NCBI GenBank assembly: GCA_033030425.1
Contig: JAUFSD010000019.1
Location: forward strand, 434,001-498,000
DNA from: Verpa conica
Lineage: Eukaryota > Ascomycota > Pezizomycetes > Pezizales > Morchellaceae
Length of the DNA stretch: 64,000 nt
Direction of reading: 5' to 3'
Position 1 is the stretch's first letter. Every line of letters starts with the position of its first letter. Shown in pieces: positions 1-64,000 of this stretch. A program made the position numbers and the translations under genes. Below the pieces are notes generated by a model, which ran no database searches, was not told the origin of the DNA, and worked only from the letters and a program-made list of their open reading frames with translations.

Positions 1-1191
1 GTCGTTCCCCTTCTAGAGTTTAGTAGATACACATACCTCCTATATGGATTTCACTCACTTGTTGTCACTCGGGTCTTGGCAACACCCGGGTATACAATGG
101 TGTTCCCGCATGCATGCACGGAGTATGTCGCTTATGGCTCTTGCCTACAAAAGGTTTTACCGGCTTTTGTTAGAGTCAATATAGTGAGTTCATGTAAATA
201 CTCTTAGGTGCCATTACGTAGATAAACGCTCTTGTATACAGGAGCCATTAGGCTCGTGAATACCTTAATTCTACTTCTACATGCTCTACACTCCAGAGAA
301 GAGTGTTGTACTATTAGGTCTTTCTTCCTCCGAAAGAATCATTCAAACAATATTAGAAGTATTATTATCACGGTGTATGCTAATAAAATCTATCTTTAAG
401 CATAAACTAGGAATATTTCTCACAATCCCCTTCCTCTACTCATATTATTAGAATCTATCAAGACTATAAAGTATCTGATAAGGTTTAGTACGGGCCATAG
501 AAGGTCAATAGTTTCAAATACTGGTAACCTGTAGGTAGCGATAAAGATTACCCGTCAGGTAGGCAAATCAACGAGCCGCTTAATAGTATGAGCATTTTAC
601 CTCCACCCTCTGAGCACACGTGGTAAGGACTATATATATATAACAGATATATAGTTATCTCTATTATATAAGCATTATCGAGCGCAAAAAGGAGAACAAC
701 GCCAATGGGGTGGTTCAACTCCGATATTGGATAACATCCCACGGATATTTTAGAAGCGACAGATAGACTAATAAAATTTGAAAGCTATCTTCTAGCCTGT
801 GAGGTACCTAGTGAGACTAAACAAATAAAAGATAAAACTTCATGCCATTTTAAGGGGTGTTTTATAGTTTGAAAGAAAATTTTCATTTTGATGTCTATAG
901 ACTAAATCTAGAAAGCAGCCATTTCTTCAGATTGGGTCTGTAGGTGTTCAGACCGGTCTAGGGATTTCCAGAATATCCACGGAATTTCATCTATTGATCA
1001 CCCTTTCAGAAGACCCTGAAAGAACCAGAAATTATCCTAGAATTAGGTTATACTTTTATCTCACTTTACTATAGCATTTATCCGATATTAAGATATATAA
1101 GTTTATATATTTAATGTAGGCTCTTCTTTGGAATAAGGTCCTAATACCTGGATTTACTCTAGGGCATCTCATTAATATAATGTCTACCCAC
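1..1191. other. AT-rich intergenic DNA, no gene seen
   Basis: No reading frame of convincing length or composition is present on either strand. The sequence is AT-rich, with no tRNA-like fold and no match to the repeat families found later in the window. It is probably old, decayed repeat or plain intergenic DNA. Confidence 0.5.
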
Positions 1192-1570
1192 ATATTCTAT
1201 GGAAGCGTAAATCGGTCAAAAGTATTTTTCCTACCGGTGGTAAATTAAAGTATAAAAATACTAGATTTCAGCACCTTGTACTTAAGTCAAACACTCCTAA
1301 CTAGCACTAGTTAATTTAATTAGGTAGCAAAGTCACTAAGCCACTAGAGAGGTAAGCAAATATCACTAATGTCTAAGCACCTGTCTCAATAATTTAGTTT
1401 TGACTCAAGTACAGGGTGCTGAATTCGATGAAAATAGCATGCACAAGCGCTGGAATCTAGCGTTTTTGTACTTTAATTTACCACCAGTAGGCTTTAAGTT
1501 ACTGCCGGTGGGCTTTAAATTACTGCTGGTGGTAAACGAACTTTTGACTGATTTACGCTTCCATACATAT
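1192..1570. repeat. Fold-back (long inverted repeat) element, MITE-like
   Basis: Two imperfect inverted arms are visible: about 1192-1291 on the left and 1397-1570 on the right. Both carry, in opposite orientation, a TTACGCTTCC block, an ACTTTAATTTACCACC block and a TACAAGGTGCTGAA-like block. The right arm has about 30 extra bases (near 1423-1455) and an internal triplication of a short module around CTGGTGG/CCGGTGG (1487-1532). The roughly 105-bp centre is AT-rich. No coding capacity is present. This looks like a non-autonomous fold-back/MITE-type element; I could not define clean termini or a target duplication. Confidence 0.55.
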
Positions 1571-2532
1571 TCAATCTTGTCATACTTATACAAGTAGATG
1601 TTTACTTTACTAAGAAGATTTTAAATCAGAGTGTACTTATGTCTTCGCTTAGAGGAACCAATGATGCTGAGACATGTTAATTTCTAATAAGGATTTTAGA
1701 AGAGTTATGGTCGATGTGTTTTTGTCTATTTATATAACTAAATCAAGATTACCAGGAAATCTCGGTTTAGTGGCTCTTTGGATTCCTATTTGACTACTTG
1801 TAAATTTGAAAGCAATAAACTATCAATTTATGGCTCTTGGCTATTTTTAATTTAGAAGATTACGAGTAATCGAAGAGGTCCGGGAGGATATCGACGCACG
1901 GTAGTATCCCAGATATGCTTGTTTACTCTGTTGATTCTATCTCAGAATAATCTAGGAGAAAGGACAAACACGTGAATGTTCCCTCTTGTGAGGCTATAAT
2001 CAGGGAATTTAGAACAGGATAGATCCCAAGATCAATTGAAGAACTAGCCTCAAAGGGTTTCAGGATTAAAGTACGTTGAAGCCTAGTAGAGAATAACTAC
2101 TTAAAATTTATGTCGCGAAGGGGTTTGCACGAGAAAAGATAATTACTAAGCTATTTTATTGTATTGTGCTGGCCACGATCTCCCCACTAATGCGTGATAC
2201 ATATGGGGATTGCTTTTGCTTTTGCGTTAGCTGTTGAGGGCCGGTGTACTGTAGTTATTAATAATGAGTTTTTAGAGGTATTAAGGCATTTAACCAGACG
2301 GTAAGTCTATAGCACAGGATTATTTCTTAAGAAAAATGTTATAGGAATTAAAGGCAGGCATGGAGGAGAGGGAGTGCATCGACTAGTTTAAATTCAGCCC
2401 TACATTATACCAGCCAGATATCTCGCGAGAGTAGTATGATATAAAAATGACATCCACCAATTAGCTTAACCTATCTTAGTAGACTCTAAAATCGAGAAGA
2501 CAAAAAAGACAAAAAGACAAAAAAACCCTTTT
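1571..2532. other. Intergenic DNA downstream of the Clr2-like gene
   Basis: This is the 3' side of the minus-strand Clr2-like gene. No gene is supported. A purine-rich stretch with repeated AAAAGACAA units lies at about 2498-2525, directly after the stop codon, and probably belongs to its 3' untranslated region. Nothing else stands out. Confidence 0.45.
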
Positions 2533-4777
2533 CTACAAGCTCCCATAAAATGAATCTCCGGGATCTTTTAAAAAGCTGGCTACATCTTCCTCCATCTGCC
2601 GCAAAAACGCATCATCGGCCTCAAGATCTACTCCGCCTTCCAGTCCATAATCTCCTTCATGCTGTGGGACAGCTCCAGAGTCGCCGTCGTCGTCGTCTCC
2701 AGTGAGATCTACCATCTCCCTGTGTGAATTCTGTAGTATTTGATTATGTTGCCGAAGTACTAATCCCTCCATTCCATGCTCGATTCCGCCCCTCTCCAAC
2801 GAGAAGCTACGAGGGACCGAGGTCGTCAATACATCGTTTCTCTTCCCGGTTCGACACCACCCGCGGGTTGCGGCGGTTCCGGCGTTTCCCATCTCGTTCA
2901 TTTGTGTCGCAACCTCATCCCAGATACCGCTCTGTAGGGTTTGGTTGAAGTGTTCTCTACCTTTGAGGAATGGAATCAAAAGCGAGGACTCGTACCATCT
3001 CCCTTTAATATCCTCGAGTTTTATTGTATGTGCTGCGTGGGTCAACTTCCAAGTTGAGACAATTTGTTGTTGCGAGTTAAGGGCGGATGTAAATCGATTC
3101 CGGAATGCAGTCTCCCTTATTAATCTCATCGGTAGCCAGTCAGGAAGCAATGGAGTTGGTGCTTCACCAGCGCGATATGAAAGAAGTGTATATACATCCC
3201 CAATCACATTCACATCTGTAGACTTGCTTCTAGTACTATCCTGTATCGAGTGTGTTCGCATGTCTTGAATACCTGAAATCACCATGATTTCCAATCCAGA
3301 CACAGTACTGGAAGTATTTAGTCTTTTTAGACGTACTACATCACCGATCCAGATCTTTTCGGCCCCATAAAAGACACCAGCATAGTATCTGCCACTAGCA
3401 TATTCAATCTTATCGACCAGATTGAAGGAAGAGTCAATGTCTCTAGATTTCATAATGCTAGCATCAACCTCGAGGCCACGGACACCATGAAATTGTTCCC
3501 ATATCACATCATCATATGACTGAATAGCTCTTAGGGGTAGATTATTTAAATCGGGTGTGCTCCATGCAAGCCAGGGTCTAAGACTGGCCACTGTAATGCC
3601 GGGGTAAGGTGTGGACATCTCGGCTTCTAATGGCGACTTCAAGACTTGAACAGTATAGCTTTGCTGCTGTTGGGAATTAGTGACTTGTACTGACCTAGTC
3701 TCAGGCCCTGATACAATGACACCAAGAGACCAGGCCTCGGTACACTGGCACCAAACAAGCTCCCCGGGCCGGAAGACGTATGGACCTATAGCAGCATGAG
3801 AAGCCCGCTCTGCAGCAGTGGGTGATGAGTCCAGAAGATATACGGGAAACGGCGGTGGCGTAGGAAGAACTGGTGCAGCAGGAGCAGTTGGGGTAGCAGA
3901 GGTTGTAGGAGTTGTAGGGGCCGTGGGAGCCGTGGGAGCCGTGGGAGCCGTGGGAGCCGTGGGAGCCGTGGGAGCAGCGGGTACAGCAGGTACGGAGATC
4001 GGAGTTGAGGAACGAGAATTCGTTGTTGTTGTCGAAAGTGAACGTCGGGTGCCAGCGTGAGCAACTGCTGGTGTCACCGTAGACTTTCGTATCAAAGTGC
4101 CTGAAGCTGCTGCAAGTTTCGACCTTGTAGCCGGGGCATTCTGTGTGGCTGGTGTAGGCTTCTCTTTCACAACGACAGCAACAGCGGTGTTTCTCGGTGG
4201 TGTCGGTGAGTTTGGAGCTTCTGGCGTATCGGGGGCAGTTCGACCACTACAGACACGACACCTGCAGTTTTCTGGATTCTTGCTCGGATCCGTCGCCAGC
4301 CAGACAAAGTGAGGCTGAAAATCTGCAGCAGATCTATAGCGTTTGCGAGGACCCTTGGGGTGACCATAGAGATAAGTGTCGATTCGAGCTTTACCTTCGG
4401 TGCCCTTGAAACATAGATTAGGTGCGCGAAACCAATAAACAAGTCCTGATGGTGACCGATAAACTTACAGGGCCTGGCTGCTTGACATGCTCGAATAGTC
4501 TGTAATTCTCAGGAAGGCTTTTCAGGCATATCTTTTTGTTCTTGTACTGTTTATACACCTCCGGGTCTTTTGACTCTACGAGCCATCCTGCCATCTTGCA
4601 TAACCAACTGATTTCCTTCTTGCTGTACGGCTCGATTGGTCGTAAGAAGTCCTGGTTACCTTTCTCATCTGGGGTAACATCAAGCATTTCCTCCGTCGGG
4701 CCGTTAATACCATCTTGCCAGGTGGTTGTTCCATCAGACCAGTCGAGCGACAAGATTAATGCAGGTGGTTCAGCCAT
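2533..4777 (-). CDS. clr2: Clr2-like transcriptional silencing protein (SHREC subunit family), 2 exons
   Basis: Two exons: 4777-4469 and 4404-2533, joined by a 64-nt intron (donor GTAAGT, branch-like CTAAT, acceptor CAAG, phase 0), giving about 726 aa. The start ATG at 4777 opens a conserved-looking N-terminus. Across the splice site, the segment with YLYGHPKGPRKR, an FQPHFVWLA stretch and a cysteine pair (CRCRVC) resembles the N-terminal Clr2 domain of fungal SHREC subunits. A long Pro/Ala/Thr linker follows (about residues 140-230), then a BAH/SH3-like part with VFRPGELVWCQ and, later, an IWIGDVVRLKRL strand. The tail is acidic. In fission yeast, Clr2 is the linker subunit of the Clr1-Clr2-Clr3-Mit1 histone deacetylase/remodelling complex of heterochromatin. 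The family call rests on remembered domain patterns; a generic BAH protein is the alternative. Confidence 0.7.
3905..3985 (-). repeat. 9-bp minisatellite coding for a Pro-Thr-Ala linker
   Basis: At least five nearly perfect copies of gggagccgt (plus strand) lie within the Clr2-like gene, flanked by diverged copies. Translated on the minus strand they give repeated PTA triplets in a disordered linker between the N-terminal and BAH-like domains. The unit is a multiple of three, so length changes stay in frame. Confidence 0.85.
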
Positions 4778-5640
4778 CCTCTCCTCGCAGCCAGAACTCC
4801 GTGAGCAAGGTGGATGAGGGCTCTCTCTTTGAGGTTTGTAGTGAGCTTTGGGAGAAACGAGGTAAGTGACACGATGGGGATGACACTGTTAGGGAAAGGA
4901 TTACCCTTTTCTCGCACCTTGGCTGAGTAGCTTGTCAGAAACTCCTGTCCAGTGAATTTCGGATTTCCGCTCTACTAGAACAAGCCTGTTTAGGTCCAGG
5001 AACGCGAACACTTGAGGTGAGATTCGCGTGAGCGGAGCCGCATTTTACTACACGCTAAATGGTTTAGTAGACAAACTGCCAAGCTAGATTAGTAATTTGT
5101 TCTCTTTCCCCATCTATCAGGCACTGTCAACAATCATTTAAGCAGTCCCAGTTGGTAGCAACAATATATAGTAGACAACCAGGTAGGATTTATCGTGGTG
5201 ATAAAAGTGTGTTGGCTAAAAAAAACTGATATAGGTTTACCTACGCACAATCGAGCCTCCACAAAACCCCCATCAGAGGTTGTATAATAGCTCTCAGTAA
5301 TATGTGATTATGACAGTATATGTAAAAACCGATCACCTATTGGGGAACAGCAGGCGATAATCACAGGGCAAGGCTAGTATTGAGAGACTAGGAACTCAAG
5401 GACAAGGTAGGTATGGTAGCAATATAAGTAGTAGTAGTAATAGTAGTATTTGTAACGGGGGCACTCCCAAGGGAGTACTGCCGTACCAAAAAAAACCAAC
5501 AACCTCCCTTTCTGACGAGAAGCTTCAGCAGCGAGGCTTAGAACCGCTCGTCAACACGGAAGGCCGACAGTCCCTAGGCTAAACAGGTATAAGGATTTTT
5601 AAGGGTTGCAAACTAAAGACTTTAAAAGGCTCTGCTTCCC
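4778..5640. other. Upstream/intergenic region of the Clr2-like gene
   Basis: This holds the promoter side of the minus-strand gene, with no clear TATA box. A stretch near 5318-5390 (with acctattggggaacagc and gctagtatt) is similar to 57045-57110, so a piece of repeat family F lies here. A degenerate AGT/TAG trinucleotide tract is at about 5425-5452. No gene was found. Confidence 0.45.
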
Positions 5641-5649
5641 AGGGGAAGA

Positions 5650-5990
5650 CAAACGTCTTTTCACGGAATGATTAGGACACTAGGGTGAGTCGTGGTGCGA
5701 CTCGTGCAAGAAGGGAGGTAGGGTAACCAGTGTCGAGGAGAAGGACAAAGACATTGTAGGAAGTGGAGGATTTTGTGTATAAATAGGGAGCGTTGCTCCC
5801 TCTCTGTAATAGTTTTTCTCTTTTTTCTTTACGCAACGTTTCTTCAGTTAGACTCAATACAAAACTTCTCTTTTCGCTGCCTCTCTGCCGCTTCATCGCT
5901 ACGCGATCGCTGAAACCACTTCTTACCTCACAAACCCTTGGTATTTTGCTTGTAACAGATAGTTACCTTGCCATTGAGTTAGTTGTATCC
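5650..5990 (+). repeat. Repeat family G, copy 1, with TATA promoter and hairpin
   Basis: Similar to 13450-13640 and 14340-14515. The shared core is a TATAAATA box (5778-5785) followed at once by a perfect hairpin, GGGAGC-GTT-GCTCCC (5786-5800), then ctctctgtaatag and a pyrimidine-rich tract. This has the look of an LTR or retroelement 5' region in which transcription starts downstream of TATA. No coding sequence of its own is intact here. Confidence 0.6.
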
Positions 5991-6294
5991 TGTGGCCACG
6001 CTGTTCTCACGCTGCCCCCTTTGAAACGTTTTTAGCAAAGAGTATGAGGGTCTCTGAACAACGGTTGTTCGTTGACTAGCAAAAATGATTGTCCTGGGGG
6101 AAGGACGGGTTTAAGCTATGATTTTGATTGCGAGCAAGCTGCCAAGAAGCGGGGGAACAATTCCTCCGCGCTTGGAAATCAACTGAGTCTAGAGCGCCCC
6201 TAAGAACTAGCGGGGTCGATAGACTAGCGACTAAAAAGCGTTGGTTACTAAAAGCTCTGTAACTATTGCTAAAATAGTCCGATTTCAAATCCGA

Positions 6295-6480
6295 TTGCAC
6301 CTATGGATTCGCAGCACTGTCCCCCATATACCCTCCGAGTTTGGTTCGGTTGGACAAATTTTCATGACGGTTTTGGGGTTATTTTTGGGGTCCAAAACTT
6401 GTCTTTTTGTTAGGGAATCTGCAACTCAGGGGAGCCTCTTCTGCAAACGGCGGGTGGCATAGTGGGGCGCCTCGGGGGTG
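6295..6480 (-). repeat. Diverged fragment of the Gypsy LTR family
   Basis: The order of motifs (cataccctccg, tttggttcgg, ggggttatttttggggtcc, gtggcatagtggggcgcc) matches the reverse-orientation Gypsy LTRs at 15110-16257 and 55183-56961, but with many substitutions. It is an old fragment of the same or a sister family. Confidence 0.6.
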
Positions 6481-7357
6481 TTTAGAAAACACAGAGTCCC
6501 CTAGGTAGGATAACCCTCTGGTGATTCCTGCCGTTGCTTAGATTCCTTTCCCACGTTCCTAGTCCAACCTGGGGACGTGGCGGAGAGGTAATCTTGATCC
6601 ATAAGGACCTTAGGGCGAAGCACAAGGCATAGCCCCATATGGTTCGATTCGTGACGCCGCCAGGTTAATTATTAATTTTGCTGGCGGCCCTAACTACTAA
6701 GCATAGCTTTGCTCTCGTCTTCACGGCTCTAGGCCTCCCACGGGATTGGCCGTCTGCGAAGCCGTTGTTATTCCTCCTAGAGGAACAGGAGCTTAACTCT
6801 GTTCATGGAGGCAACTGCTTCAGTCTCATTGCACTAGTATCTCCCGTAGCTATAAGCTACAGACGCATTACTCTGGTCTCTGTCGCATACCGACGACGGT
6901 GAGCTTCGCTCCGTCCTAGGAGCTCGCCAGCTCGCTTAGGGATCGGGCTATCATAGTAACGACTTTCCTTAGTATCTATTGACCGGAATAGGATAGCTAG
7001 TCCTATCCCTCAAGGGAGATCCTTAGGTGTCTCTATGGAGAAGTACTTGAGACTAGTCATGACGATGGTTAGATTGTCACAGTATTTATTTCCTATCTAG
7101 GCCCGTGGCCCACTAAGTAAGTTGCTAGGCGACCGCCTACACAAAACGTTCCCTAACAAAAACAATATATATTTTTAAACAAAGAAAAGAAAGTAAAAAA
7201 AGAGAAAATCTTCAAGCGCGTTCTCTTCCGCCTGCATACAAAAGAAAAACTTCCTCCGTGCAGGTCACAGTCTTTCCTGTTTCTTCCTGATGTTCAGCTC
7301 CGTTCAGAGTATAAATCGAATAAGAGGGTAGCAATTGCTATCGCCGATTAATTGATC
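6481..7357. other. Repeat-derived intergenic DNA without a recognisable gene
   Basis: No reading frame is supported. The tract around 7140-7210 is very A-rich. The preceding part (6560-7130) has a moderately GC-rich, repeat-like composition, but I could not match it to another copy in the window. Confidence 0.35.
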
Positions 7358-7998
7358 TCATGAGTGAGAAGGGTAGTGTTCGTCGACCATGGACTTTCTC
7401 TGTTGATGGTAGCGGGGGCAGTCGAGCAGAATGTGTTTGCTCGATAGCTCATCGCCGCATTCGCATTTTGAGGGTAAATTAAAATGGGAGGGAACTAGAT
7501 GGGTAACTGAATTTCTGACCCTCCACATTATGTCTGCCGTTCGTCTGTTGACTGTTGCCAGGTGTGGAGTAGGTGTGGGGTGTGAAAGACCCGTGTATCT
7601 GATTCGATAGGGTAGGCCTTTCAGCCAGGTAAGAATAGCTGCTGGTTTGTCACAAAGTAGCTGAAGGCCGTCTCGAGCAAGCTTATCCGCCAAGTCGTTG
7701 CCTTTAATGCCCACATGAGAGGGCGTCTATCTCACGTTCACTGAGCAGCCCTTGTGTTGTAGTTTTTGGATTGATAATAGGAATCTTTGAACCATTTCTA
7801 CTGCCGGGGCCGAGGCTCTGTCGCGGGCAGTCTCGGAGATACCGGGGAAATGTATAGAACGATCAATTCCAAACTGGACCGGCGCCTGCGGAAGCGGATT
7901 ACCTTCAATACTGCCCCCACGAGGAGATCAAGTCGATTGCGTGCGCAGTAACACAGTTCGTTTACAAAAAAGTCCCGAAAGGGGTTCTTTAGGCCCAC
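7358..7998 (-). pseudogene. LINE-type ORF2 3' fragment: RNase H plus C-terminal zinc motif
   Basis: Minus-strand translation gives the end of a non-LTR retrotransposon RNase H domain (HVGIKGNDLADKLAR, the usual last RNase H motif) followed by a C-terminal cysteine/histidine motif (CECG...KHILLDCP). An in-frame stop lies immediately upstream, where the family has Trp (tag at about 7730, reading R-stop-TPSHVG), so the fragment is dead. No reverse transcriptase is attached. It is a 5'-truncated relic of a RNase H-bearing LINE and is different from the LINE at 30218-34228, whose C-terminus lacks this domain. Confidence 0.7.
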
Positions 7999-8234
7999 GC
8001 CGTCACACGGGACGTTGATGGGATGCCGGATTTTGGGGGTTAAGCTTTTTTAGGGTTCGTGCATGTGTCGGGAAAAACGGAATGGGAATAGAACGTCCGA
8101 AAGGTCCCAAAGGAGCACTTGTATTTTTAGTATGGAGTTAGTATGGGAAAGTGGCTTGGAGGAAGGATATAGCATATTCAAAAGAATTTGTAATTATTGA
8201 AGTGGCTTTAGGTAACGTGGGTAGGGGAACAAGG

Positions 8235-8510
8235 CTTGGGAGGTCAGGATTTTTGTATATAAGCGGGGCTTCACCCCGCTTTGTGGAGGACTTTCTTTCG
8301 TTACGCAATTTCTTGTTTCCTAAGTTTTTCATTAAGAAATCCATTACTTCCTTGAGTCTTTTATATCCGAGGATTTCACCGAAGAATCATTGTCGCCATC
8401 CAAGTTCTTGCCGTTGTTTCTCTACTCTGTTGAAAACGCTACCAAAACCCCCCGCCGCACCCCGTCACCTAAGCACTCCTCCCAAGCACCGCCGTTACAC
8501 CTGAGATCTC
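8235..8510 (+). repeat. Repeat family E, copy 1 (TATA promoter plus hairpin)
   Basis: The same sequence occurs twice on the minus strand at 63530-64000. Here a TATATAA box at about 8256-8262 is followed immediately by a 7-bp stem, 5-nt loop hairpin (8262-8280, AGCGGGG/CCCCGCT), then the shared gtggaggactttctttc. A further shared block includes tatccgaggatttcaccgaag, tgttgaaaacgc and gtcacctaagcactcctc. It is probably an LTR or transposon promoter region. Confidence 0.6.
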
Positions 8511-8567
8511 TCGGAGATGACGTGCAGCGTAAAGCACCTATGAGAGAGTAGGTTTGCGAAATTGTCA

Positions 8568-8590
8568 CCCCGCTCTCCAGGAGAGCGGGG
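8568..8590. repeat. Perfect 11-bp inverted repeat with 1-nt spacer
   Basis: CCCCGCTCTCC (8568-8578), one A, then its exact complement GGAGAGCGGGG (8580-8590). On RNA it could form a strong GC stem only with a rearranged loop, so a cruciform or protein-binding dyad is also possible. It lies between repeat families E and F. Confidence 0.85.
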
Positions 8591-8629
8591 CGGAATCTTT
8601 GTTTTTGCTGATGTGAATGCATGTTGAAG

Positions 8630-8930
8630 GATAGAGAACTAAGACTAAAAACTGGGGAAATAGCTCGATACTTATAGTATGGCCGAAACATGAAATAGAA
8701 AGGGCTGACACACGTAGCGTGTCAGACTACATGAAACAAAAACATGATACGCAATATGAAACTAGGAGATCCTGATTACACGGCAAGCCACGTCATCCCA
8801 TACAAGAAACATAAATGAGACTAGACATGAAACTGATATGAAACAAGCAAGGCTGACTGGTGGTCGAGTGACAATTTGTGATCAAGTGAGGACTGATAAT
8901 TTGTTGTTCTTGACATCACCCCAAAACAAA
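8630..8930 (-). repeat. Repeat family F, copy 1
   Basis: Reverse complement of the sequence at 57130-57440. Shared blocks include ctgacacacgtagcgtgtcag, catgaaactgatatgaaac, caagccacgtcatccc, gactggtggtcgagtgacaa and, at the low-coordinate end, the promoter-like actataagtat. No protein is encoded. The copy is more diverged than the one at 57 kb: its GACGTGGC palindrome is partly lost. Confidence 0.65.
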
Positions 8931-10379
8931 CACTAAGTAAAAGATGGGGTATATTATTCATATTCAATTCCTACAGGCTACTAAGAAGTGATTGGCTAAT
9001 ATGTGTATCCATAGCGCAGCCCTATGGTAAGTCAAGAGGTGGAGGTTTCATTAAAAATATTCTCTATCTGAACCTCTAGATGCACATATAAACCATTGCC
9101 TTAGAAAGCCCTAACGTATGTTGGTGAAAATCATTAGGTCTTGTCTCTAATTAAACTTGGAGGCAAACATACTGATTTGATTACTATGCTCGAATGTTTG
9201 CTACTACCATTTCGCATATGTCTAACTGTGAGTGGGTAAGAATTAAAGTCGCCTTTATACATACGCAGATCATGTATTCAATATTTCTATGAGATTTGAC
9301 TTCATATACGGGGGAACATATAGGCTGTTTCTTTTACGAGTGATATTTCAAAATAAATGCTATAAGCGCTCTACTTGGGCTATACTAATTTTTAAAGAAC
9401 ATGTTTATCTGTAATGTGGGCCTCGAATGGCTGGGCATAAAAGCGTTAAGCACCCGTGCGCTGTAGTCAAAGCCCTGCGTCTCGCTTGCCTTTTCTAGAT
9501 AATGTATCCTAGTGTGGCTGGTAGATCGTTACTTGAGGTGTAATAGTAGCCGGAGTCACATGGTGATTACTACAGTCTCCAGACTAGAGGTAGAGTCATC
9601 AGTAGAGGGCTCGTAAGTATTTACTTTAGAGAGATGCCAGCTGAAGTCCTTCTATTGTATCTTTGTTAAGCGTTTAACGCTTGGCCAGTACGCTGATCTG
9701 TGCAAGCACTATTCTGTGCCTTCTGAGATAGGAGTATTAGATTTCCAAGAACTGTAGGAGTCCCTGGTCCTTGAGGGTTTCATGCGAAGCGAGCTTTACC
9801 GAGATTCTAGCTCGAGGATAAGGTCGTATCCTCCTATGGCCTCATAATATAAGCTTGACTGTAAAGTAAGTAAAGCCAGCATTCCGATTGGTGAGAGATT
9901 GTGACAAAGTGCGACCCAAAGTTCTACGGCAGTAGGGCGATTTAGATCTACAGAAATCGTTTATTCACATGACGCATATGGCCTGGAATCGGGCTGAGGT
10001 GCCGAGAGTGGACATCCCCAAAACCTTACACCCGTTACAGATAATGTGGGTTACAAAGCGAGCCCATTGATACCCCGCTATTACCCTTGCTTGCAGGCTT
10101 GACCGTCTCATCGTCTGGACGGGGTATCTTCCTTCCTCGTTGATTACACGCGTATTGGGATTCGTCGGCGCATTCTGGCTTCCTCTTTTAACCATCCTTA
10201 TATAGCATCGACTTGACTCACGAAGATATAAATTGTTGAAATGCACCCATACTTCCCTTATTCATTTTTCTGTTATCCTACTCTCGTTCATACTCTCTTA
10301 TCCTATGGACTGACGAATACCTTTTATAAAAAAAGGAAGATATAGGCGAAATAACTAGCTAGAGAAAATCTACATAACA
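8931..10379. other. Intergenic DNA upstream of the MFS transporter
   Basis: No gene or repeat was recognised. Immediately 5' of the transporter ATG (10320-10379) the sequence is A-rich, typical of a fungal 5' UTR, and ends with ACATAACAATG around the start codon. No convincing TATA element was identified. Confidence 0.4.
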
Positions 10380-12749
10380 ATGTCCAGCTACAATTCTCCC
10401 TATGCGGCACTTGAGCAATCCGACAGTACCCCTCCAACTGAACGCACTCCTCTTCTCACAGGCCTTGTAAGCGCCAACATACCAGATGTAGAACAAGCTA
10501 CAAGGAGTGATGAATTTTTCCCTATCATGAGTAAAGTGATAAGCAATGGACCACTAGGGATAGAAGCACAACCTCTCGCAGCTCTGGGGAATTATTCAGA
10601 TGCAAATGAAGATTTAGGATTAAAAGAGGATAGTGTCTCCACATTCAAAGAAATCAGCTTTCACGGTGGAATATCGAATTCTAAATTCTGGGTTATCTTT
10701 ACTGGTTTGTAGAACCTGCTACCTTAGTCACTCGCATTACTAATATTTCAGCCCAGGGATCCTAATAGCCAACTTTGTATGCGAATTCTGGGGTCTTTCA
10801 AAAAGAGTTATTTACTAACTGAGACTTTGCTTAAGGTCGCAGCTGCCGATTCAACTATCATGGCCTCAACACATACATCTATCACATCTGCTTTCAACTC
10901 CTCAAATGCAGCCTCATGGCTCTCAACCTCTTTTATGCTGACTTCAACGTCATTCCAGCCTCTATATGGACGGATATCTGATACTATTGGAAGAAAAATA
11001 CCTTTTGTCTTTTCGTGCTTTGTGTTTACAGTTGCAACAGCGTGGTGTGCTCTAGCTGGAAGCATGGGAAGCTTTATTGCTGCTAGAGCGGTCTGCGGTA
11101 TTGGGGCCGGAGGAATGCTGACAATGGGTTAGTTAGTTCATAAAAATGACCAAAATCAAGACAATATTGACGGAATAGTCTAGGAGCAATTGTCCTAAGT
11201 GATATTTTACCTATTGAAATCAGGGGCAATTACCAGAGTATTAACAACCTTGCATACGGAACTGGCTCAGCGTAAGTACATTTCTTGATTCCAGTCAACG
11301 ATCCAGAAATTGATAATCAAGATAGTTTAGGAGCAGCTGTTGGAGGACTCTTAGCGGACTCTATAGGATGGAGGTGGGAATTTGGAGTACATATACCCAT
11401 CTCTAAAGTGAAGAGGATAATCATTTGCTTTAATTTGCTAAACATGTTATAAAAACTTGTAGATTCAAGTTCCATTCGGTCTCTTCTGCATGATTGTGTG
11501 CATGATAACAATTCCCAGTCCTGACAGTCGGGAGGATACGCTAGAGTTGAGCGTTTGGGAAAGGCTTAAAGAATTTGATATTAGTGGTTCTTTTTACTTG
11601 GTAGGATTGACTTGAGCAACTTGATTGAGCTATACTAATAAGATTTTATAGACAACTAGCGTAGCTTTCTTAATTCTTGGAATGAGTTTAGGCGGCAACA
11701 TTTTTCCTTGGGCTCACCCCATCGTTATCATCTCTTTGGTTCTCAGTTTCATCCTTGGAAACCTTCTATTGCGAGCCGAGGGAATAGCAAAGTCGCCAGT
11801 CATGCCTCTACAGCTTATTTGGGGTAGTCCACGAGGAAACCTTATTTTCAATAACTTCTTCGGGGCTATAACTATCAATACAGTATGTACTTCATGGAGT
11901 TTCATTCAGCTTATTGCGAAACGCTCATCAACTACATTAGGTGTTCTTTAATCTTCCGTTATACTTTCAGACGGTCCTTCTTGAGTCGGCTACTGTTGCA
12001 GGGTCCCGCCTCCTAATTCCTAGTCTGGCAGGAACCACCTCCGCTGTTGCAACAGGGATAATAATCACACGGACTGGGCGTCTCAAGCCTATAATTTTTG
12101 CGGGGTCAGTTCTTATTGTAACTGGTACAATATCTCTGTGCTGTATGAAACAGTCCCTGCCAGGATTAATCTATTTTCTGTTTCTTGTGCCAACAAATCT
12201 CGGGGTTGGGTTCACTTTCCCTTCGGCATTAATGAGTGTTCTTGCAACTAGTTCCCAAAACGATCAAGCTGTAGCGACTAGTACGTTGATCTTATGGAGA
12301 AGCTTGGGAAGTGTAATTGGCGTTGCTAGTAGTAGTCTAATCGTCCAAAATTGTTTGTCTTATTTCCTAGAGACAAGGGTCACAGGGAAAGCAAAGAAGG
12401 AGGTTATAGAGAAAGTCAGGAAAAGCGTGACTGCTATATTCAAGTTGCCAAAGGAGACTCAAGAACAAGGTGAGCGCTTGTCTGGCTTGGACTACGCCCC
12501 CATAATTGTACCAGTTTACGGAGAGATCTAACAAGTGAAATACTGAATCTACTAGTTATAAGCTCCTATGCATCGTCTCTTAGGTTTTGCTTCCTTTGGA
12601 GTGTTTTTACTGCAGTTATTGCACTTCTTACTATAATACGAATCAAACTACCGTCACTACAAGGTCGACCGGCAGTACACGATGTCACGATTAGCAACCC
12701 TAAAAAGGCAGGGGGCGGGCACCAGGCACTGAGAAATGGTAGACTTTAA
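10380..12749 (+). CDS. DHA2-type MFS transporter (Fnx1/Vba-like vacuolar basic amino acid permease), 9 exons
   Basis: Exons consistent with splice sites and frame: 10380-10704, 10757-10776, 10836-11127, 11184-11271, 11326-11386, 11463-11600, 11652-11882, 11941-12469, 12556-12749; total 1878 nt, 625 aa. All introns are 50-86 nt and GT-AG. The roughly 100-aa N-terminal tail is hydrophilic and carries an acidic-dileucine-like ERTPLL. The membrane part starts at ILIANF and shows the DHA2 signature: AAADSTIMAST, SNAASWLSTSF, LYGRISDTIGRK and the RAVCGIGAGG motif C region. About 14 hydrophobic helices are expected. The family exports drugs or moves basic amino acids into the vacuole by proton antiport; ERTPLL favours the vacuolar Fnx1/Vba branch, but this is inference. 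The gene looks intact. The 20-nt second exon should be confirmed by transcript data. Confidence 0.8.
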
Positions 12750-13289
12750 AGTGTTAGATTTAACCTTACATGAATGTTTTATGGGTAGGCTATTTGAATA
12801 AACGGGGGGAATTAGGTTAAAAGGGAAGAATATACATACAAGTCACGTCCGGCCTCCGGCCGGGTACGAACGTGAATGTAGATACACGACTAGAATAAAT
12901 GTGGAGAAGAGGTTCGCTATACCAGCCGGTCCCATGCAATGGCGGTCAAAATGTGCAACATTTGTCGGGCACCTGCTATGGGCGGTTTCCCCTACAATTA
13001 CTCGCGTGTTAATTAATAACTCGGAATTTTCATAACCACAACCAGTGGTGCTAACCGTCGAGTCAGACTGCAGTTGACTGGGGGTTTGTAATAACAAGCC
13101 AGTCTTAATTATGGACTGAAGGACTGTATGCGTCCGTGAAGATCACATAATATCTTTGTCATACTAGCTAGTGATCCTTCATATAAGGATCATTCCTCCT
13201 ATAGAGCATGTTGTAGGCACCTTATGAGAGGAGTGATTCTGGGAACCTAAGAAGACTACTTGTTTGACTATGGTAAGACCAAACCTTGC
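12750..13289. other. Intergenic DNA 3' of the MFS gene
   Basis: No supported gene. Possible minus-strand coding-like stretches (12843-13097) show no recognisable domain and are not called. The first part is the likely 3' UTR of the transporter. Confidence 0.35.
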
Positions 13290-13294
13290 TCACC

Positions 13295-13370
13295 TCCCTT
13301 TCTAGCCTAGTGGTATAGACTCTCTGGAAAGATTGCATGAGGTCATGTATTCAACTCTCCATGCAAGTAA
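13295..13370 (+). ncRNA. Possible tRNA-derived (SINE head) sequence
   Basis: An A-box-like TAGCCTAGTGGT (13305-13316) is followed about 40 nt later by a B-box-like TATTCAACTC flanked by ATGTA/TCCAT, which can pair as a T-arm (four of five pairs). The acceptor and anticodon stems are poor, so it is not a functional tRNA. It could be the Pol III head of a short interspersed element ending before family G at about 13450, or coincidence. Confidence 0.25.
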
Positions 13371-13439
13371 GTACCAGCATTAATGACTCATTGTGGAACG
13401 ACTGTAACGGGAATCCTAAATGATTCCTGTAACTGTATC

Positions 13440-13645
13440 CTAATAGTGAGAACGCCTGTTGGCAAAATTTCACGGAACAAGGGTGAGTCACTTGGTGATT
13501 CATGTAAGGAGGAACAGGGATTGGAAGAATGGTGTGATCAAGGGACAAATAGACTGTACGATAAAGTTTTTCTGTATAAATAGGAAGCGTTACTTCCTCT
13601 CTGTAATAGTCCTTTTCTTTCTTCATATAAAGTTTCTTCCTCTTT
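13440..13645 (+). repeat. Repeat family G, copy 2 (TATA plus hairpin)
   Basis: Shares with 5650-5990 and 14340-14515 the blocks gggtgagtc, cttggtgattcatgtaaggagg, gtataaata and ctctctgtaatag. The hairpin after TATA here reads GGAAG-CGTTA-CTTCC (13583-13597), so both stem halves differ from copy 1 (GGGAG/CTCCC) by paired changes. Probably a retroelement 5' regulatory region. Confidence 0.65.
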
Positions 13646-13799
13646 AAGGATAAAAAACACTTGGTATTACTCTAAGCAACGGTTACACACAACAGAACTC
13701 TTTATTTTCATAACTTCGGACACAAATCCCGCTTTAGTTTTATCAACACCTTTCTTCAACGCTATCAAATAGCTTGAAGATACTACATTGACGACATTG

Positions 13800-14340
13800 T
13801 GGATTCCTCAGCTTCGCGTCCTGAGAGTCAATCTGCCCCCTCTACCCCCCCAAAGCGTATCTTCAGCCTTCCAATATTCCCAGAAAAGTGTTCCCTTAAG
13901 TGACCTACTTTATCCCCCACCTATAGGTCTAGCTCCCTAACAAAAATATCTAGACAGTCCACTCTCCCATTCAGCACGGTCGGAAGACCAGACAAGACGC
14001 CAGAAGTCACCATCTCACTCTCTATCTTCCTGAACCCTACAGCCCCCTCCATCTCAAATGACACCATGAATGTGGAAAGCAACCACAGCGACAGCAGTGA
14101 AGACAAGGAACCCCTGGTCACTCAAGTCTTCAGTCCAGATATAAACTATCTAGAAATGGAAGAAAGTGCCATCTCCACGTCCTAGGCGTTTAACTACCTA
14201 GCTTAGCTCATTAGAAACAACACTGTTGCGGTCAGCGACAAAGTCACTAGACTACAAGGCAAAGTTAGCTCCCTTAAAGCCACCCTCAATTCCATTTACA
14301 ATCACACTCAAAGAATCCCTTCTGACTTTCACGGAGCGGT
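13800..14340 (+). pseudogene. Degenerate gag/ORF1-like coding relic
   Basis: Plus-strand codon-like sequence runs from about 13855 to 14335 with several stops and no frame longer than about 65 codons. It contains a Ser/Asp-rich part (NHSDSSEDKEPL) and a heptad-like stretch (DKVTRLQGKVSSLKATLNS), a layout reminiscent of the N-terminal part of retrotransposon gag/ORF1 proteins. Its position between two family-G promoter copies (13440-13645 and 14340-14515) suggests it is their transcript's former coding sequence. No catalytic domain is visible. Confidence 0.35.
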
Positions 14341-14520
14341 TGGAAGTGCAAAGGTGAGCTGCTTGCTGGCTCATGCAAGGAGGAACTAGAATAAGAAAAT
14401 GGCGTGATTATGGAACAAAAGGATTAAGCAAAGGAAATTTGGTGTATAAATAGAGAGCGTTGCTCCCTCTCTGTAGTAGTCTTTTTCTTTTTTTCTTCAC
14501 ACAACATTATTTATGCGGTG
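14340..14520 (+). repeat. Repeat family G, copy 3 (TATA plus hairpin)
   Basis: Third copy of the TATAAATA-hairpin-ctctctgtagtag module. The stem core GAGC-GTT-GCTC (14455-14465) is kept. The preceding blocks (gtgagctgcttgctggctcatgcaaggaggaac) align with the other two copies. Confidence 0.6.
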
Positions 14521-14630
14521 ACCAAGCTTTGCTCGGTCACAGCTACCACTATTGGTTCCCCTCCTTTTTTGACTTCAGTGTTATAGCAAACCTTTGGGCA
14601 CGCTGAGATTCTATCTTACGGCGATACTGG

Positions 14631-15109
14631 TGTTGTAGGCACCTGATAAGAAGAGTATTTCTGGTAACCATGAAGGCCACTTGTTTGACTATTTAGGTAA
14701 TTTGATCCCTTGTTTGTTTCTCGACGGGACAAGGGTTCTGTTGTAGGTACTTGATAAGAGGAGTATTCTGGGAACCACGAAGACCACTTGTTTGACTATC
14801 TAGGTAATTTGACCCCTTGTTCGTTTCTCGATGTATCAGGAGTTCGGGGAGAAGCGCGTGGGAATATAATTGCTGGCGGCTATCTCCTGCAGGGCGCCCC
14901 ACTATGCTATCCGCCGGGTACTGGGGGGGGCCCCAGAGTTGCTGTAAAGGCATAGTAAAAACACAAGCTTTGGACCCCAAAAATAACCCCTGGAGCGTCA
15001 GGAAAATTCGTCCGTCCGAACCAAATCTGAAGGGTATATGAGAGGGCATGATGTGGAGCTGACTGGTGAAAGAATCAAGGAAATCGGATAAGAACTGACG
15101 GAGTTGTGC
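14631..15109 (+). repeat. Truncated Gypsy LTR with duplicated 5' end
   Basis: The LTR 5' terminus (TGTTGTAGG) occurs twice, at 14631 and 14739, each followed by a version of gataagaggagtatt and ccacttgtttgactat. From 14739 the sequence follows the LTR to 15109, where it is cut by the 3' LTR of the Gypsy element in the opposite orientation. The 108-nt partial duplication looks like a local duplication or a small LTR-on-LTR insertion. Confidence 0.75.
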
Positions 15110-16257
15110 TGTAAAACTGGCCTATACAATTGTCCAGGCTACGTCCCACTAAGCTTAGAGTTCAGTCCGAAGGTATAAGATACCAACTACCAAGGTCTCC
15201 TCAGTCAACGGTAGTAGTTGTTCCTTTAAATCGCACAAGAGAGTTACGAACTATGATATCGTCAAGACTCACTAGAGTTAGTTAGATTTAAGCGGAAAGT
15301 TGTTCAGTTGAAGCTTCGAAAATCACAAGCAAGTTGTTGGTAATAGAGTAATAAAGTAGAGGTAGTTTGATAGATTCAAATATATTGATAAGACTCGTTC
15401 TTTCCGTTGATGTTCTGGTAAAGAGACAAATCCGCCGACTATTTTATACACCGCGGTTTGGGCTTGCGGATTTATTCTAAATCTTGATACAAACGCCTGG
15501 GAACCCCCAAAGACCCTGAAAACCTGCCAAGCAATCACGCCATACAATACAAATCTTACAACAACACCAATACAAATACATTCCCCCCATACTTATACAA
15601 ATCCCGACCAGTCCAAGCACTTTGTCCCGGCCCTTATCGTCTATTCTAGTCAAGCCCGAAGGTGTACTAGAGTAATGCAATCACGTAAAGCTGTTAGTGA
15701 ACCAATCTGTACTCTGCGGACGGGCTGATAAGTGTACTAACCACCGTATCTGTTCCGTCCTTGCAGGTTCCCTCGTGGCAGAGAGTCACCAAAGCTCTTT
15801 GGTACTAATCAGCAAGCAGTACTGGGAAGCGGGGCCTTCCTCCATACCGTTAGTTGTCAAGAAACATGCCCCGACTGACGGAGGGCACAACTCCGTCAGT
15901 TCTTATCCGATTTCCTCGATTCTTTCACCAGTCAGCTCCACATCATGCCCTCTCATATACCCTCCGGATTTGGTTCGGACGGACGAATTTTCCTGACGCT
16001 CCAGGGGTTATTTTTGGGGTCCAAAGCTTGTGTTTTTACTATGCGTTTACAGCAACTCTGAGGGGCCCCCCCAGCACCCGGTGGGTGGCACAGTGGGGCG
16101 CCCTGCAGAAGATAGCCGCCAGCAATTATATCCACACGTGCTTCTCCCCAAACCCCTGACACGTTGAGAAGCGAACACAGGGTCAAAATACCTAGATAGT
16201 CAAACAAGTGGTCTTCATGGTTCCCAGAAATACTCCTCTTATCAGGTGCCTACAATA
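15110..16257 (-). repeat. 3' LTR of the Gypsy element
   Basis: On the plus strand it runs from TGTAAAACTGG to GTGCCTACAATA; other copies end ACAACA, so the terminal CA has become TA. It is about 1.15 kb and near full length compared with the 18162-19320 copy. A promoter-like TATA segment lies near 15440-15455 (minus strand). Confidence 0.85.
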
Positions 16258-16275
16258 CTGCCCCCCTCTCTGGGT
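16258..16275 (-). other. Polypurine tract of the Gypsy element
   Basis: On the minus strand the LTR is directly preceded by AGAGAGGGGGGCAG, the expected plus-strand primer site. This confirms that 15110-16257 is the 3' LTR of this element and not a neighbour. Confidence 0.7.
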
Positions 16276-18161
16276 GTTTGCGGCCCGAAAACACTTCTTC
16301 TGACAGACTGTGGCTCCAGTAAACCTCCGACATATCACCGTAGTGTCTGTCGTAGGAAGCACTTGGCTCTGGTTTGAGTACCTCTACAGTCTCAGGCGGT
16401 GGTCCTTCACAGCTCTTGGGTTTCGACGATGGAAGTCGCGCACTAGCTCTTGGACAGGTTCGTCTATAGCGTCTAAGACTTGATACGAGCGTTGCCCATC
16501 GGATATCCCAGCCATTTCACCAAGTATTCTACTTCTCCGGCGTTGTTGCGACGCGATGCAATGATTTTTTCCACGTCGTAAACCGCCTCCCCGTACTCAT
16601 CTACTTCGTCAGGAGTTGGTGGTCTCTGCTGTTGTCCAGAGATCTTGCTCAGGCGGTAGGGCTCTAGGAGCTCTACGTGGAAGATGTTATGTATCTTGAC
16701 CTGAGGAGGCAAGTCCAACTGGCACGCGCGAGTTCCCACTAGCTTAGCAATTCTGAAAGGTCCTAGCTTTTTATGGTCCAGTTTTTTGGTGCTTCGGCGA
16801 CTTTTAATGTTGACAGCGTTGACCATGACACGGTCTCCTATTTTAAAATTTGGAGGGTCCATGTGTTTCTGGTCAAAGTACTTCCCCATTCGTTCTCTGG
16901 TTTCTTTCAGACGGTTGCTAGCCTTGTCGTGGTTGCCTCGTACATAGTGAGCGTATAGTTCGCTAGCTGGGTTCTTGACTTCCACTTGAGCTGGCCAGTT
17001 GGTTCGCGGGTGGTAACCATAGTTCGTGTAGAAAGGGGTTTGCTTCATAGTTGTTGTAGCTGAGTTATTATATGCGTACTCAGCTAGAGGAAGCAATTCA
17101 ACCCAATCATTCTGTTTGTAGTTACAAAATGCATGAATGTAGTGTTCTAGTACTTGGTTGACCCGTTCTGTTTGTCCGTCTGTTTGAGGGTGGAACGCCG
17201 TGCTCATCCGAGTTTTCACATTGAGGAGAGACATCAGCAATCCCCAGAAGCTGGAGGTAAACTTAGCGTCTCTGTCAGAGACGATGCTGAGAGGTAAGCC
17301 ATGATAGCGTCAAATTTGGCTCAGGAAAGTTTTGGCTAGGTCTCGAGCCATAGCTGATTCTTTCAAAGGAATAAAATGCAACATTTTTGTAAACCTGTCC
17401 ACGACGACCCATATCTGTGTCATTCCTTCAGACAATGGAAGTTGCGTAATAAAGTCCATAGACACGGATTCCCACGGGCAGTACGGTGTTTCGAGAGGCA
17501 ACAATTTACCGTATTTTCTGTGTTGGCTTGGTTTGTTGTGTTGGCAGTGGTCACAGGAACGAACGTAATCGTCCACCCAGTGATCTAGGTTTGGCCAGTA
17601 GAAGTTTCGTGAGATTAGTTCTAGTGTTTTGTCCTGGCCAAAGTGTCCTGCGATTTTAGAATCGTGTTCTGCTTCTGCAATCTCGATTTTGAGGGTCTCG
17701 TTTGCTGGTATATAAAGTCTGTTTTGGAAGTATACCAGGTTGTCGTGCACTGAGAATTCCTTTGCTGCTCCTGACTCCTTCCTGAAAACCTTCTCCCTAA
17801 TTCCTACCCATTTAGGGTCTCCCAGCCCCGCCTGCTGTACTTTACCCAAAAACTCCTTGTCCCAGTTGACAATTTTCATGGCAGCAAGCGAGGCTGACGA
17901 TACCAATTCCACTTCTCTGGGTTCCAACTCGAGCTGTCCAGATTTGAAAAACATTTCCACGGGTTGTTTGTCAGTGGTGCCCCCCCCTTCCAGGCGGTAC
18001 TCCGAACGCCTTGATAGTGCATCAGCCTTTCCATTTTTTGTTCCGGGTGGATAAATGATTTTAAAATCGAACTCGGCAAGGTTTTCCGCCCATCTAGCCT
18101 GTCGCCTCGTGACTTGCTTAGTGGTAGAGAAGTACTCTAGGTTACGGTGATCGGTGTAAAC
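16276..18161 (-). pseudogene. Gypsy pol 3' part: RNase H end, integrase, chromodomain
   Basis: Minus-strand translation starts within RNase H (VYTDHRNLEYF, ending in KADALSRR), then the H2C2 integrase zinc motif (H...H...CDHCQ), the integrase core (SMDFITQLP, and NVKTRMSTAFHPQTDGQTERVNQ with the catalytic Glu) and a chromodomain (VEKIIASRR...EYLVKWLGYP). One in-frame stop at about 17308 (SQI-stop-RYHGLP, ancestral Trp likely) and a frameshift near 16485 just after the chromodomain core inactivate it. The chromodomain marks it as a chromovirus, a group known to direct integration to marked chromatin. RT is not continuous with this part because a solo LTR and a deletion intervene. Confidence 0.85.
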
Positions 18162-19320
18162 TGTTGTAGGCACCTGATAAGAGGAGTATTTCTGGGAACC
18201 ATGAAGACCACTTGTTTGACTATCTAGGTAACTAAAGTCCTTGTTCGTTTCTTGAGATACGCGATAGGGGTTTGGGGAGAAGCGCGTGTGAATATTATTG
18301 CTGGCGGCTATCTCCTGCAGAGCACCCTACTGTGCCACCCACCAGGTGCTGGGGGGCCCCTCAGAGTTGCTGTAAACACATAGTAAAAACACAAGCTTTG
18401 GACCCGAAAAATAACCCCTGGAGCGTCAGGAAAATTCGTCCGTCCGAACCAAATCCGGAGGGTATATGAGAGAGCATGATTTGGAGCTGACTGGTGAAAG
18501 AATCGAGGAAATCAGATAAGAACTGACGGAGTTGTGCTCTCCGCCAGTCGGGGCATGTTTCTTGACAAACTAACGGTATGAAGGAATGCCCCGCTTCCCA
18601 GTACTGCTTGCTGATTAGTACCAAAGAGCTTTGGTGACTCTCTGCCACGAGGGAACATGCAAGGACGGAACAGATACAGTGGTTAGTACACTTATCGGCC
18701 CGTCCGCAGAGTACAGATTGGTTCACTAACAGCTTTACATGATTGCATTACTCTAGTACACCTTCGGGCTTGACTAGAATAGACGATAGGGCCGGGACAA
18801 AGTGCTTGGACTGGTCGGGATTTGTATAAGTATGGGGGGAATGTATTTGTATTGGCGATTGTTACTGTGTTGTAAGATTTGTATTGTATGGCGTGATTGC
18901 TTGGCAGGTTTTCAGGGTCTTCGGGGGTTCCCAGGCGTTTGTATTAGGATTTAGAATAAATCCGCGAGCCCAAACCGCGGTATATAAAATAGTCGGCAGA
19001 TTTGTCTCTTTACCAAAACATCAACGGGAAGAACGAGTCTTATCAATATATTTGAATCTATCGAACTACCTTTACCATATACACTCTATTACAAACATCT
19101 TGCTTGTGACTTTCGAACTTCAACTGAACAACTTTCCGCTCTAACCAACTAACTCTAGTGAGTCTTGACGATATCGTAGTTTGTAACTCTCTTGTGCAAT
19201 TTAAAGGAACAACTACTACCGTTGACTGAGGAGACCTTGGTAGTGGGTATCTTATACCTTCGAACTGAACTCTAAGCTTGACGGGATGTAGCCTGGATAA
19301 TTGTATAGGCCAGTTTTACA
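18162..19320 (+). repeat. Full-length Gypsy-family LTR, opposite orientation, inside Gypsy pol
   Basis: Starts TGTTGTAGGCACC and ends CCAGTTTTACA, 1159 bp, with a TATATAAAAT box at 18981-18990. Flanks are taaac and cttac, so there is no TSD, and about 200 residues of RT are missing between the two sides. The junction is therefore a rearrangement (deletion or LTR-LTR recombination) and not a clean solo-LTR insertion. Confidence 0.85.
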
Positions 19321-19401
19321 CTTACATAGCCGGATCATTTTTTCCAAGTACTCCTTCAACACACCCAATTCCAATGCCGATAGGTTATACACTGGACCCC
19401 A
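19321..19401 (-). pseudogene. Small Gypsy RT fragment
   Basis: Minus-strand translation GPVYNLSALELGVLKEYLEKM is the start of Gypsy reverse transcriptase. It continues the RT N-terminal segment at 22139-22342 once the 19407-22138 element is removed. Confidence 0.8.
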
Positions 19402-20164
19402 AGTAGTGTAACACAATCACACACTAGTTTTGTGCAAGCACTACTCCGCACTAATCTAGTGGATGAATTGCGGTAGGGAGAGGTTTCAGGCTAAGCCTAG
19501 TAGCTATCTCATAGAGATTGACTAACTAGACGAGACTCGGTAGGCTAATATACTGATATAAACTAAAGGTAGCCAGTCAATTGCATAGGCCATCAGCAAA
19601 TATAAAATTGTGTCCTGAGACGCAAGCACTCTGTCAGGATACATGCTTACTAATTTGTATATCAGGTACATCCTTACTCTCCTGACACAAATAATCGGTA
19701 CCACAGTCTCCTGACGCCTCCTGACGTCTCCCGGGAGGCTTCAGAGACTCTGGTGGAGACTCCTGAGGCATTCCATAACTCTCTAAAGTTTCCCGGTACT
19801 TTTTTACTGCAGAGCTGTCTACCAGAGCCCCCAAAGCCCCAACAGCAGCCTCTAAAGCACTGATAGTAGCTACCGGAGCTCTGGGGGGGTTATTTCTCCC
19901 GAAAATAAAACACCCGCAGCTGGCTAAAATTCGCTAAGTCCCCAGACGGTTACCCGGCCTGCACCCATCACACCCATATATCCCTCGCCAAATCCTCTAA
20001 GTCCCCACAGTCTCGCGTACCTGCAGCAACCCCTACCTGCAGCAACCCCCTACCCCTACCCCCTACCTCCCCCACATACAGTCTATTATAGAGCTAACAA
20101 TCTATTTAGAATCACGAGAACCTCCTCCAGCAAAGCCTGCCTCCGGTAGTAGCACTGGGCCACA

Positions 20165-21335
20165 AGCAAGCAAGCAATGTACCCGTGTCGGTACAAACAC
20201 CCCGTGTCCGACGCGTCAATGTGATCCCAGAGAACCCCCAGCGCGACAACTATAGCAAGACCCCCCCCAGGACCCCCAGCAGGGCTCCAGCAGCGTTCAG
20301 CAGCCTCCAGGCCACCAAGCGAGCAACCTACCCGTCACGGTACAAACCCCCCACGTCCGACGTGTCGACGTGACCCCAGAGGACTCCCAGCAGGACAACT
20401 GCAGCAAGACCCGCCCAGGACCCCCAGCAAGCCTCCAGCAGCCTTCAGCAGTCTCCGGGCCACCAAGCGAGCAACCTATCTGTCCAGGTACGAACACCCT
20501 TTGTCCAACGCGTCGACTGGACCTCGAACTGACGCCCAGCGCGACAGCAGGCAGCAGACCCCTAGGACCCCCCCCCAGGACCTCCAGCAAGGCTCCAGCA
20601 GCCTTCAGCAGTCTCCGGGCCACCAAGCGAACAACCTACCCGTCGTGGTACGAACCCTCCATGTCCGACGCGTCGATGTGACCCCCAGAGAACCCCCAGC
20701 GCGACAGCAGCAGCAGGACCCCCCCAGGACCCCCAGCAAGACTCCAGCAGCCTTCAGCAGTCTCCGGGCCACCAAGCGAACAACCTACCCGTCACGGTAC
20801 GAACCCTCCATGTCCAACGCGTCGACTGGACCTTGAACTGACGTGCAAGCAGGCAGGCAGGCAGCAAGCAAGCAAGCAGGCAGGCAGGCAGCAAGCAAGC
20901 AAGCAAGCAGGCAGGCAGGCGGGGGGCAGGCAGGCGGGGGCCATGTTCTCCCTTATAGAGAGAACAACTTACCCGAGTAGGTACGAACTCCCTGTGTCCG
21001 ACGCGTCGACTGGACCTCGAGCTGACACCCAGCGCAGCAGCAGGCAGCAGACCCCCAGGACCTCCCCCAGGACCTCCAGCAAGGCTCCAGCAGCCTTCAG
21101 CAGTCTCCGGGCCACCAAGCGAATAACCTACCCGTGACGGTACGAACCCCCCGTGTCCTACCCCTTGACGTGACTCCCAGAGAACCCCCAGCGCGACAGC
21201 AGCAGCAGGACCCCCCCAGCACCCCCAGCAAGCCTCCAGCAGCCTCCAGGCCACCAAGCGAACAACCTACCCGTGACGGTACGAACCCCCCGTGTCCCAC
21301 GCCTCAACGTGACCCCCAGACGACTCCCAGCGCGC
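20165..21335. repeat. GC-rich satellite array, about 8 units of 140-185 bp
   Basis: A diagnostic block (acctacccgtcacggtac with variants) recurs at about 20175, 20328, 20474, 20634, 20784, 20968, 21128 and 21267. Each is followed by gtccgacgcgtcgac-like sequence and a CAG-rich spacer (cccagcgcgacagcagcagc). Long open frames here arise from the repeat composition and are not genes. Confidence 0.85.
20848..20940. repeat. (AGGC/AAGC)n microsatellite
   Basis: Uninterrupted caggcaggcagcaagcaagc tetranucleotide variants. A second similar tract is at 21337-21402 and a related one at 51108-51172. Confidence 0.9.
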
Positions 21336-22138
21336 AGCAGGCAGGCAGGCAGGCAGGCAGGCAAGCAGGCAGGCAGGCAGGCAAGCAGGCAGGCAGGGGG
21401 GGGGGCGAAGCAGCAGTATTTTGTATATAGACTAGAAAATGTACATAGTAAAATAAATAAATTTTTAAAGACTCCGAACCGTGACTGCCAGTGTGACTAC
21501 CAGCGTGACTAGCAAAGCCCCCCCAGAGACTGCTATAGAGTCTCCTGACGTCTCCTGACGCCTCCAGAGGCGACTATGGGAGCCTCCGGAGCTCTTCTGA
21601 GAGCTCTGACAGCTAGCCGAGCGTCTCTGAGACAAACCCCGTCTCCTGATCGTCAAATTCTACCAACCGTATCCTGTGAATCAGAGGCATCAGGTGCGTC
21701 AGAGAGAAACCTTCAAGTATGCTGATGTATATTGATAACTAACTTAGGTAGCTGAATCCTGCCGACCCAAAACTAGCTAGACATGGCAGGTTTTATACTA
21801 AAACAAAAACATACATAAACTAGCCGGGGCATTCTATGCTCCAGTCCAAAAACAAACAAACAGAAATCAAAAATAACCCGGCACAACCATTCCTCCATTC
21901 CTGTCATGTTCCACCGATCCCAGTTCCCTAATCTCCGATCCATGCAAGGATCAAAACACTAAAGAAATACTAATCATCCCGATCCGGTACTATCCCGGTA
22001 CAACAATTGCTCCGCTTCCGGCGGGGTTCCCAAACATAGTAGAATAGATTCAAAGAAACAATAAAGAAATCCCAAAGTGGTTAGTGCCATAACCGCATCA
22101 AAAACAAAGAACAAAGTAACACAGCAGGGGCGGTTACA

Positions 22139-22342
22139 AGTAGGCTTTGCGATTGGATCCAGGTCTATGGCATGGTCATATGGGTGGTGAAGGGGCAACT
22201 CGTCGGCTTTTGACAGATAAAACACATCAAGTAGCTCGTGGTATTCCTTAGGTATTAGGCCTTCCAGCTGTTCCCTTTCGGTTAACTCTCAGCTAACTGC
22301 TCCGATTGATTGGGCTTCAGGATCTTCTGCCACACTCTCATT
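22139..22342 (-). pseudogene. Gypsy RT N-terminal fragment
   Basis: Minus-strand IPKEYHELLDVF, KADELPLHHPYDHAIDL is the well-known start of Gypsy reverse transcriptase just after protease. It is cut at 22138 by the 2.7-kb insertion. Confidence 0.85.
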
Positions 22343-24893
22343 TTAGACTACCACCGGCTTATTAGCGGTACAAGCATGGAGACAATTCTTACCACGGAAC
22401 TCAAGTCTTCCGTTGGAATGAAGTACTGGATTATGTTGTTGTATCCACCAGGCTGGTAAAATTGCATCAAAGTCCATCGGGGTGTCTGCAATCTCGAAGG
22501 AAATTTCGGATTGGTGCATGCCTTCTATCATTAGTATAGGTAACATAAAGGCTTGTCCCGCGCCTGATGCCATTTTCCCATCAAATCCCATTATTCGGGC
22601 GGGGACGTCTCTTTCCACCTTTGGGACATTATATAAAGAAACAAAACGCGAACTCAAAACCGGCCCTGTGGCTCCGGTATCCAACAATACTTTACAGCGT
22701 TTTATACAATTAGCAAAACAAAAATCAAAGGTGGCAATAGGACGTGCTCCGTGTACTGGCTCTGTCGCTTGTTTTTTCTTTGGGGTGGATTCCTCCTCCC
22801 CCGGTCTTTTTCTTTTAGAACTGTTTTTGAATTTTTCTCCCAGTGAAAGTGTTGCAATTTGGGGCAAATCTAGACCTGGGGAGTCTAGACACCCTTCCAA
22901 AAATCCTCCTCAGATGTGCCCGCGTTATTGAACACCATCTGGGTATCTCCTTCATTGTCCATTCTAGCAGCGGCTGCGGTGGCCTTTGCCTTGCCTCGAT
23001 GACGTTGCTTGCGTGGTCTGGGAGGCTCTTCTGGGGTTTCATCCTCCTCCTCTCTCAGACGCTTGGTAAAGGTGAATGCTGAAACAGCGGCACTAGTGTT
23101 GATATTTGAGGCACAATAGCCCCAGACATGCCCCTTCTTTCCACATCGTCGGCATGTATCTTCTTTTTCGCGTCTGGCCATGACGTCTCGTGGGACGCCT
23201 TTAGTAGCTTCCACAAAATTGAAGTGCTTTCCAGGGTAGGTTTTCTTTGCTGGAGGGGCGGACTTATCGTCCTTTTTCTCCGTGCCCGCCAGCTTTTCTT
23301 CTCCTCTCCCTTTGCTTGCTTTGCTTTGAACCTAGAGTGGCGCTGTGCCGATTGTTCGCCTCGGGCCCCTGGGACTCGAGAGAGCAAGCGCTCCCTCTCC
23401 AGAGTCTCTTCATGTCTTTTGCCCACGGCTTCTAGGTTGGTGACAAAGTCGTCATCGTCTTCGGTAACGGGGAACATGGAGAATCTATCTCTGATTGCTG
23501 CTGGGAGGCCAGTGAGAAAGGCTATCCTCAAACTGGGTCCAGACATCCGGGCTTTCATGTTCAAGAGTTGCATATGCATAATATAATCAGAGATGCTGCT
23601 CTTGTATTCCTACTTCCCCATTTTCTGCGCCGCTTCCATCGCCTCGTTGAAACCTAGGAATTTCTTAACGACTTCCTGACGGAAACGTTCCCATGTCAGA
23701 TAGTCCGGTCCGTCTTCTCCGGTGGCTTTGTAGGTTATATAACCCATGAACCATTCTTTGGGAACTCCCTTCATGTAACTTCCTGCGAATATAATTTTAT
23801 TTTTGTTGGCAGGAAAGTTTTTTGCTCTCTGGATGAAGTAGTTCTCACAGTCGAGCAACCAATGTCGGATCTTCTGATCCTTTTTGTTCCCGAAGTCCTG
23901 AGGTTTGCGGGCTTCAGAATTATGGGCTTCCAATTGGCTTACTGTTGAGAAAGGGGTTCCTTCCTGGAGAAGACGCCTGAACTTAAGGTTTTTCCTAGGT
24001 GGAGGAGATGGGCTTCTATCTTTGTCACTGCTGGAATTGCTACAACCTGGATGGCCGGCTCCTACCATTCTAGGTCCTTGTGGGGGCAGCATGTTGCCGC
24101 CTCCGCCCACGTCTGGCCTTGGGGGAATTGGTGGAGGTGCTTGTCACCTTGCCTCTTGGTTATTTAGGACTTCTTCCTGTCCTGCCGCCAATACCCCTTC
24201 GACAAAGTTCTTGACCTCGGGCATATTGGTTCTAGGTGTTTTCTGTCTAACGCCGCTAGGTTCCCTACGCCTGGATTGGGAGTACTGAGACAACCGGCTC
24301 CTTAACTCCTCTATTTCCTGGCGGTGGGCTTTCCTTAGCTCTTCGGCCTCTACCCTTTGGCGGTTGAGTTCTGCTATTACTTCCTGGGTAACTGCCTTCT
24401 GGCGGTTGACTTCGGCTTCAGCGTTGAGTAGCTGCTGTTGCACCTGGGCCGCATTTTGCTCGATGGCCTGTTTTTCCAGCTCTCTGGCATTATGTGCAAC
24501 CAAGAATACTTCCTCCAAGCTGCTCTGTCTCTGCTGGGCTTGTTGGAGGTCCTTTTGGGTAAGTTTCTCCCCTTGGTTGAGTCTGCTGTGGGTGCGTATC
24601 AGCTGATCCCACAGCGTTCGCTGGTTTTTGTTCATGCAGTTCAGATCTTCTTCATGAGTGGTAAGGAACTGGTTTAAGATTTCCAGGAACTGTGTTTGTT
24701 GGGTGGATGGTCGCTGGGTTCTGTGCCTTCCACTTCCATCGGACACTGAGGGTCCTCCTGTGGCTGACAGCTGGTCGATTTCTCCCATTACGCTGTCTTC
24801 GTCTTCCTCCCATAATTCTTCTACTCTGGTCTGGGTTTTTGCCCAGTCACCGAGTACACCGAACGCGGTGCCCCCAATTCTTTGTTGAGCCAT
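22343..24893 (-). pseudogene. Gypsy gag and protease, with two stops and frame breaks
   Basis: Gag starts at ATG 24893 (MAQQRIGG) with a long Gln/Glu-rich coiled-coil segment. After one in-frame stop at 24144 the same frame continues into the capsid-like domain (HWLLDCENYFIQRAKNFP, ..EWFMGYI..), then a second stop at 23610. A frame change near 23295 leads to the zinc knuckle CRRCGKKGHVWGYC, and another at about 22900 to the protease (VLLDTGATGPVLSS, active-site DTG). The last shift occurs at a run of five T and could be either a -1 programmed shift or an indel. Both nonsense codons are one C-to-T step from a sense codon. Confidence 0.85.
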
Positions 24894-24902
24894 TGTTGAT
24901 AT

Positions 24903-25507
24903 TGTGAAGAATAGCGGAGTAACAGCTTAGGGCGCAAGTCCTAATGGTATAACTCTACAGGTACGATGCACAGACAGAAGCGTAAAGCCAGTGAGTGGGT
25001 GGTAGCAACAGAATAAACTATTACTATAAAGAACAGGCAAGCGAGAATTCTGAGCATGTAATACCAAACAAGATAGCGTAGTAGATTGTTGTCTATGTCT
25101 AGAGAATTACTGTCCCAGAAAGAGGGAGAACGGCCCGCTATTTATACAGAAAAGTCCTTTATCCTCCAACCAAGATAACCATGTAAAAACCGAGGTGGGA
25201 ATGCTGTTTGACCCTGAAAACCGTAACAAAGTAAAGGTAACCAAAAGAAATGAGTAATACAATGCTTGTAAGCGAAATAGTGTGTTAAGTAAACATAAAT
25301 GAGCGCAACAAAATATGACTCATAACAAATGGCACAATACATGTGAGTAATAAGGTATGCGACCTTTCGATAAACATTAGTAGTTATGTAAAAATGTAAA
25401 AATGGATCAAAAAACAATCAGCTCTGTCGTCGTAATGAAATATAGCAAATGGAAAAAAAATGTTATACAATCAAGGAAAGACAGACTGAGAATCTCGAAA
25501 AATAACA
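24903..25507 (-). repeat. Solo Copia LTR, TSD gatat
   Basis: Same sequence as the LTRs of the Copia at 42688-48511. Plus-strand ends are TGTGAAGAATAGC and AAATAACA. Flanks gatat (24898-24902 and 25508-25512) match. It sits in the Gypsy leader just upstream of the gag ATG. It arose by recombination between the two LTRs of a former full insertion. Confidence 0.95.
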
Positions 25508-25547
25508 GATATGGCGAATAGGTTGTATATTGATGAAAGTGTGATTT

Positions 25548-25578
25548 TTGATACTCCAAGTGAACTTGCGAGTATCAA
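25548..25578. other. Inverted repeat in the Gypsy leader next to the 5' LTR
   Basis: Perfect 9-bp arms TTGATACTC (25548-25556) and GAGTATCAA (25570-25578) lie 6 nt from the LTR end, where the primer-binding site is expected. No match to a tRNA 3' end was recognised; a self-primed mechanism, as known for Tf1-type elements, is possible but unproven. Confidence 0.5.
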
Positions 25579-25583
25579 TATCG

Positions 25584-25756
25584 TGTAAAACTGGCCTATA
25601 CAATTGTTCAGGCTACGTCCCGCTAAGCTTAGAGTTCAGTCCGAAGGTATAAGATACCAACTACCAAGGTCTCCTCAGTCAACGGTAGTAGTTGTTCCTT
25701 TAAATCGCACAAGAGAGTTACGAACTACGATATCGTCAAGACTCACTAGAGTTAGT
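25584..25756 (-). repeat. Remnant of the Gypsy 5' LTR, cut by the outer Helitron
   Basis: Begins TGTAAAACTGG and follows the LTR for about 170 bp to cactagagttagtta, then changes abruptly at the Helitron 3' terminus. The rest of this LTR is not recognisable beyond the other side of the Helitron. Confidence 0.85.
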
Positions 25757-25763
25757 TAAATAA

Positions 25764-27560
25764 CTAGCAATAGGTGGTGGATACTGGGAGCGCTTGGGTG
25801 GCTTGGGTAGCTGGTGGTTATCCGGCCTACCCATTTGTGTTGACAGGTGACGTCAGCGTACCTCTCCTGCTTGCTACCCCCTATTGCTACCGACAAACAC
25901 CCATCCACCGCCATATCGACTGTATTTTGCTGCTTGTGAGTACCCCCCCATTTAGACGTCATTTGCATGCTTTGCTGACCTCCATATCGATCCCCATATC
26001 AACCCCCCTGCTGGCTTCGATTCCCTGTCTCTTTGGCTCTTTTTTCGCCGCCTATTAGGACCTCTATTCGCTGTCTATTGGGACCTCTTTTCACGGTCTA
26101 TTGGGACCTCTATTCGCTGTCTATTAGGACCTCTATTTGCTGTCTATTGGGGCCTCTATTCGCTGTCCATTTGGACCTCTTTTCGCCACCTTTTCTGACG
26201 TCTCTCTGACACTGACTGCCTGCTTGCTTCGCCCCAGCAGCAACCCCCTCTAGGAACAAACCTCTGCCTGGACCTCGAGTAGACATCGACTGCCTGCTTG
26301 CCTGCTTGCCTGCTTGCTCGGACAGCGAACCTCTGACCACCTGGACCTCGATCGGACAGCGGCTCTCTGTCTCTCGTGTCCTAGGAGTGAACTTCTGCCC
26401 ACTTGGACCTTGACTGGACCTCGACTGCGTGCCTGCTTCACCCCAGCAGCAACCCCCCCCCCCTAGGAGCGAATCTCTGCCTACTTGGACCTCGATTGCG
26501 CGCCTGCTTCGCCCAGCAGCAACCCCTCCCCCCTAGGAACGAACCCCTGCAGCAGAGACCCCCTCTGGAGCTCAACCAGATAGCGACTCTCTGTCTCCCG
26601 TGCCCTGGCAGCGAACCTCTGCCTTTCTGGACCTCGATCAGACACCGACTGCCTGCTTGCTTCGTCCAGCAGCAACCCCCCCCCTAGGAACAAACCCCTG
26701 CAGCAGAGACCTCCTCTGGATCTCGAGCGGACAGCGACTGCCTGTCTCCCGCGCGCTGACAGCAAACTTCTGCCTATTAGAGACTTACTTTTGTCTGCAA
26801 GCATTCCATATTGCCCATATATCGTTCCTGCGCTGACAATATACAGACAATATATAGACAACAAATTGACGGTGCCTCTATCTTGATCCCATTCTCGATT
26901 CCGTTCTCGATTCCGTTCCCATTCCTGTTCTCGATCCAGTCCCCGTCCTCGATCTGGTTCCCGTTCCCAACCCGTTCCCAACCTGTTCCCAACCTGTTCT
27001 CGATCCTGTTTCCGCCAGTTCACGTTCTCGACCTCTTTTCACAAGCAATATAAGGTTAGTTTTTCCCGTTAGTTCTTTATGTGCGTTTTCAACAGTGTGG
27101 GTGCGGGTGTGGGTGCGAGTGTGGGTGCAGGTGTGGCTGTGGGTGCAGGTGTTGGTGTGGGTGTCGGTGTGGGTGTGGGTGCGAATGCAGGGGGATGAGG
27201 ACTGTAGTCCATACGTTCACTTTACATAAAACGGTAAACTCCATAGACCGCTTTCGGCTGTACATGTACAGTTGATTGGGAGTTTAACGGTAAAGTGTGG
27301 CATTTCGGTTGGGAGGATACGGCTTTTTTAGCCCTATTCTGCAGCTCACGGAAGTTGTGCCGGAACGCCTAGGTGGAGGGCTTGCCACACGCTCTTCCCA
27401 ATGAGGGGGGGGAAAACTCGCGAGAGTTATACTGATCCCCTAGGTAGAGGGCTTGCTACACACTCTCCAGCGAGGGGGGGAAAACTCGCGGGAGTGATAC
27501 CGATCCCCTAAGTGGAGGGTTACCACACATGAACCTGCGAGGGGGACCAAAAAAAAAACT
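25764..27560. repeat. GC-rich tandem-repeat region of the outer Helitron 3' end
   Basis: Counterpart of 49880-51804 in reverse. In order: the terminal block with gcttgggtggcttgggtag; a 23-24-bp minisatellite around ggacctctattcgctgtc (26055-26190); a roughly 60-70-bp repeat built on tggacctcga and gacagcgactctctg (26260-26790); degenerate cgattccgttc hexamer-like repeats (26890-27020); a G-rich GTGGGT tract (27095-27190); a palindrome (27258-27271); and a roughly 70-bp unit present 2.5 times (27369-27548, gtggagggcttgccacac). It ends about 50 bp before the dioxygenase ATG. Open frames inside are composition artefacts. Confidence 0.8.
27258..27271. promoter_or_regulatory. Palindrome CTGTACATGTACAG upstream of the dioxygenase gene
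   Basis: A perfect 14-bp palindrome about 340 bp upstream of the ATG. The inner copy has CGTACATGTACG (50283-50294) at the equivalent place, followed in both by gttga..gggagttt and, further down, by ccctattctgca. Conservation amid diverged sequence suggests a protein-binding or transposition site. Confidence 0.5.
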
Positions 27561-27611
27561 AATAATTTCATCAACAGTAAAAGAGAAAGGCTAACGGGAA
27601 ATCTTTTAGAT

Positions 27612-29507
27612 ATGACTACTACTCCCGGTTCTCCCAGTTCCCTCAGTTCCCTCACCTCTCTTGGTTCTCCAACTCCTCCTGGTTCTCCCAGTCTCCTCCC
27701 TAGTGTTATTTTTTTTCGAGATTCTCAGTCTGTCTTTCCTTGATTGTATAACATTTATCTCCATTTGCTACATTTCATTACGACGGCATTACTGATTGTT
27801 TTCTTGATACATTTTTACATTTATTACATTTTTACATAACTACTAATGATTATCGAAAGGTCGCATACCTTATTACTCACATGTATTGCGCCATTTGTTA
27901 TGAGTCATATTTTGTTACGCTCATTCATGTTTACTACCACACCATTTCGCTTACAAGCACTGTATTACTCATTTCTTTTGGTTATCTTTACTTTGTTATG
28001 GTTTTCAGGGTCAAACGGCGTTCCCACCTCGGTTTTCACATAGTTATCTCGGTTGGAGGATAAAGGATCTTTCTGTATAAATAGCGGGCTGTTCTCCCTC
28101 TTTCTGGGACAGTAATTCTCTAGACATAGACAACAATCTACTACGCTATCTTGTTTGGTATTACATGCTCAGAATTCTCGCTTGCCTGTTCTTTATAGTA
28201 ATAGTTTATTCTGTTGCTACCACCCACTCACTGGCTTTACGCTTCTTTCTGTGCATCGTACCTGTAGAGTTATACCATTAGGACTTGCGTCCTAAGCTGT
28301 TACTCCGCTATTCTTCACACCTAGTTCTTCCACTGCTGCTGATACCTTCAACAATAACGGTAGAGAGAACTCTAATAGAGTTAAGCATTATATTGCTACT
28401 GGAGCTTTTACCAGACAGAGCCTTCCTTATCCTATGCCTAGAGGCAGTTTTCTGGAAGCTGAAGTTGAGAAAATTTTTGTTGTGTGGCAAGAGACTAGGA
28501 AGGATAAAACTGTTTTACGGTCTCCTATTTCTTATAATCTATTACTGGAGAGATCTAAAGGGGAACCTGGACTTATGCCAGAGATTGCTGAGTATGAGAA
28601 GACTATCAAGAGCTTTACTTGGTGTCCATCGAGCCTGGAAACCTTGGAGATTAAGGATAAGAGAGGGCATCTTTTGGGATATCGATTCAAAATTCCTCAG
28701 AATCTTTTGGAGACTTTGAAGAGATCAGATTCTATCTTGCCTGTGAAGGCAGCTAGAAAGCAAGGAGGTGGGGGACAAGTTGAGGCACGAGGAGTTTATG
28801 ACAATAGGCATTATGCTGTTTGGGCAGACTACAGCAAGAGGATTAGACAGAGTAAGGAGATGGAGAAAGATGAGCCAGCTGCTGGGAACTGGGTTGCTAC
28901 AAATAATGATTTATTCAAAGCTATGACTCATGAACTGAGGATGATTGCTCCAGAGCAGTACGTGAGACTTACAGGCAGTATTGGTAAGTTTATGAAGAGG
29001 TTCACTAATAAAGCTGGTGAGCCTTTGAAGCCAGTTGCAGGAGCGTGGCATGGTGTTTGTATTAATAGGGGACAGACTGGTGATGTGTCTTCTAGCCATC
29101 AAGACTGGATGGATCTGCCTAGTTCCTACAATGCAGTTGCACCGTATGGAGATGGCTTTACTGGAGGAGACTTGATTTTATGGCAGCTGAAGATGAGAAT
29201 TCAGTTGTCTATTGGGGAGGGGTTTATGTTTATGGGAAGTATAATTGCTCATAAGGTGAGAGATATTACAAGTGGCGTGAGAAACAGTATTGACTTGTTT
29301 GCTCACAAGAGTACTTTTGCTGTTCTGAATAGGTATAATGAGAGAAATGGAAGAGAAAGATATGGGAAAAAGGCGGGAGAGCTTAGAATGGAAAAAGGGA
29401 GGAAGGAAAAGAAAAAAAAGAATAGAGTAGGGAGAATGAGACAGAGAGATGAGAAAAGAGAAAGGCAAAGTGCGTTGGGATTGATTAAAGGGAAGTGTGA
29501 GGGTTAG
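27612..29507 (+). pseudogene. TET/JBP-like 2OG-Fe(II) dioxygenase, outer Helitron copy, split by a solo LTR
   Basis: ATG at 27612; codons run to 27703, are interrupted by the solo LTR and one TSD (27704-28324), and resume to the stop at 29507. Coding length without the insert is 1275 nt, 424 aa, in frame. The C-terminal catalytic region has the full set of dioxygenase residues: HxD (His289, Asp291, in SSHQDWMD), distal His340 (SIIAHKV) and Arg350 ten residues later (GVRNSIDLFAH), plus FTGGDLILW between. This layout (N-R-G..T..HxDW.D, then GGDL, then H and R) resembles fungal TET/JBP-family proteins that oxidise 5-methylcytosine or thymine and are known on other fungal transposons (KDZ). The tail is Lys/Arg-rich, as in DNA-binding or nuclear proteins. 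The substrate is not shown; a prolyl-hydroxylase-like 2OG oxygenase is the alternative. Confidence 0.65.
27704..28319 (+). repeat. Solo Copia LTR, TSD cctag, inside the dioxygenase gene
   Basis: TGTTATTTTTTTTCGAG to TTCTTCACA, 616 bp, flanked by cctag at 27699-27703 and 28320-28324. It interrupts codon 31 of the dioxygenase gene. Confidence 0.95.
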
Positions 29508-29704
29508 TTTTTGTTTGCTTTATTTTTTTTGTTTTCTTTCTCTACTATATAACAATTGCAATTGCAATTTTGTTGCACGATGCTATTATTGGTATAAGTA
29601 CTTTTACTATGACTATTATTACCACTACGAAAACAATACCAGCATAAGAAACAGGAACACTACTACTACAAACCCTAGTATTGCTACTACTATAGCTATC
29701 AGAG
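29508..29704 (+). other. 3' flank of the outer dioxygenase gene, trinucleotide-like tract
   Basis: T-rich 3' UTR-like sequence is followed by ACT/GCT-rich imperfect triplets (actactactac, gctactactatagctat), resembling the reverse complement of 41285-41400 on the other copy. It ends at the cagag target duplication of the solo Gypsy LTR. Confidence 0.5.
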
Positions 29705-30101
29705 TGTTGTAGGCACCTGATAAGAGGAGTAATTCTGGGAACCATGAAGACCACTTGTTTGACTATCTAGGTAACTAAATCCCTTGTCCGTTTCTTGAGA
29801 AACGCGATAGGGGTTTGGGGAGAAGCGCGTGTGAATATTATTGCTGGCGGCTATCTCCTGCAGGGCGCCCCACTGTGCCACCCACCGGGTGCTGGGGGGG
29901 CCCCTCAGAGTTGCTGTAAACGCATAGTAAAAACACAAGCTTTGGACCCCAAAAATAACCCCTGGAGCGTCAGGAAAATTCGTCCGTCCAAACCAAATCC
30001 GGAGGGTATATGAGAGGGCATGATTGGGAGCTGACTGGTGAAAGAATCGAGGAAATCGGATAAGAACTGACGGAGTTGTGCCCTCCGCCAGTCAGAGCAT
30101 G
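29705..30101 (+). repeat. Solo Gypsy LTR, left piece (TSD cagag), split by the inner Helitron
   Basis: Begins TGTTGTAGG right after cagag (29700-29704) and follows the LTR to gagcatg. The right piece resumes at 51805 with tttcttgac and ends TTTTACA at 52566, followed by cagag (52567-52571). Joined, they give the normal gcatgtttcttgac found at 18555, so one solo LTR was interrupted by a 21.7-kb insertion. Confidence 0.95.
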
Positions 30102-30472
30102 TTAAACCTAATAAAAATCGTGTGGGTGGATGAGTAGGTACTGTGAAACACAAACTATTCTCCATTTGTAGTTTATTTCCTCTTTAGGTTCACAATCAAT
30201 TTTAGTGTGTTGTGTCTTTTTTTTTTTTTTTTTTTAATTCATGTGATTTTATTATTCTGGGTACAAAATCTGGTATGCAGTATAAACTATGACCTAAAAA
30301 GAACCCTTCCCCTTCCTAAAAATAAAACCCGTCCCCTTTCAAAATTCCAAACTTATAGAATAAACACAAAGAAAAGTTAACAAAGTAAAATGCACTGCAC
30401 GTTTCTGTCCTTCTTTGGGCGACTTGATGTCTTGTTGCCGTTATACACGGGCTTGATGAAGTTGATGACTCC

Positions 30473-33400
30473 TTATGATTCGGAGTAGGTAATAGAGGTG
30501 AGGGAGGACATGGTGGAGGGGGATGGCACTGGTGACGGGAGTGCCTTTTTTGGAAAATTAATTTTGTTCTGTACGACAAAGACTCCGACAAGTAGCGATA
30601 GGGCTTCAGAGCTCCATATTTCGTCAAGGGAGTTGACATTGGGCAATAAGGAATCTCTGGAGGCGGAGAGACTAGGGCAGTGTAGGAGCACATGCTCCGT
30701 GGTTTCGGGAAAAGAAGAACACCTGGGACAGATGTCGGTTGTGTGGAGATTGATCCACGACTTGTGAGCGTTAAGATAGCTTTTTTCCACACACATTTGG
30801 TGGAGACGGGAAGACTGATATTTATGAAGAGACATGAAATATGGCGTTGTGAGTGAGCAGCCGTATTTGTAGTAAGTGGGTGGGGGGTAGAGGGTCTCCC
30901 AATTTTTAATGAGTTGTTGTTTGATAGCCATCGAGTGGCTTTTGTGGCTGAGGTCGGAGCCGAGTAAGGATTTTATTAGGGAGCCGAGGAGCTCAATGGG
31001 AAGGTGATTAACTCCTGCCTTGGCAGTCGAGTTCCATCATTTGGGGGGATTGGGGAGCCCTTTGAGGAGCTCGGAGTGTGAGTAGCTCCGTTCGGGTGAA
31101 ATGGTCGGGAAAGAACTGTCAAATCGAGCCGTGACTGGATTGTTAAGGGGATGGGCTGTTGCAACCCTGATGGCGTGTTTAATTTTAAGATATTGAAGAT
31201 AGAGCACTAATGGGGGGGTGGAGGCCTCCGCCCATAGAGCGTGTAGATTGGTTGCTCTGAAGCAGCCGAGGGCTCATCTGAAAACTGAGTTCCAAAAGAC
31301 ATTCATTTCTTTTAGGGCTGAGGTGGGGGTGAAGAGGGTGGCGCCGTAGGTAAGCATAGGACGAATGGCGAGGGTGGCTAGTTTTCTGCAATTGCTTGAG
31401 GAAAGTCCTTTCCCGGGGGAGGAAAATCTATGGAGAATGCCAAAGGAAGCCTGGGCTGAGGCCAGTCTTCTTAGGAAGTGATCGTTTGGGTTGAATGTGG
31501 GTGAAAACCAGTAGCCGACCCACCGGACTATTGGTTTTGGAAAGAAGGTGTGCCCATCGATACACACAGGGAGATGTGAGATGGGTGATTTATCTCTGGG
31601 GGTGCGCCAGTGCATGAGCTCAGTTTTTACAACTGAGAAGGACACGTTGCGGGGAGCTGCATCATTTTTAAGGCGATAGTAATTTTCTTGAAGTAAAAGA
31701 ATGTTTTCCTCCACTGTGGGGGAGGCCACCGTAATAGCAAAGTCGTCAACGTATGACAAAGTAATGCCTGGTGAGGGTTCCAGGTGATGTAAAACGCTAA
31801 CGTAAATAACAAATAATAAGGGAGAGATGGGGGATCCTTGGGGGACCCCTACTTGAACAGGAACAGCTAGCTTAGGAGAGCCTTTGTAAAGAAGGGTGAC
31901 CCAGCGGTCGGATAAAAAGGAGAGGATCCAGTTAACCATATAAGAGGGAACAGACTGCGAGGTAAGGATGGAGGCGAGGGTGTGTTTGACCACATTGTCA
32001 AAGCCCCCTTTAATGTCCAAAAAGAGAGTGGAAACTTTAAGTTTGGCTAGCTGCATAGCTCTAATTTCATTATAAAAGACTGTGGTGGCGTCTGAGGTGG
32101 AGAGGCCTGCGACTGAGCCGCACTGGTGTGAGTGTACTAGGCCGGTAGCTTTCGCTATTTTTGCCAGCCTGAGTGTAACTACTTTCTCCAGAATTTTAGA
32201 GAAGGTTTGGAGAAGTACAATTATTCGATAGGAGGAGGTGGCTGAGTAGTCGTCTTTGCCTGGTTTAGCTAGGACTACGCCATTTGCCTTTTTAAGGGAG
32301 AGTGGGTGATACCCATATTTTAAAAGAGGGGTAAGAATTCTGGGAATGACTGTGGGGTTGATTCTGTGAATGCCTTTCCATACCGAGTAAGGGATGGAGT
32401 CAGGGCCTGGTGCTGAAAGATTAGAAGTTTTGGAGAGAACGAGTTGAATTTCTTCCGGTGTAATAGAGGGAACGTTATGATGCCGTAGGGGGGCGGGGGA
32501 GCCGGAATCAGGCCTTGGGGGAAAGAATGCTTTTACCAAATTTTCATTTAGAATTTGGGGCGTGGGGGAGTTGGGAATGGAGGGAATCCGGTCCTCTGAT
32601 CTGGTGGCCATTTTCTTAAGGCGCCACATATCGGAAGGGGAGGCGTTGGACACAAACGCGTTCCAGTGGTCGCGCTTGGCTTTTTTGATAGCGTTAAAGT
32701 AGGCATTTTTGGCCGCTTTTAGCTCAAATGGGGGGGAAAGTCCTTTGCGGTAGGACTTATGAACACTGTGATAGATGGACCTTAATTGAGAAAGATTGGG
32801 GTTCCACCAGGGTTTTGACCACGATGAAACTTTTTTTGTGGGGGTGTGTAAAAGGAGTGTGTTGTGAAGCTGGTTAAAGGACCTATTGAACCAGCTATCT
32901 AGGTCGGTAAAGTCTGAAGAAAGTTGGAACTGACTTATTTGGGGAGTTACAAGGTCCCAATTGACAAGGGACCAGTTAGGAGTATTATAGGGAGTGAAAT
33001 CGGAGCCGGGGGGGACCAATTGGCAGAGGATAACTCTGTGATCTGAGCCGGACGAGACTGGTGGAATGAGCCATTTTGAGACTAGTTGAATTGCGGATTG
33101 ATTTGCCCAAGTAAAGTCGATAACACTGTGTCGCTTCCTTGGGTCCGGGGAGATTCTGGTAAACTTCCCGGGAGTGTTAATGAGTGAAAAGCCAAGTTGG
33201 TTGGCTAAACTAAAATAAGGAGTGGAAAGATTTAGTTCTGTTGACGAGAACTTTCGTAGTGGGTCCGCAGCAGGGGAATGAACGTTAAAATCTCCGACAA
33301 CGACGGTGGGGGTGGATGAGGCCGGAAAGGCCATGTGAGGGGAAATAGATCTAACAGAATCGGACACTTGTCTGTTATAGACATTAACAAGTGTTAAGGA

Positions 33401-33742
33401 TGAAAACGAATGACTTGAAGTTGTTAAATGTAGTGTAATAAAAATAATATCTCCTCGGTGAGAGGGGGACTGGGTAACGGAATTCTTGTCCAAAAAGGAA
33501 AGATTAATATAAAAGCACACCGACACCTTATCTGTCTGAAGTGTGGGTGTGGGTTTAAAAAGGGCAAAATTAGGTGCGATTAAAGGGGAATGATTAAACA
33601 GGGGGGGTTCTTGCACAGCTATAACTTGTGCAGAGTGAACTACTGGATTTGAGAATAGAGAAAGAAACACATTGTTGCTCCCGGCGCAGTTGTGTTGGAT
33701 GATGTTAAGTGAGGGATTATGTTTAGTGGTTGTACTAAACAT
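30473..33742 (-). pseudogene. LINE ORF2: endonuclease, reverse transcriptase, zinc motif; two stops
   Basis: ATG at 33742, one base after the ORF1 stop. The N-terminal apurinic-type endonuclease shows NCAGSNN, QEPP, VVGDFNVHSP and SDHRV. RT shows KPGKDD..SYRII, LDIKGGFDNV, GVPQGSPISPLLF and the catalytic SYVDDFA (where YVDD replaces YADD). The frame is open for 822 codons to a stop at 31274 (FR-stop-ALGCFR), continues to another stop near 31035 (PPK-stop-WNST) and then to the natural end at 30473. The C-terminal C..C...H...C motif (CPRCSSFPETTEHVLLHCP) is the usual ORF2 tail. No RNase H domain is seen. Both stops look like TGG-to-TGA changes, so the copy is probably inactive. Confidence 0.85.
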
Positions 33743-33743
33743 T

Positions 33744-34227
33744 TTAATTGGTGTCGTTCATGGCCACTTCCTCGGTGGCTTCTGAAGAGGGTTGGGCCTC
33801 CTGGGTAGGTCCTTCTCTGAGCTTGTTAATGATGGAAATGCGGTGAGGGCATTTCGAGAAGTTTGCTGTGTGGTTTCCTCCACAGTTGACGCACTTGGAG
33901 GGGGTGGCAACGCAACAGTTGGGTTTGGGGCGGACGTGGCCAGGGCACGTAGTAACGGCGCACTGGTGTTTGTCTCTAGGGTGGCCTAGGGAGCAGATGG
34001 GACAGGTGGGTTCTTTCTGTTTGCACCCTTTGGTTGGGTGTCCGAACTTGTAGCAGTTACGGCAGAGAGTGGCTTTGGAAGCTGACCACATGAGGGAGCA
34101 GTGGCGAGGGCGTGAAAAAAGTCTGATGGTGGTGCCAATAATGGCTGCTTCCTCAGCCGTAACGGTGATGACGACTGTTGAAAACTTTTGGGTGTTGCGA
34201 GTAGTGTCGTCGGCGGTAAGGAAGCGG
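33744..34227 (-). pseudogene. LINE ORF1, C-terminal part with CCHC knuckles (5' truncated)
   Basis: Open from the truncated 5' end to a stop directly before ORF2. Contains three cysteine knuckles of the ORF1 type: CRNCYKFGHPTKGC, CPICSLGHPRDKHQC-like and CVNCGGNHTANFSKC. ORF1 proteins bind the element RNA. The missing N-terminus makes it non-functional. Confidence 0.8.
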
Positions 34228-34244
34228 GTTAGTGTGTTGTGTCT

Positions 34245-35560
34245 ATGTTACGTACTATTATATAGTAGGTATACCTATTGCATTGCTATGTATACTGGTA
34301 CGATTACTTTTATACAGTTGATTCAATATACCTACTAAGAGCAAACAATACAATTAGAATAGAAGCCTAACTTACAATCTTCTAATAGTCTTTATCAATA
34401 GTAGACTCTACGTTCATTCTAAAACTACATCCATCAGCTATACTCTCTATTCCATACCGTCAAAATGAGACTCCCAATATAATCACATAAGAGTTGATAA
34501 TAACCCTAACCCTATCAGAGTCTCTAACAACAATGAATGACGTATATAAAGTAATTACATACATATATTTCAAATGAATAGTCTAAAACCTGTTTTTCAT
34601 GAACGCCAGTATAACATGTGAAGAATAGCGGAGTAACAGCTTAGGACGTGAGTCCTAATGGTATAACTCTACAGGTACGATGCACAGAAAGAAGCGTAAA
34701 GCCAGTGAGTGGGTGGTAGCAACAGAGTAGACTATTACTATAAAGAATAGGCAAGCGAGGATTCTGAGCATGCAATACTAAACAAGATAGCGTAGTGAAT
34801 TGGTGTCTAAGTCTAGAGAATTACTGTCCCAGAAAGAGGGAGAACGGCCCGCTATTTATACAGAAAAGTCCTTTATCCTCCAACCGAGATAACTATGTGA
34901 AAACCAAGGTGGGAACGCCGTTTGACCCTGAAAACCGTAACAAAGTAAAGGTAACCAAAAGAAATGAGTAATACAATGCTTGTAAGCGAAATGGTGTGTT
35001 GAGTAAACATAAATGAGCGCAACAAAATATGACTCATAACAAATGGCGCAATACATGTAAGTAATGAGGTATGCGACCTTTCGATAAACATTAGTAGTTA
35101 TGTAAAAATGTAATAAATGTAAAAATGTATCAAGAAAACAATCAGACCTGTCATCGTAATGAAATGTAGCAAATGGAGATAAAATGTTATACAAACAAGG
35201 AAAAAACAGACTGAGAATCTTGAAAAAATAACATAACATGGAGTTCTTTTTATAGTAGCTATGAGATCATACATTGTAATGAATTGTTGGTGGCGTTGAA
35301 ACTATACCAAATACTGATTGTAATGACGTAGATACTTACACCCAGAGATCGTATACAGCAGACACGATTAGACACAGTTTTATCTATTTTAAGTATATGC
35401 TTTAAGGTTTTTCTCCACTATTAAACTTCCCTGATCTCCCGTCTACTCCTGATCTCTTTACTATCCCACATCAACTTCAATTCTTCTAATCCTCTCAACG
35501 AAACCTCTATTCTCCCTTTTTTCAGTATATCTATCCAATATTGGTAAGTATATTTCCACT
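34245..35560 (+). other. 5' non-coding region of the inner Helitron
   Basis: Together with 30102-30201 this is about 800 bp of AT-rich sequence upstream of the accessory gene, interrupted by a LINE and a solo LTR. It contains no reading frame. A pyrimidine-rich stretch (35410-35525) directly precedes the first ATG and probably contains the promoter or 5' UTR. Confidence 0.5.
34617..35233 (-). repeat. Solo Copia LTR, TSD taaca
   Basis: TGTGAAGAATAGC to AAATAACA, flanked by taaca at 34612-34616 and 35234-35238. Same family as the other Copia LTRs. Confidence 0.95.
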
Positions 35561-36789
35561 ATGCCTATTTATTTCACTTTTATTGGAAGAGTTCTTTCTG
35601 TTACTGGTGTTGGTGGATTCAAAGCTGCTAAAGTATCCCACGAGGATGGTGAGGGTATTATTCATGAGGTGGCAATCAAGTACTTTCAGAGCTCTGAGAA
35701 TGCTCTGTATCCTGATCGTGTGTATTTGTTCAATGGAACAGTCATTTTCACTGCTGGAAAGGCTCCTGTGGTAAGCACATACAAATCCAGCTTTCCATTT
35801 CTCTCTAAATTGCTTTTGAAGTTAATATCTATTTAGTATTCACTCATCCGTAATACTGAGCTCTTTCATAATACTTCTATTGATAAATCTATTGCCAACG
35901 ATGCCTACTGCACCTCCACTGTTACTATGCTTTCTGATTTGGTCAAAATGCCCGATACAAGTCTCTCCCACTTTCAAGGCCAGATGTATCAGTATAATAG
36001 TGAGGCTAGAGAGGACGTTGTTGTAAGTATAAGCCAGAATTAAGTAAAATAAAGGAAATACTAACTAGTATAGTGTACGGTTACCTTTCTTATAGATACC
36101 AAAGTTCCATTATTTGCCAAATTAGTCACCTATCTGCAGTCGGGAAAAACATTAGATATAGCTTTCAAGTATATCTATGAAACTGATATTGATCGTGGTA
36201 TGTAAACCCTCTAAGTTGATACCCGTCAGTACTAATACTTTATATGTTGAATACAGCTTATGCTTTTTCTTTGGCTATCAGCTTCTCACGGGATTTGGTT
36301 CCTAAGGAAGACAAGGCTTCTATATTTCAAACTCCCAAATCAAAACGCAAAGTACTGCTGGGTCCACTTACAGCATCTACCAGCCCAATCAAAACTATCA
36401 AGCCAGATCCTGATAGTAGTATGACCTCACCCTTTTCTTCTCCGAACAGTATAAAGCCTAGCAGAAATCTGTTCAGCAGCTTCCGTAAGGTTATCCAACT
36501 CTCTGAAATATTTAAAGCAATAATTAACGTATACATACAATCTATAGAGAAGAAACAACCAGTTTCCAATTCTAACGGAGATAGTGGTGGTATAGAAACA
36601 CCATCTACTCCTGCCAACAGCCTCATTATACCAGCTACAGAGGCTTCTAGTAGCAACGATCATGGATTTGAGGAGATTGATATGTTGGAGACTTCCGAGG
36701 ATGATGAGGATGAGTTGGGATTAGCAGGCTCTGCTTCAAAAAAAAAGTTTCATAATACAAAGAAGGCAAAAGGAAAGGGCAAGGCTTGA
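35561..36789 (+). CDS. Helitron accessory protein, possible OB-fold/ssDNA-binding, about 4 exons
   Basis: Exon 1 35561-35770, exon 2 35837-36022, exon 3 about 36095-36198 (ending ..TDIDR), exon 4 from about 36258 to the stop at 36789. Introns 1 and 3 are clean (GTAAGC..TTTAG; GTATGT..ACAG). The junction of exons 2 and 3 is off by one base with the obvious sites (GTAAGT..TATAG), so a frameshift or another splice site exists there. The first exon (GRVLSVTGV.. then HEVAIKYFQ.. then RVYLFNGTVIF) has the alternating strand pattern of an OB fold; the C-terminus is Ser/Pro-rich, then acidic (EDDEDELG), then Lys-rich (KKAKGKGKA, likely nuclear signal). RPA-like ssDNA-binding proteins are known on some plant and animal Helitrons. 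The OB-fold call is inference; no homologue was recognised. Confidence 0.5.
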
Positions 36790-36911
36790 AGATAGGAACA
36801 GACATTGTATTTAGTTTTATATTTTGGGGTTTCTTTTTACTTTCCGGTGGAAATTATTGGTATTCGTTGATAGCTAATCAGGGGAATGTTTTGTGGTATT
36901 CAGGGTTAATA

Positions 36912-39900
36912 ATGACTTATCGATTCCGTTCCTATATTCCATAGTCAGATGCAAATCATATAAACAGAAACAGATCCAGTGCAAACGGCAACATACAAAA
37001 CCATCACCTTATTCCAGTTGACTCTAATATTGAAACTGAAGACACCAGAGCTTTATTCACCACCTATTCCTTTATTCAGCATAACAATCAGAGCTCCCGA
37101 CGAACAGTACAACCAAACCCATCACAGTTAGCTCCAGCAAAAGTAAATCATCCCTCTTTACCGTCTTCTATTCCACCTCAATCAGCTCCTCAGAATGCTG
37201 TATATTCTCCTAGCCCAGCTTTTAAAAAAGTTCTTCAACTTTTTAGATCAACATACGATAAAGCTTTTCCTAGTACACCATGCTCTTTCTGTTCAATCCT
37301 ACTGCTTCCACGTCATATACACTGGATCACTAAGAACGCCAGTCAATTGTACTCATTGACTGAAGTCTTTGGTGTTCCTACTACAGAGAGGTTAAAAGGT
37401 AACAGCATTCAGATTGCTGTTTGTGTTCATTGCAAAACTAAGCCTAAAGAACCTCTATCAGCTGGTCCATGGCCTGAAGTATTATTAGTATTGGCTCAAC
37501 GGTCTCGTGTCTTTCTTAGTCCAATTTCTCTACAAACGAACTTAGGTAGAACCGTCAGTCATTCAGAGCATATAAACCCATATTCAACCTACAGAACAGT
37601 AACAGGTAATTCTTTTACTTACTATTCTTCTGTAAACCTCACTAATAGTATATTGCAGGCAAAATGAGCTTGTCTAAAAATCCTCGTGCTATTGCACTTT
37701 TTAGTGGCTGTATTGGAGCTTTTCTAGAGAGCTCTAGAAATTTGTTTGACGGAGGACATGATACTCACCAGCTTGAGCTTTGCCGCAATTGGCTTCTCCA
37801 AAACAATCCATTGTTTCTCCGTTATGATGTCAGAACTGAACTTCAATTCCATTCTCTCCCAACGGCATCACTCTCTTCTCTAAATAGTCAAGAAGAATCA
37901 AGACCATTGAACCGTCCAGATATTGTTCTAAATCCTTTCAACTACCCACCAAACACAGCAAATGAAGACCACCGTAACTTCCGTTTACCTGTTGGCTCTC
38001 TTCCAAATCAGTCATCTCCTAATAATCCTATTGGACTATCCCGTTCAGATCCTGCAATAGAACCCCTGCTGTTTCCTGTATTGTATCCTTGGGGTCATGG
38101 TCAGTGGACTCTACCAGCAAAAGAAGACAGAATACCTTACCACAACACCCGTCTTGCTGATGCAAAGCTGAAGCTTAACTCAGTCGTTTCCCACTTCCGT
38201 GATGATTACTATTGGCCAGCCTGGACATATATGGAGATTGAAGCCTCTCGTATCTTTCAGAACAATATCCGCTTGACTAAAGGTCAAGCTCAACGCTCAA
38301 CTGATCAACGTTATACTGTAACCCAACTTCTACAGCCAAGTCAGTATGGTCCATGGTCAATAGTCAACGAAGAATTGACAACAGCTGTTCCCAAGTTTAT
38401 ACGTACAGGTGATTCTTTCTTTATTAATGCAGAAGCCAAAGTCCGCTGCATGCTTCAGACTTTCGGAATCCCTACCCTGTTTGTTACCACAACCTTTTCA
38501 GAACGTTGGCCTCAATATCAACAGATTCTTTTCCAGTCGGGCAATCAAGATACTCTTCCCTCAAACCGTCCATGGGATGCTGTTCAGTACTATTATGAGA
38601 GATGGCACTGGATAAAGACAGCATACTTTAGAGACCATAAGGTTTCTGGTTTTGGTCAGTTGCAGGAGTTGGTGGAGCGCCATGAATTCCAGTTAAGAGG
38701 TGCAATCCATACTCACTCACTTTTATGGACGGAGAGGACTCAACAGGAGCTGATTGAAATCAATTTCATCCGTGCTGATATTCCTGATGCTATACTGGAA
38801 CCTGAGCTATTTAAGCTGGTACTCGATCACCAGATCCACCGTTGTGATATTAGACTTTGTGGCAGAGATGTCACAATGGCTGGTCCTTGCCGTAAAGGCT
38901 TTCCTGCAGAACTCTCTTCAGTAACCTATCAAAAACATGGAGAAGTTAGATATACCTACCGCAGATTGACAGAAGCAGACCGTTATGTTGTTCCTTATTC
39001 ACCCCAGCTATTGCTCCTCTGGCAAGCTCATTGCAACGTACAATACTGCACTTCAGGTGGTTTAGCAAAGTACATTTCAAAGTATGTCACCAAAGCTGAA
39101 CCTAAATCACTTGTCAATATCCAAAGCAACAATCATACTTTGTCTCATTTGCTGTCACGTAGAATGGGTTCCATGGAATGCATGGTTTTGCTTCTTAGTT
39201 TTCCTATCTTTCAAATGTCAAGCGGTTGCATCTATCTTCCAACGTCCACTCCAACAGAACGCATTTCAGTAGTCAAACCTGCTTGGCTATTAGAACAAGA
39301 AGAAGACGGAGACTCACCTTACTATCCCGATGCTATTGACAAGTACTTTGCAAGACCTTCTTGCTATCCTTTTGAAGCATTAACCTACTTCAAATACCAT
39401 TCTTGCTACAAAATTGAACGTCATCAACGCAGAAGCAAAACTAAATTCTGGAAGGATAATACCGGTAGCTTTGTTTATGCCCGTCAAAAAGTTACCCTCC
39501 CCTACAACTACTAATTTCTGGTCTAATACTAATACTTTTACAGCCAATATTGATCAGAACTGCTTATCGAAGACTTGCAGATGGAGAATCTTTTTTCTTT
39601 TGCAAGCTTCTTGAGATTGATTCATGGAGATCAGATGACGGGATTGCTGGATATGGTCAATACGATTCCTATAAAGAGCATCTATTAGACAAACATCCTA
39701 GACTTTATCAACATCTCCTTTCAACGTACAAGCAAGAAGTTCAACAAACACAGCTTCACCTGTCAGATATATATTTAGAGCTTATCGACACTATAACAGC
39801 AGCAACAAACCAGTCAGTTAAAACTATTATCAATAACCAGCTTTTAGAGTTGCAACATTTACCTCCTCCCGCTCTCAATCAAGCCATTGTTTTTGATCTC

Positions 39901-41254
39901 CAGCCTGAACAGTACCAAGCCTACAGCAGAATTACCCAAGCTATTGCTGGAACCCGCCCTATAAACCCAAGTGTTAAGCTTTTTATCACTGGTCCTGCTG
40001 GTACAGGGAAATCATACCTGTTGCGTGCTCTCCAACAATGGTTTACAACTCAACACCTTCCATATCTTCTGCTTGCACCTACAGGTATTGCTGCAAACAA
40101 TATCAACGGTCAAACAATTCATTCTGCACTGCATATAGGTGGGTCTGACGGTGGTGGCTTCAAGTCAAGTGCTTTCCAGTCACCCGAAAAAACTCAGTCT
40201 TTGCAGAAAATTAGAGTTATTGTCATTGATGAAATTTCAATGGTAAACACAGACCTTTTTGAGTTTGTATCCTCTTTATTTGCCCGTCTTCATAACAATA
40301 TTAAACCTTTTGGCAATATCCATGTTATCTGTCTAGGCGACCTCTTGCAGCTTCCACCAGTTACGGGTCTAAAAATCTTTCACTCCAGTCTCTGGAAACT
40401 CTTTAGCCCTCTGTTCCTGAAAACCTCTATCCGTCAGAATGAAGACTTGGCTTTTTTTCAGCTTCTAAATGATCTCCGTTTTGGTTATATTAGTCCTCAT
40501 AGTCAACAACTTATTAATCACAAAATCCAAACCTTTCAGACACGGGATCAAACCTACCTTACAACGCACCTAGTATCACTCCGTCAAACTGCTACAAGTA
40601 TCAACAGTCTTTTACTTGATTCTTTACCAGACAGTCAGAAGCACATACAATATGCAATTGACCGTGAAGAAGGTAGACAGCTGGAAGGAAGTCAAAATTC
40701 TCGTACCTTCAAAATGGGTACTAACTACCCTGCTGAAGTGGTTTGTACACCGGGGGCTAAAGTCATGTTTCTGAACAACATGATGATAGCTTTAGGAATA
40801 TCAAATGGTACTTGTGGTATAATCGTGGAGTTGAAAGATAATGGGTTGCCAACAGTAGCATTTCCTACTATAGAAGGCATACGTGTAAGTACTTTAAATC
40901 AATTTTTAAAAGTTTTAATATCTTTTAGACTGATTGATACGCGGATTTTAGACGGTAGAAGTACAGCTGCACACAATTTATTTCCACCACAATGGCATTG
41001 CATATTCACGCACTCAGCTACCAATTCAGAATGCCTTTGCACTCACCATTCATAAAACCCAAGGCTTGTCATTGAATAGAATCTGTTTGACATTAGATGC
41101 TACAGTTTTTAGCGTTGGTCAAGCTTATACAGCAATTAGTAGGGCCAAGCGGTGGAAAGATATAGCTATTAGCTCCTTTAACCCAGTTGCTATTAAAGCT
41201 GACCAAGAAGCTATTCAAGAGTATAAGCGTCTTGAAGCATTGGTAGCAACATAA
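36912..41254 (+). CDS. Helitron RepHel: HUH nuclease plus PIF1-like helicase, 4 exons
   Basis: Exons 36912-37605, 37659-39490, 39544-40884 and 40952-41254 (introns 53, 53 and 67 nt), 1389 aa. The last two introns recur at the same places in the other copy, which supports them. The N-terminus has zinc-finger-like Cys pairs (CSFC, CVHC). The Rep nuclease domain shows the two-His motif HTH (His582, His584) and the two-tyrosine motif YISKYVTK (Tyr703, Tyr707) that nick and join DNA in rolling-circle transposition. The helicase follows: Walker A GPAGTGKS (from residue 992), VIVIDEISM, GDLLQLPP and the final KTQGLSLNR..AYTAISRAKR motif. One in-frame TAG at 36942 follows MTYRFRSYIP; it is either a nonsense mutation (CAG to TAG) or the start lies elsewhere, for example an exon beginning after this TAG. 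Otherwise intact. Confidence 0.85.
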
Positions 41255-41284
41255 CTATCAAATCCATCATCTTTACTGTAGCGA

Positions 41285-42000
41285 GAGTAGTGAAAGCGGC
41301 AGTAGTAGTAATGGTAGTAGCTATAGTAGCATTGATAGCAGTAGTAGCTATAATAGCGGTTGTGGCTATAATAGTGGTTGTAGCTATGCTAGTCAAGGGT
41401 GTTACTTTAGTAGTGGTAGCTGTGTTGGCAGGAATAACTGTATTGGCGACTATAGCTGTTTTGGCGGGGATAGCTATATTAGCAGATAAGTAGCTAAGTT
41501 GGTGGAGGTAGTTATTTGGGTAAAGAAAGCTTTATTAGCGGAGGTAGCTGTATTGGCAGAAGTAACTGTATAGGCAAAGAGATGATTGTGTTGGTGGATG
41601 TAGCTGTGTCGGCGGAGTGGAAGTAACTGTATCGGCGGAGGTATCTGTGTTGGCAGAGGTAGCTGTGTTCGTGGACGTAGCTGTGTCGGCGGAGGTGGAA
41701 GTAGCTGAGTTGGCGGAGGTAGCTGTGTTGGCAGAGGTAGCTGTGTTGGCGGAGGTAGCTGTGTTGGCGGAGGTAGCTGTGTCGGCGGAAGTGGAAGTAA
41801 CTGTATCGGCAGAGGTAGCTGTGTTGGTGGACGTAGCTGTGTCGGCGGAGGTGGAAGTAGCTGAGTTGGCAGAGGTAGCTGTGTTGGTGGACGTAGCTGT
41901 GTTGGCGGAGGTAGAAGTAGCTGTGTTAGTGGAGGTGGAAGTAGCTGTGTTGGCGGAGGTAACTGTGTTGGCAGAGGTAGCTGTACTAGTAGTATTATAT
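41285..42000 (+). repeat. 18-bp minisatellite between RepHel and the dioxygenase gene
   Basis: About 20 imperfect copies of gtagctgtgttggcggag (clear from 41600 to 41990), with more diverged GTAGTAGCTATAGTAGC-type triplets before it (41290-41470). Because the unit is 18 bp, both strands stay open over long stretches, but the peptides (EVAVLAEVAVL) are repeat products. It lies where the two convergent transcripts end. Confidence 0.9.
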
Positions 42001-42687
42001 TAGTGACAAAAGTTAATCGGAGTATAAACATCTCAAGGAATTGTTGTCTTTATAACTATTGTATCTATCATATGTTAGCCGTATCACTTTAATTTAGACA
42101 TGAGCCTGTTACCTGTCATTTCTCTTTTCTTACATAGCTGACTTTAGTACAAATAAAAGAAAATATAATAGTTATCTTCTACCTTACAATGTGTTTCTAT
42201 CAATTTGAATCCTCTCTTCTTTCTAGTACCGTCTCCTAAAACCCTAATAAGAAATACAAAGTAATTAACCAAGACATTTTCCTTTCACCTGATCCGAACC
42301 CTTTTGCCTTTCTCTTTTATCTTCCCTCAATCTCTTTCTCACCACCTGATGCTCTTTCCTACTCTGTTTTAAATCTTTCTCTCTCCTTTTTTTCTTCTCC
42401 TTCTTTCCCCTTCTCGGTATACCAGCTCTAGCATTAGCTTTATCCAAAACATCAAAAGTACTCTTATGCGCAAACAGGTCAATACTATTCCTAACTCCAG
42501 AAGTAATTTCAGTCACCTTATGAGCAATAATAGCACCCATAAACATAAAGCCTTCACCAATTGATACCTGAACTCTCATTTTTAGCTGCCAAAGAATCAA
42601 ATCCCCACCTGTAAAGCCATTACCATACGGTGCAACTGCATTATAGCTGCTAGGTAGATCCATCCAGTCTTGATGTGAAGCTGAAAC

Positions 42688-43304
42688 TGTGGAAAATAGC
42701 GGAGTAACAGCTTAGGACGTGAGTCCTAATGGTATAACTCTACAGGTACGATGCACAGAAAGAAGCGTAAAGCCAGTGAATGGGTGGTAGCAACAGAGTA
42801 GACTATTACTATAAAGAACAGGCAAGCGAGGATTCTGAGCATGTAATACCAAACAAGATAGCGTAGTAGATTTGTGTCTATGTCTAGAGAATTACTATCC
42901 CAAAAAGAGGGAGAACGGCCCGCTATTTATACAGAAAAGTCCTTTATCCTCCAACCTAGATAACTATGTAAAAACCGAGGTGGGAACGCCGTTTGACCCT
43001 GAAAACCGTAACAAAGTAAAGGTAACCAAAAGAAATGAGTAATACAATGCTTGTAAGCGAAGTGGTGTGTTGAGTAAACATAAATGAGCGCAACAAAATA
43101 TGACTCATAACAAATGGCGCAATACATGTGAGTAATAAGGTATGCGACCTTTCGATAAACATTAGTAGTTATGTAAAAATGTAATAAATGTAAAAATGTA
43201 TCAAGAAAGCAATCAATACTGTCGTCGTAATAAAATGTAGCAAATGGAGATAAAATGTTATACAATCAAGGAAAGACAGACTGAGAATCTCGAAAAAAAT
43301 AACA
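42688..43304 (-). repeat. 3' LTR of the Copia element
   Basis: 617 bp, appears identical by eye to 47895-48511. Contains, on its sense strand, a TATAAATA box near 42932-42939 followed by gcgggccgttctccctc, and a 112-codon open frame in U3 (43265-42927) with no known domain. Confidence 0.95.
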
Positions 43305-43311
43305 CCCCTTC

Positions 43312-46300
43312 TCACTTTGTAGTCTCGTTAAAGATGTAACTACATAAGTGGTCGTGTGTCTGTCGTGGTAAACCCTTGGTGCAAATGTCTGCAAAGTTAT
43401 CCGCAGAGGCAACGTGTAATAGATTGATCGTTCCATCTTCGACGAGTTCTCGGACGAAGTGATAGGAGATGTCTATGTGTTTGGATCTATCGTTTAGCTT
43501 AGGATTCCGAGCGATATCGTCAGCGGAGTTGCTATCACAGAGAAGAGCATGAGGAATCTGGGTTTTTAACAACTCGTTAATAGCACGAGTCAACCATAGG
43601 TAGTGTTTTGCCGTCATAGCCAGTGCCATGTATTCAGCCTCACAGGTAGAGGTGGCAACTGATTTTTGCTTTCGGGAACACCAGGATATAGTTGATTGGC
43701 CGAGTTGGAATAGGTAACCAGAGAAGCTTCTTCTTGTATCGAGACAGTTTCCGTGAGATGCATCAGTGAAAGCCGATAGAGGTAAAGAGGTGCCGGTAGG
43801 GTAGAGTAGCTTCCGGTTCTTTGTGCCTTTGAGGTAGCGGAGTACACGCTTTGCAGCGTTGAGATGTACTTTTGTTGGGTCCGAACAGAATTGAGATAGG
43901 TGAGTTATTGTGTAGGCAAGGTCGGGTCTAGTCGCAGTGACGAGATACATAAGAGAGCCTATTATCTGTCTGTACTCAGTTGCATTGACCCGTTCGTCAT
44001 TATCACAAGCCTTCATCAGACGATGGTTAGGGTCGATGGGCGTGGTGACTGGGTTGCAATCTGACATTGAGAAGCGTGATAGGATCTTATCGATAAATGC
44101 AGTTTGCGATAGGGATATTCCGTCCTTGTTGTACTCGATTTGGATGCCGAGGAGATAGTTTAGAGAGCCCATGTCATTGACTTTGAATTCCGACTTCATA
44201 AGTTGTACGGACTGCTCGACTAGATCGTTATCGGGTCCAAAGAGAGTGATGTCGTCCACATAGATGGCCAGGAATATTTCACCAGAGCTGTGGGTTAGAA
44301 CACATGGATCAAAGGCAGAGGAAGAGAACCCGTAAGGTTGGAGGTAGGTAACCAGCCTGCCGTACCATTCCCTTGGGGATTGCTTCAAACCATAAATACA
44401 CCGTTTTAGTCTTGCAACTTTGTTGTCTGACCTGCTGCCTTCAGGTAGTTGCATATAGATCTCCTTGTTCAAAATTCCGTAAAGAAACGCCGTTTTAACA
44501 TCCAGTTGACGAACTTGCCAGCCTTTTATGGCGGTGATGGCAAGTAGGAGCCGTAGGGAGTCGAAGCGAACAACGGGGGAGAAGACTTCGTCGTAGTCAA
44601 GGCCATGTTCTTGTGAAAACCCTTTTGCGACTAGTCTAGCCTTGTATCGTTCAACTTGTCCGTTGGCATCACCTTTTATCTTAAATACCCACTTAGAGTC
44701 CACGATGTTTCGTTGTGGTGGTTTATCAACCACGTCCCATACTTCATTCTCTTTAAGTGAATCAAGTTCTTCGTTCATGGCCAGAGTCCATTTATCCGAG
44801 TCCGCTGAGTTAACTGCTTGTCGGTAGGTCTTAGGTTCATTGACTTCGAGAACTGACACCAGAATGGTATCTTCCGATGGTGTGTCTTCAATCATGAGAG
44901 GTTCAGCGTCAGGTAGAGTGGACCCATGTTCCGAAGATGCAGGAGGAGGAGTAGGTACTCGAGGTACTATCCACCATTCTCTTGGAGGGTGTATCTCTCT
45001 GCCGTAGCGTGTTCTAGGTGCTTGAAATGAAGAATGGAAGGAAGGTAGGGATTCATCGAGGGGTAACTGTGGATGGTGTGATACTTCTGACATAGGATCT
45101 GACTGTGCCGCTTGTGAAAGTCGAAGTGAGCCGACTAACGAGTCAAGGTCCATTGCAGAGGGTGTAGGTGAAGGTGGAATGTTATTCGGATTGACGTATA
45201 GATCATCATTGTTGGAAGATTGAATTGAAGGAGTTGGGTTTTGAAATTCCCAAAATTGAGGTCCTAGGAAGCCATCACGTTTTCCGTTTTCGTACGCTTG
45301 CTGAAAGAGGGTAGTGACCTTAGGATGCCCTTGATGAAACCAGGTGTTTGCAGCTTCAGGGTTGCGATCCATCCAGTTGAACCACATCTCGTCAGTTGGA
45401 AACCCTTCAGTCTCTGTGTAGGAGATAGATGTGTTGGGTGATTTCCGTACAACGTGTTTGATGGGGGTTTTGCTCGTTAACTGAGCCCCTTCTGGCTTCA
45501 GAGGTGGGAAGAAGACATCGCCTGTTATGACTGACTTCTTTTCCTCCGGTAGGAACACTCGATAGTGATGGTTGACATTGGTGTATCCGGTAAAGATGCC
45601 TCTAGTTGCCCTAGGAGAGAGTTTGCTGCCAGCTGAGCGTTTATTCTCAGGTATGTGCACATAGCATTCTCTACCAAAGGGTTGGAGGTGATGAATCGTT
45701 GGTTTTATATCGTGGAAGCACTCATAGGGTGTCTGATTCTTGACACTTGAGTGTGGTTGACGGTTTTTGATGTAAATGAAGGTGGCGACAGCATCGGCCC
45801 ATAATCGTTTGTCTCCAAGAGGAAGTATCATGGCTCTCACAGCTTCACCAATGGTTCTGTTCAGTCGTTCAGCAACACCATTTGACTCGGGGGAGTATGG
45901 TGGTGTTAGTTCGTGCACGATCCCTTTGTTTGCAAAGAAGGTCAACAGGGTGTTGTTGACATACTCTCCTCCATTGTCAGTCCTAAACCTTTTGACAGGG
46001 AGACTGTACTGAAGTTCAACTTCCTTGACGAAATCTTCAATAGCTTTCGCCGTATCTGACTTCTTCTTTAGGAACCGAACCCAGGAGACTCTGGTCTTGT
46101 CATCGATAAAGGTGATGTAATAAAGGGAGTTTCCGTAGCTAGGTACTGGGAAGGGGCCACATAGGTCGGAATGTACTAGTTCCAACTTCTGGGTAGCTCG
46201 TGTATTGGAAGATTTTGGTTTGCTGTGTGTAGACTTCGAGAGTGAACATTGGGGGCAGTGAAAGTTTGTTGGTGCCTGAGGTATGACTGAGGCGTCGCTG

Positions 46301-47739
46301 TAAAGTTCCTTAGCCTTTTCAATAGAGTTTGGAGCTAGGTGTCCTAAAGCAGAGTGCCAAAAGTCAAATGTGAGGAATGCTGCGTCGTTTACTTCGGGTA
46401 TTTTAAAAAGTGTTCCGTCAAAAACTGCTTCGAAAAGAATTTTATTATGCTTAACAATTGAAATCAGATCCCCTTTACCAACCATGGTATATCCCTTTTC
46501 CTTAATTTTCCTCCAAGAAAGTAACGGTCGCTCTAGTTCAGGTACAAATAAAACATCATGAACACGAAAAGAAGAAATGGTCCCATCATTTAACACAGAG
46601 TCCATCACCACAGTGCCTTTTCCCTTTATCGCCATGGAAGCCTTTGAAGAGGACTTCACAAATCCGGAACATGTCTGGAGAGACTCGAACCGTTCTGCGA
46701 GGGGGCACATATGAGAGGTTGCTCCAGTGTCAAAGTAAAATAGGGAGTTTCTTCTTACCGAGTCAGAGTCTTTCCCCGTTGTAACCAGTGCTTTTTCCGA
46801 TTTCCCTTTCTTGTTCTTCTTCCTTTCAGCTTGCATTGCCTTTAGCTTGTCGCAGGCTTCCCATTTGTGTTGTCTGTCCTTTAGGGGCGCATCTTTACGA
46901 TGTGCATTGCACCAGGAACAAGTTTCAACATCAGTCTTGGGTGGTGGAGCCGTGGTGACAGGCTTTTTGTAGGTCTTTTGTTTTTGTTTTGCCGCAAAGA
47001 GGGCTTGCTGATCAGGAAGGGAGGAGGTGTCTTGATGGCTGAGTTCGAGGAGGCGTTGTTTGACATCCGAAAAGGTGAGGTCGTCTTTTGTAGACAGATT
47101 GTCCACGACATTTGAATGGTGCTTAACAATAAAGCCAAGCAGGAAGTCTCGTTTCGCCTTGTCTTGTTCCAGGAACTTTGCAAACAGTACTCGATAGTCG
47201 TCTTTGGAGCTTTTGGCCATTTTATAGAGCCTTAGCCACTCGGTTTCGAACGATGAGATAAACTGAGAGATAGGTAGGGAAGGGTCGTAGGTAACTGAAA
47301 GATTTGTGAGGTTCATGATCTGAGAGACCATGGCATAAGCAGTATCACGATAGAATTCTGCTCTCAGGTAAGTCCACATTTTGTGGGGATGTTCCAGTTC
47401 AATAATTTTCTCCAAAAGATCGGTTGAAACAACTTGAATGAAGACCGCTGAGGCTTGGTTGCATAGAGATTCGTATGCTGCTTTCTCTTTTGCGCTTGAA
47501 CCGGTTGGTGGTTCAGCTCCGTCTACCACGATTTCGTAGACCTTCATCCCTTTCAGGATGATTTTCATCACGGCTGCCCATGTGTTGTAGTTGTGTTGAC
47601 CCTCGAGAGGGCGCACATTGTCGAGTTTGATGGTGATAGGTTTGTCCTTACTGACGCGTTCCGAGAAGGAGAGGTTTAGTTCTTCAACTTTCTCCTCAAT
47701 CGGGTCTTGTGTGCCAGAGGGTTCGCCATTGTTCGACAT
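43312..47739 (-). CDS. Copia gag-pol polyprotein
   Basis: 1475 aa from ATG 47739, all domains in one frame as in Ty1/Copia. A UBN2-type gag (about residues 25-240, LRAEFY.. region) is followed by a short atypical Cys/His knuckle (CSWCNAHRKD..), an aspartic protease (YFDTGATSHMC, Asp337), an integrase zinc region (H..H..CPQC) and an integrase core (Asp525 in HSDLCGPF, Asp588 in RTDNGGEY, Glu624 in NGVAERLNR). RT follows (WVFKIK, KARLVAKGFSQ, LDVKTAFL, catalytic YVDD at 1160-1163), then RNase H (TDASHGN, CEAEYMAL, DNFADICTKGL). No stop or frameshift was seen, and the two LTRs look identical, so this copy may be active. Confidence 0.97.
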   Translation of the reverse strand: MSNNGEPSGTQDPIEEKVEELNLSFSERVSKDKPITIKLDNVRPLEGQHNYNTWAAVMKIILKGMKVYEIVVDGAEPPTGSSAKEKAAYESLCNQASAVFIQVVSTDLLEKIIELEHPHKMWTYLRAEFYRDTAYAMVSQIMNLTNLSVTYDPSLPISQFISSFETEWLRLYKMAKSSKDDYRVLFAKFLEQDKAKRDFLLGFIVKHHSNVVDNLSTKDDLTFSDVKQRLLELSHQDTSSLPDQQALFAAKQKQKTYKKPVTTAPPPKTDVETCSWCNAHRKDAPLKDRQHKWEACDKLKAMQAERKKNKKGKSEKALVTTGKDSDSVRRNSLFYFDTGATSHMCPLAERFESLQTCSGFVKSSSKASMAIKGKGTVVMDSVLNDGTISSFRVHDVLFVPELERPLLSWRKIKEKGYTMVGKGDLISIVKHNKILFEAVFDGTLFKIPEVNDAAFLTFDFWHSALGHLAPNSIEKAKELYSDASVIPQAPTNFHCPQCSLSKSTHSKPKSSNTRATQKLELVHSDLCGPFPVPSYGNSLYYITFIDDKTRVSWVRFLKKKSDTAKAIEDFVKEVELQYSLPVKRFRTDNGGEYVNNTLLTFFANKGIVHELTPPYSPESNGVAERLNRTIGEAVRAMILPLGDKRLWADAVATFIYIKNRQPHSSVKNQTPYECFHDIKPTIHHLQPFGRECYVHIPENKRSAGSKLSPRATRGIFTGYTNVNHHYRVFLPEEKKSVITGDVFFPPLKPEGAQLTSKTPIKHVVRKSPNTSISYTETEGFPTDEMWFNWMDRNPEAANTWFHQGHPKVTTLFQQAYENGKRDGFLGPQFWEFQNPTPSIQSSNNDDLYVNPNNIPPSPTPSAMDLDSLVGSLRLSQAAQSDPMSEVSHHPQLPLDESLPSFHSSFQAPRTRYGREIHPPREWWIVPRVPTPPPASSEHGSTLPDAEPLMIEDTPSEDTILVSVLEVNEPKTYRQAVNSADSDKWTLAMNEELDSLKENEVWDVVDKPPQRNIVDSKWVFKIKGDANGQVERYKARLVAKGFSQEHGLDYDEVFSPVVRFDSLRLLLAITAIKGWQVRQLDVKTAFLYGILNKEIYMQLPEGSRSDNKVARLKRCIYGLKQSPREWYGRLVTYLQPYGFSSSAFDPCVLTHSSGEIFLAIYVDDITLFGPDNDLVEQSVQLMKSEFKVNDMGSLNYLLGIQIEYNKDGISLSQTAFIDKILSRFSMSDCNPVTTPIDPNHRLMKACDNDERVNATEYRQIIGSLMYLVTATRPDLAYTITHLSQFCSDPTKVHLNAAKRVLRYLKGTKNRKLLYPTGTSLPLSAFTDASHGNCLDTRRSFSGYLFQLGQSTISWCSRKQKSVATSTCEAEYMALAMTAKHYLWLTRAINELLKTQIPHALLCDSNSADDIARNPKLNDRSKHIDISYHFVRELVEDGTINLLHVASADNFADICTKGLPRQTHDHLCSYIFNETTK

Positions 47740-47882
47740 TTCGATGGGATGGTTGAGTGATAACTCAGGGTATGTGCGTAAGTCTAGTTCGGATAGAGTT
47801 GGAGAGGTTGAGCGAGCAGGAGAGGTGACAGCAGAAGACGCCAGTGTTGTTGTGAGATTAGAGTTAGCTGTTGTGTGCAGCC

Positions 47883-47894
47883 GGGCTCATAACC
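47883..47894 (-). other. Copia primer-binding site for half tRNA-iMet
   Basis: On the plus strand GGGCTCATAACC directly abuts the 5' LTR end at 47895. This 12-mer equals the anticodon stem-loop of eukaryotic initiator tRNA-Met and not a tRNA 3' end. It implies priming by an internally cleaved tRNA half, as established for Drosophila copia. Confidence 0.75.
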
Positions 47895-48511
47895 TGTGGA
47901 AAATAGCGGAGTAACAGCTTAGGACGTGAGTCCTAATGGTATAACTCTACAGGTACGATGCACAGAAAGAAGCGTAAAGCCAGTGAATGGGTGGTAGCAA
48001 CAGAGTAGACTATTACTATAAAGAACAGGCAAGCGAGGATTCTGAGCATGTAATACCAAACAAGATAGCGTAGTAGATTTGTGTCTATGTCTAGAGAATT
48101 ACTATCCCAAAAAGAGGGAGAACGGCCCGCTATTTATACAGAAAAGTCCTTTATCCTCCAACCTAGATAACTATGTAAAAACCGAGGTGGGAACGCCGTT
48201 TGACCCTGAAAACCGTAACAAAGTAAAGGTAACCAAAAGAAATGAGTAATACAATGCTTGTAAGCGAAGTGGTGTGTTGAGTAAACATAAATGAGCGCAA
48301 CAAAATATGACTCATAACAAATGGCGCAATACATGTGAGTAATAAGGTATGCGACCTTTCGATAAACATTAGTAGTTATGTAAAAATGTAATAAATGTAA
48401 AAATGTATCAAGAAAGCAATCAATACTGTCGTCGTAATAAAATGTAGCAAATGGAGATAAAATGTTATACAATCAAGGAAAGACAGACTGAGAATCTCGA
48501 AAAAAATAACA
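47895..48511 (-). repeat. 5' LTR of the Copia element
   Basis: 617 bp. Same TATA box (about 48139-48146) and the same U3 open frame (48472-48134) as the 3' LTR. It drives transcription towards lower coordinates. Confidence 0.95.
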
Positions 48512-48876
48512 GAAACATCACCTGTCTGTCCCCTATTAATACAGACTCCATGCCACGCACCAGCAACAGGCTTCAAAACCTCTCCTGATCTGGACTTGTA
48601 CTTCAGCATCTGTTTAGTAACAGCTCCCGTAAGCCTAACATATTGCTCAGGATCCCTCATTCTCAGTTCATGAGACATAGCTTTAAACAATCCCATATTC
48701 TGAGCTAACCAAGTACTCGAAGCTGGCTGATCTTGATGCAACTCTCTAGTCTCCTTCATAACATGCATGTAATCAGCCCAGATACCATAATGTCTAGTAT
48801 CAAAGACTCCACGAGCTTCAGGATCCCCTCCACCACCCCTTCTCCTAGGAGTTCTATCAGGCAGTAAAGTATCTGA

Positions 48877-49493
48877 TGTTATTTTTTCGAAGATTCTCAG
48901 TCTGTCTTTCCTTGATTGTATAACATTTTATCTCCATTTGCTACATTTCATTACGACGGCAGTATTGATTGTTTCTTTGATACATTTTTACATTTATTAC
49001 ATTTTTACATAACTACTAATGTTTATCGAAAGGTCGCATACCTTATTACTCACATGTATTGCGCCATTTGTTATGAGTCATATTTTGTTGCGCTCATTTA
49101 TGTTTACTCAACACACCACTTCGCTTACAAGCATTGTATTACTCATTTCTTTTGGTTACCTTTACTTTGTTACGGTTTTCAGGGTCAAACGGCGTTCCCA
49201 CCTCGCTTTTCACATAGTTATCTCGGTTGGAGGATAAAGGATTTTTCTGTATAAATAGCGGGCCGTTCTCCCTCTTTCTGGGACAGTAATTCTCTAGACA
49301 TAGACACCAATCTACAACGCTATCTTGTTTGGTATTACATGCTCAGAATCCTCGCTTGCCTGTTCTTTATTGTAATAGTTTACTCTGTTGCTACCACCCA
49401 TTCACTGGCTTTACGCTTCTTTCTGTGCATCGTACCTGTAGAGTTATACCATTAGGACTTGCGTCCTAAGCTGTTACTCCGCTATTCTTCACA
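48877..49493 (+). repeat. Solo Copia LTR, TSD tctga, inside the dioxygenase gene
   Basis: TGTTATTTTTTCGAAG to TTCTTCACA, 617 bp; flanks tctga at 48872-48876 and 49494-49498. TATAAATA is at 49250-49257. It interrupts the inner dioxygenase gene about 375 nt after its start. Confidence 0.95.
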
Positions 49494-49879
49494 TCTGATT
49501 CCCTCAAAGTATTAAGAAGAGCTGACTCTATCTTAAACCTGTACCCTAAAACAACTCCCTCGGAGTCCCTAATCTCCAATGGTCCAAGAGAAGAAGGATA
49601 GTAAGAGAAAGTTCTAATAGCACCAGAATGTTCTGCAATAGATGCTAGCAGTCCTGTCTCCCCCCCATGAAATCTGTCATAGAGTTTAAGGTAGGTAATA
49701 GGTGATATAGCAACAACTTGGTTCTGCCTCGTAGCCATCCAATCTCTCCAGATTTTCTCCACTTCTGCTTCCAGAGAACTTCTCCTAGGCATAGGGTAAG
49801 GAAGACTTTGACGGGTGAAAGCACCACTCTCAATTAGGTGGAGAACTCTGGCAGGATAGGTACTAGAAGTCATGTCTTT

Positions 49880-51804
49880 TCTCTCCCGTCAGTTTATATT
49901 TTTTAAGGTAAAGCTAAGAAGATGAAAGATTAAATAAAGAGCAAATAGCAGGTAGCAGGTAGCAGATGCATGATTCCATCATACGTGGGCTTTTAAAACC
50001 TCTAGCAGGAGGGTATACGGTGTAATCACGTCCACAGATCGAACAAGACGGGTGTTTATAATCTCTACCAGGAGGGCGTTGCATGAGCAAGTCACAGCGG
50101 TGCCGAATTTCAACTCCAGAGGAGCGGACCTTTGTTTCCCGAGAAAGCTTTATCCCCACGGCAAGGGTGCAGAATAGGGCAGAGACTTAGTCAAAGACTC
50201 AGTCAAAGCCGTACCTGCGGGCCGAATTGCCACGCTTCACTGCTCTCTTCTTTCACGGAAAGAAGAGAAACTCCCTGTCAACCGTACATGTACGAGTCGA
50301 TGCGGCCTAGGAGTGCTGCGTCTGTGAAGCGAACCGGGGGTGGGTTGCTAAACCCAATATCACACACGCAAGTATCACACACGCAAATAGAGCACACAAA
50401 AGAAACTGACGAAAGAGAACTGGGAACCAACCTAAACAACAGTAGCGAGAACTGGAACTGTAGTGGAATCGGGAGTGGGAGTGGGAGCGAGAACGGTAGC
50501 GGAAGCGGGAGCGAGAACGGGATCGGAATCGAGAACAGGAGCGAGAACGAGAATGAGAACGGGAGCAGAAGCTGGAGGAGGAACGTGTTGTCTCTCAAGG
50601 CGGGAAAGTTGTCTAATCACTATCTATATATGTATGGTCAGCGCAGGGACTCTATTAATCGATATAAAGGGTGCTTGCAGGCAGGAGTTCTCTCCCAGGG
50701 CACGAGAAAGGGAGTCGCTGTCCGGTCAAGGTCCAGAAAGGCAGAGGTTCGCTGCCAGGGCACAGGAGACAGAGAGTCGCTGTCTGGTCGAGGTCCAGAG
50801 GGGGTCTCTGCTGCAGGGGTTCGTTCCTAGGGGGGGTTGCTGCTCGGGCAAAGCAGGCACGCAGTCGATGTCCGGTCGAGGTCCAGGCAGGCAGAGGTTC
50901 GTTCCTAGGGGGGGGGTTGCTGCTGGGGCGAAGCAAGCAGGCGGTCGAGGTCCAGAAAGGTAGAGGTTCTCTCCCAGGGCACGAGAGACAGAGGGTCGAT
51001 GGCTGGTTGAGGTCCAGAGAGGCAGAGGTTCTCTCCCAGGGCACGGGTGACAGAGAGTCGCTGTCTGGTCGAGGTCCAGGTAGTCAGAGGTTCGCTGTCG
51101 GAGCAGGAAGGCAAGCAGGCAAGCAGGCAAGCAGGCAAGCAGGCAAGCAGGCAAGCAGACAAGCAGACAGTCGCTGTCCGGTTGAGGTCCAGGGGGGGGT
51201 CTCTGTTCCAGGGGTTCGTTCCTGGGGGGACTGCTGCTGGGGCGAAGCAGGCACACAGTCGATCTCCGAACGAGGTCCAGAGAGGCAGAGGTTTGCTGTC
51301 AGAGCAGGCAGGCAAGCAGGCAAGCAGTCGCTGTCTGGTCGAGGTCCAGAAAGGCAGAGGTTCGCTGCCAGGGCACGGGGGACAGAGAGTCGCCGTCTGG
51401 TCGAGGTCCAGGCAGTCAGTCGGTGTCGGAGAGAGGTCAGAAAAGGCGGCGAATGGAGGTCCCAATAGACGGCGAATGGAGGTCCTAATAGGGGGCGAAT
51501 GGAGGTCCTAATAGGTGGCGAAAAGAGGTCCAAATAGACAGGGAATCGAGGCCAGCAGGGAGGTCGATATGGGGGTCGATATGGAGGTCAGCAAAGCATG
51601 CAAATGACGTCTAAATGGGGGGGTACTCACAAGCAGCAAAAGCCAGTCGATATGGCAGTAGATAGGTGTTTGTCGGTAGCAATAGGGGGGGTAGCAAGCA
51701 GGAGAGGTACGCTGACGTCGCCTGTCAGCACAAAGGGGTAGGCCGGGTAACCACCAGCCACCCAAGCCACCCAAGCGCTCCCAGTATCCACCACCCATTG
51801 CTAG
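49880..51804. repeat. GC-rich tandem-repeat region of the inner Helitron 3' end
   Basis: Reverse counterpart of 25764-27560. From the dioxygenase gene outward: a two-fold repeat with gccctcctggtagag/ataccctcctgctagag (about 49985-50085), a strong hairpin (50244-50268), the CGTACATGTACG palindrome (50283-50294), an AGCGGGAGCGAGAACGG-type hexamer array (50460-50580), a roughly 60-70-bp repeat with gtcgaggtccag and gcagaggttcgctg (50690-51420), an (AGGCAAGC)n tract (51108-51172), a 23-24-bp minisatellite (51440-51540) and the terminal block ending in CTAG. Frames of 100-265 codons here are products of repeat composition. Confidence 0.8.
50244..50268. repeat. Perfect 11-bp hairpin in the inner dioxygenase upstream region
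   Basis: TCTCTTCTTTC, 3-nt loop ACG, GAAAGAAGAGA. It lies next to the conserved palindrome at 50283-50294. The outer copy has an imperfect inverted repeat around the same place (acggtaaactcc / gggagtttaacggt at about 27229-27291). Confidence 0.85.
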
Positions 51805-52566
51805 TTTCTTGACAAACTAACGGTATGAAGGAAGGCCCCGCTTCCCAGTACTGCTTGCTGATTAGTACCAAAGAGCTTTGGTGACTCTCTGCCACGAGGG
51901 AACATGCAAGGACGGAACAGATACAGTGGTTAGTACACTTATCGGCCCGTCCGCAGAGTACAGATTGGTTCACTAACAGCTTTACATGATTGCATTACTC
52001 TAGTACACCTTCGGGCTTGACTAGAATAGACGATAGGGCCGGGACAAAGTGCTTGGACTGGTCGGGATTTGTATAAGTATGGGGGGAATGTATTTGTATT
52101 GGCGTTTTGAATGTGTTGTAAGATTTGTATTGTATGGCGTGATTGCTTGGCAGGTTTTCAGGGTCTTCGGGGGTTCCCAGGCGTTTGTATTAGGATTTAG
52201 AATAAATCCGCGAGCCCAAACCGCGGTATATAAAATAGTCGGCAGATTTGTCTCTTTACCAGAACATCAACGGGAAGAACGAGTCTTATCAATATATTTG
52301 AATCTATCGAACTACCTTTACTCTATAACTCTATTACAAACATTTTTGCTTGTGACTTTCGAAGCTTCAACTGAACAACTTTCCGCTTTACCTAACTAAC
52401 TCTAGTGAGTCTTGACGATATCGTAGTTCATAACTCTCTTGTGCGATTTAAGGGAACAACTACTACCGTTGACTGAGGAGACCTTGGTAGTTGGTATCTT
52501 ATACCTTCGGACTGAACTCTAAGCTCGACGGGACGTAGCCTGGACAATTGTATTGCCAGTTTTACA
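51805..52566 (+). repeat. Solo Gypsy LTR, right piece (TSD cagag)
   Basis: Continuation of 29705-30101 across the inner Helitron. Contains the LTR promoter (gcggtatataaaatagtcgg at about 52221-52240) and ends TTTTACA followed by cagag. Confidence 0.95.
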
Positions 52567-52599
52567 CAGAGTCATAAAGCTAACACAGCAACTGTATTA

Positions 52600-52965
52600 A
52601 TGGTGCAGCTATACTATCAGATTCATGAAGCTACCAGATCCACCGCACTACCAAATTCACTATACTACCACCATTCAACCAAACCACCAAGCTACCAGAT
52701 CCACAACGCTACCAGATCCACAACGCTGTCAGAACCGCAAAACTACCAGATTCACAACGCCACCAGATTCACAACGCTACCATATTCACAACGCCACCAG
52801 ACTTCCCACTTCTATCACTCAATCGGGGTTACTAAGTTGGCAAAGCCACCACGCTGCCAGAGCCACCACGCTGCCAGAGCCACCACGCTGCCAGAACCAC
52901 CACACTGCCAGAGCAACCACGCTGCCAGAGCGACCACACTGCCACAGTCACCACTATTCCACTGC
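52600..52965 (-). repeat. 17-bp minisatellite 3' of the outer RepHel
   Basis: About 20 units of two related types: accagatccacaacgct (52640-52800) and gccaccacgctgccaga (52845-52960). It occupies the same place relative to RepHel as the 18-bp minisatellite of the inner copy, but the unit differs, so the array has been replaced or has evolved quickly. Confidence 0.9.
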
Positions 52966-53022
52966 TACTATTAGCACTATTAGCACTAAAATAGCTTTAT
53001 CAATGCAAGATAGATTTAATAC

Positions 53023-55182
53023 TTAAATAAGTGTTAACGCTTCAAGACGTTTATACTCTTCAATAGCTTCTTGATCAGCTTTGATAGCTACAGGATGGAA
53101 TGAGCTAATAGCTATATCTCTCCACCGTTTGACTCTACTTATTGCTGTATAGGCTTGACCAACGCTAAAAACTGTGGCATCTAATGTCAAGCAGATTCTA
53201 TTCAATGACAAGCCTTGAGTTTTATAGATATAGAGTGCAAAAGCATTCTGAATTGGTAGCTGGGTACGTGAATATGCAATGCCGTTGTGGTGGAAATACA
53301 CCGTATGCAACTGTACTTCTACCATCTAAAACCCAGTACGTATTAGTTAGTGAGTCTATTAAGCTTTAATACTTATACAAATTGATTTGAAGTACTTACC
53401 CGTATACTTTTTATGGTAGGAAATGCTACTGTTGGCAATCCATCATTTCTCAACTCTACGATTATACCACAAGTGCCATTGGATATCCCCAATGCCATGA
53501 TCATGTTATTGAGAAACATGACTTTAGCACCGGCTACACAAACCACTTCAGCAGGATAGTTAGTACCCATTTTGAATGTGCAAGAGTTCTGACTTCCTTC
53601 TAGTTGTTTTCCTTCTTCACGGTCTATAGCATACTGTATATGCTTCTTATTGTCAGGTAAAGAGTCGAGTAAAAGACTATTAATGCTTGTAGCTGTTTGG
53701 CGGAGAGATACTAAGTGAGTTGTAAAATAGGTTTGATCCTGTGTTTGAAAGGTTTGGATCTTTTGATGGATAAGTTGTTGGCTATGAGGGCTAATATAAC
53801 CAAAGCGGAGATCATTTAGGAGCTGAAAAAAGTCCAAGTCTTCATTTTGACGTATAGAGGTTTTCAGAAACAGAGGGCTAAAGAGTTTCCAGAGACTGGA
53901 GTGAAAGACTTTTAAGCCGGTAACTGGTGGAAGCTGCAAGAGATCTCCTAGACAGATAACATGGATATTGCCAAAAGGTCTAATATTGTTGTGAAGACGG
54001 GCAAATAAAGAGGATACAAACTCAAAAAGGTCTGTGTTTACCATTGAAATCTCATCGATCACTATAACTCTAACTTTTTGCAATGATTGAGTTCTTTCAG
54101 GTGACTGGAATACACTTGACTTGAAGCCACCACCGTCAGACCCACCAATATGCAATGCAGAATGAATTGTCTGACCATTAATATTGTTTGCAGCAATACC
54201 TGTGGGTGCAAGAAGGAGATATGAGAGGTGTTGACTTGTGAACCATTGTTGAAGGGCACGCAACAGGTATGATTTCCTTGTACCAGCAGGGCCAGTGATA
54301 AAAAGCTTAACACTTGGGCTTGTAGGGCGGGTTCCAGTAATAGCTTGGGTTATTTTGCTATAGGCTTGATACTGTTCAGGCTGGAGATCAAAAACAATAG
54401 CTTGGTTGAGGGCGGGAGGAGGTAGATGTTGCAACTCTAGGAGTTGGTTATTGATAATGGTTTTAACTGACTGGCTTGTTGTTGCTGTTATAGTATCGAT
54501 AAGTTCCAAATAGATATCTGATAGGTGAAGACGGGTGAGTTGAATTTCTTGCTTGTACGTTGAAAGGAGTTGGTGATAAAGTCTAGGATGCCTGGCTAAT
54601 AGATGTTCTTTATAGGAACTGTGTTGCCCACAGCCTGCAATCTCATTATCTGATCTCCAAGAATCAAGTTCGAGAAGCTTGCAGAAGAAAAAAGGTTCAC
54701 CATCTGCAAGTCTTCGGTAGGCAGTTCTGATTAATATAGGCTATGACAGTATGAGTATTGGACTAGTAATGAGTTGGTATGGGAAAGAATAACCTTTTGG
54801 CGGGCATAGACAAAGCTGCCAGTATTATCCTTCCAGAATTTAGTTTTGCTTCTGCGTTGATGACGTTCTATCTTATACTGAGAATGATATTTGAAGTAGG
54901 TTAATGATTCAAAAGTATAGCACAAAGGTCTTGCAAAGTACTTGTCAATAGCATCTGGATAGTAAGGTGAGTCTCCGTCCTCTTCTTGTTCTAATAGCCA
55001 AGCAGGTTTGACAACAGAAATGAGTTCTGTTGGAGTAGACATTGGAAGATAAATGCAACCACTTGACATTTGAAATATAGGAAAGCTAAGAAGTAGGACC
55101 ATGCATTCCATGGAACCCATTCTACGTGGCAGTAAATGAGACAATGTATGATTGTTGCTCTGAATATTGACAAGTGATTTAG
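53023..55182 (-). pseudogene. RepHel, outer Helitron copy, 5' truncated
   Basis: Pieces 55182-54794, 54740-53400 and 53325-53023 on the minus strand. Introns 54741-54793 (53 nt) and 53326-53399 are at the same positions as in the inner copy. The HUH nuclease is lost: the sequence starts just after the two-tyrosine motif (SLVNIQSNNHTLSHLL). The helicase is otherwise continuous, but Walker A reads GPAGTRKS in place of GTGKS, a G-to-R change expected to abolish ATP binding. VIVIDEISM and the C-terminal KTQGLSLNR..AYTAISR motif are kept. It cannot support transposition. Confidence 0.85.
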
Positions 55183-56961
55183 TGTAAAACTGGCCTATAC
55201 AATTGTCCAGGCTACGTCCCGTTAAGCTTAGAGTTCAGTTCGAAGGTATAACATACCAACTACCAAGGTCTCCTCAGTCAACAGTAGTAGTTATTCCCTT
55301 AATGTTATTTTTTCGAAGATTCTCAGTCTGTCTTTCCTTGATTGTATAACATTTTATCTCCATTTGCTACATTTCATTACGACGGCAGTATTGATTGTTT
55401 CTTTGATACATTTTTACATTTATTACATTTTTACATAACTACTAATGTTTATCGAAAGGTCGCATACCTTATTACTCACATGTATTGCGCCATTTGTTAT
55501 GAGTCATATTTTGTTGCGCTCATTTATGTTTACTCAACACACCACTTCGCTTACAAGCATTGTATTACTCATTTCTTTTGGTTACCTTTACTTTGTTACG
55601 GTTTTCAGGGTCAAACGGCGTTCCCACCTCGTTTTTCACATAGTTATCTCGGTTGGAGGATAAAGGACTTTTCTGTATAAATAGCGGGCCGTTCTCCCTC
55701 TTTCTGGGACAGTAATTCTCTAGACATAGACACCAATCTACAACGCTATCTTGTTTGGTATTACATGCTCAGAATCCTCGCTTGCCTGTTCTTTATTGTA
55801 ATAGTTTACTCTGTTGCTACCACCCATTCACTGGCTTTACGCTTCTTTCTGTGCATCGTACCTGTAGAGTTATACCATTAGGACTTGCGTCCTAAGCTGT
55901 TACTCCGCTATTCTTCACACTTAAATCGTACAAGAGAGTTACAAACTACGATATTGTCAAGACTCACTAGAGTTAGTTGGATAGAGCGGAAAGTTGTTCA
56001 GTTGAAGTTTTGAAAGTCACAAGCAAATTGTTTGTAATAGAGTTATAAGGTAAAGGTAGTTCGATAGATTCAAGTATATTGATAAGACTCGTTCTTCCCG
56101 TTGATGTTCTGGTAAAGAGATAAATCTGCCGACTATTTTATACACCGCGGTTTGGGCTTGCGGATATATTCTAAATCCTAATACAAACGCCTGGGAACCC
56201 CCGAAGACCCTGAAAACCTGCCAAGCAATCACGCCATACAATACAAATCTTACAACATAGCCACAACGCCAATACAAATACATTCCCCCCATACTTATAC
56301 AAATCCCGACCAGTCCAAGCACTTTGTCCCGACCCTATCGTCTATTCTAGTCAAGCCAGAAAGTGTACTAGAGTAATGCAATCATGTAAAGCTGTTAGTG
56401 AACCAATCTGTACTCTGTGGATGGGCCGATAAGTGTACTAACCACTGTATCTGTTCCGTCCTTGCATGTTCCCTTGTGGCAAAGAGTCACCAAAGCCCTT
56501 TGGTACTAATCAGCAAGCAGTACTGGGAAGCGGGGCCTTCCTCCATACCGTTAGTTTGTCAAGAAACATGCTCTGACTGGCGGAGGGCACAACTCTGTCA
56601 GTTCTTATCCGATTTCCTCGATTCTTTCACCAGTCAGCTCTAAATCATGCCCTCTCATATACCCTCCGGATTTGGTTTGGACGGACGAATTTTCCTGACG
56701 CTCCAGGGGTTACCTTTGGGGTCCAAAGCTTGTGTTTTTACTATGCGTTTACAGCAACTCTGGGAAGCCCCCCCAGCACCCGGTGGGTGGCATAGTGGGG
56801 CGCCCCGCAGGAGATAGCCGCCAGCAATTGTATTTCCCCATGCTTCTCCCCGAATCCCCTGTCTACGTTGAGAAATTGGCAAGGGTTCAAAATACGTAGA
56901 TAGTCAAACAAGTGGTCTTCTTGGTTCCCAGAGATACTCCTCTTATCAGGTGCCTACAACA
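55183..56961 (-). repeat. Gypsy LTR with a nested Copia solo LTR
   Basis: TGTAAAACTGG (55183) to CTACAACA (56961). Removing the Copia LTR and one TSD leaves about 1157 bp, full length. The outer flanks tttag and gatct do not match, and the Helitron does not continue at 56962, so a deletion or recombination accompanied this junction and removed the Helitron 5' half. Confidence 0.9.
55303..55919 (+). repeat. Solo Copia LTR, TSD cttaa
   Basis: TGTTATTTTTTCGAAG to TTCTTCACA, 617 bp, flanks cttaa at 55298-55302 and 55920-55924. Sequence nearly identical to 48877-49493, including the 112-codon U3 frame. Confidence 0.95.
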
Positions 56962-57039
56962 GATCTCAAGAAATTTTCCAAATCAAATGATACATTTTGA
57001 TCCAGATTGATGATTATTGGGTGCTGCATATAATAGACG

Positions 57040-57440
57040 CAACAAAGTGCAAAAACCAATCATCTATTGGAGAACAGCAAGCAATAATCACAGAGAAAAA
57101 GCTAGTATTAAAGGACGCATAATCTGTCCTTGTCAAGAACGACAAATCATCAGTTCTCACTCGGTCACAAATTGTCACTCGACCACCAGTCAGCCTTGCC
57201 CGTTTCATATCAGTTTCATGTCTAAGTCTCGTCTATGTTTCATGTATGGGATGACGTGGCTTGCCACGTCATCAGGATCTCCTTAGTTTCATATCACGTA
57301 TCATGTTCTTGTTTCATGTAGTCTGACACGCTACGCGTGTCAGCCCCTTCCCTTTCATGTTTTGGCCATACTATAAGTATTGAGCCATTTCCCCAGTTCT
57401 TAGTTTTAGTTCTCTATCCTTCAACTTGTATTTACTACCA
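57040..57440 (+). repeat. Repeat family F, copy 2, with strong palindromes and a promoter-like end
   Basis: Shares sequence with 8630-8930 (inverted) and, at its start, with 5318-5390. Contains a perfect 11-bp stem GATGACGTGGC/GCCACGTCATC with a 2-nt spacer (57250-57273) and CTGACACG/CGTGTCAG with a 5-nt spacer (57323-57343), then an actataagtattg TATA-like element at about 57369. It looks like an LTR or promoter region of an unidentified element. No coding sequence was seen. Confidence 0.6.
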
Positions 57441-58601
57441 AGTACCTACTCTAGTCCCAGTCTTCCCAGTCTTCTAGTCCATGTGCCCTTAGTGTCCCAG
57501 CTCTTTAGACATCACCTGCTGTCCCCACTAGAGCAAGGGCTTGTGTACTTTTACAGTCCTGCACAGAGATGCTACTAGTAGTAATCATTGGTTTCTAGAT
57601 TGCTGTAAGAGCGCCTGCCTGTCCAAAATATTCAGGCAAGTTTGCAATCAGCTTAACTAATTGCAGATGCTTAGAAAACTGAAGATTGCCAATACTATTA
57701 GTTACTGCTATAGCTGGCTTCTAACAATTGGCAGAAGTAGTCTCGTTAGTCTACCCCCCCAATTGGGTAACCTTGCTGCCTAGTAGCGGAACTGTAGTTG
57801 ACACTTGCAGCTGGTAGTTAACCACTACTACCGGTACTGACAATTTTACCGCTTCACTGGTACTGGTTCAATCCTTAAGCCTGCAGCAGCCTAATGGGTC
57901 CATTATAGGAAAAGGGTTTGAAGAGGCACCAGGATCCACACTGGTGAAAAAATGAAGCAAAAGTTGTAAAGACTCTTGTATGTGTGTAACACCGTTGCAC
58001 AACAAAAGCTGGAGTTGACACTTCAAAAACTAGAAGAGTAGTAGGGGAGAAGGATGGATGGAGGGCGACGTATAATACCTAGTAACAGTTTTATATATAG
58101 TTAACTGTGAGAAATATAGGAAGAGAAGCCTAATTATCTAGCAGAAATAGAAAGATAAACTGAATAACCAAAAAATTAACACCAACTCTCTGCGCTGGCC
58201 GGTGCGTACCCTCCTGTTTCTGGGTTCTTATGCTGGCGGACAAGAAGTACAGCTTCCGGCAACAAAGATCGAGAAACGTAAGATTCGAATTTAGGGCTTC
58301 TATTGGCTTTTCAGTATTGTGGCAAGGATTCTAGCAATTATACTGGCTGTAGGGCCCCTGCTCACTAGCCCTGGTTTCTCGATCTTTCTTTCCGGAGACT
58401 GTAATAGTGTTGGCCCAAGAACCCTTGTTCACTACCCTACCAGAGGCTGTAGTGATAAGCGAGATCCGGAAGATGCCGAGCATTGAAGACACCACAATCG
58501 TCATGGCGATAATCCTCCCACTCTAAAACAACATCTCTATTACCCCTCCACATTCCCAGGTCTTACAAGTCCACATCCTTGCCCTGGTACCCTCTCTCAA
58601 T
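57441..58601. other. Intergenic region upstream of DDB1
   Basis: No gene or recognised repeat. A run of short triplet-like blocks (actagtagtaatc, ggtagttaaccactactaccgg) suggests decayed repeat. The proximal promoter of DDB1 (58500-58601) is pyrimidine-rich with no clear TATA. Confidence 0.4.
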
Positions 58602-61600
58602 ATGGCCTATCTTGCATCTATTCATAAAGCAAGCAGTGTACGACACGCTGTCAGGGCAAACTTCCTGTCCAAAGATGAGCAATCACTCATTATTGCGTAA
58701 GATATTCCCTAGTCCTTACGCCCAGGTCGATACATCCGTGAAACTATTTATATTATATTTAATCTAATTCTTCCATAGAAAGTCAACTCGTGTAGAAATC
58801 TACTCCTTTGAAGGAGATGGCATCTCTCTTAAGTCGCTATTCCAGGTCTACGGGCGGATAACTGCACTCCTCACACTCCGCCCCGCCAACTCACCTACAG
58901 ATCATTTGTTTATAGCTACGGATAACAGTAATTATCTTACAGTCTCTTGGGATCCTGTTATGAAAAGGGTCCGCAACGAGCAAGTTGCCTGTGACGTTTC
59001 AGATAAATTTCTTCGCAGTACCAGATGCGGGCCCCTATATTTAGCAGACCCTGCTGGAAGACTTCTAGGACTACATGTCTACCAAGGCACTTTTCTCTCG
59101 ATACCATTAGTACAACCATCAAAAAAGAGCAGGCAGAAGGCTCCTACGAGATCAAACGAGGTAGAATCGTCCAAAGACTTTGACATAGCTACTCCAATTA
59201 GATTTTCAGAGTTAGATGTGCTAGACATGGGATTTCTCCACGAAACAGAAACCCCTGTCTTAGCAATTCTATACAGTACTACTCGTCCAGAGGATATCCG
59301 TATGAAAACTTATGAAATCACTCATAATGGGACTGAGTTCAAGGAGTGGCAGATGAAAGCGGCTGGTTTGGAAGCTGAGCCCAAGATATTAATACCGGTT
59401 GCAGGCCCTATATGTGGGCTATTAATACTTGGAACGCAGGTAGTCTACTATTTTGGCCCCGAAGATGATAGTCCACTAAAGCAAATCCTACACCATGCCC
59501 TGACCTTTGTCACTTGGGGAATCATTGACGCACAGAGGTATCTGTTAGGTGATGAGAGTGGAAATCTTCACATCCTATTTTTAGAGCTAGCACATGACAA
59601 GGTAAAGTGTGTGAAGGTGGAAGAGATTGGGAAGGTAAGGTAAAGCCCCTAGTAATTCTATGCGTTACTGACATAAACAGATCTCAATACCAAGCCGATT
59701 GGTGTACCTCGATAATGGACATGTATATGTTGGCTCTCATAGCGGTGACTCCCAGCTTGTTCGGTTATCCCCCGAAGAACCGAAGGCCCAAATTATCGAG
59801 ACCTTTACAAACCTGGCACCTATCACAGACTTTAGAGTTGTAGATATGAATTACTCAGGCTCGGAGGGTCAACAACAACAATATTCATCCGGTCATATGA
59901 GGATCGTTTCTGGTAGTGGTGGTTTCCTCCAGGGAACCTTGCGAAGTGTCAAGAGCGGGGTTGGAATGGAAGACCTTGGAATACTTGGAGAGATGGTGGG
60001 CATCCGTGGTTTATGGGGATTAAAATCTACACTGGGAAGCACGTAGGTTAATAGGTAATCTTGGTCCGAACATACATAGTTAACACCCCCCTTAGGTTCG
60101 ATGACGTGCTGGTAGTCTCATTCATTGACGAAACACGAATATTTCGTTTCTACCAGGATGATGACCCAGAGGAATTAGATAACTTCAAAGGTTTTTCCCT
60201 TAGTGAGAGGACACTTATTTCTAGAAATGTCATTGGTGGCAAACTACTCCAAGTAACTTCTTGCGGTGCACGACTGGTTGACGCGAGGTCTGGGATTATT
60301 ATATCTGAAATAAACCTGGATGTCAATCGCAAAATAAATATGGCGAGCGCAAACGAGGATACCCTTATTTATGTTGTCGAGGGATCAACGGTTTTCGTCG
60401 TCGATCTCAAAACAGATCTCAAAGAAATTGGAAAACGAACGTTTCACCACGAGATTGCATGTCTTACGATCCCCTCAGCCCCTTCAAAAGTATGTGTCGT
60501 TGGACAATGGACTATATCAACGGTTTCACTACTAGCTCTGCCTTCTCTAGTGACACTTTCTGAAGAAGTTTTAGCGGGAGCCGAAAGTGTCGCTATTCCG
60601 AGATCATTACTTCTTGCGAATATCCTTGAAGGCCAACCACCGACGCTACTAGTAGCGATGGGTGATGGGACTTTATTTACCTTTGCAGTAAATGAGAAGA
60701 ACTACTCACTTTCACAGAAAAAAAGCATTGTCTTAGGCACGCAGTCGATTTACTTCCAATCTATACCTCTTGGCAATGGGATTGTAAATGTCTTTGCGAC
60801 CTGTGACCACCCAAGCCTTATTTATGGATTAGAAGGAAGAATCGCGTACTCGGCCGTCACTGCAGATAGAACAACACATATTACTCCCTTTAACGCTCAA
60901 GGTTTCCCTGACTCTGTAGCAGTAGCCACTGAAGAGGACCTCAAACTTGCTATCTTAGATTTTACGCGCTCGACACATGTACGAAATCTTCCAACTGATG
61001 ATGTTGTCCGCCGTGTAGCGCATTCGAAGAAGCAAAAAGTTTTTGGTATTCTCACAATCAACTTGTACTTTGACAAGGCCACTGGTGACGAGCAGTTCAA
61101 ATGTTACGTGAGGATTGTTGATGAGGTTATGTTTACCATAATTGATTCACATGAGCTCCAAGAGATGGAACTAGTAGAAAGCATTGCTTGTGCAAACCTT
61201 GATAATGGTGATGGAACGTTCTCCGAGAGATTTGTAGTTGGTACGGGGTATCAAGATAATACCAAAGACGAGGCTACAAAGGGAAGAATTATTGTCTTTG
61301 AACTCAGAGATGACAAGAAACTCAAGCTAGCGGCCGAAGTAGTTGTTCGAGGCTCGTGCAAAGGGCTGGATATGGTTGACGGCAAGATTGTCGCAGCACT
61401 GAATAAAACGGTAAACTAACCAAAATTTTAATAATTTCATAACCGGGAATGAGCACTGATGGTATATTCCATAGGTCGAAATATATTCCTGGGAGTCCCC
61501 GCCCAGTCTCAAGCCCGAGATCGTCAAAGTCGCCAGCTACCGCACGCACAGCGAACCAATAGACCTCGGAGTATGCGGCAACATGATAGCTGTTGGGGAC

Positions 61601-62374
61601 CTAATGAAAGGCCCCTCCCTTCTAGAATATTCAAAAGGCAAGGACGGCGCAAACGATAGCCTTGAGGAGGTTGCTAGAAACTATCAAACTTTATGGACAA
61701 CAGCAGTCGAGTTATGGAATAAGGATACGATTATTTGTGGAGATGCTGAAGGGAATATATCAATCTGGAGGAGAGATGTGAATGGGGTGACTGATGAAGA
61801 CCGGAGACGACTACAGCTAGTTGGAGACATTAGGATTGGGGAGTTAGTAAATAGGATTAGGAAAGGTGAAACATTATTTATCTTACATTCTATTTATCCT
61901 ACATAGCAGGATACTGACCTTTTTTTTCTTCCTGGAAGTGGGCGAACACGTATTGCCAGGCAGTGTGGTTCAGCCCAAGGCATATTGTGCCACGGTAAAT
62001 TCTACAACTCTAAGTACAATAGTCAATAATTTACCTAACCCGGCTTTTTTTAGGTTGACGGATCAATATACCTCCTTGGAGAAATCGATTCTGAGCACCT
62101 AGACTTACTTATGCAACTCCAAGCAAATATGGCGAAAGTGATTAATGGTGTGGGAGATCTTGACTTTAATAGGTTCCGAGCGTACTGGTCGCCTAGTCGC
62201 AGCTCTGAGGAGCCTTATAGATTTGTTGATGGTGACTTTATCGAGCGGTTTTTAGAACTTACAGAAGAAGACGCTGAGAAAGTTATAAATGGAGTCGGGA
62301 AGAAGACTGATGGTCTAACAAAGAGTGTGGATGAAGTCAGAAGCTTGGTGGAGAGCTTGAAGAGGTTACATTGA
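58602..62374 (+). CDS. ddb1: DDB1 (UV-damaged DNA-binding protein 1, CUL4 adaptor), 7 exons
   Basis: Exons 58602-58696, 58779-59634, 59681-60042, 60096-61410, 61475-61865, 61939-61994 and 62054-62374, all GT-AG and in phase; 1131 aa, the usual DDB1 length. The N-terminus MAYLASIHKASSVRHAV and the STRVEIY strand match the family; typical segments follow, such as RLVYLDNGHVYVGSHSGDSQLV, GIRGLWGLKS, DDVLVVSFIDETRIF and, near the end, CGNMIAVGDLMKG. It folds as three beta-propellers (MMS1_N-type N-terminal part, CPSF-A C-terminal part) and links CUL4 ubiquitin ligase to substrate receptors in DNA repair. In Neurospora the same protein (DIM-8) belongs to the complex directing H3K9 and DNA methylation. 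The gene is intact and stands outside the transposon nest. The intron at 60043-60095 was chosen because it alone keeps the frame. Confidence 0.92.
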
Positions 62375-63529
62375 CATTGTTGATTTTGTTGCGCTTTTAT
62401 GGGGATTCTATGATACATACATGTATAAATTACCCCAGCACAGGGGCTGCCCGATCCTCAAAAATATCACTCTCAAGCATAGCCGAAACCAAAGCAACAA
62501 AGATAGGAAATTGAAGAAATCCTCTTAAAAAAAGTCCATATTAAATATTACTAATTCATAAAGCACTCTTTTTAAACAATAGGCTAAGAGTATACAGTAG
62601 AACAGATATAACTAGAGAACAAACTTGATTGATACCTAAAGAAAGACGCAGAGGAAGCCTGCTTATATAGCTACAAATATGCTAGCATAGAAAATATCCC
62701 GTACTCCCAATACAAAGTAAAAGCCCATCCGTTACCATACAATTCTTCCGATGCTCGGATAGAATTTCCTTCCGTCAGTTATACTATTCCCCCGCCTGGT
62801 TACCCTGCCGAACCATCCGGGATTCTATTCCTCCGGTGTTGCCACACCCCGTATTCGCCACACTTAACTTCACAGAGTGTCACTCATTCCAACAACTCTC
62901 ACTCCTTATACTCTACCCCACATATCTAAATATAGTTCTCTATTATTAGGAGTGCTAGTGCAGAAATTTTGCTTTACTATATTTCCGATAGTTCAAATGA
63001 TTTACACTTACCCATCATGCAAAAACACAGCCTCAAAATACAAATACCAGCATAATAAGATTAATTTGTGTTACAAGCCAGAGTACTACGCAAACCTTAT
63101 GAGCTACATAGGCCCTAAGCTCATAGCCAGAAGATACATATTAAGTATTGCTAACATAAAACGTAAGTGTTCTGGTTGTCCTGGAAAAGGTCACTCCTCT
63201 ATACCTAACAAAACCACTATAATGTGTAGCTAGATGCCTTTGAAAAGCTAATGATTTCTTCAAAGAACACAAAACTACTTAGTCTTTAGCCATACAAAAA
63301 TCTTTACCCAGTCCTAAAGCCTATGACAAGAGTATAGTCCAAAAAGCATATCCAAACCATCAGCAAAAGTCTTTTTTTATTAGAAAAAAATCTCAGTCCT
63401 AGGAATATGTGAGACAGTGGGAAACACAATCAAGACACAATTGAGACAAAACAAAGACACTACCCAGTCTCAAGATCTATTCCAGGGACAGGCATTTTGT
63501 TTCTTCTAACTGGATAGCGTTTCTAGCTA
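62375..63529. other. Intergenic DNA downstream of DDB1
   Basis: AT-rich. A 118-codon plus-strand frame at 62877-63233 has a few Cys/His pairs (CSGCPGKGH) but no recognised domain and AT-biased composition; it may be a transposon scrap and is not called as a gene. Nothing else is supported. Confidence 0.4.
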
Positions 63530-64000
63530 CTATATAGCTTGTCCCACATCAACAAGATTGCACAGTTCTGTAGCAGGGCTGCAAGGGGGTGTGCCTAAGT
63601 GACGGTGGTACGACAGGGATTCTGTTACGTTTTCAACGGAGCACAGGGACAATGGCGAGAACTTGGGACGGCGACAATGATTCTTCGATAAAGTCCTTGG
63701 AGGTAAGAGATCAAAGGAGATGATTGAATTTTCTTTGGTAAATTTAGGAAACAAGAGATTGCATAATGAAAGAAAGTCCTCCACGAAGCGGAGTGAAGCC
63801 TCGCTTATATACCAAAAAACCCCGAGTCTTCGAGCCTTATTCCTCTACCCGTGTTACTGTAACAGCGGTGCTTAGGAGAGTGCCTAGGTAACGGGGCGCA
63901 GCAGGGACTTTGGTGGTGTTTTCAACGGAGTAGAGGGATAACAGCGAGAGCTTGGGCGGCGACAATAATTCTTCGGTGAAATCCTTGGATATAAAATCTC
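63530..64000 (-). repeat. Repeat family E, copies 2 and 3 in tandem, running off the window
   Basis: On the minus strand, the block from tatccaaggatttcaccgaag to aggcactctcctaagc (64000-63860) is followed by a TATATAA promoter segment (about 63807-63813), gtggaggactttctttcatt and a second version of the same block (about 63715-63560). The 8235-8510 copy has a single promoter and block. The arrangement suggests LTR-like promoter, leader and repeat order, with the element continuing beyond the window end. The post-TATA hairpin is imperfect here. Confidence 0.6.

Follow-up and report, generated by a model that had tools for sequence, protein, structure and literature searches.

The window, i.e., the whole stretch of 64,000 nucleotides of the Verpa conica genome that was analysed, contains two copies of a Helitron, each associated with a gene for a 2-oxoglutarate (2OG)- and Fe(II)-dependent dioxygenase. 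Its features are:

25764..55182, minus strand: Helitron copy 2, containing a split LTR and copy 1
about 26020..26790, minus strand: G+C-rich repeats ahead of the 3' end of copy 2
27612..29507, plus strand: dioxygenase gene of copy 2, type A, with an open catalytic part (28371-29504)
30104..51804, plus strand: Helitron copy 1, reading AAACCTAATAAAAATCG ... CATTGCTAG between flanking TT dinucleotides (from self-alignment, flanks and genome-wide ends)
30207..34243 (limits approximate), minus strand: LINE-like element in copy 1, with a reverse transcriptase (RT) ORF at 31274-33757 and GTGTTGTGTC at both sides
34617..35233, minus strand: solo LTR inserted in copy 1 (self-alignment)
35561..36789, plus strand: ORF1, a multi-exon gene upstream of Rep (splice sites set by eye)
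37649..39514, plus strand: Rep part of RepHel, copy 1 (Pfam Helitron_like_N, 8e-14)
39469..41055, plus strand: Pif1-type helicase, copy 1 (Pfam PIF1, 1.8e-29)
to about 41252, plus strand: short extra 3' helicase exon, copy 1 (by eye)
41415..41984, plus strand: minisatellite of copy 1, in the interval between helicase and dioxygenase
42265..49873, minus strand: dioxygenase gene of copy 1, type B, interrupted, its pieces left unjoined
about 50087..51590, plus strand: G+C-rich repeats of copy 1, from the 5' end of the dioxygenase gene to the 3' end of the Helitron
52667..52954, minus strand: minisatellites of copy 2, with a unit unlike that of copy 1
53036..55182, minus strand: helicase and C-terminal Rep remnant of copy 2 (Pfam PIF1, 1.1e-30)

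The insert at 30207..34243 is presumably a LINE, as recognized from the look of its RT/endonuclease frame, and the strings HTHSLLW and AKYISKYVTK, located in the Rep part of copy 1, are taken to be Rep motifs. A sequence-only reading of this DNA had proposed two copies in opposite orientations with a common gene order, one inserted into the other via a solo LTR, and both points were recovered by self-alignment of the window together with the gene coordinates. Copy 1, on the plus strand, extends from AAACC at 30104 to CTAG at 51801-51804 and sits within a solo LTR whose pieces (29703-30103 and about 51804-52567) represent a single LTR parted by the insertion, and this split LTR is itself located within copy 2, on the minus strand. 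The same reading had placed a minisatellite in both copies, which is correct for the position, whereas the repeat units differ between the copies. Of the limits it gave, 25764 is indeed the 3' end of copy 2, with CTAG at 25764-25767, whereas 55182 is not an end of the element, but the point where another LTR cuts RepHel; copy 2 is thus 5'-truncated, and only the C-terminal part of its Rep remains (residues 477-567 matched). The dioxygenase gene of copy 1 is broken by two insertions, one a copia-type element at about 42684-48511 and the other a solo LTR at about 48877-49496, and that of copy 2 contains a solo LTR (about 27704-28319) close to the N terminus. Dioxygenase frames without interruption are present elsewhere in the genome, but not at either copy in the window.

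The element is a Helitron as judged from the combination of Rep (Helitron_like_N, 8e-14) and Pif1-type helicase (PIF1, 1.8e-29). Genome searches with the 3'-terminal 107 bases and the 5'-terminal 113 bases yielded 16 and 19 matches, respectively, the latter consisting of 18 full ones and a partial one (C2:607362), which was omitted; all other ends were inspected (L071 and L072 by eye). All 18 of the 5' ends start with TTAAACC, and the 3' ends read CTAG in 15 of 16 cases and CTAA in one, in accordance with the CTRR of Helitrons, and are followed by TT in 16/16. Three pre-insertion sites were compared, namely intact LTR copies for copy 1 of the window, an LTR (C1:937392-949940) and the spacer of another Helitron (C22:642610-653080), the latter two by eye. 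Each contains a single TT, so that either TT is duplicated upon insertion or the element starts with TT, two readings which are indistinguishable. Canonical Helitron1 elements are described by a 5' TC, insertion between A and T, and a 3' hairpin, and a TT target is given for Helentrons (available text of PMC5148889); the canonical Helitron1 features were not found here, and folding of the 3'-terminal 50-80 nt in a single copy revealed no 3' hairpin above shuffled sequences. The Pezizales Helitrons with TET genes (TET+) are classed as Helitron1 in the accessible part of Kojima 2025 (PMC12730594). Pairing of the ends on the same strand gave 12 spans of about 10-24 kb, 11 of which enclose both helicase and dioxygenase matches, while the twelfth (C12:792722-805351) lacks a helicase match and contains a dioxygenase along with pieces of Rep and ORF1.

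The linkage of the two genes was followed through the genome of the window (45.8 Mb, 25 contigs), where the helicase query gave at least 28 and the dioxygenase query at least 39 matches, these counts being lower bounds. After merging of helicase pieces and removal of four weak matches of 32-37% identity (C23:94439, C14:1132155, C7:1201368 and C22:618216), 18 copies of the main family (identity at least 85%) and two of a divergent family (53-59%) were kept. A convergent dioxygenase match lies downstream in 17 of the 18 main-family and both second-family copies, the only main-family helicase without one being C14:496885. Two of the 17 pairs are stretched by nested Helitrons (copy 2 of the window, and C22:639491 with C22:653817), and others carry further insertions. 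The proposal that the dioxygenase is a core gene of this Helitron family is borne out by these counts; the sequence-only reading had named its absence from most RepHel copies as the mark of a chance capture, and most copies were found to have it. Dioxygenase matches without a helicase partner were recorded at C10:931782, C10:928118, C12:801232, C21:1104474, C21:742704, C25:540374, C25:559290, C25:560854 and C2:355258 (22% identity). Among these, the dioxygenase relative at C21:1104474 (404 aa, L021) lies on a contig that gave no helicase or Rep match, and may be either a host gene or a relic. A chance pairing of RepHel and dioxygenase was ruled out by the 17/18 pairs, together with the 18 full 5' ends and 16 3' ends detected genome-wide.

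The divergent family, located at C23:793785-811936 (interrupted by another copy) and C2:599346-612755, keeps the order of ORF1, Rep, helicase and convergent dioxygenase, with 53-69% identity to the main family in the Rep/helicase pieces and 35-48% in the dioxygenase pieces. Since this order is kept, the association of Helitron and dioxygenase is likely to predate the split of both families. ORF1 is a conserved gene that had been missed in the sequence-only reading: across the genome, 19 matches to its first exon were detected, which include both divergent-family copies (55-57% identical). Searches with the protein yielded nothing in Pfam at E<0.04 and nothing in the PDB at E<=1, and an OB-fold or RPA-like role was considered from its look alone. 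A further, distant Helitron in the same genome also contains a convergent Tet_JBP gene.

The assignment of the dioxygenase as TET/JBP-like holds at the level of the predicted fold. A Foldseek search with the model placed TET/JBP proteins or CMD1 in all of the best 26 rows, the matches to CcTet, NgTET1, TET2 and CMD1 ranking above other 2OG oxygenases, with a sequence identity to CcTet of 11-14%. The sequence profiles agree only in part with the original assignment. A clean main-family copy matched Pfam Tet_JBP (PF12851) insignificantly (E 0.06, 13 bits as opposed to a gathering score of 34.9), main-family scores in the genome search ranged from 13.8 to 18.1 bits, and the dioxygenase frames of the window gave no Pfam match at E<=1 in a single-sequence scan, whereas the divergent members reached 37.2 and 34.2 bits, which places one above the cut-off. 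In the PF12851 controls with 14 genomes, E. coli gave matches below the cut-off at E<=10. It may be argued that the enzyme belongs to another family of 2OG oxygenases, such as AlkB/FTO or prolyl-hydroxylase-like proteins, and resembles TET through the common double-stranded beta-helix core alone. This appears improbable in view of the composition of the best 26 Foldseek rows, the 280 residues aligned to CcTet compared to 167-197 in the FTO and AlkB rows shown, and the Tet_JBP matches of the divergent members; the structure prediction thus did not lead to a placement in any other 2OG family. The ligands of Fe(II) and 2OG noted earlier (HxD, distal His and Arg) were confirmed, all four residues being present in 3/3 rows from the own genome. 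Over the readable rows of the alignment, the His of HxD is found in 26/30, the Asp in 29/30 (Asn in one), and the distal His and the Arg each in 29/29, while HxE occurs in 0/30.

The residues around this core bear on the reaction that the enzyme may catalyse. An Asp five residues past the HxD His (23/30 rows; six others have Asn and one has Tyr) and the His of an F.HK motif coincide with NgTET1 residues in the HMMER alignment, and we take these two positions to be 5mC contacts. Eleven residues past the HxD His, 27 of the 30 readable rows show Asn at the place of CcTet Asp337, provided that no gap intervenes. Asp337 is stated to be essential for the 5mC activity of CcTet in the available text of PMC12730594, which also leaves another modification of cytosine or thymine possible. 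The Asn, together with the presence of CMD1 and CcTet among the closest folds, would be in line with an enzyme of the TET/JBP fold that marks the DNA of the element by a different reaction, such as the T hydroxylation of JBP, the glyceryl transfer of CMD1 or the 6mA oxidation of which CcTet is capable; such a mark would, e.g., tell rolling-circle intermediates from host DNA. However, the closest folds, CcTet and NgTET1, are 5mC oxidases, and the Asp and F.HK His agree with NgTET1, so that such a marking function is regarded as rather unlikely in comparison to the oxidation of 5mC.

At least 29 relatives of the dioxygenase were retrieved by profile search, the six with organism names coming from Tuber borchii (2), T. 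aestivum (2), T. magnatum and a Vezdaea acicularis MAG. No Agaricus protein was named among the matches listed in two profile searches, in which 6 of 29 carry organism names, and the second search, based on 31 sequences, returned the identical 29 proteins and no bridge to sequences of the PE, AG or PU types. The HxD type has so far been encountered in Tuber, the Vezdaea MAG, the Morchella-related host Verpa conica and unnamed sequences. A DDB1-like gene in the window is 75% identical to a Morchella protein in the best local alignment, and 49-54% identical to proteins from Wilcoxina, Rhizina and entries whose names begin with Sphaer, Geopyx and Peziza, in agreement with a member of the Pezizales close to Morchella. 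As to DNA methylation in this host, three stretches of the genome match the C5 DNA methylase family. C>T changes amount to 30/692 sites-by-copies at CpG, compared to 92/3710 at CA, 82/2658 at CC and 103/4230 at CT, a slight CpG excess that weakly favours methylation; no RIP signature was seen in the copies examined for C>T change.

Selection on the dioxygenase was estimated from Nei-Gojobori rates of six type A and six type B copies, two of the A copies holding one stop. The dN/dS values are 0.107 and 0.089 within types A and B. For the helicase, each of two groups (4 and 6 copies) gave 0.142, and the comparison of one group with the other gave 0.103. The dioxygenase is under purifying selection of about the same strength as the helicase. 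Helitrons are known to capture genes (available text of PMC4289320), and both dioxygenase genes of the window are interrupted, as might be expected of a captured passenger gene that hitch-hikes without serving the Helitron. Such a role is very hard to reconcile with a dN/dS of about 0.1 and with a gene that occurs in nearly all copies and has been kept in a second family with only 53-69% identity in the Rep/helicase pieces.

The two dioxygenase types differ by a dS of 1.77, which is near saturation, as opposed to 0.44 between the helicase groups. In C15:939523, a group-1-like helicase (94.1%) is combined with a type A dioxygenase, and group-2-like helicases (92-94%) are combined with type B in C20:716319, C25:544895 and C18:672047. 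The helicase tree (n=17, with C14:496885 left out for having no dioxygenase) is accordingly not sorted by dioxygenase type, the fewest changes being two, a number already forced by the starred branches. A tree holding the B copies together was rejected (AU p 1.2e-48) in a test whose groups were taken from the dioxygenase, although it followed inspection of the first helicase tree. Because the types do not follow the helicase tree, they have probably been swapped as a unit between Helitron subfamilies, recombination between copies being the simplest reading; alternatively, an ancestor may have contained both types side by side, followed by differential loss. An exchange of the dioxygenase as a unit would fit a gene that is useful to the element.

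Taken together, the element is a Helitron with a standing set of ORF1, RepHel and a convergent dioxygenase of predicted TET/JBP fold, and it appears reasonably probable that this enzyme oxidizes 5mC or another modified base to act against silencing; its gene has probably been exchanged between Helitron subfamilies. The enzyme would oxidize 5mC (or another modified base) on the DNA of the element, which, following Kojima's proposal, would weaken the methylation-based silencing by the host and allow expression of RepHel. Since its gene runs from the 3' end towards the interior of the element, a promoter of its own would be expected in or near the G+C-rich 3' repeats. More tentatively, the HxD dioxygenase may represent a fourth TET/JBP type of transposons, which became obligatory before the split of the families and exists in two old types traded as anti-silencing cassettes, with the distant Helitron carrying another TET type. 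The data indicate that a rolling-circle transposon can retain a DNA-base dioxygenase as a durable part of its core gene set, as opposed to having captured it by chance. As several copies with open frames of two enzyme types occur in one genome together with C5 DNA methylase matches, transposon-borne methylation erasers may be tested directly in this fungus, with the further question whether the swapping of eraser types answers a changing host.

KDZ (Kyakuja/Zisupton/Dileera) transposons with TET/JBP genes were reportedly described by Iyer in 2014. The sequence-only reading knew of no description of such a gene on a Helitron, a claim of novelty that falls with Kojima 2025 (PMC12730594), the available text of which documents Helitrons with TET/JBP genes in Puccinia graminis (five families), Agaricus bisporus (Helitron2) and five Pezizales species belonging to four families, and proposes an anti-silencing or anti-methylation role. 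A 2026 review (PMC13297926) cites this work and, in its accessible part, states that the enzymes still await functional characterisation. The general idea is therefore already in print, and the present analysis contributes a type with HxD, the linkage as followed in each copy, estimates of selection, and the disagreement of the helicase tree with the dioxygenase types; the literature searched, apart from Kojima's supplement, gave no HxD type of Pezizales, copy-by-copy linkage count, dN/dS values or exchange of types between subfamilies.

Compared to known systems, the fungal non-canonical Helitrons of the FoHeli group (PMC5148889) share RepHel and a target other than A^T with the present element, but differ in their termini and target (TT in our case), and the word "dioxygenase" occurs 0 times in the available text. 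The PE-type TET+ Helitrons (accessible text of PMC12730594) are likewise Pezizales Helitrons with a TET/JBP-fold gene, found also in Tuberaceae and Morchellaceae, and their closest structures, CMD1, CcTET, NgTET and TET2, are common to the present dioxygenase; their hallmark is HxE, which sets the present family apart as judged from that description, although the families may overlap. TET+ Helitron1 of Puccinia graminis, representing the PU type, is likewise a Helitron with a TET/JBP gene and even shares HxD, but belongs to a different fungal class (Kojima 2025, available text). Finally, the TET/JBP-containing KDZ elements, of which CcTet is a structurally solved relative, are DDE-type transposons (PMC12730594, available text), whereas the element described here is of the rolling-circle type.

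Self-alignment of the window revealed seven copies of one copia-type LTR within 31 kb, sharing 92-99.8% identity, at the following positions:

24903-25507, LTR copy
27704-28319, LTR copy
34617-35233, LTR copy
42688-43304, LTR copy
47895-48511, LTR copy
48877-49493, LTR copy
55303-55919, LTR copy

The copia-type element at ~42684-48511 likely inserted recently, as judged from the 99.8% self-alignment identity between its own two LTRs. Outside Helitron copy 2, a further G+C-rich array (20124-21404), built of 149- and 309-base repeat units, resembles the Helitron 3'-end arrays in make-up. The conserved Helitron gene ORF1 (35561-36789) is multi-exon; its product, which contains an acidic stretch and has one end rich in lysine, is possibly a DNA-binding helper.

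A genome-wide search with the Tet_JBP profile returned additional similar stretches, listed by contig and position:

C4:1517386
C4:1977248
C5:1216767
C11:1014979
C11:1361108
C16:946537
C18:44112

Because some of these are near-identical to each other (C16:946537 with C5:1216767, and C11:1014979 with C11:1361108), their sequences suggest that other TET-bearing repeats are present in the genome. A relative of the Helitron dioxygenase, an open frame of 404 aa within locus L021 (C21:1102974-1107068), is 36-39% identical to it and carries the motif HWD. Genome-wide helicase and Rep searches gave no RepHel match on contig C21, and L021 is a candidate domesticated gene or relic.

A second Helitron, distant from the main family, lies at C23:91000-98700 (stretches L101, L054 and L090). 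Its Rep scores 107.7 bits against Helitron_like_N and contains one internal stop. About 0.8 kb separates its final helicase-like frame from a convergent TET gene:

C23:97578-98699, minus strand, TET frame of 374 aa extending to the edge of the examined stretch

This frame carries the motif HKD and matches Tet_JBP with 33.8 bits when scanned on its own, while the genome-wide profile search scores it at 35.4 bits. Compared with the main family, the TET gene is of another type, and the helicase is just 32% identical to the query used in the genome-wide helicase search.
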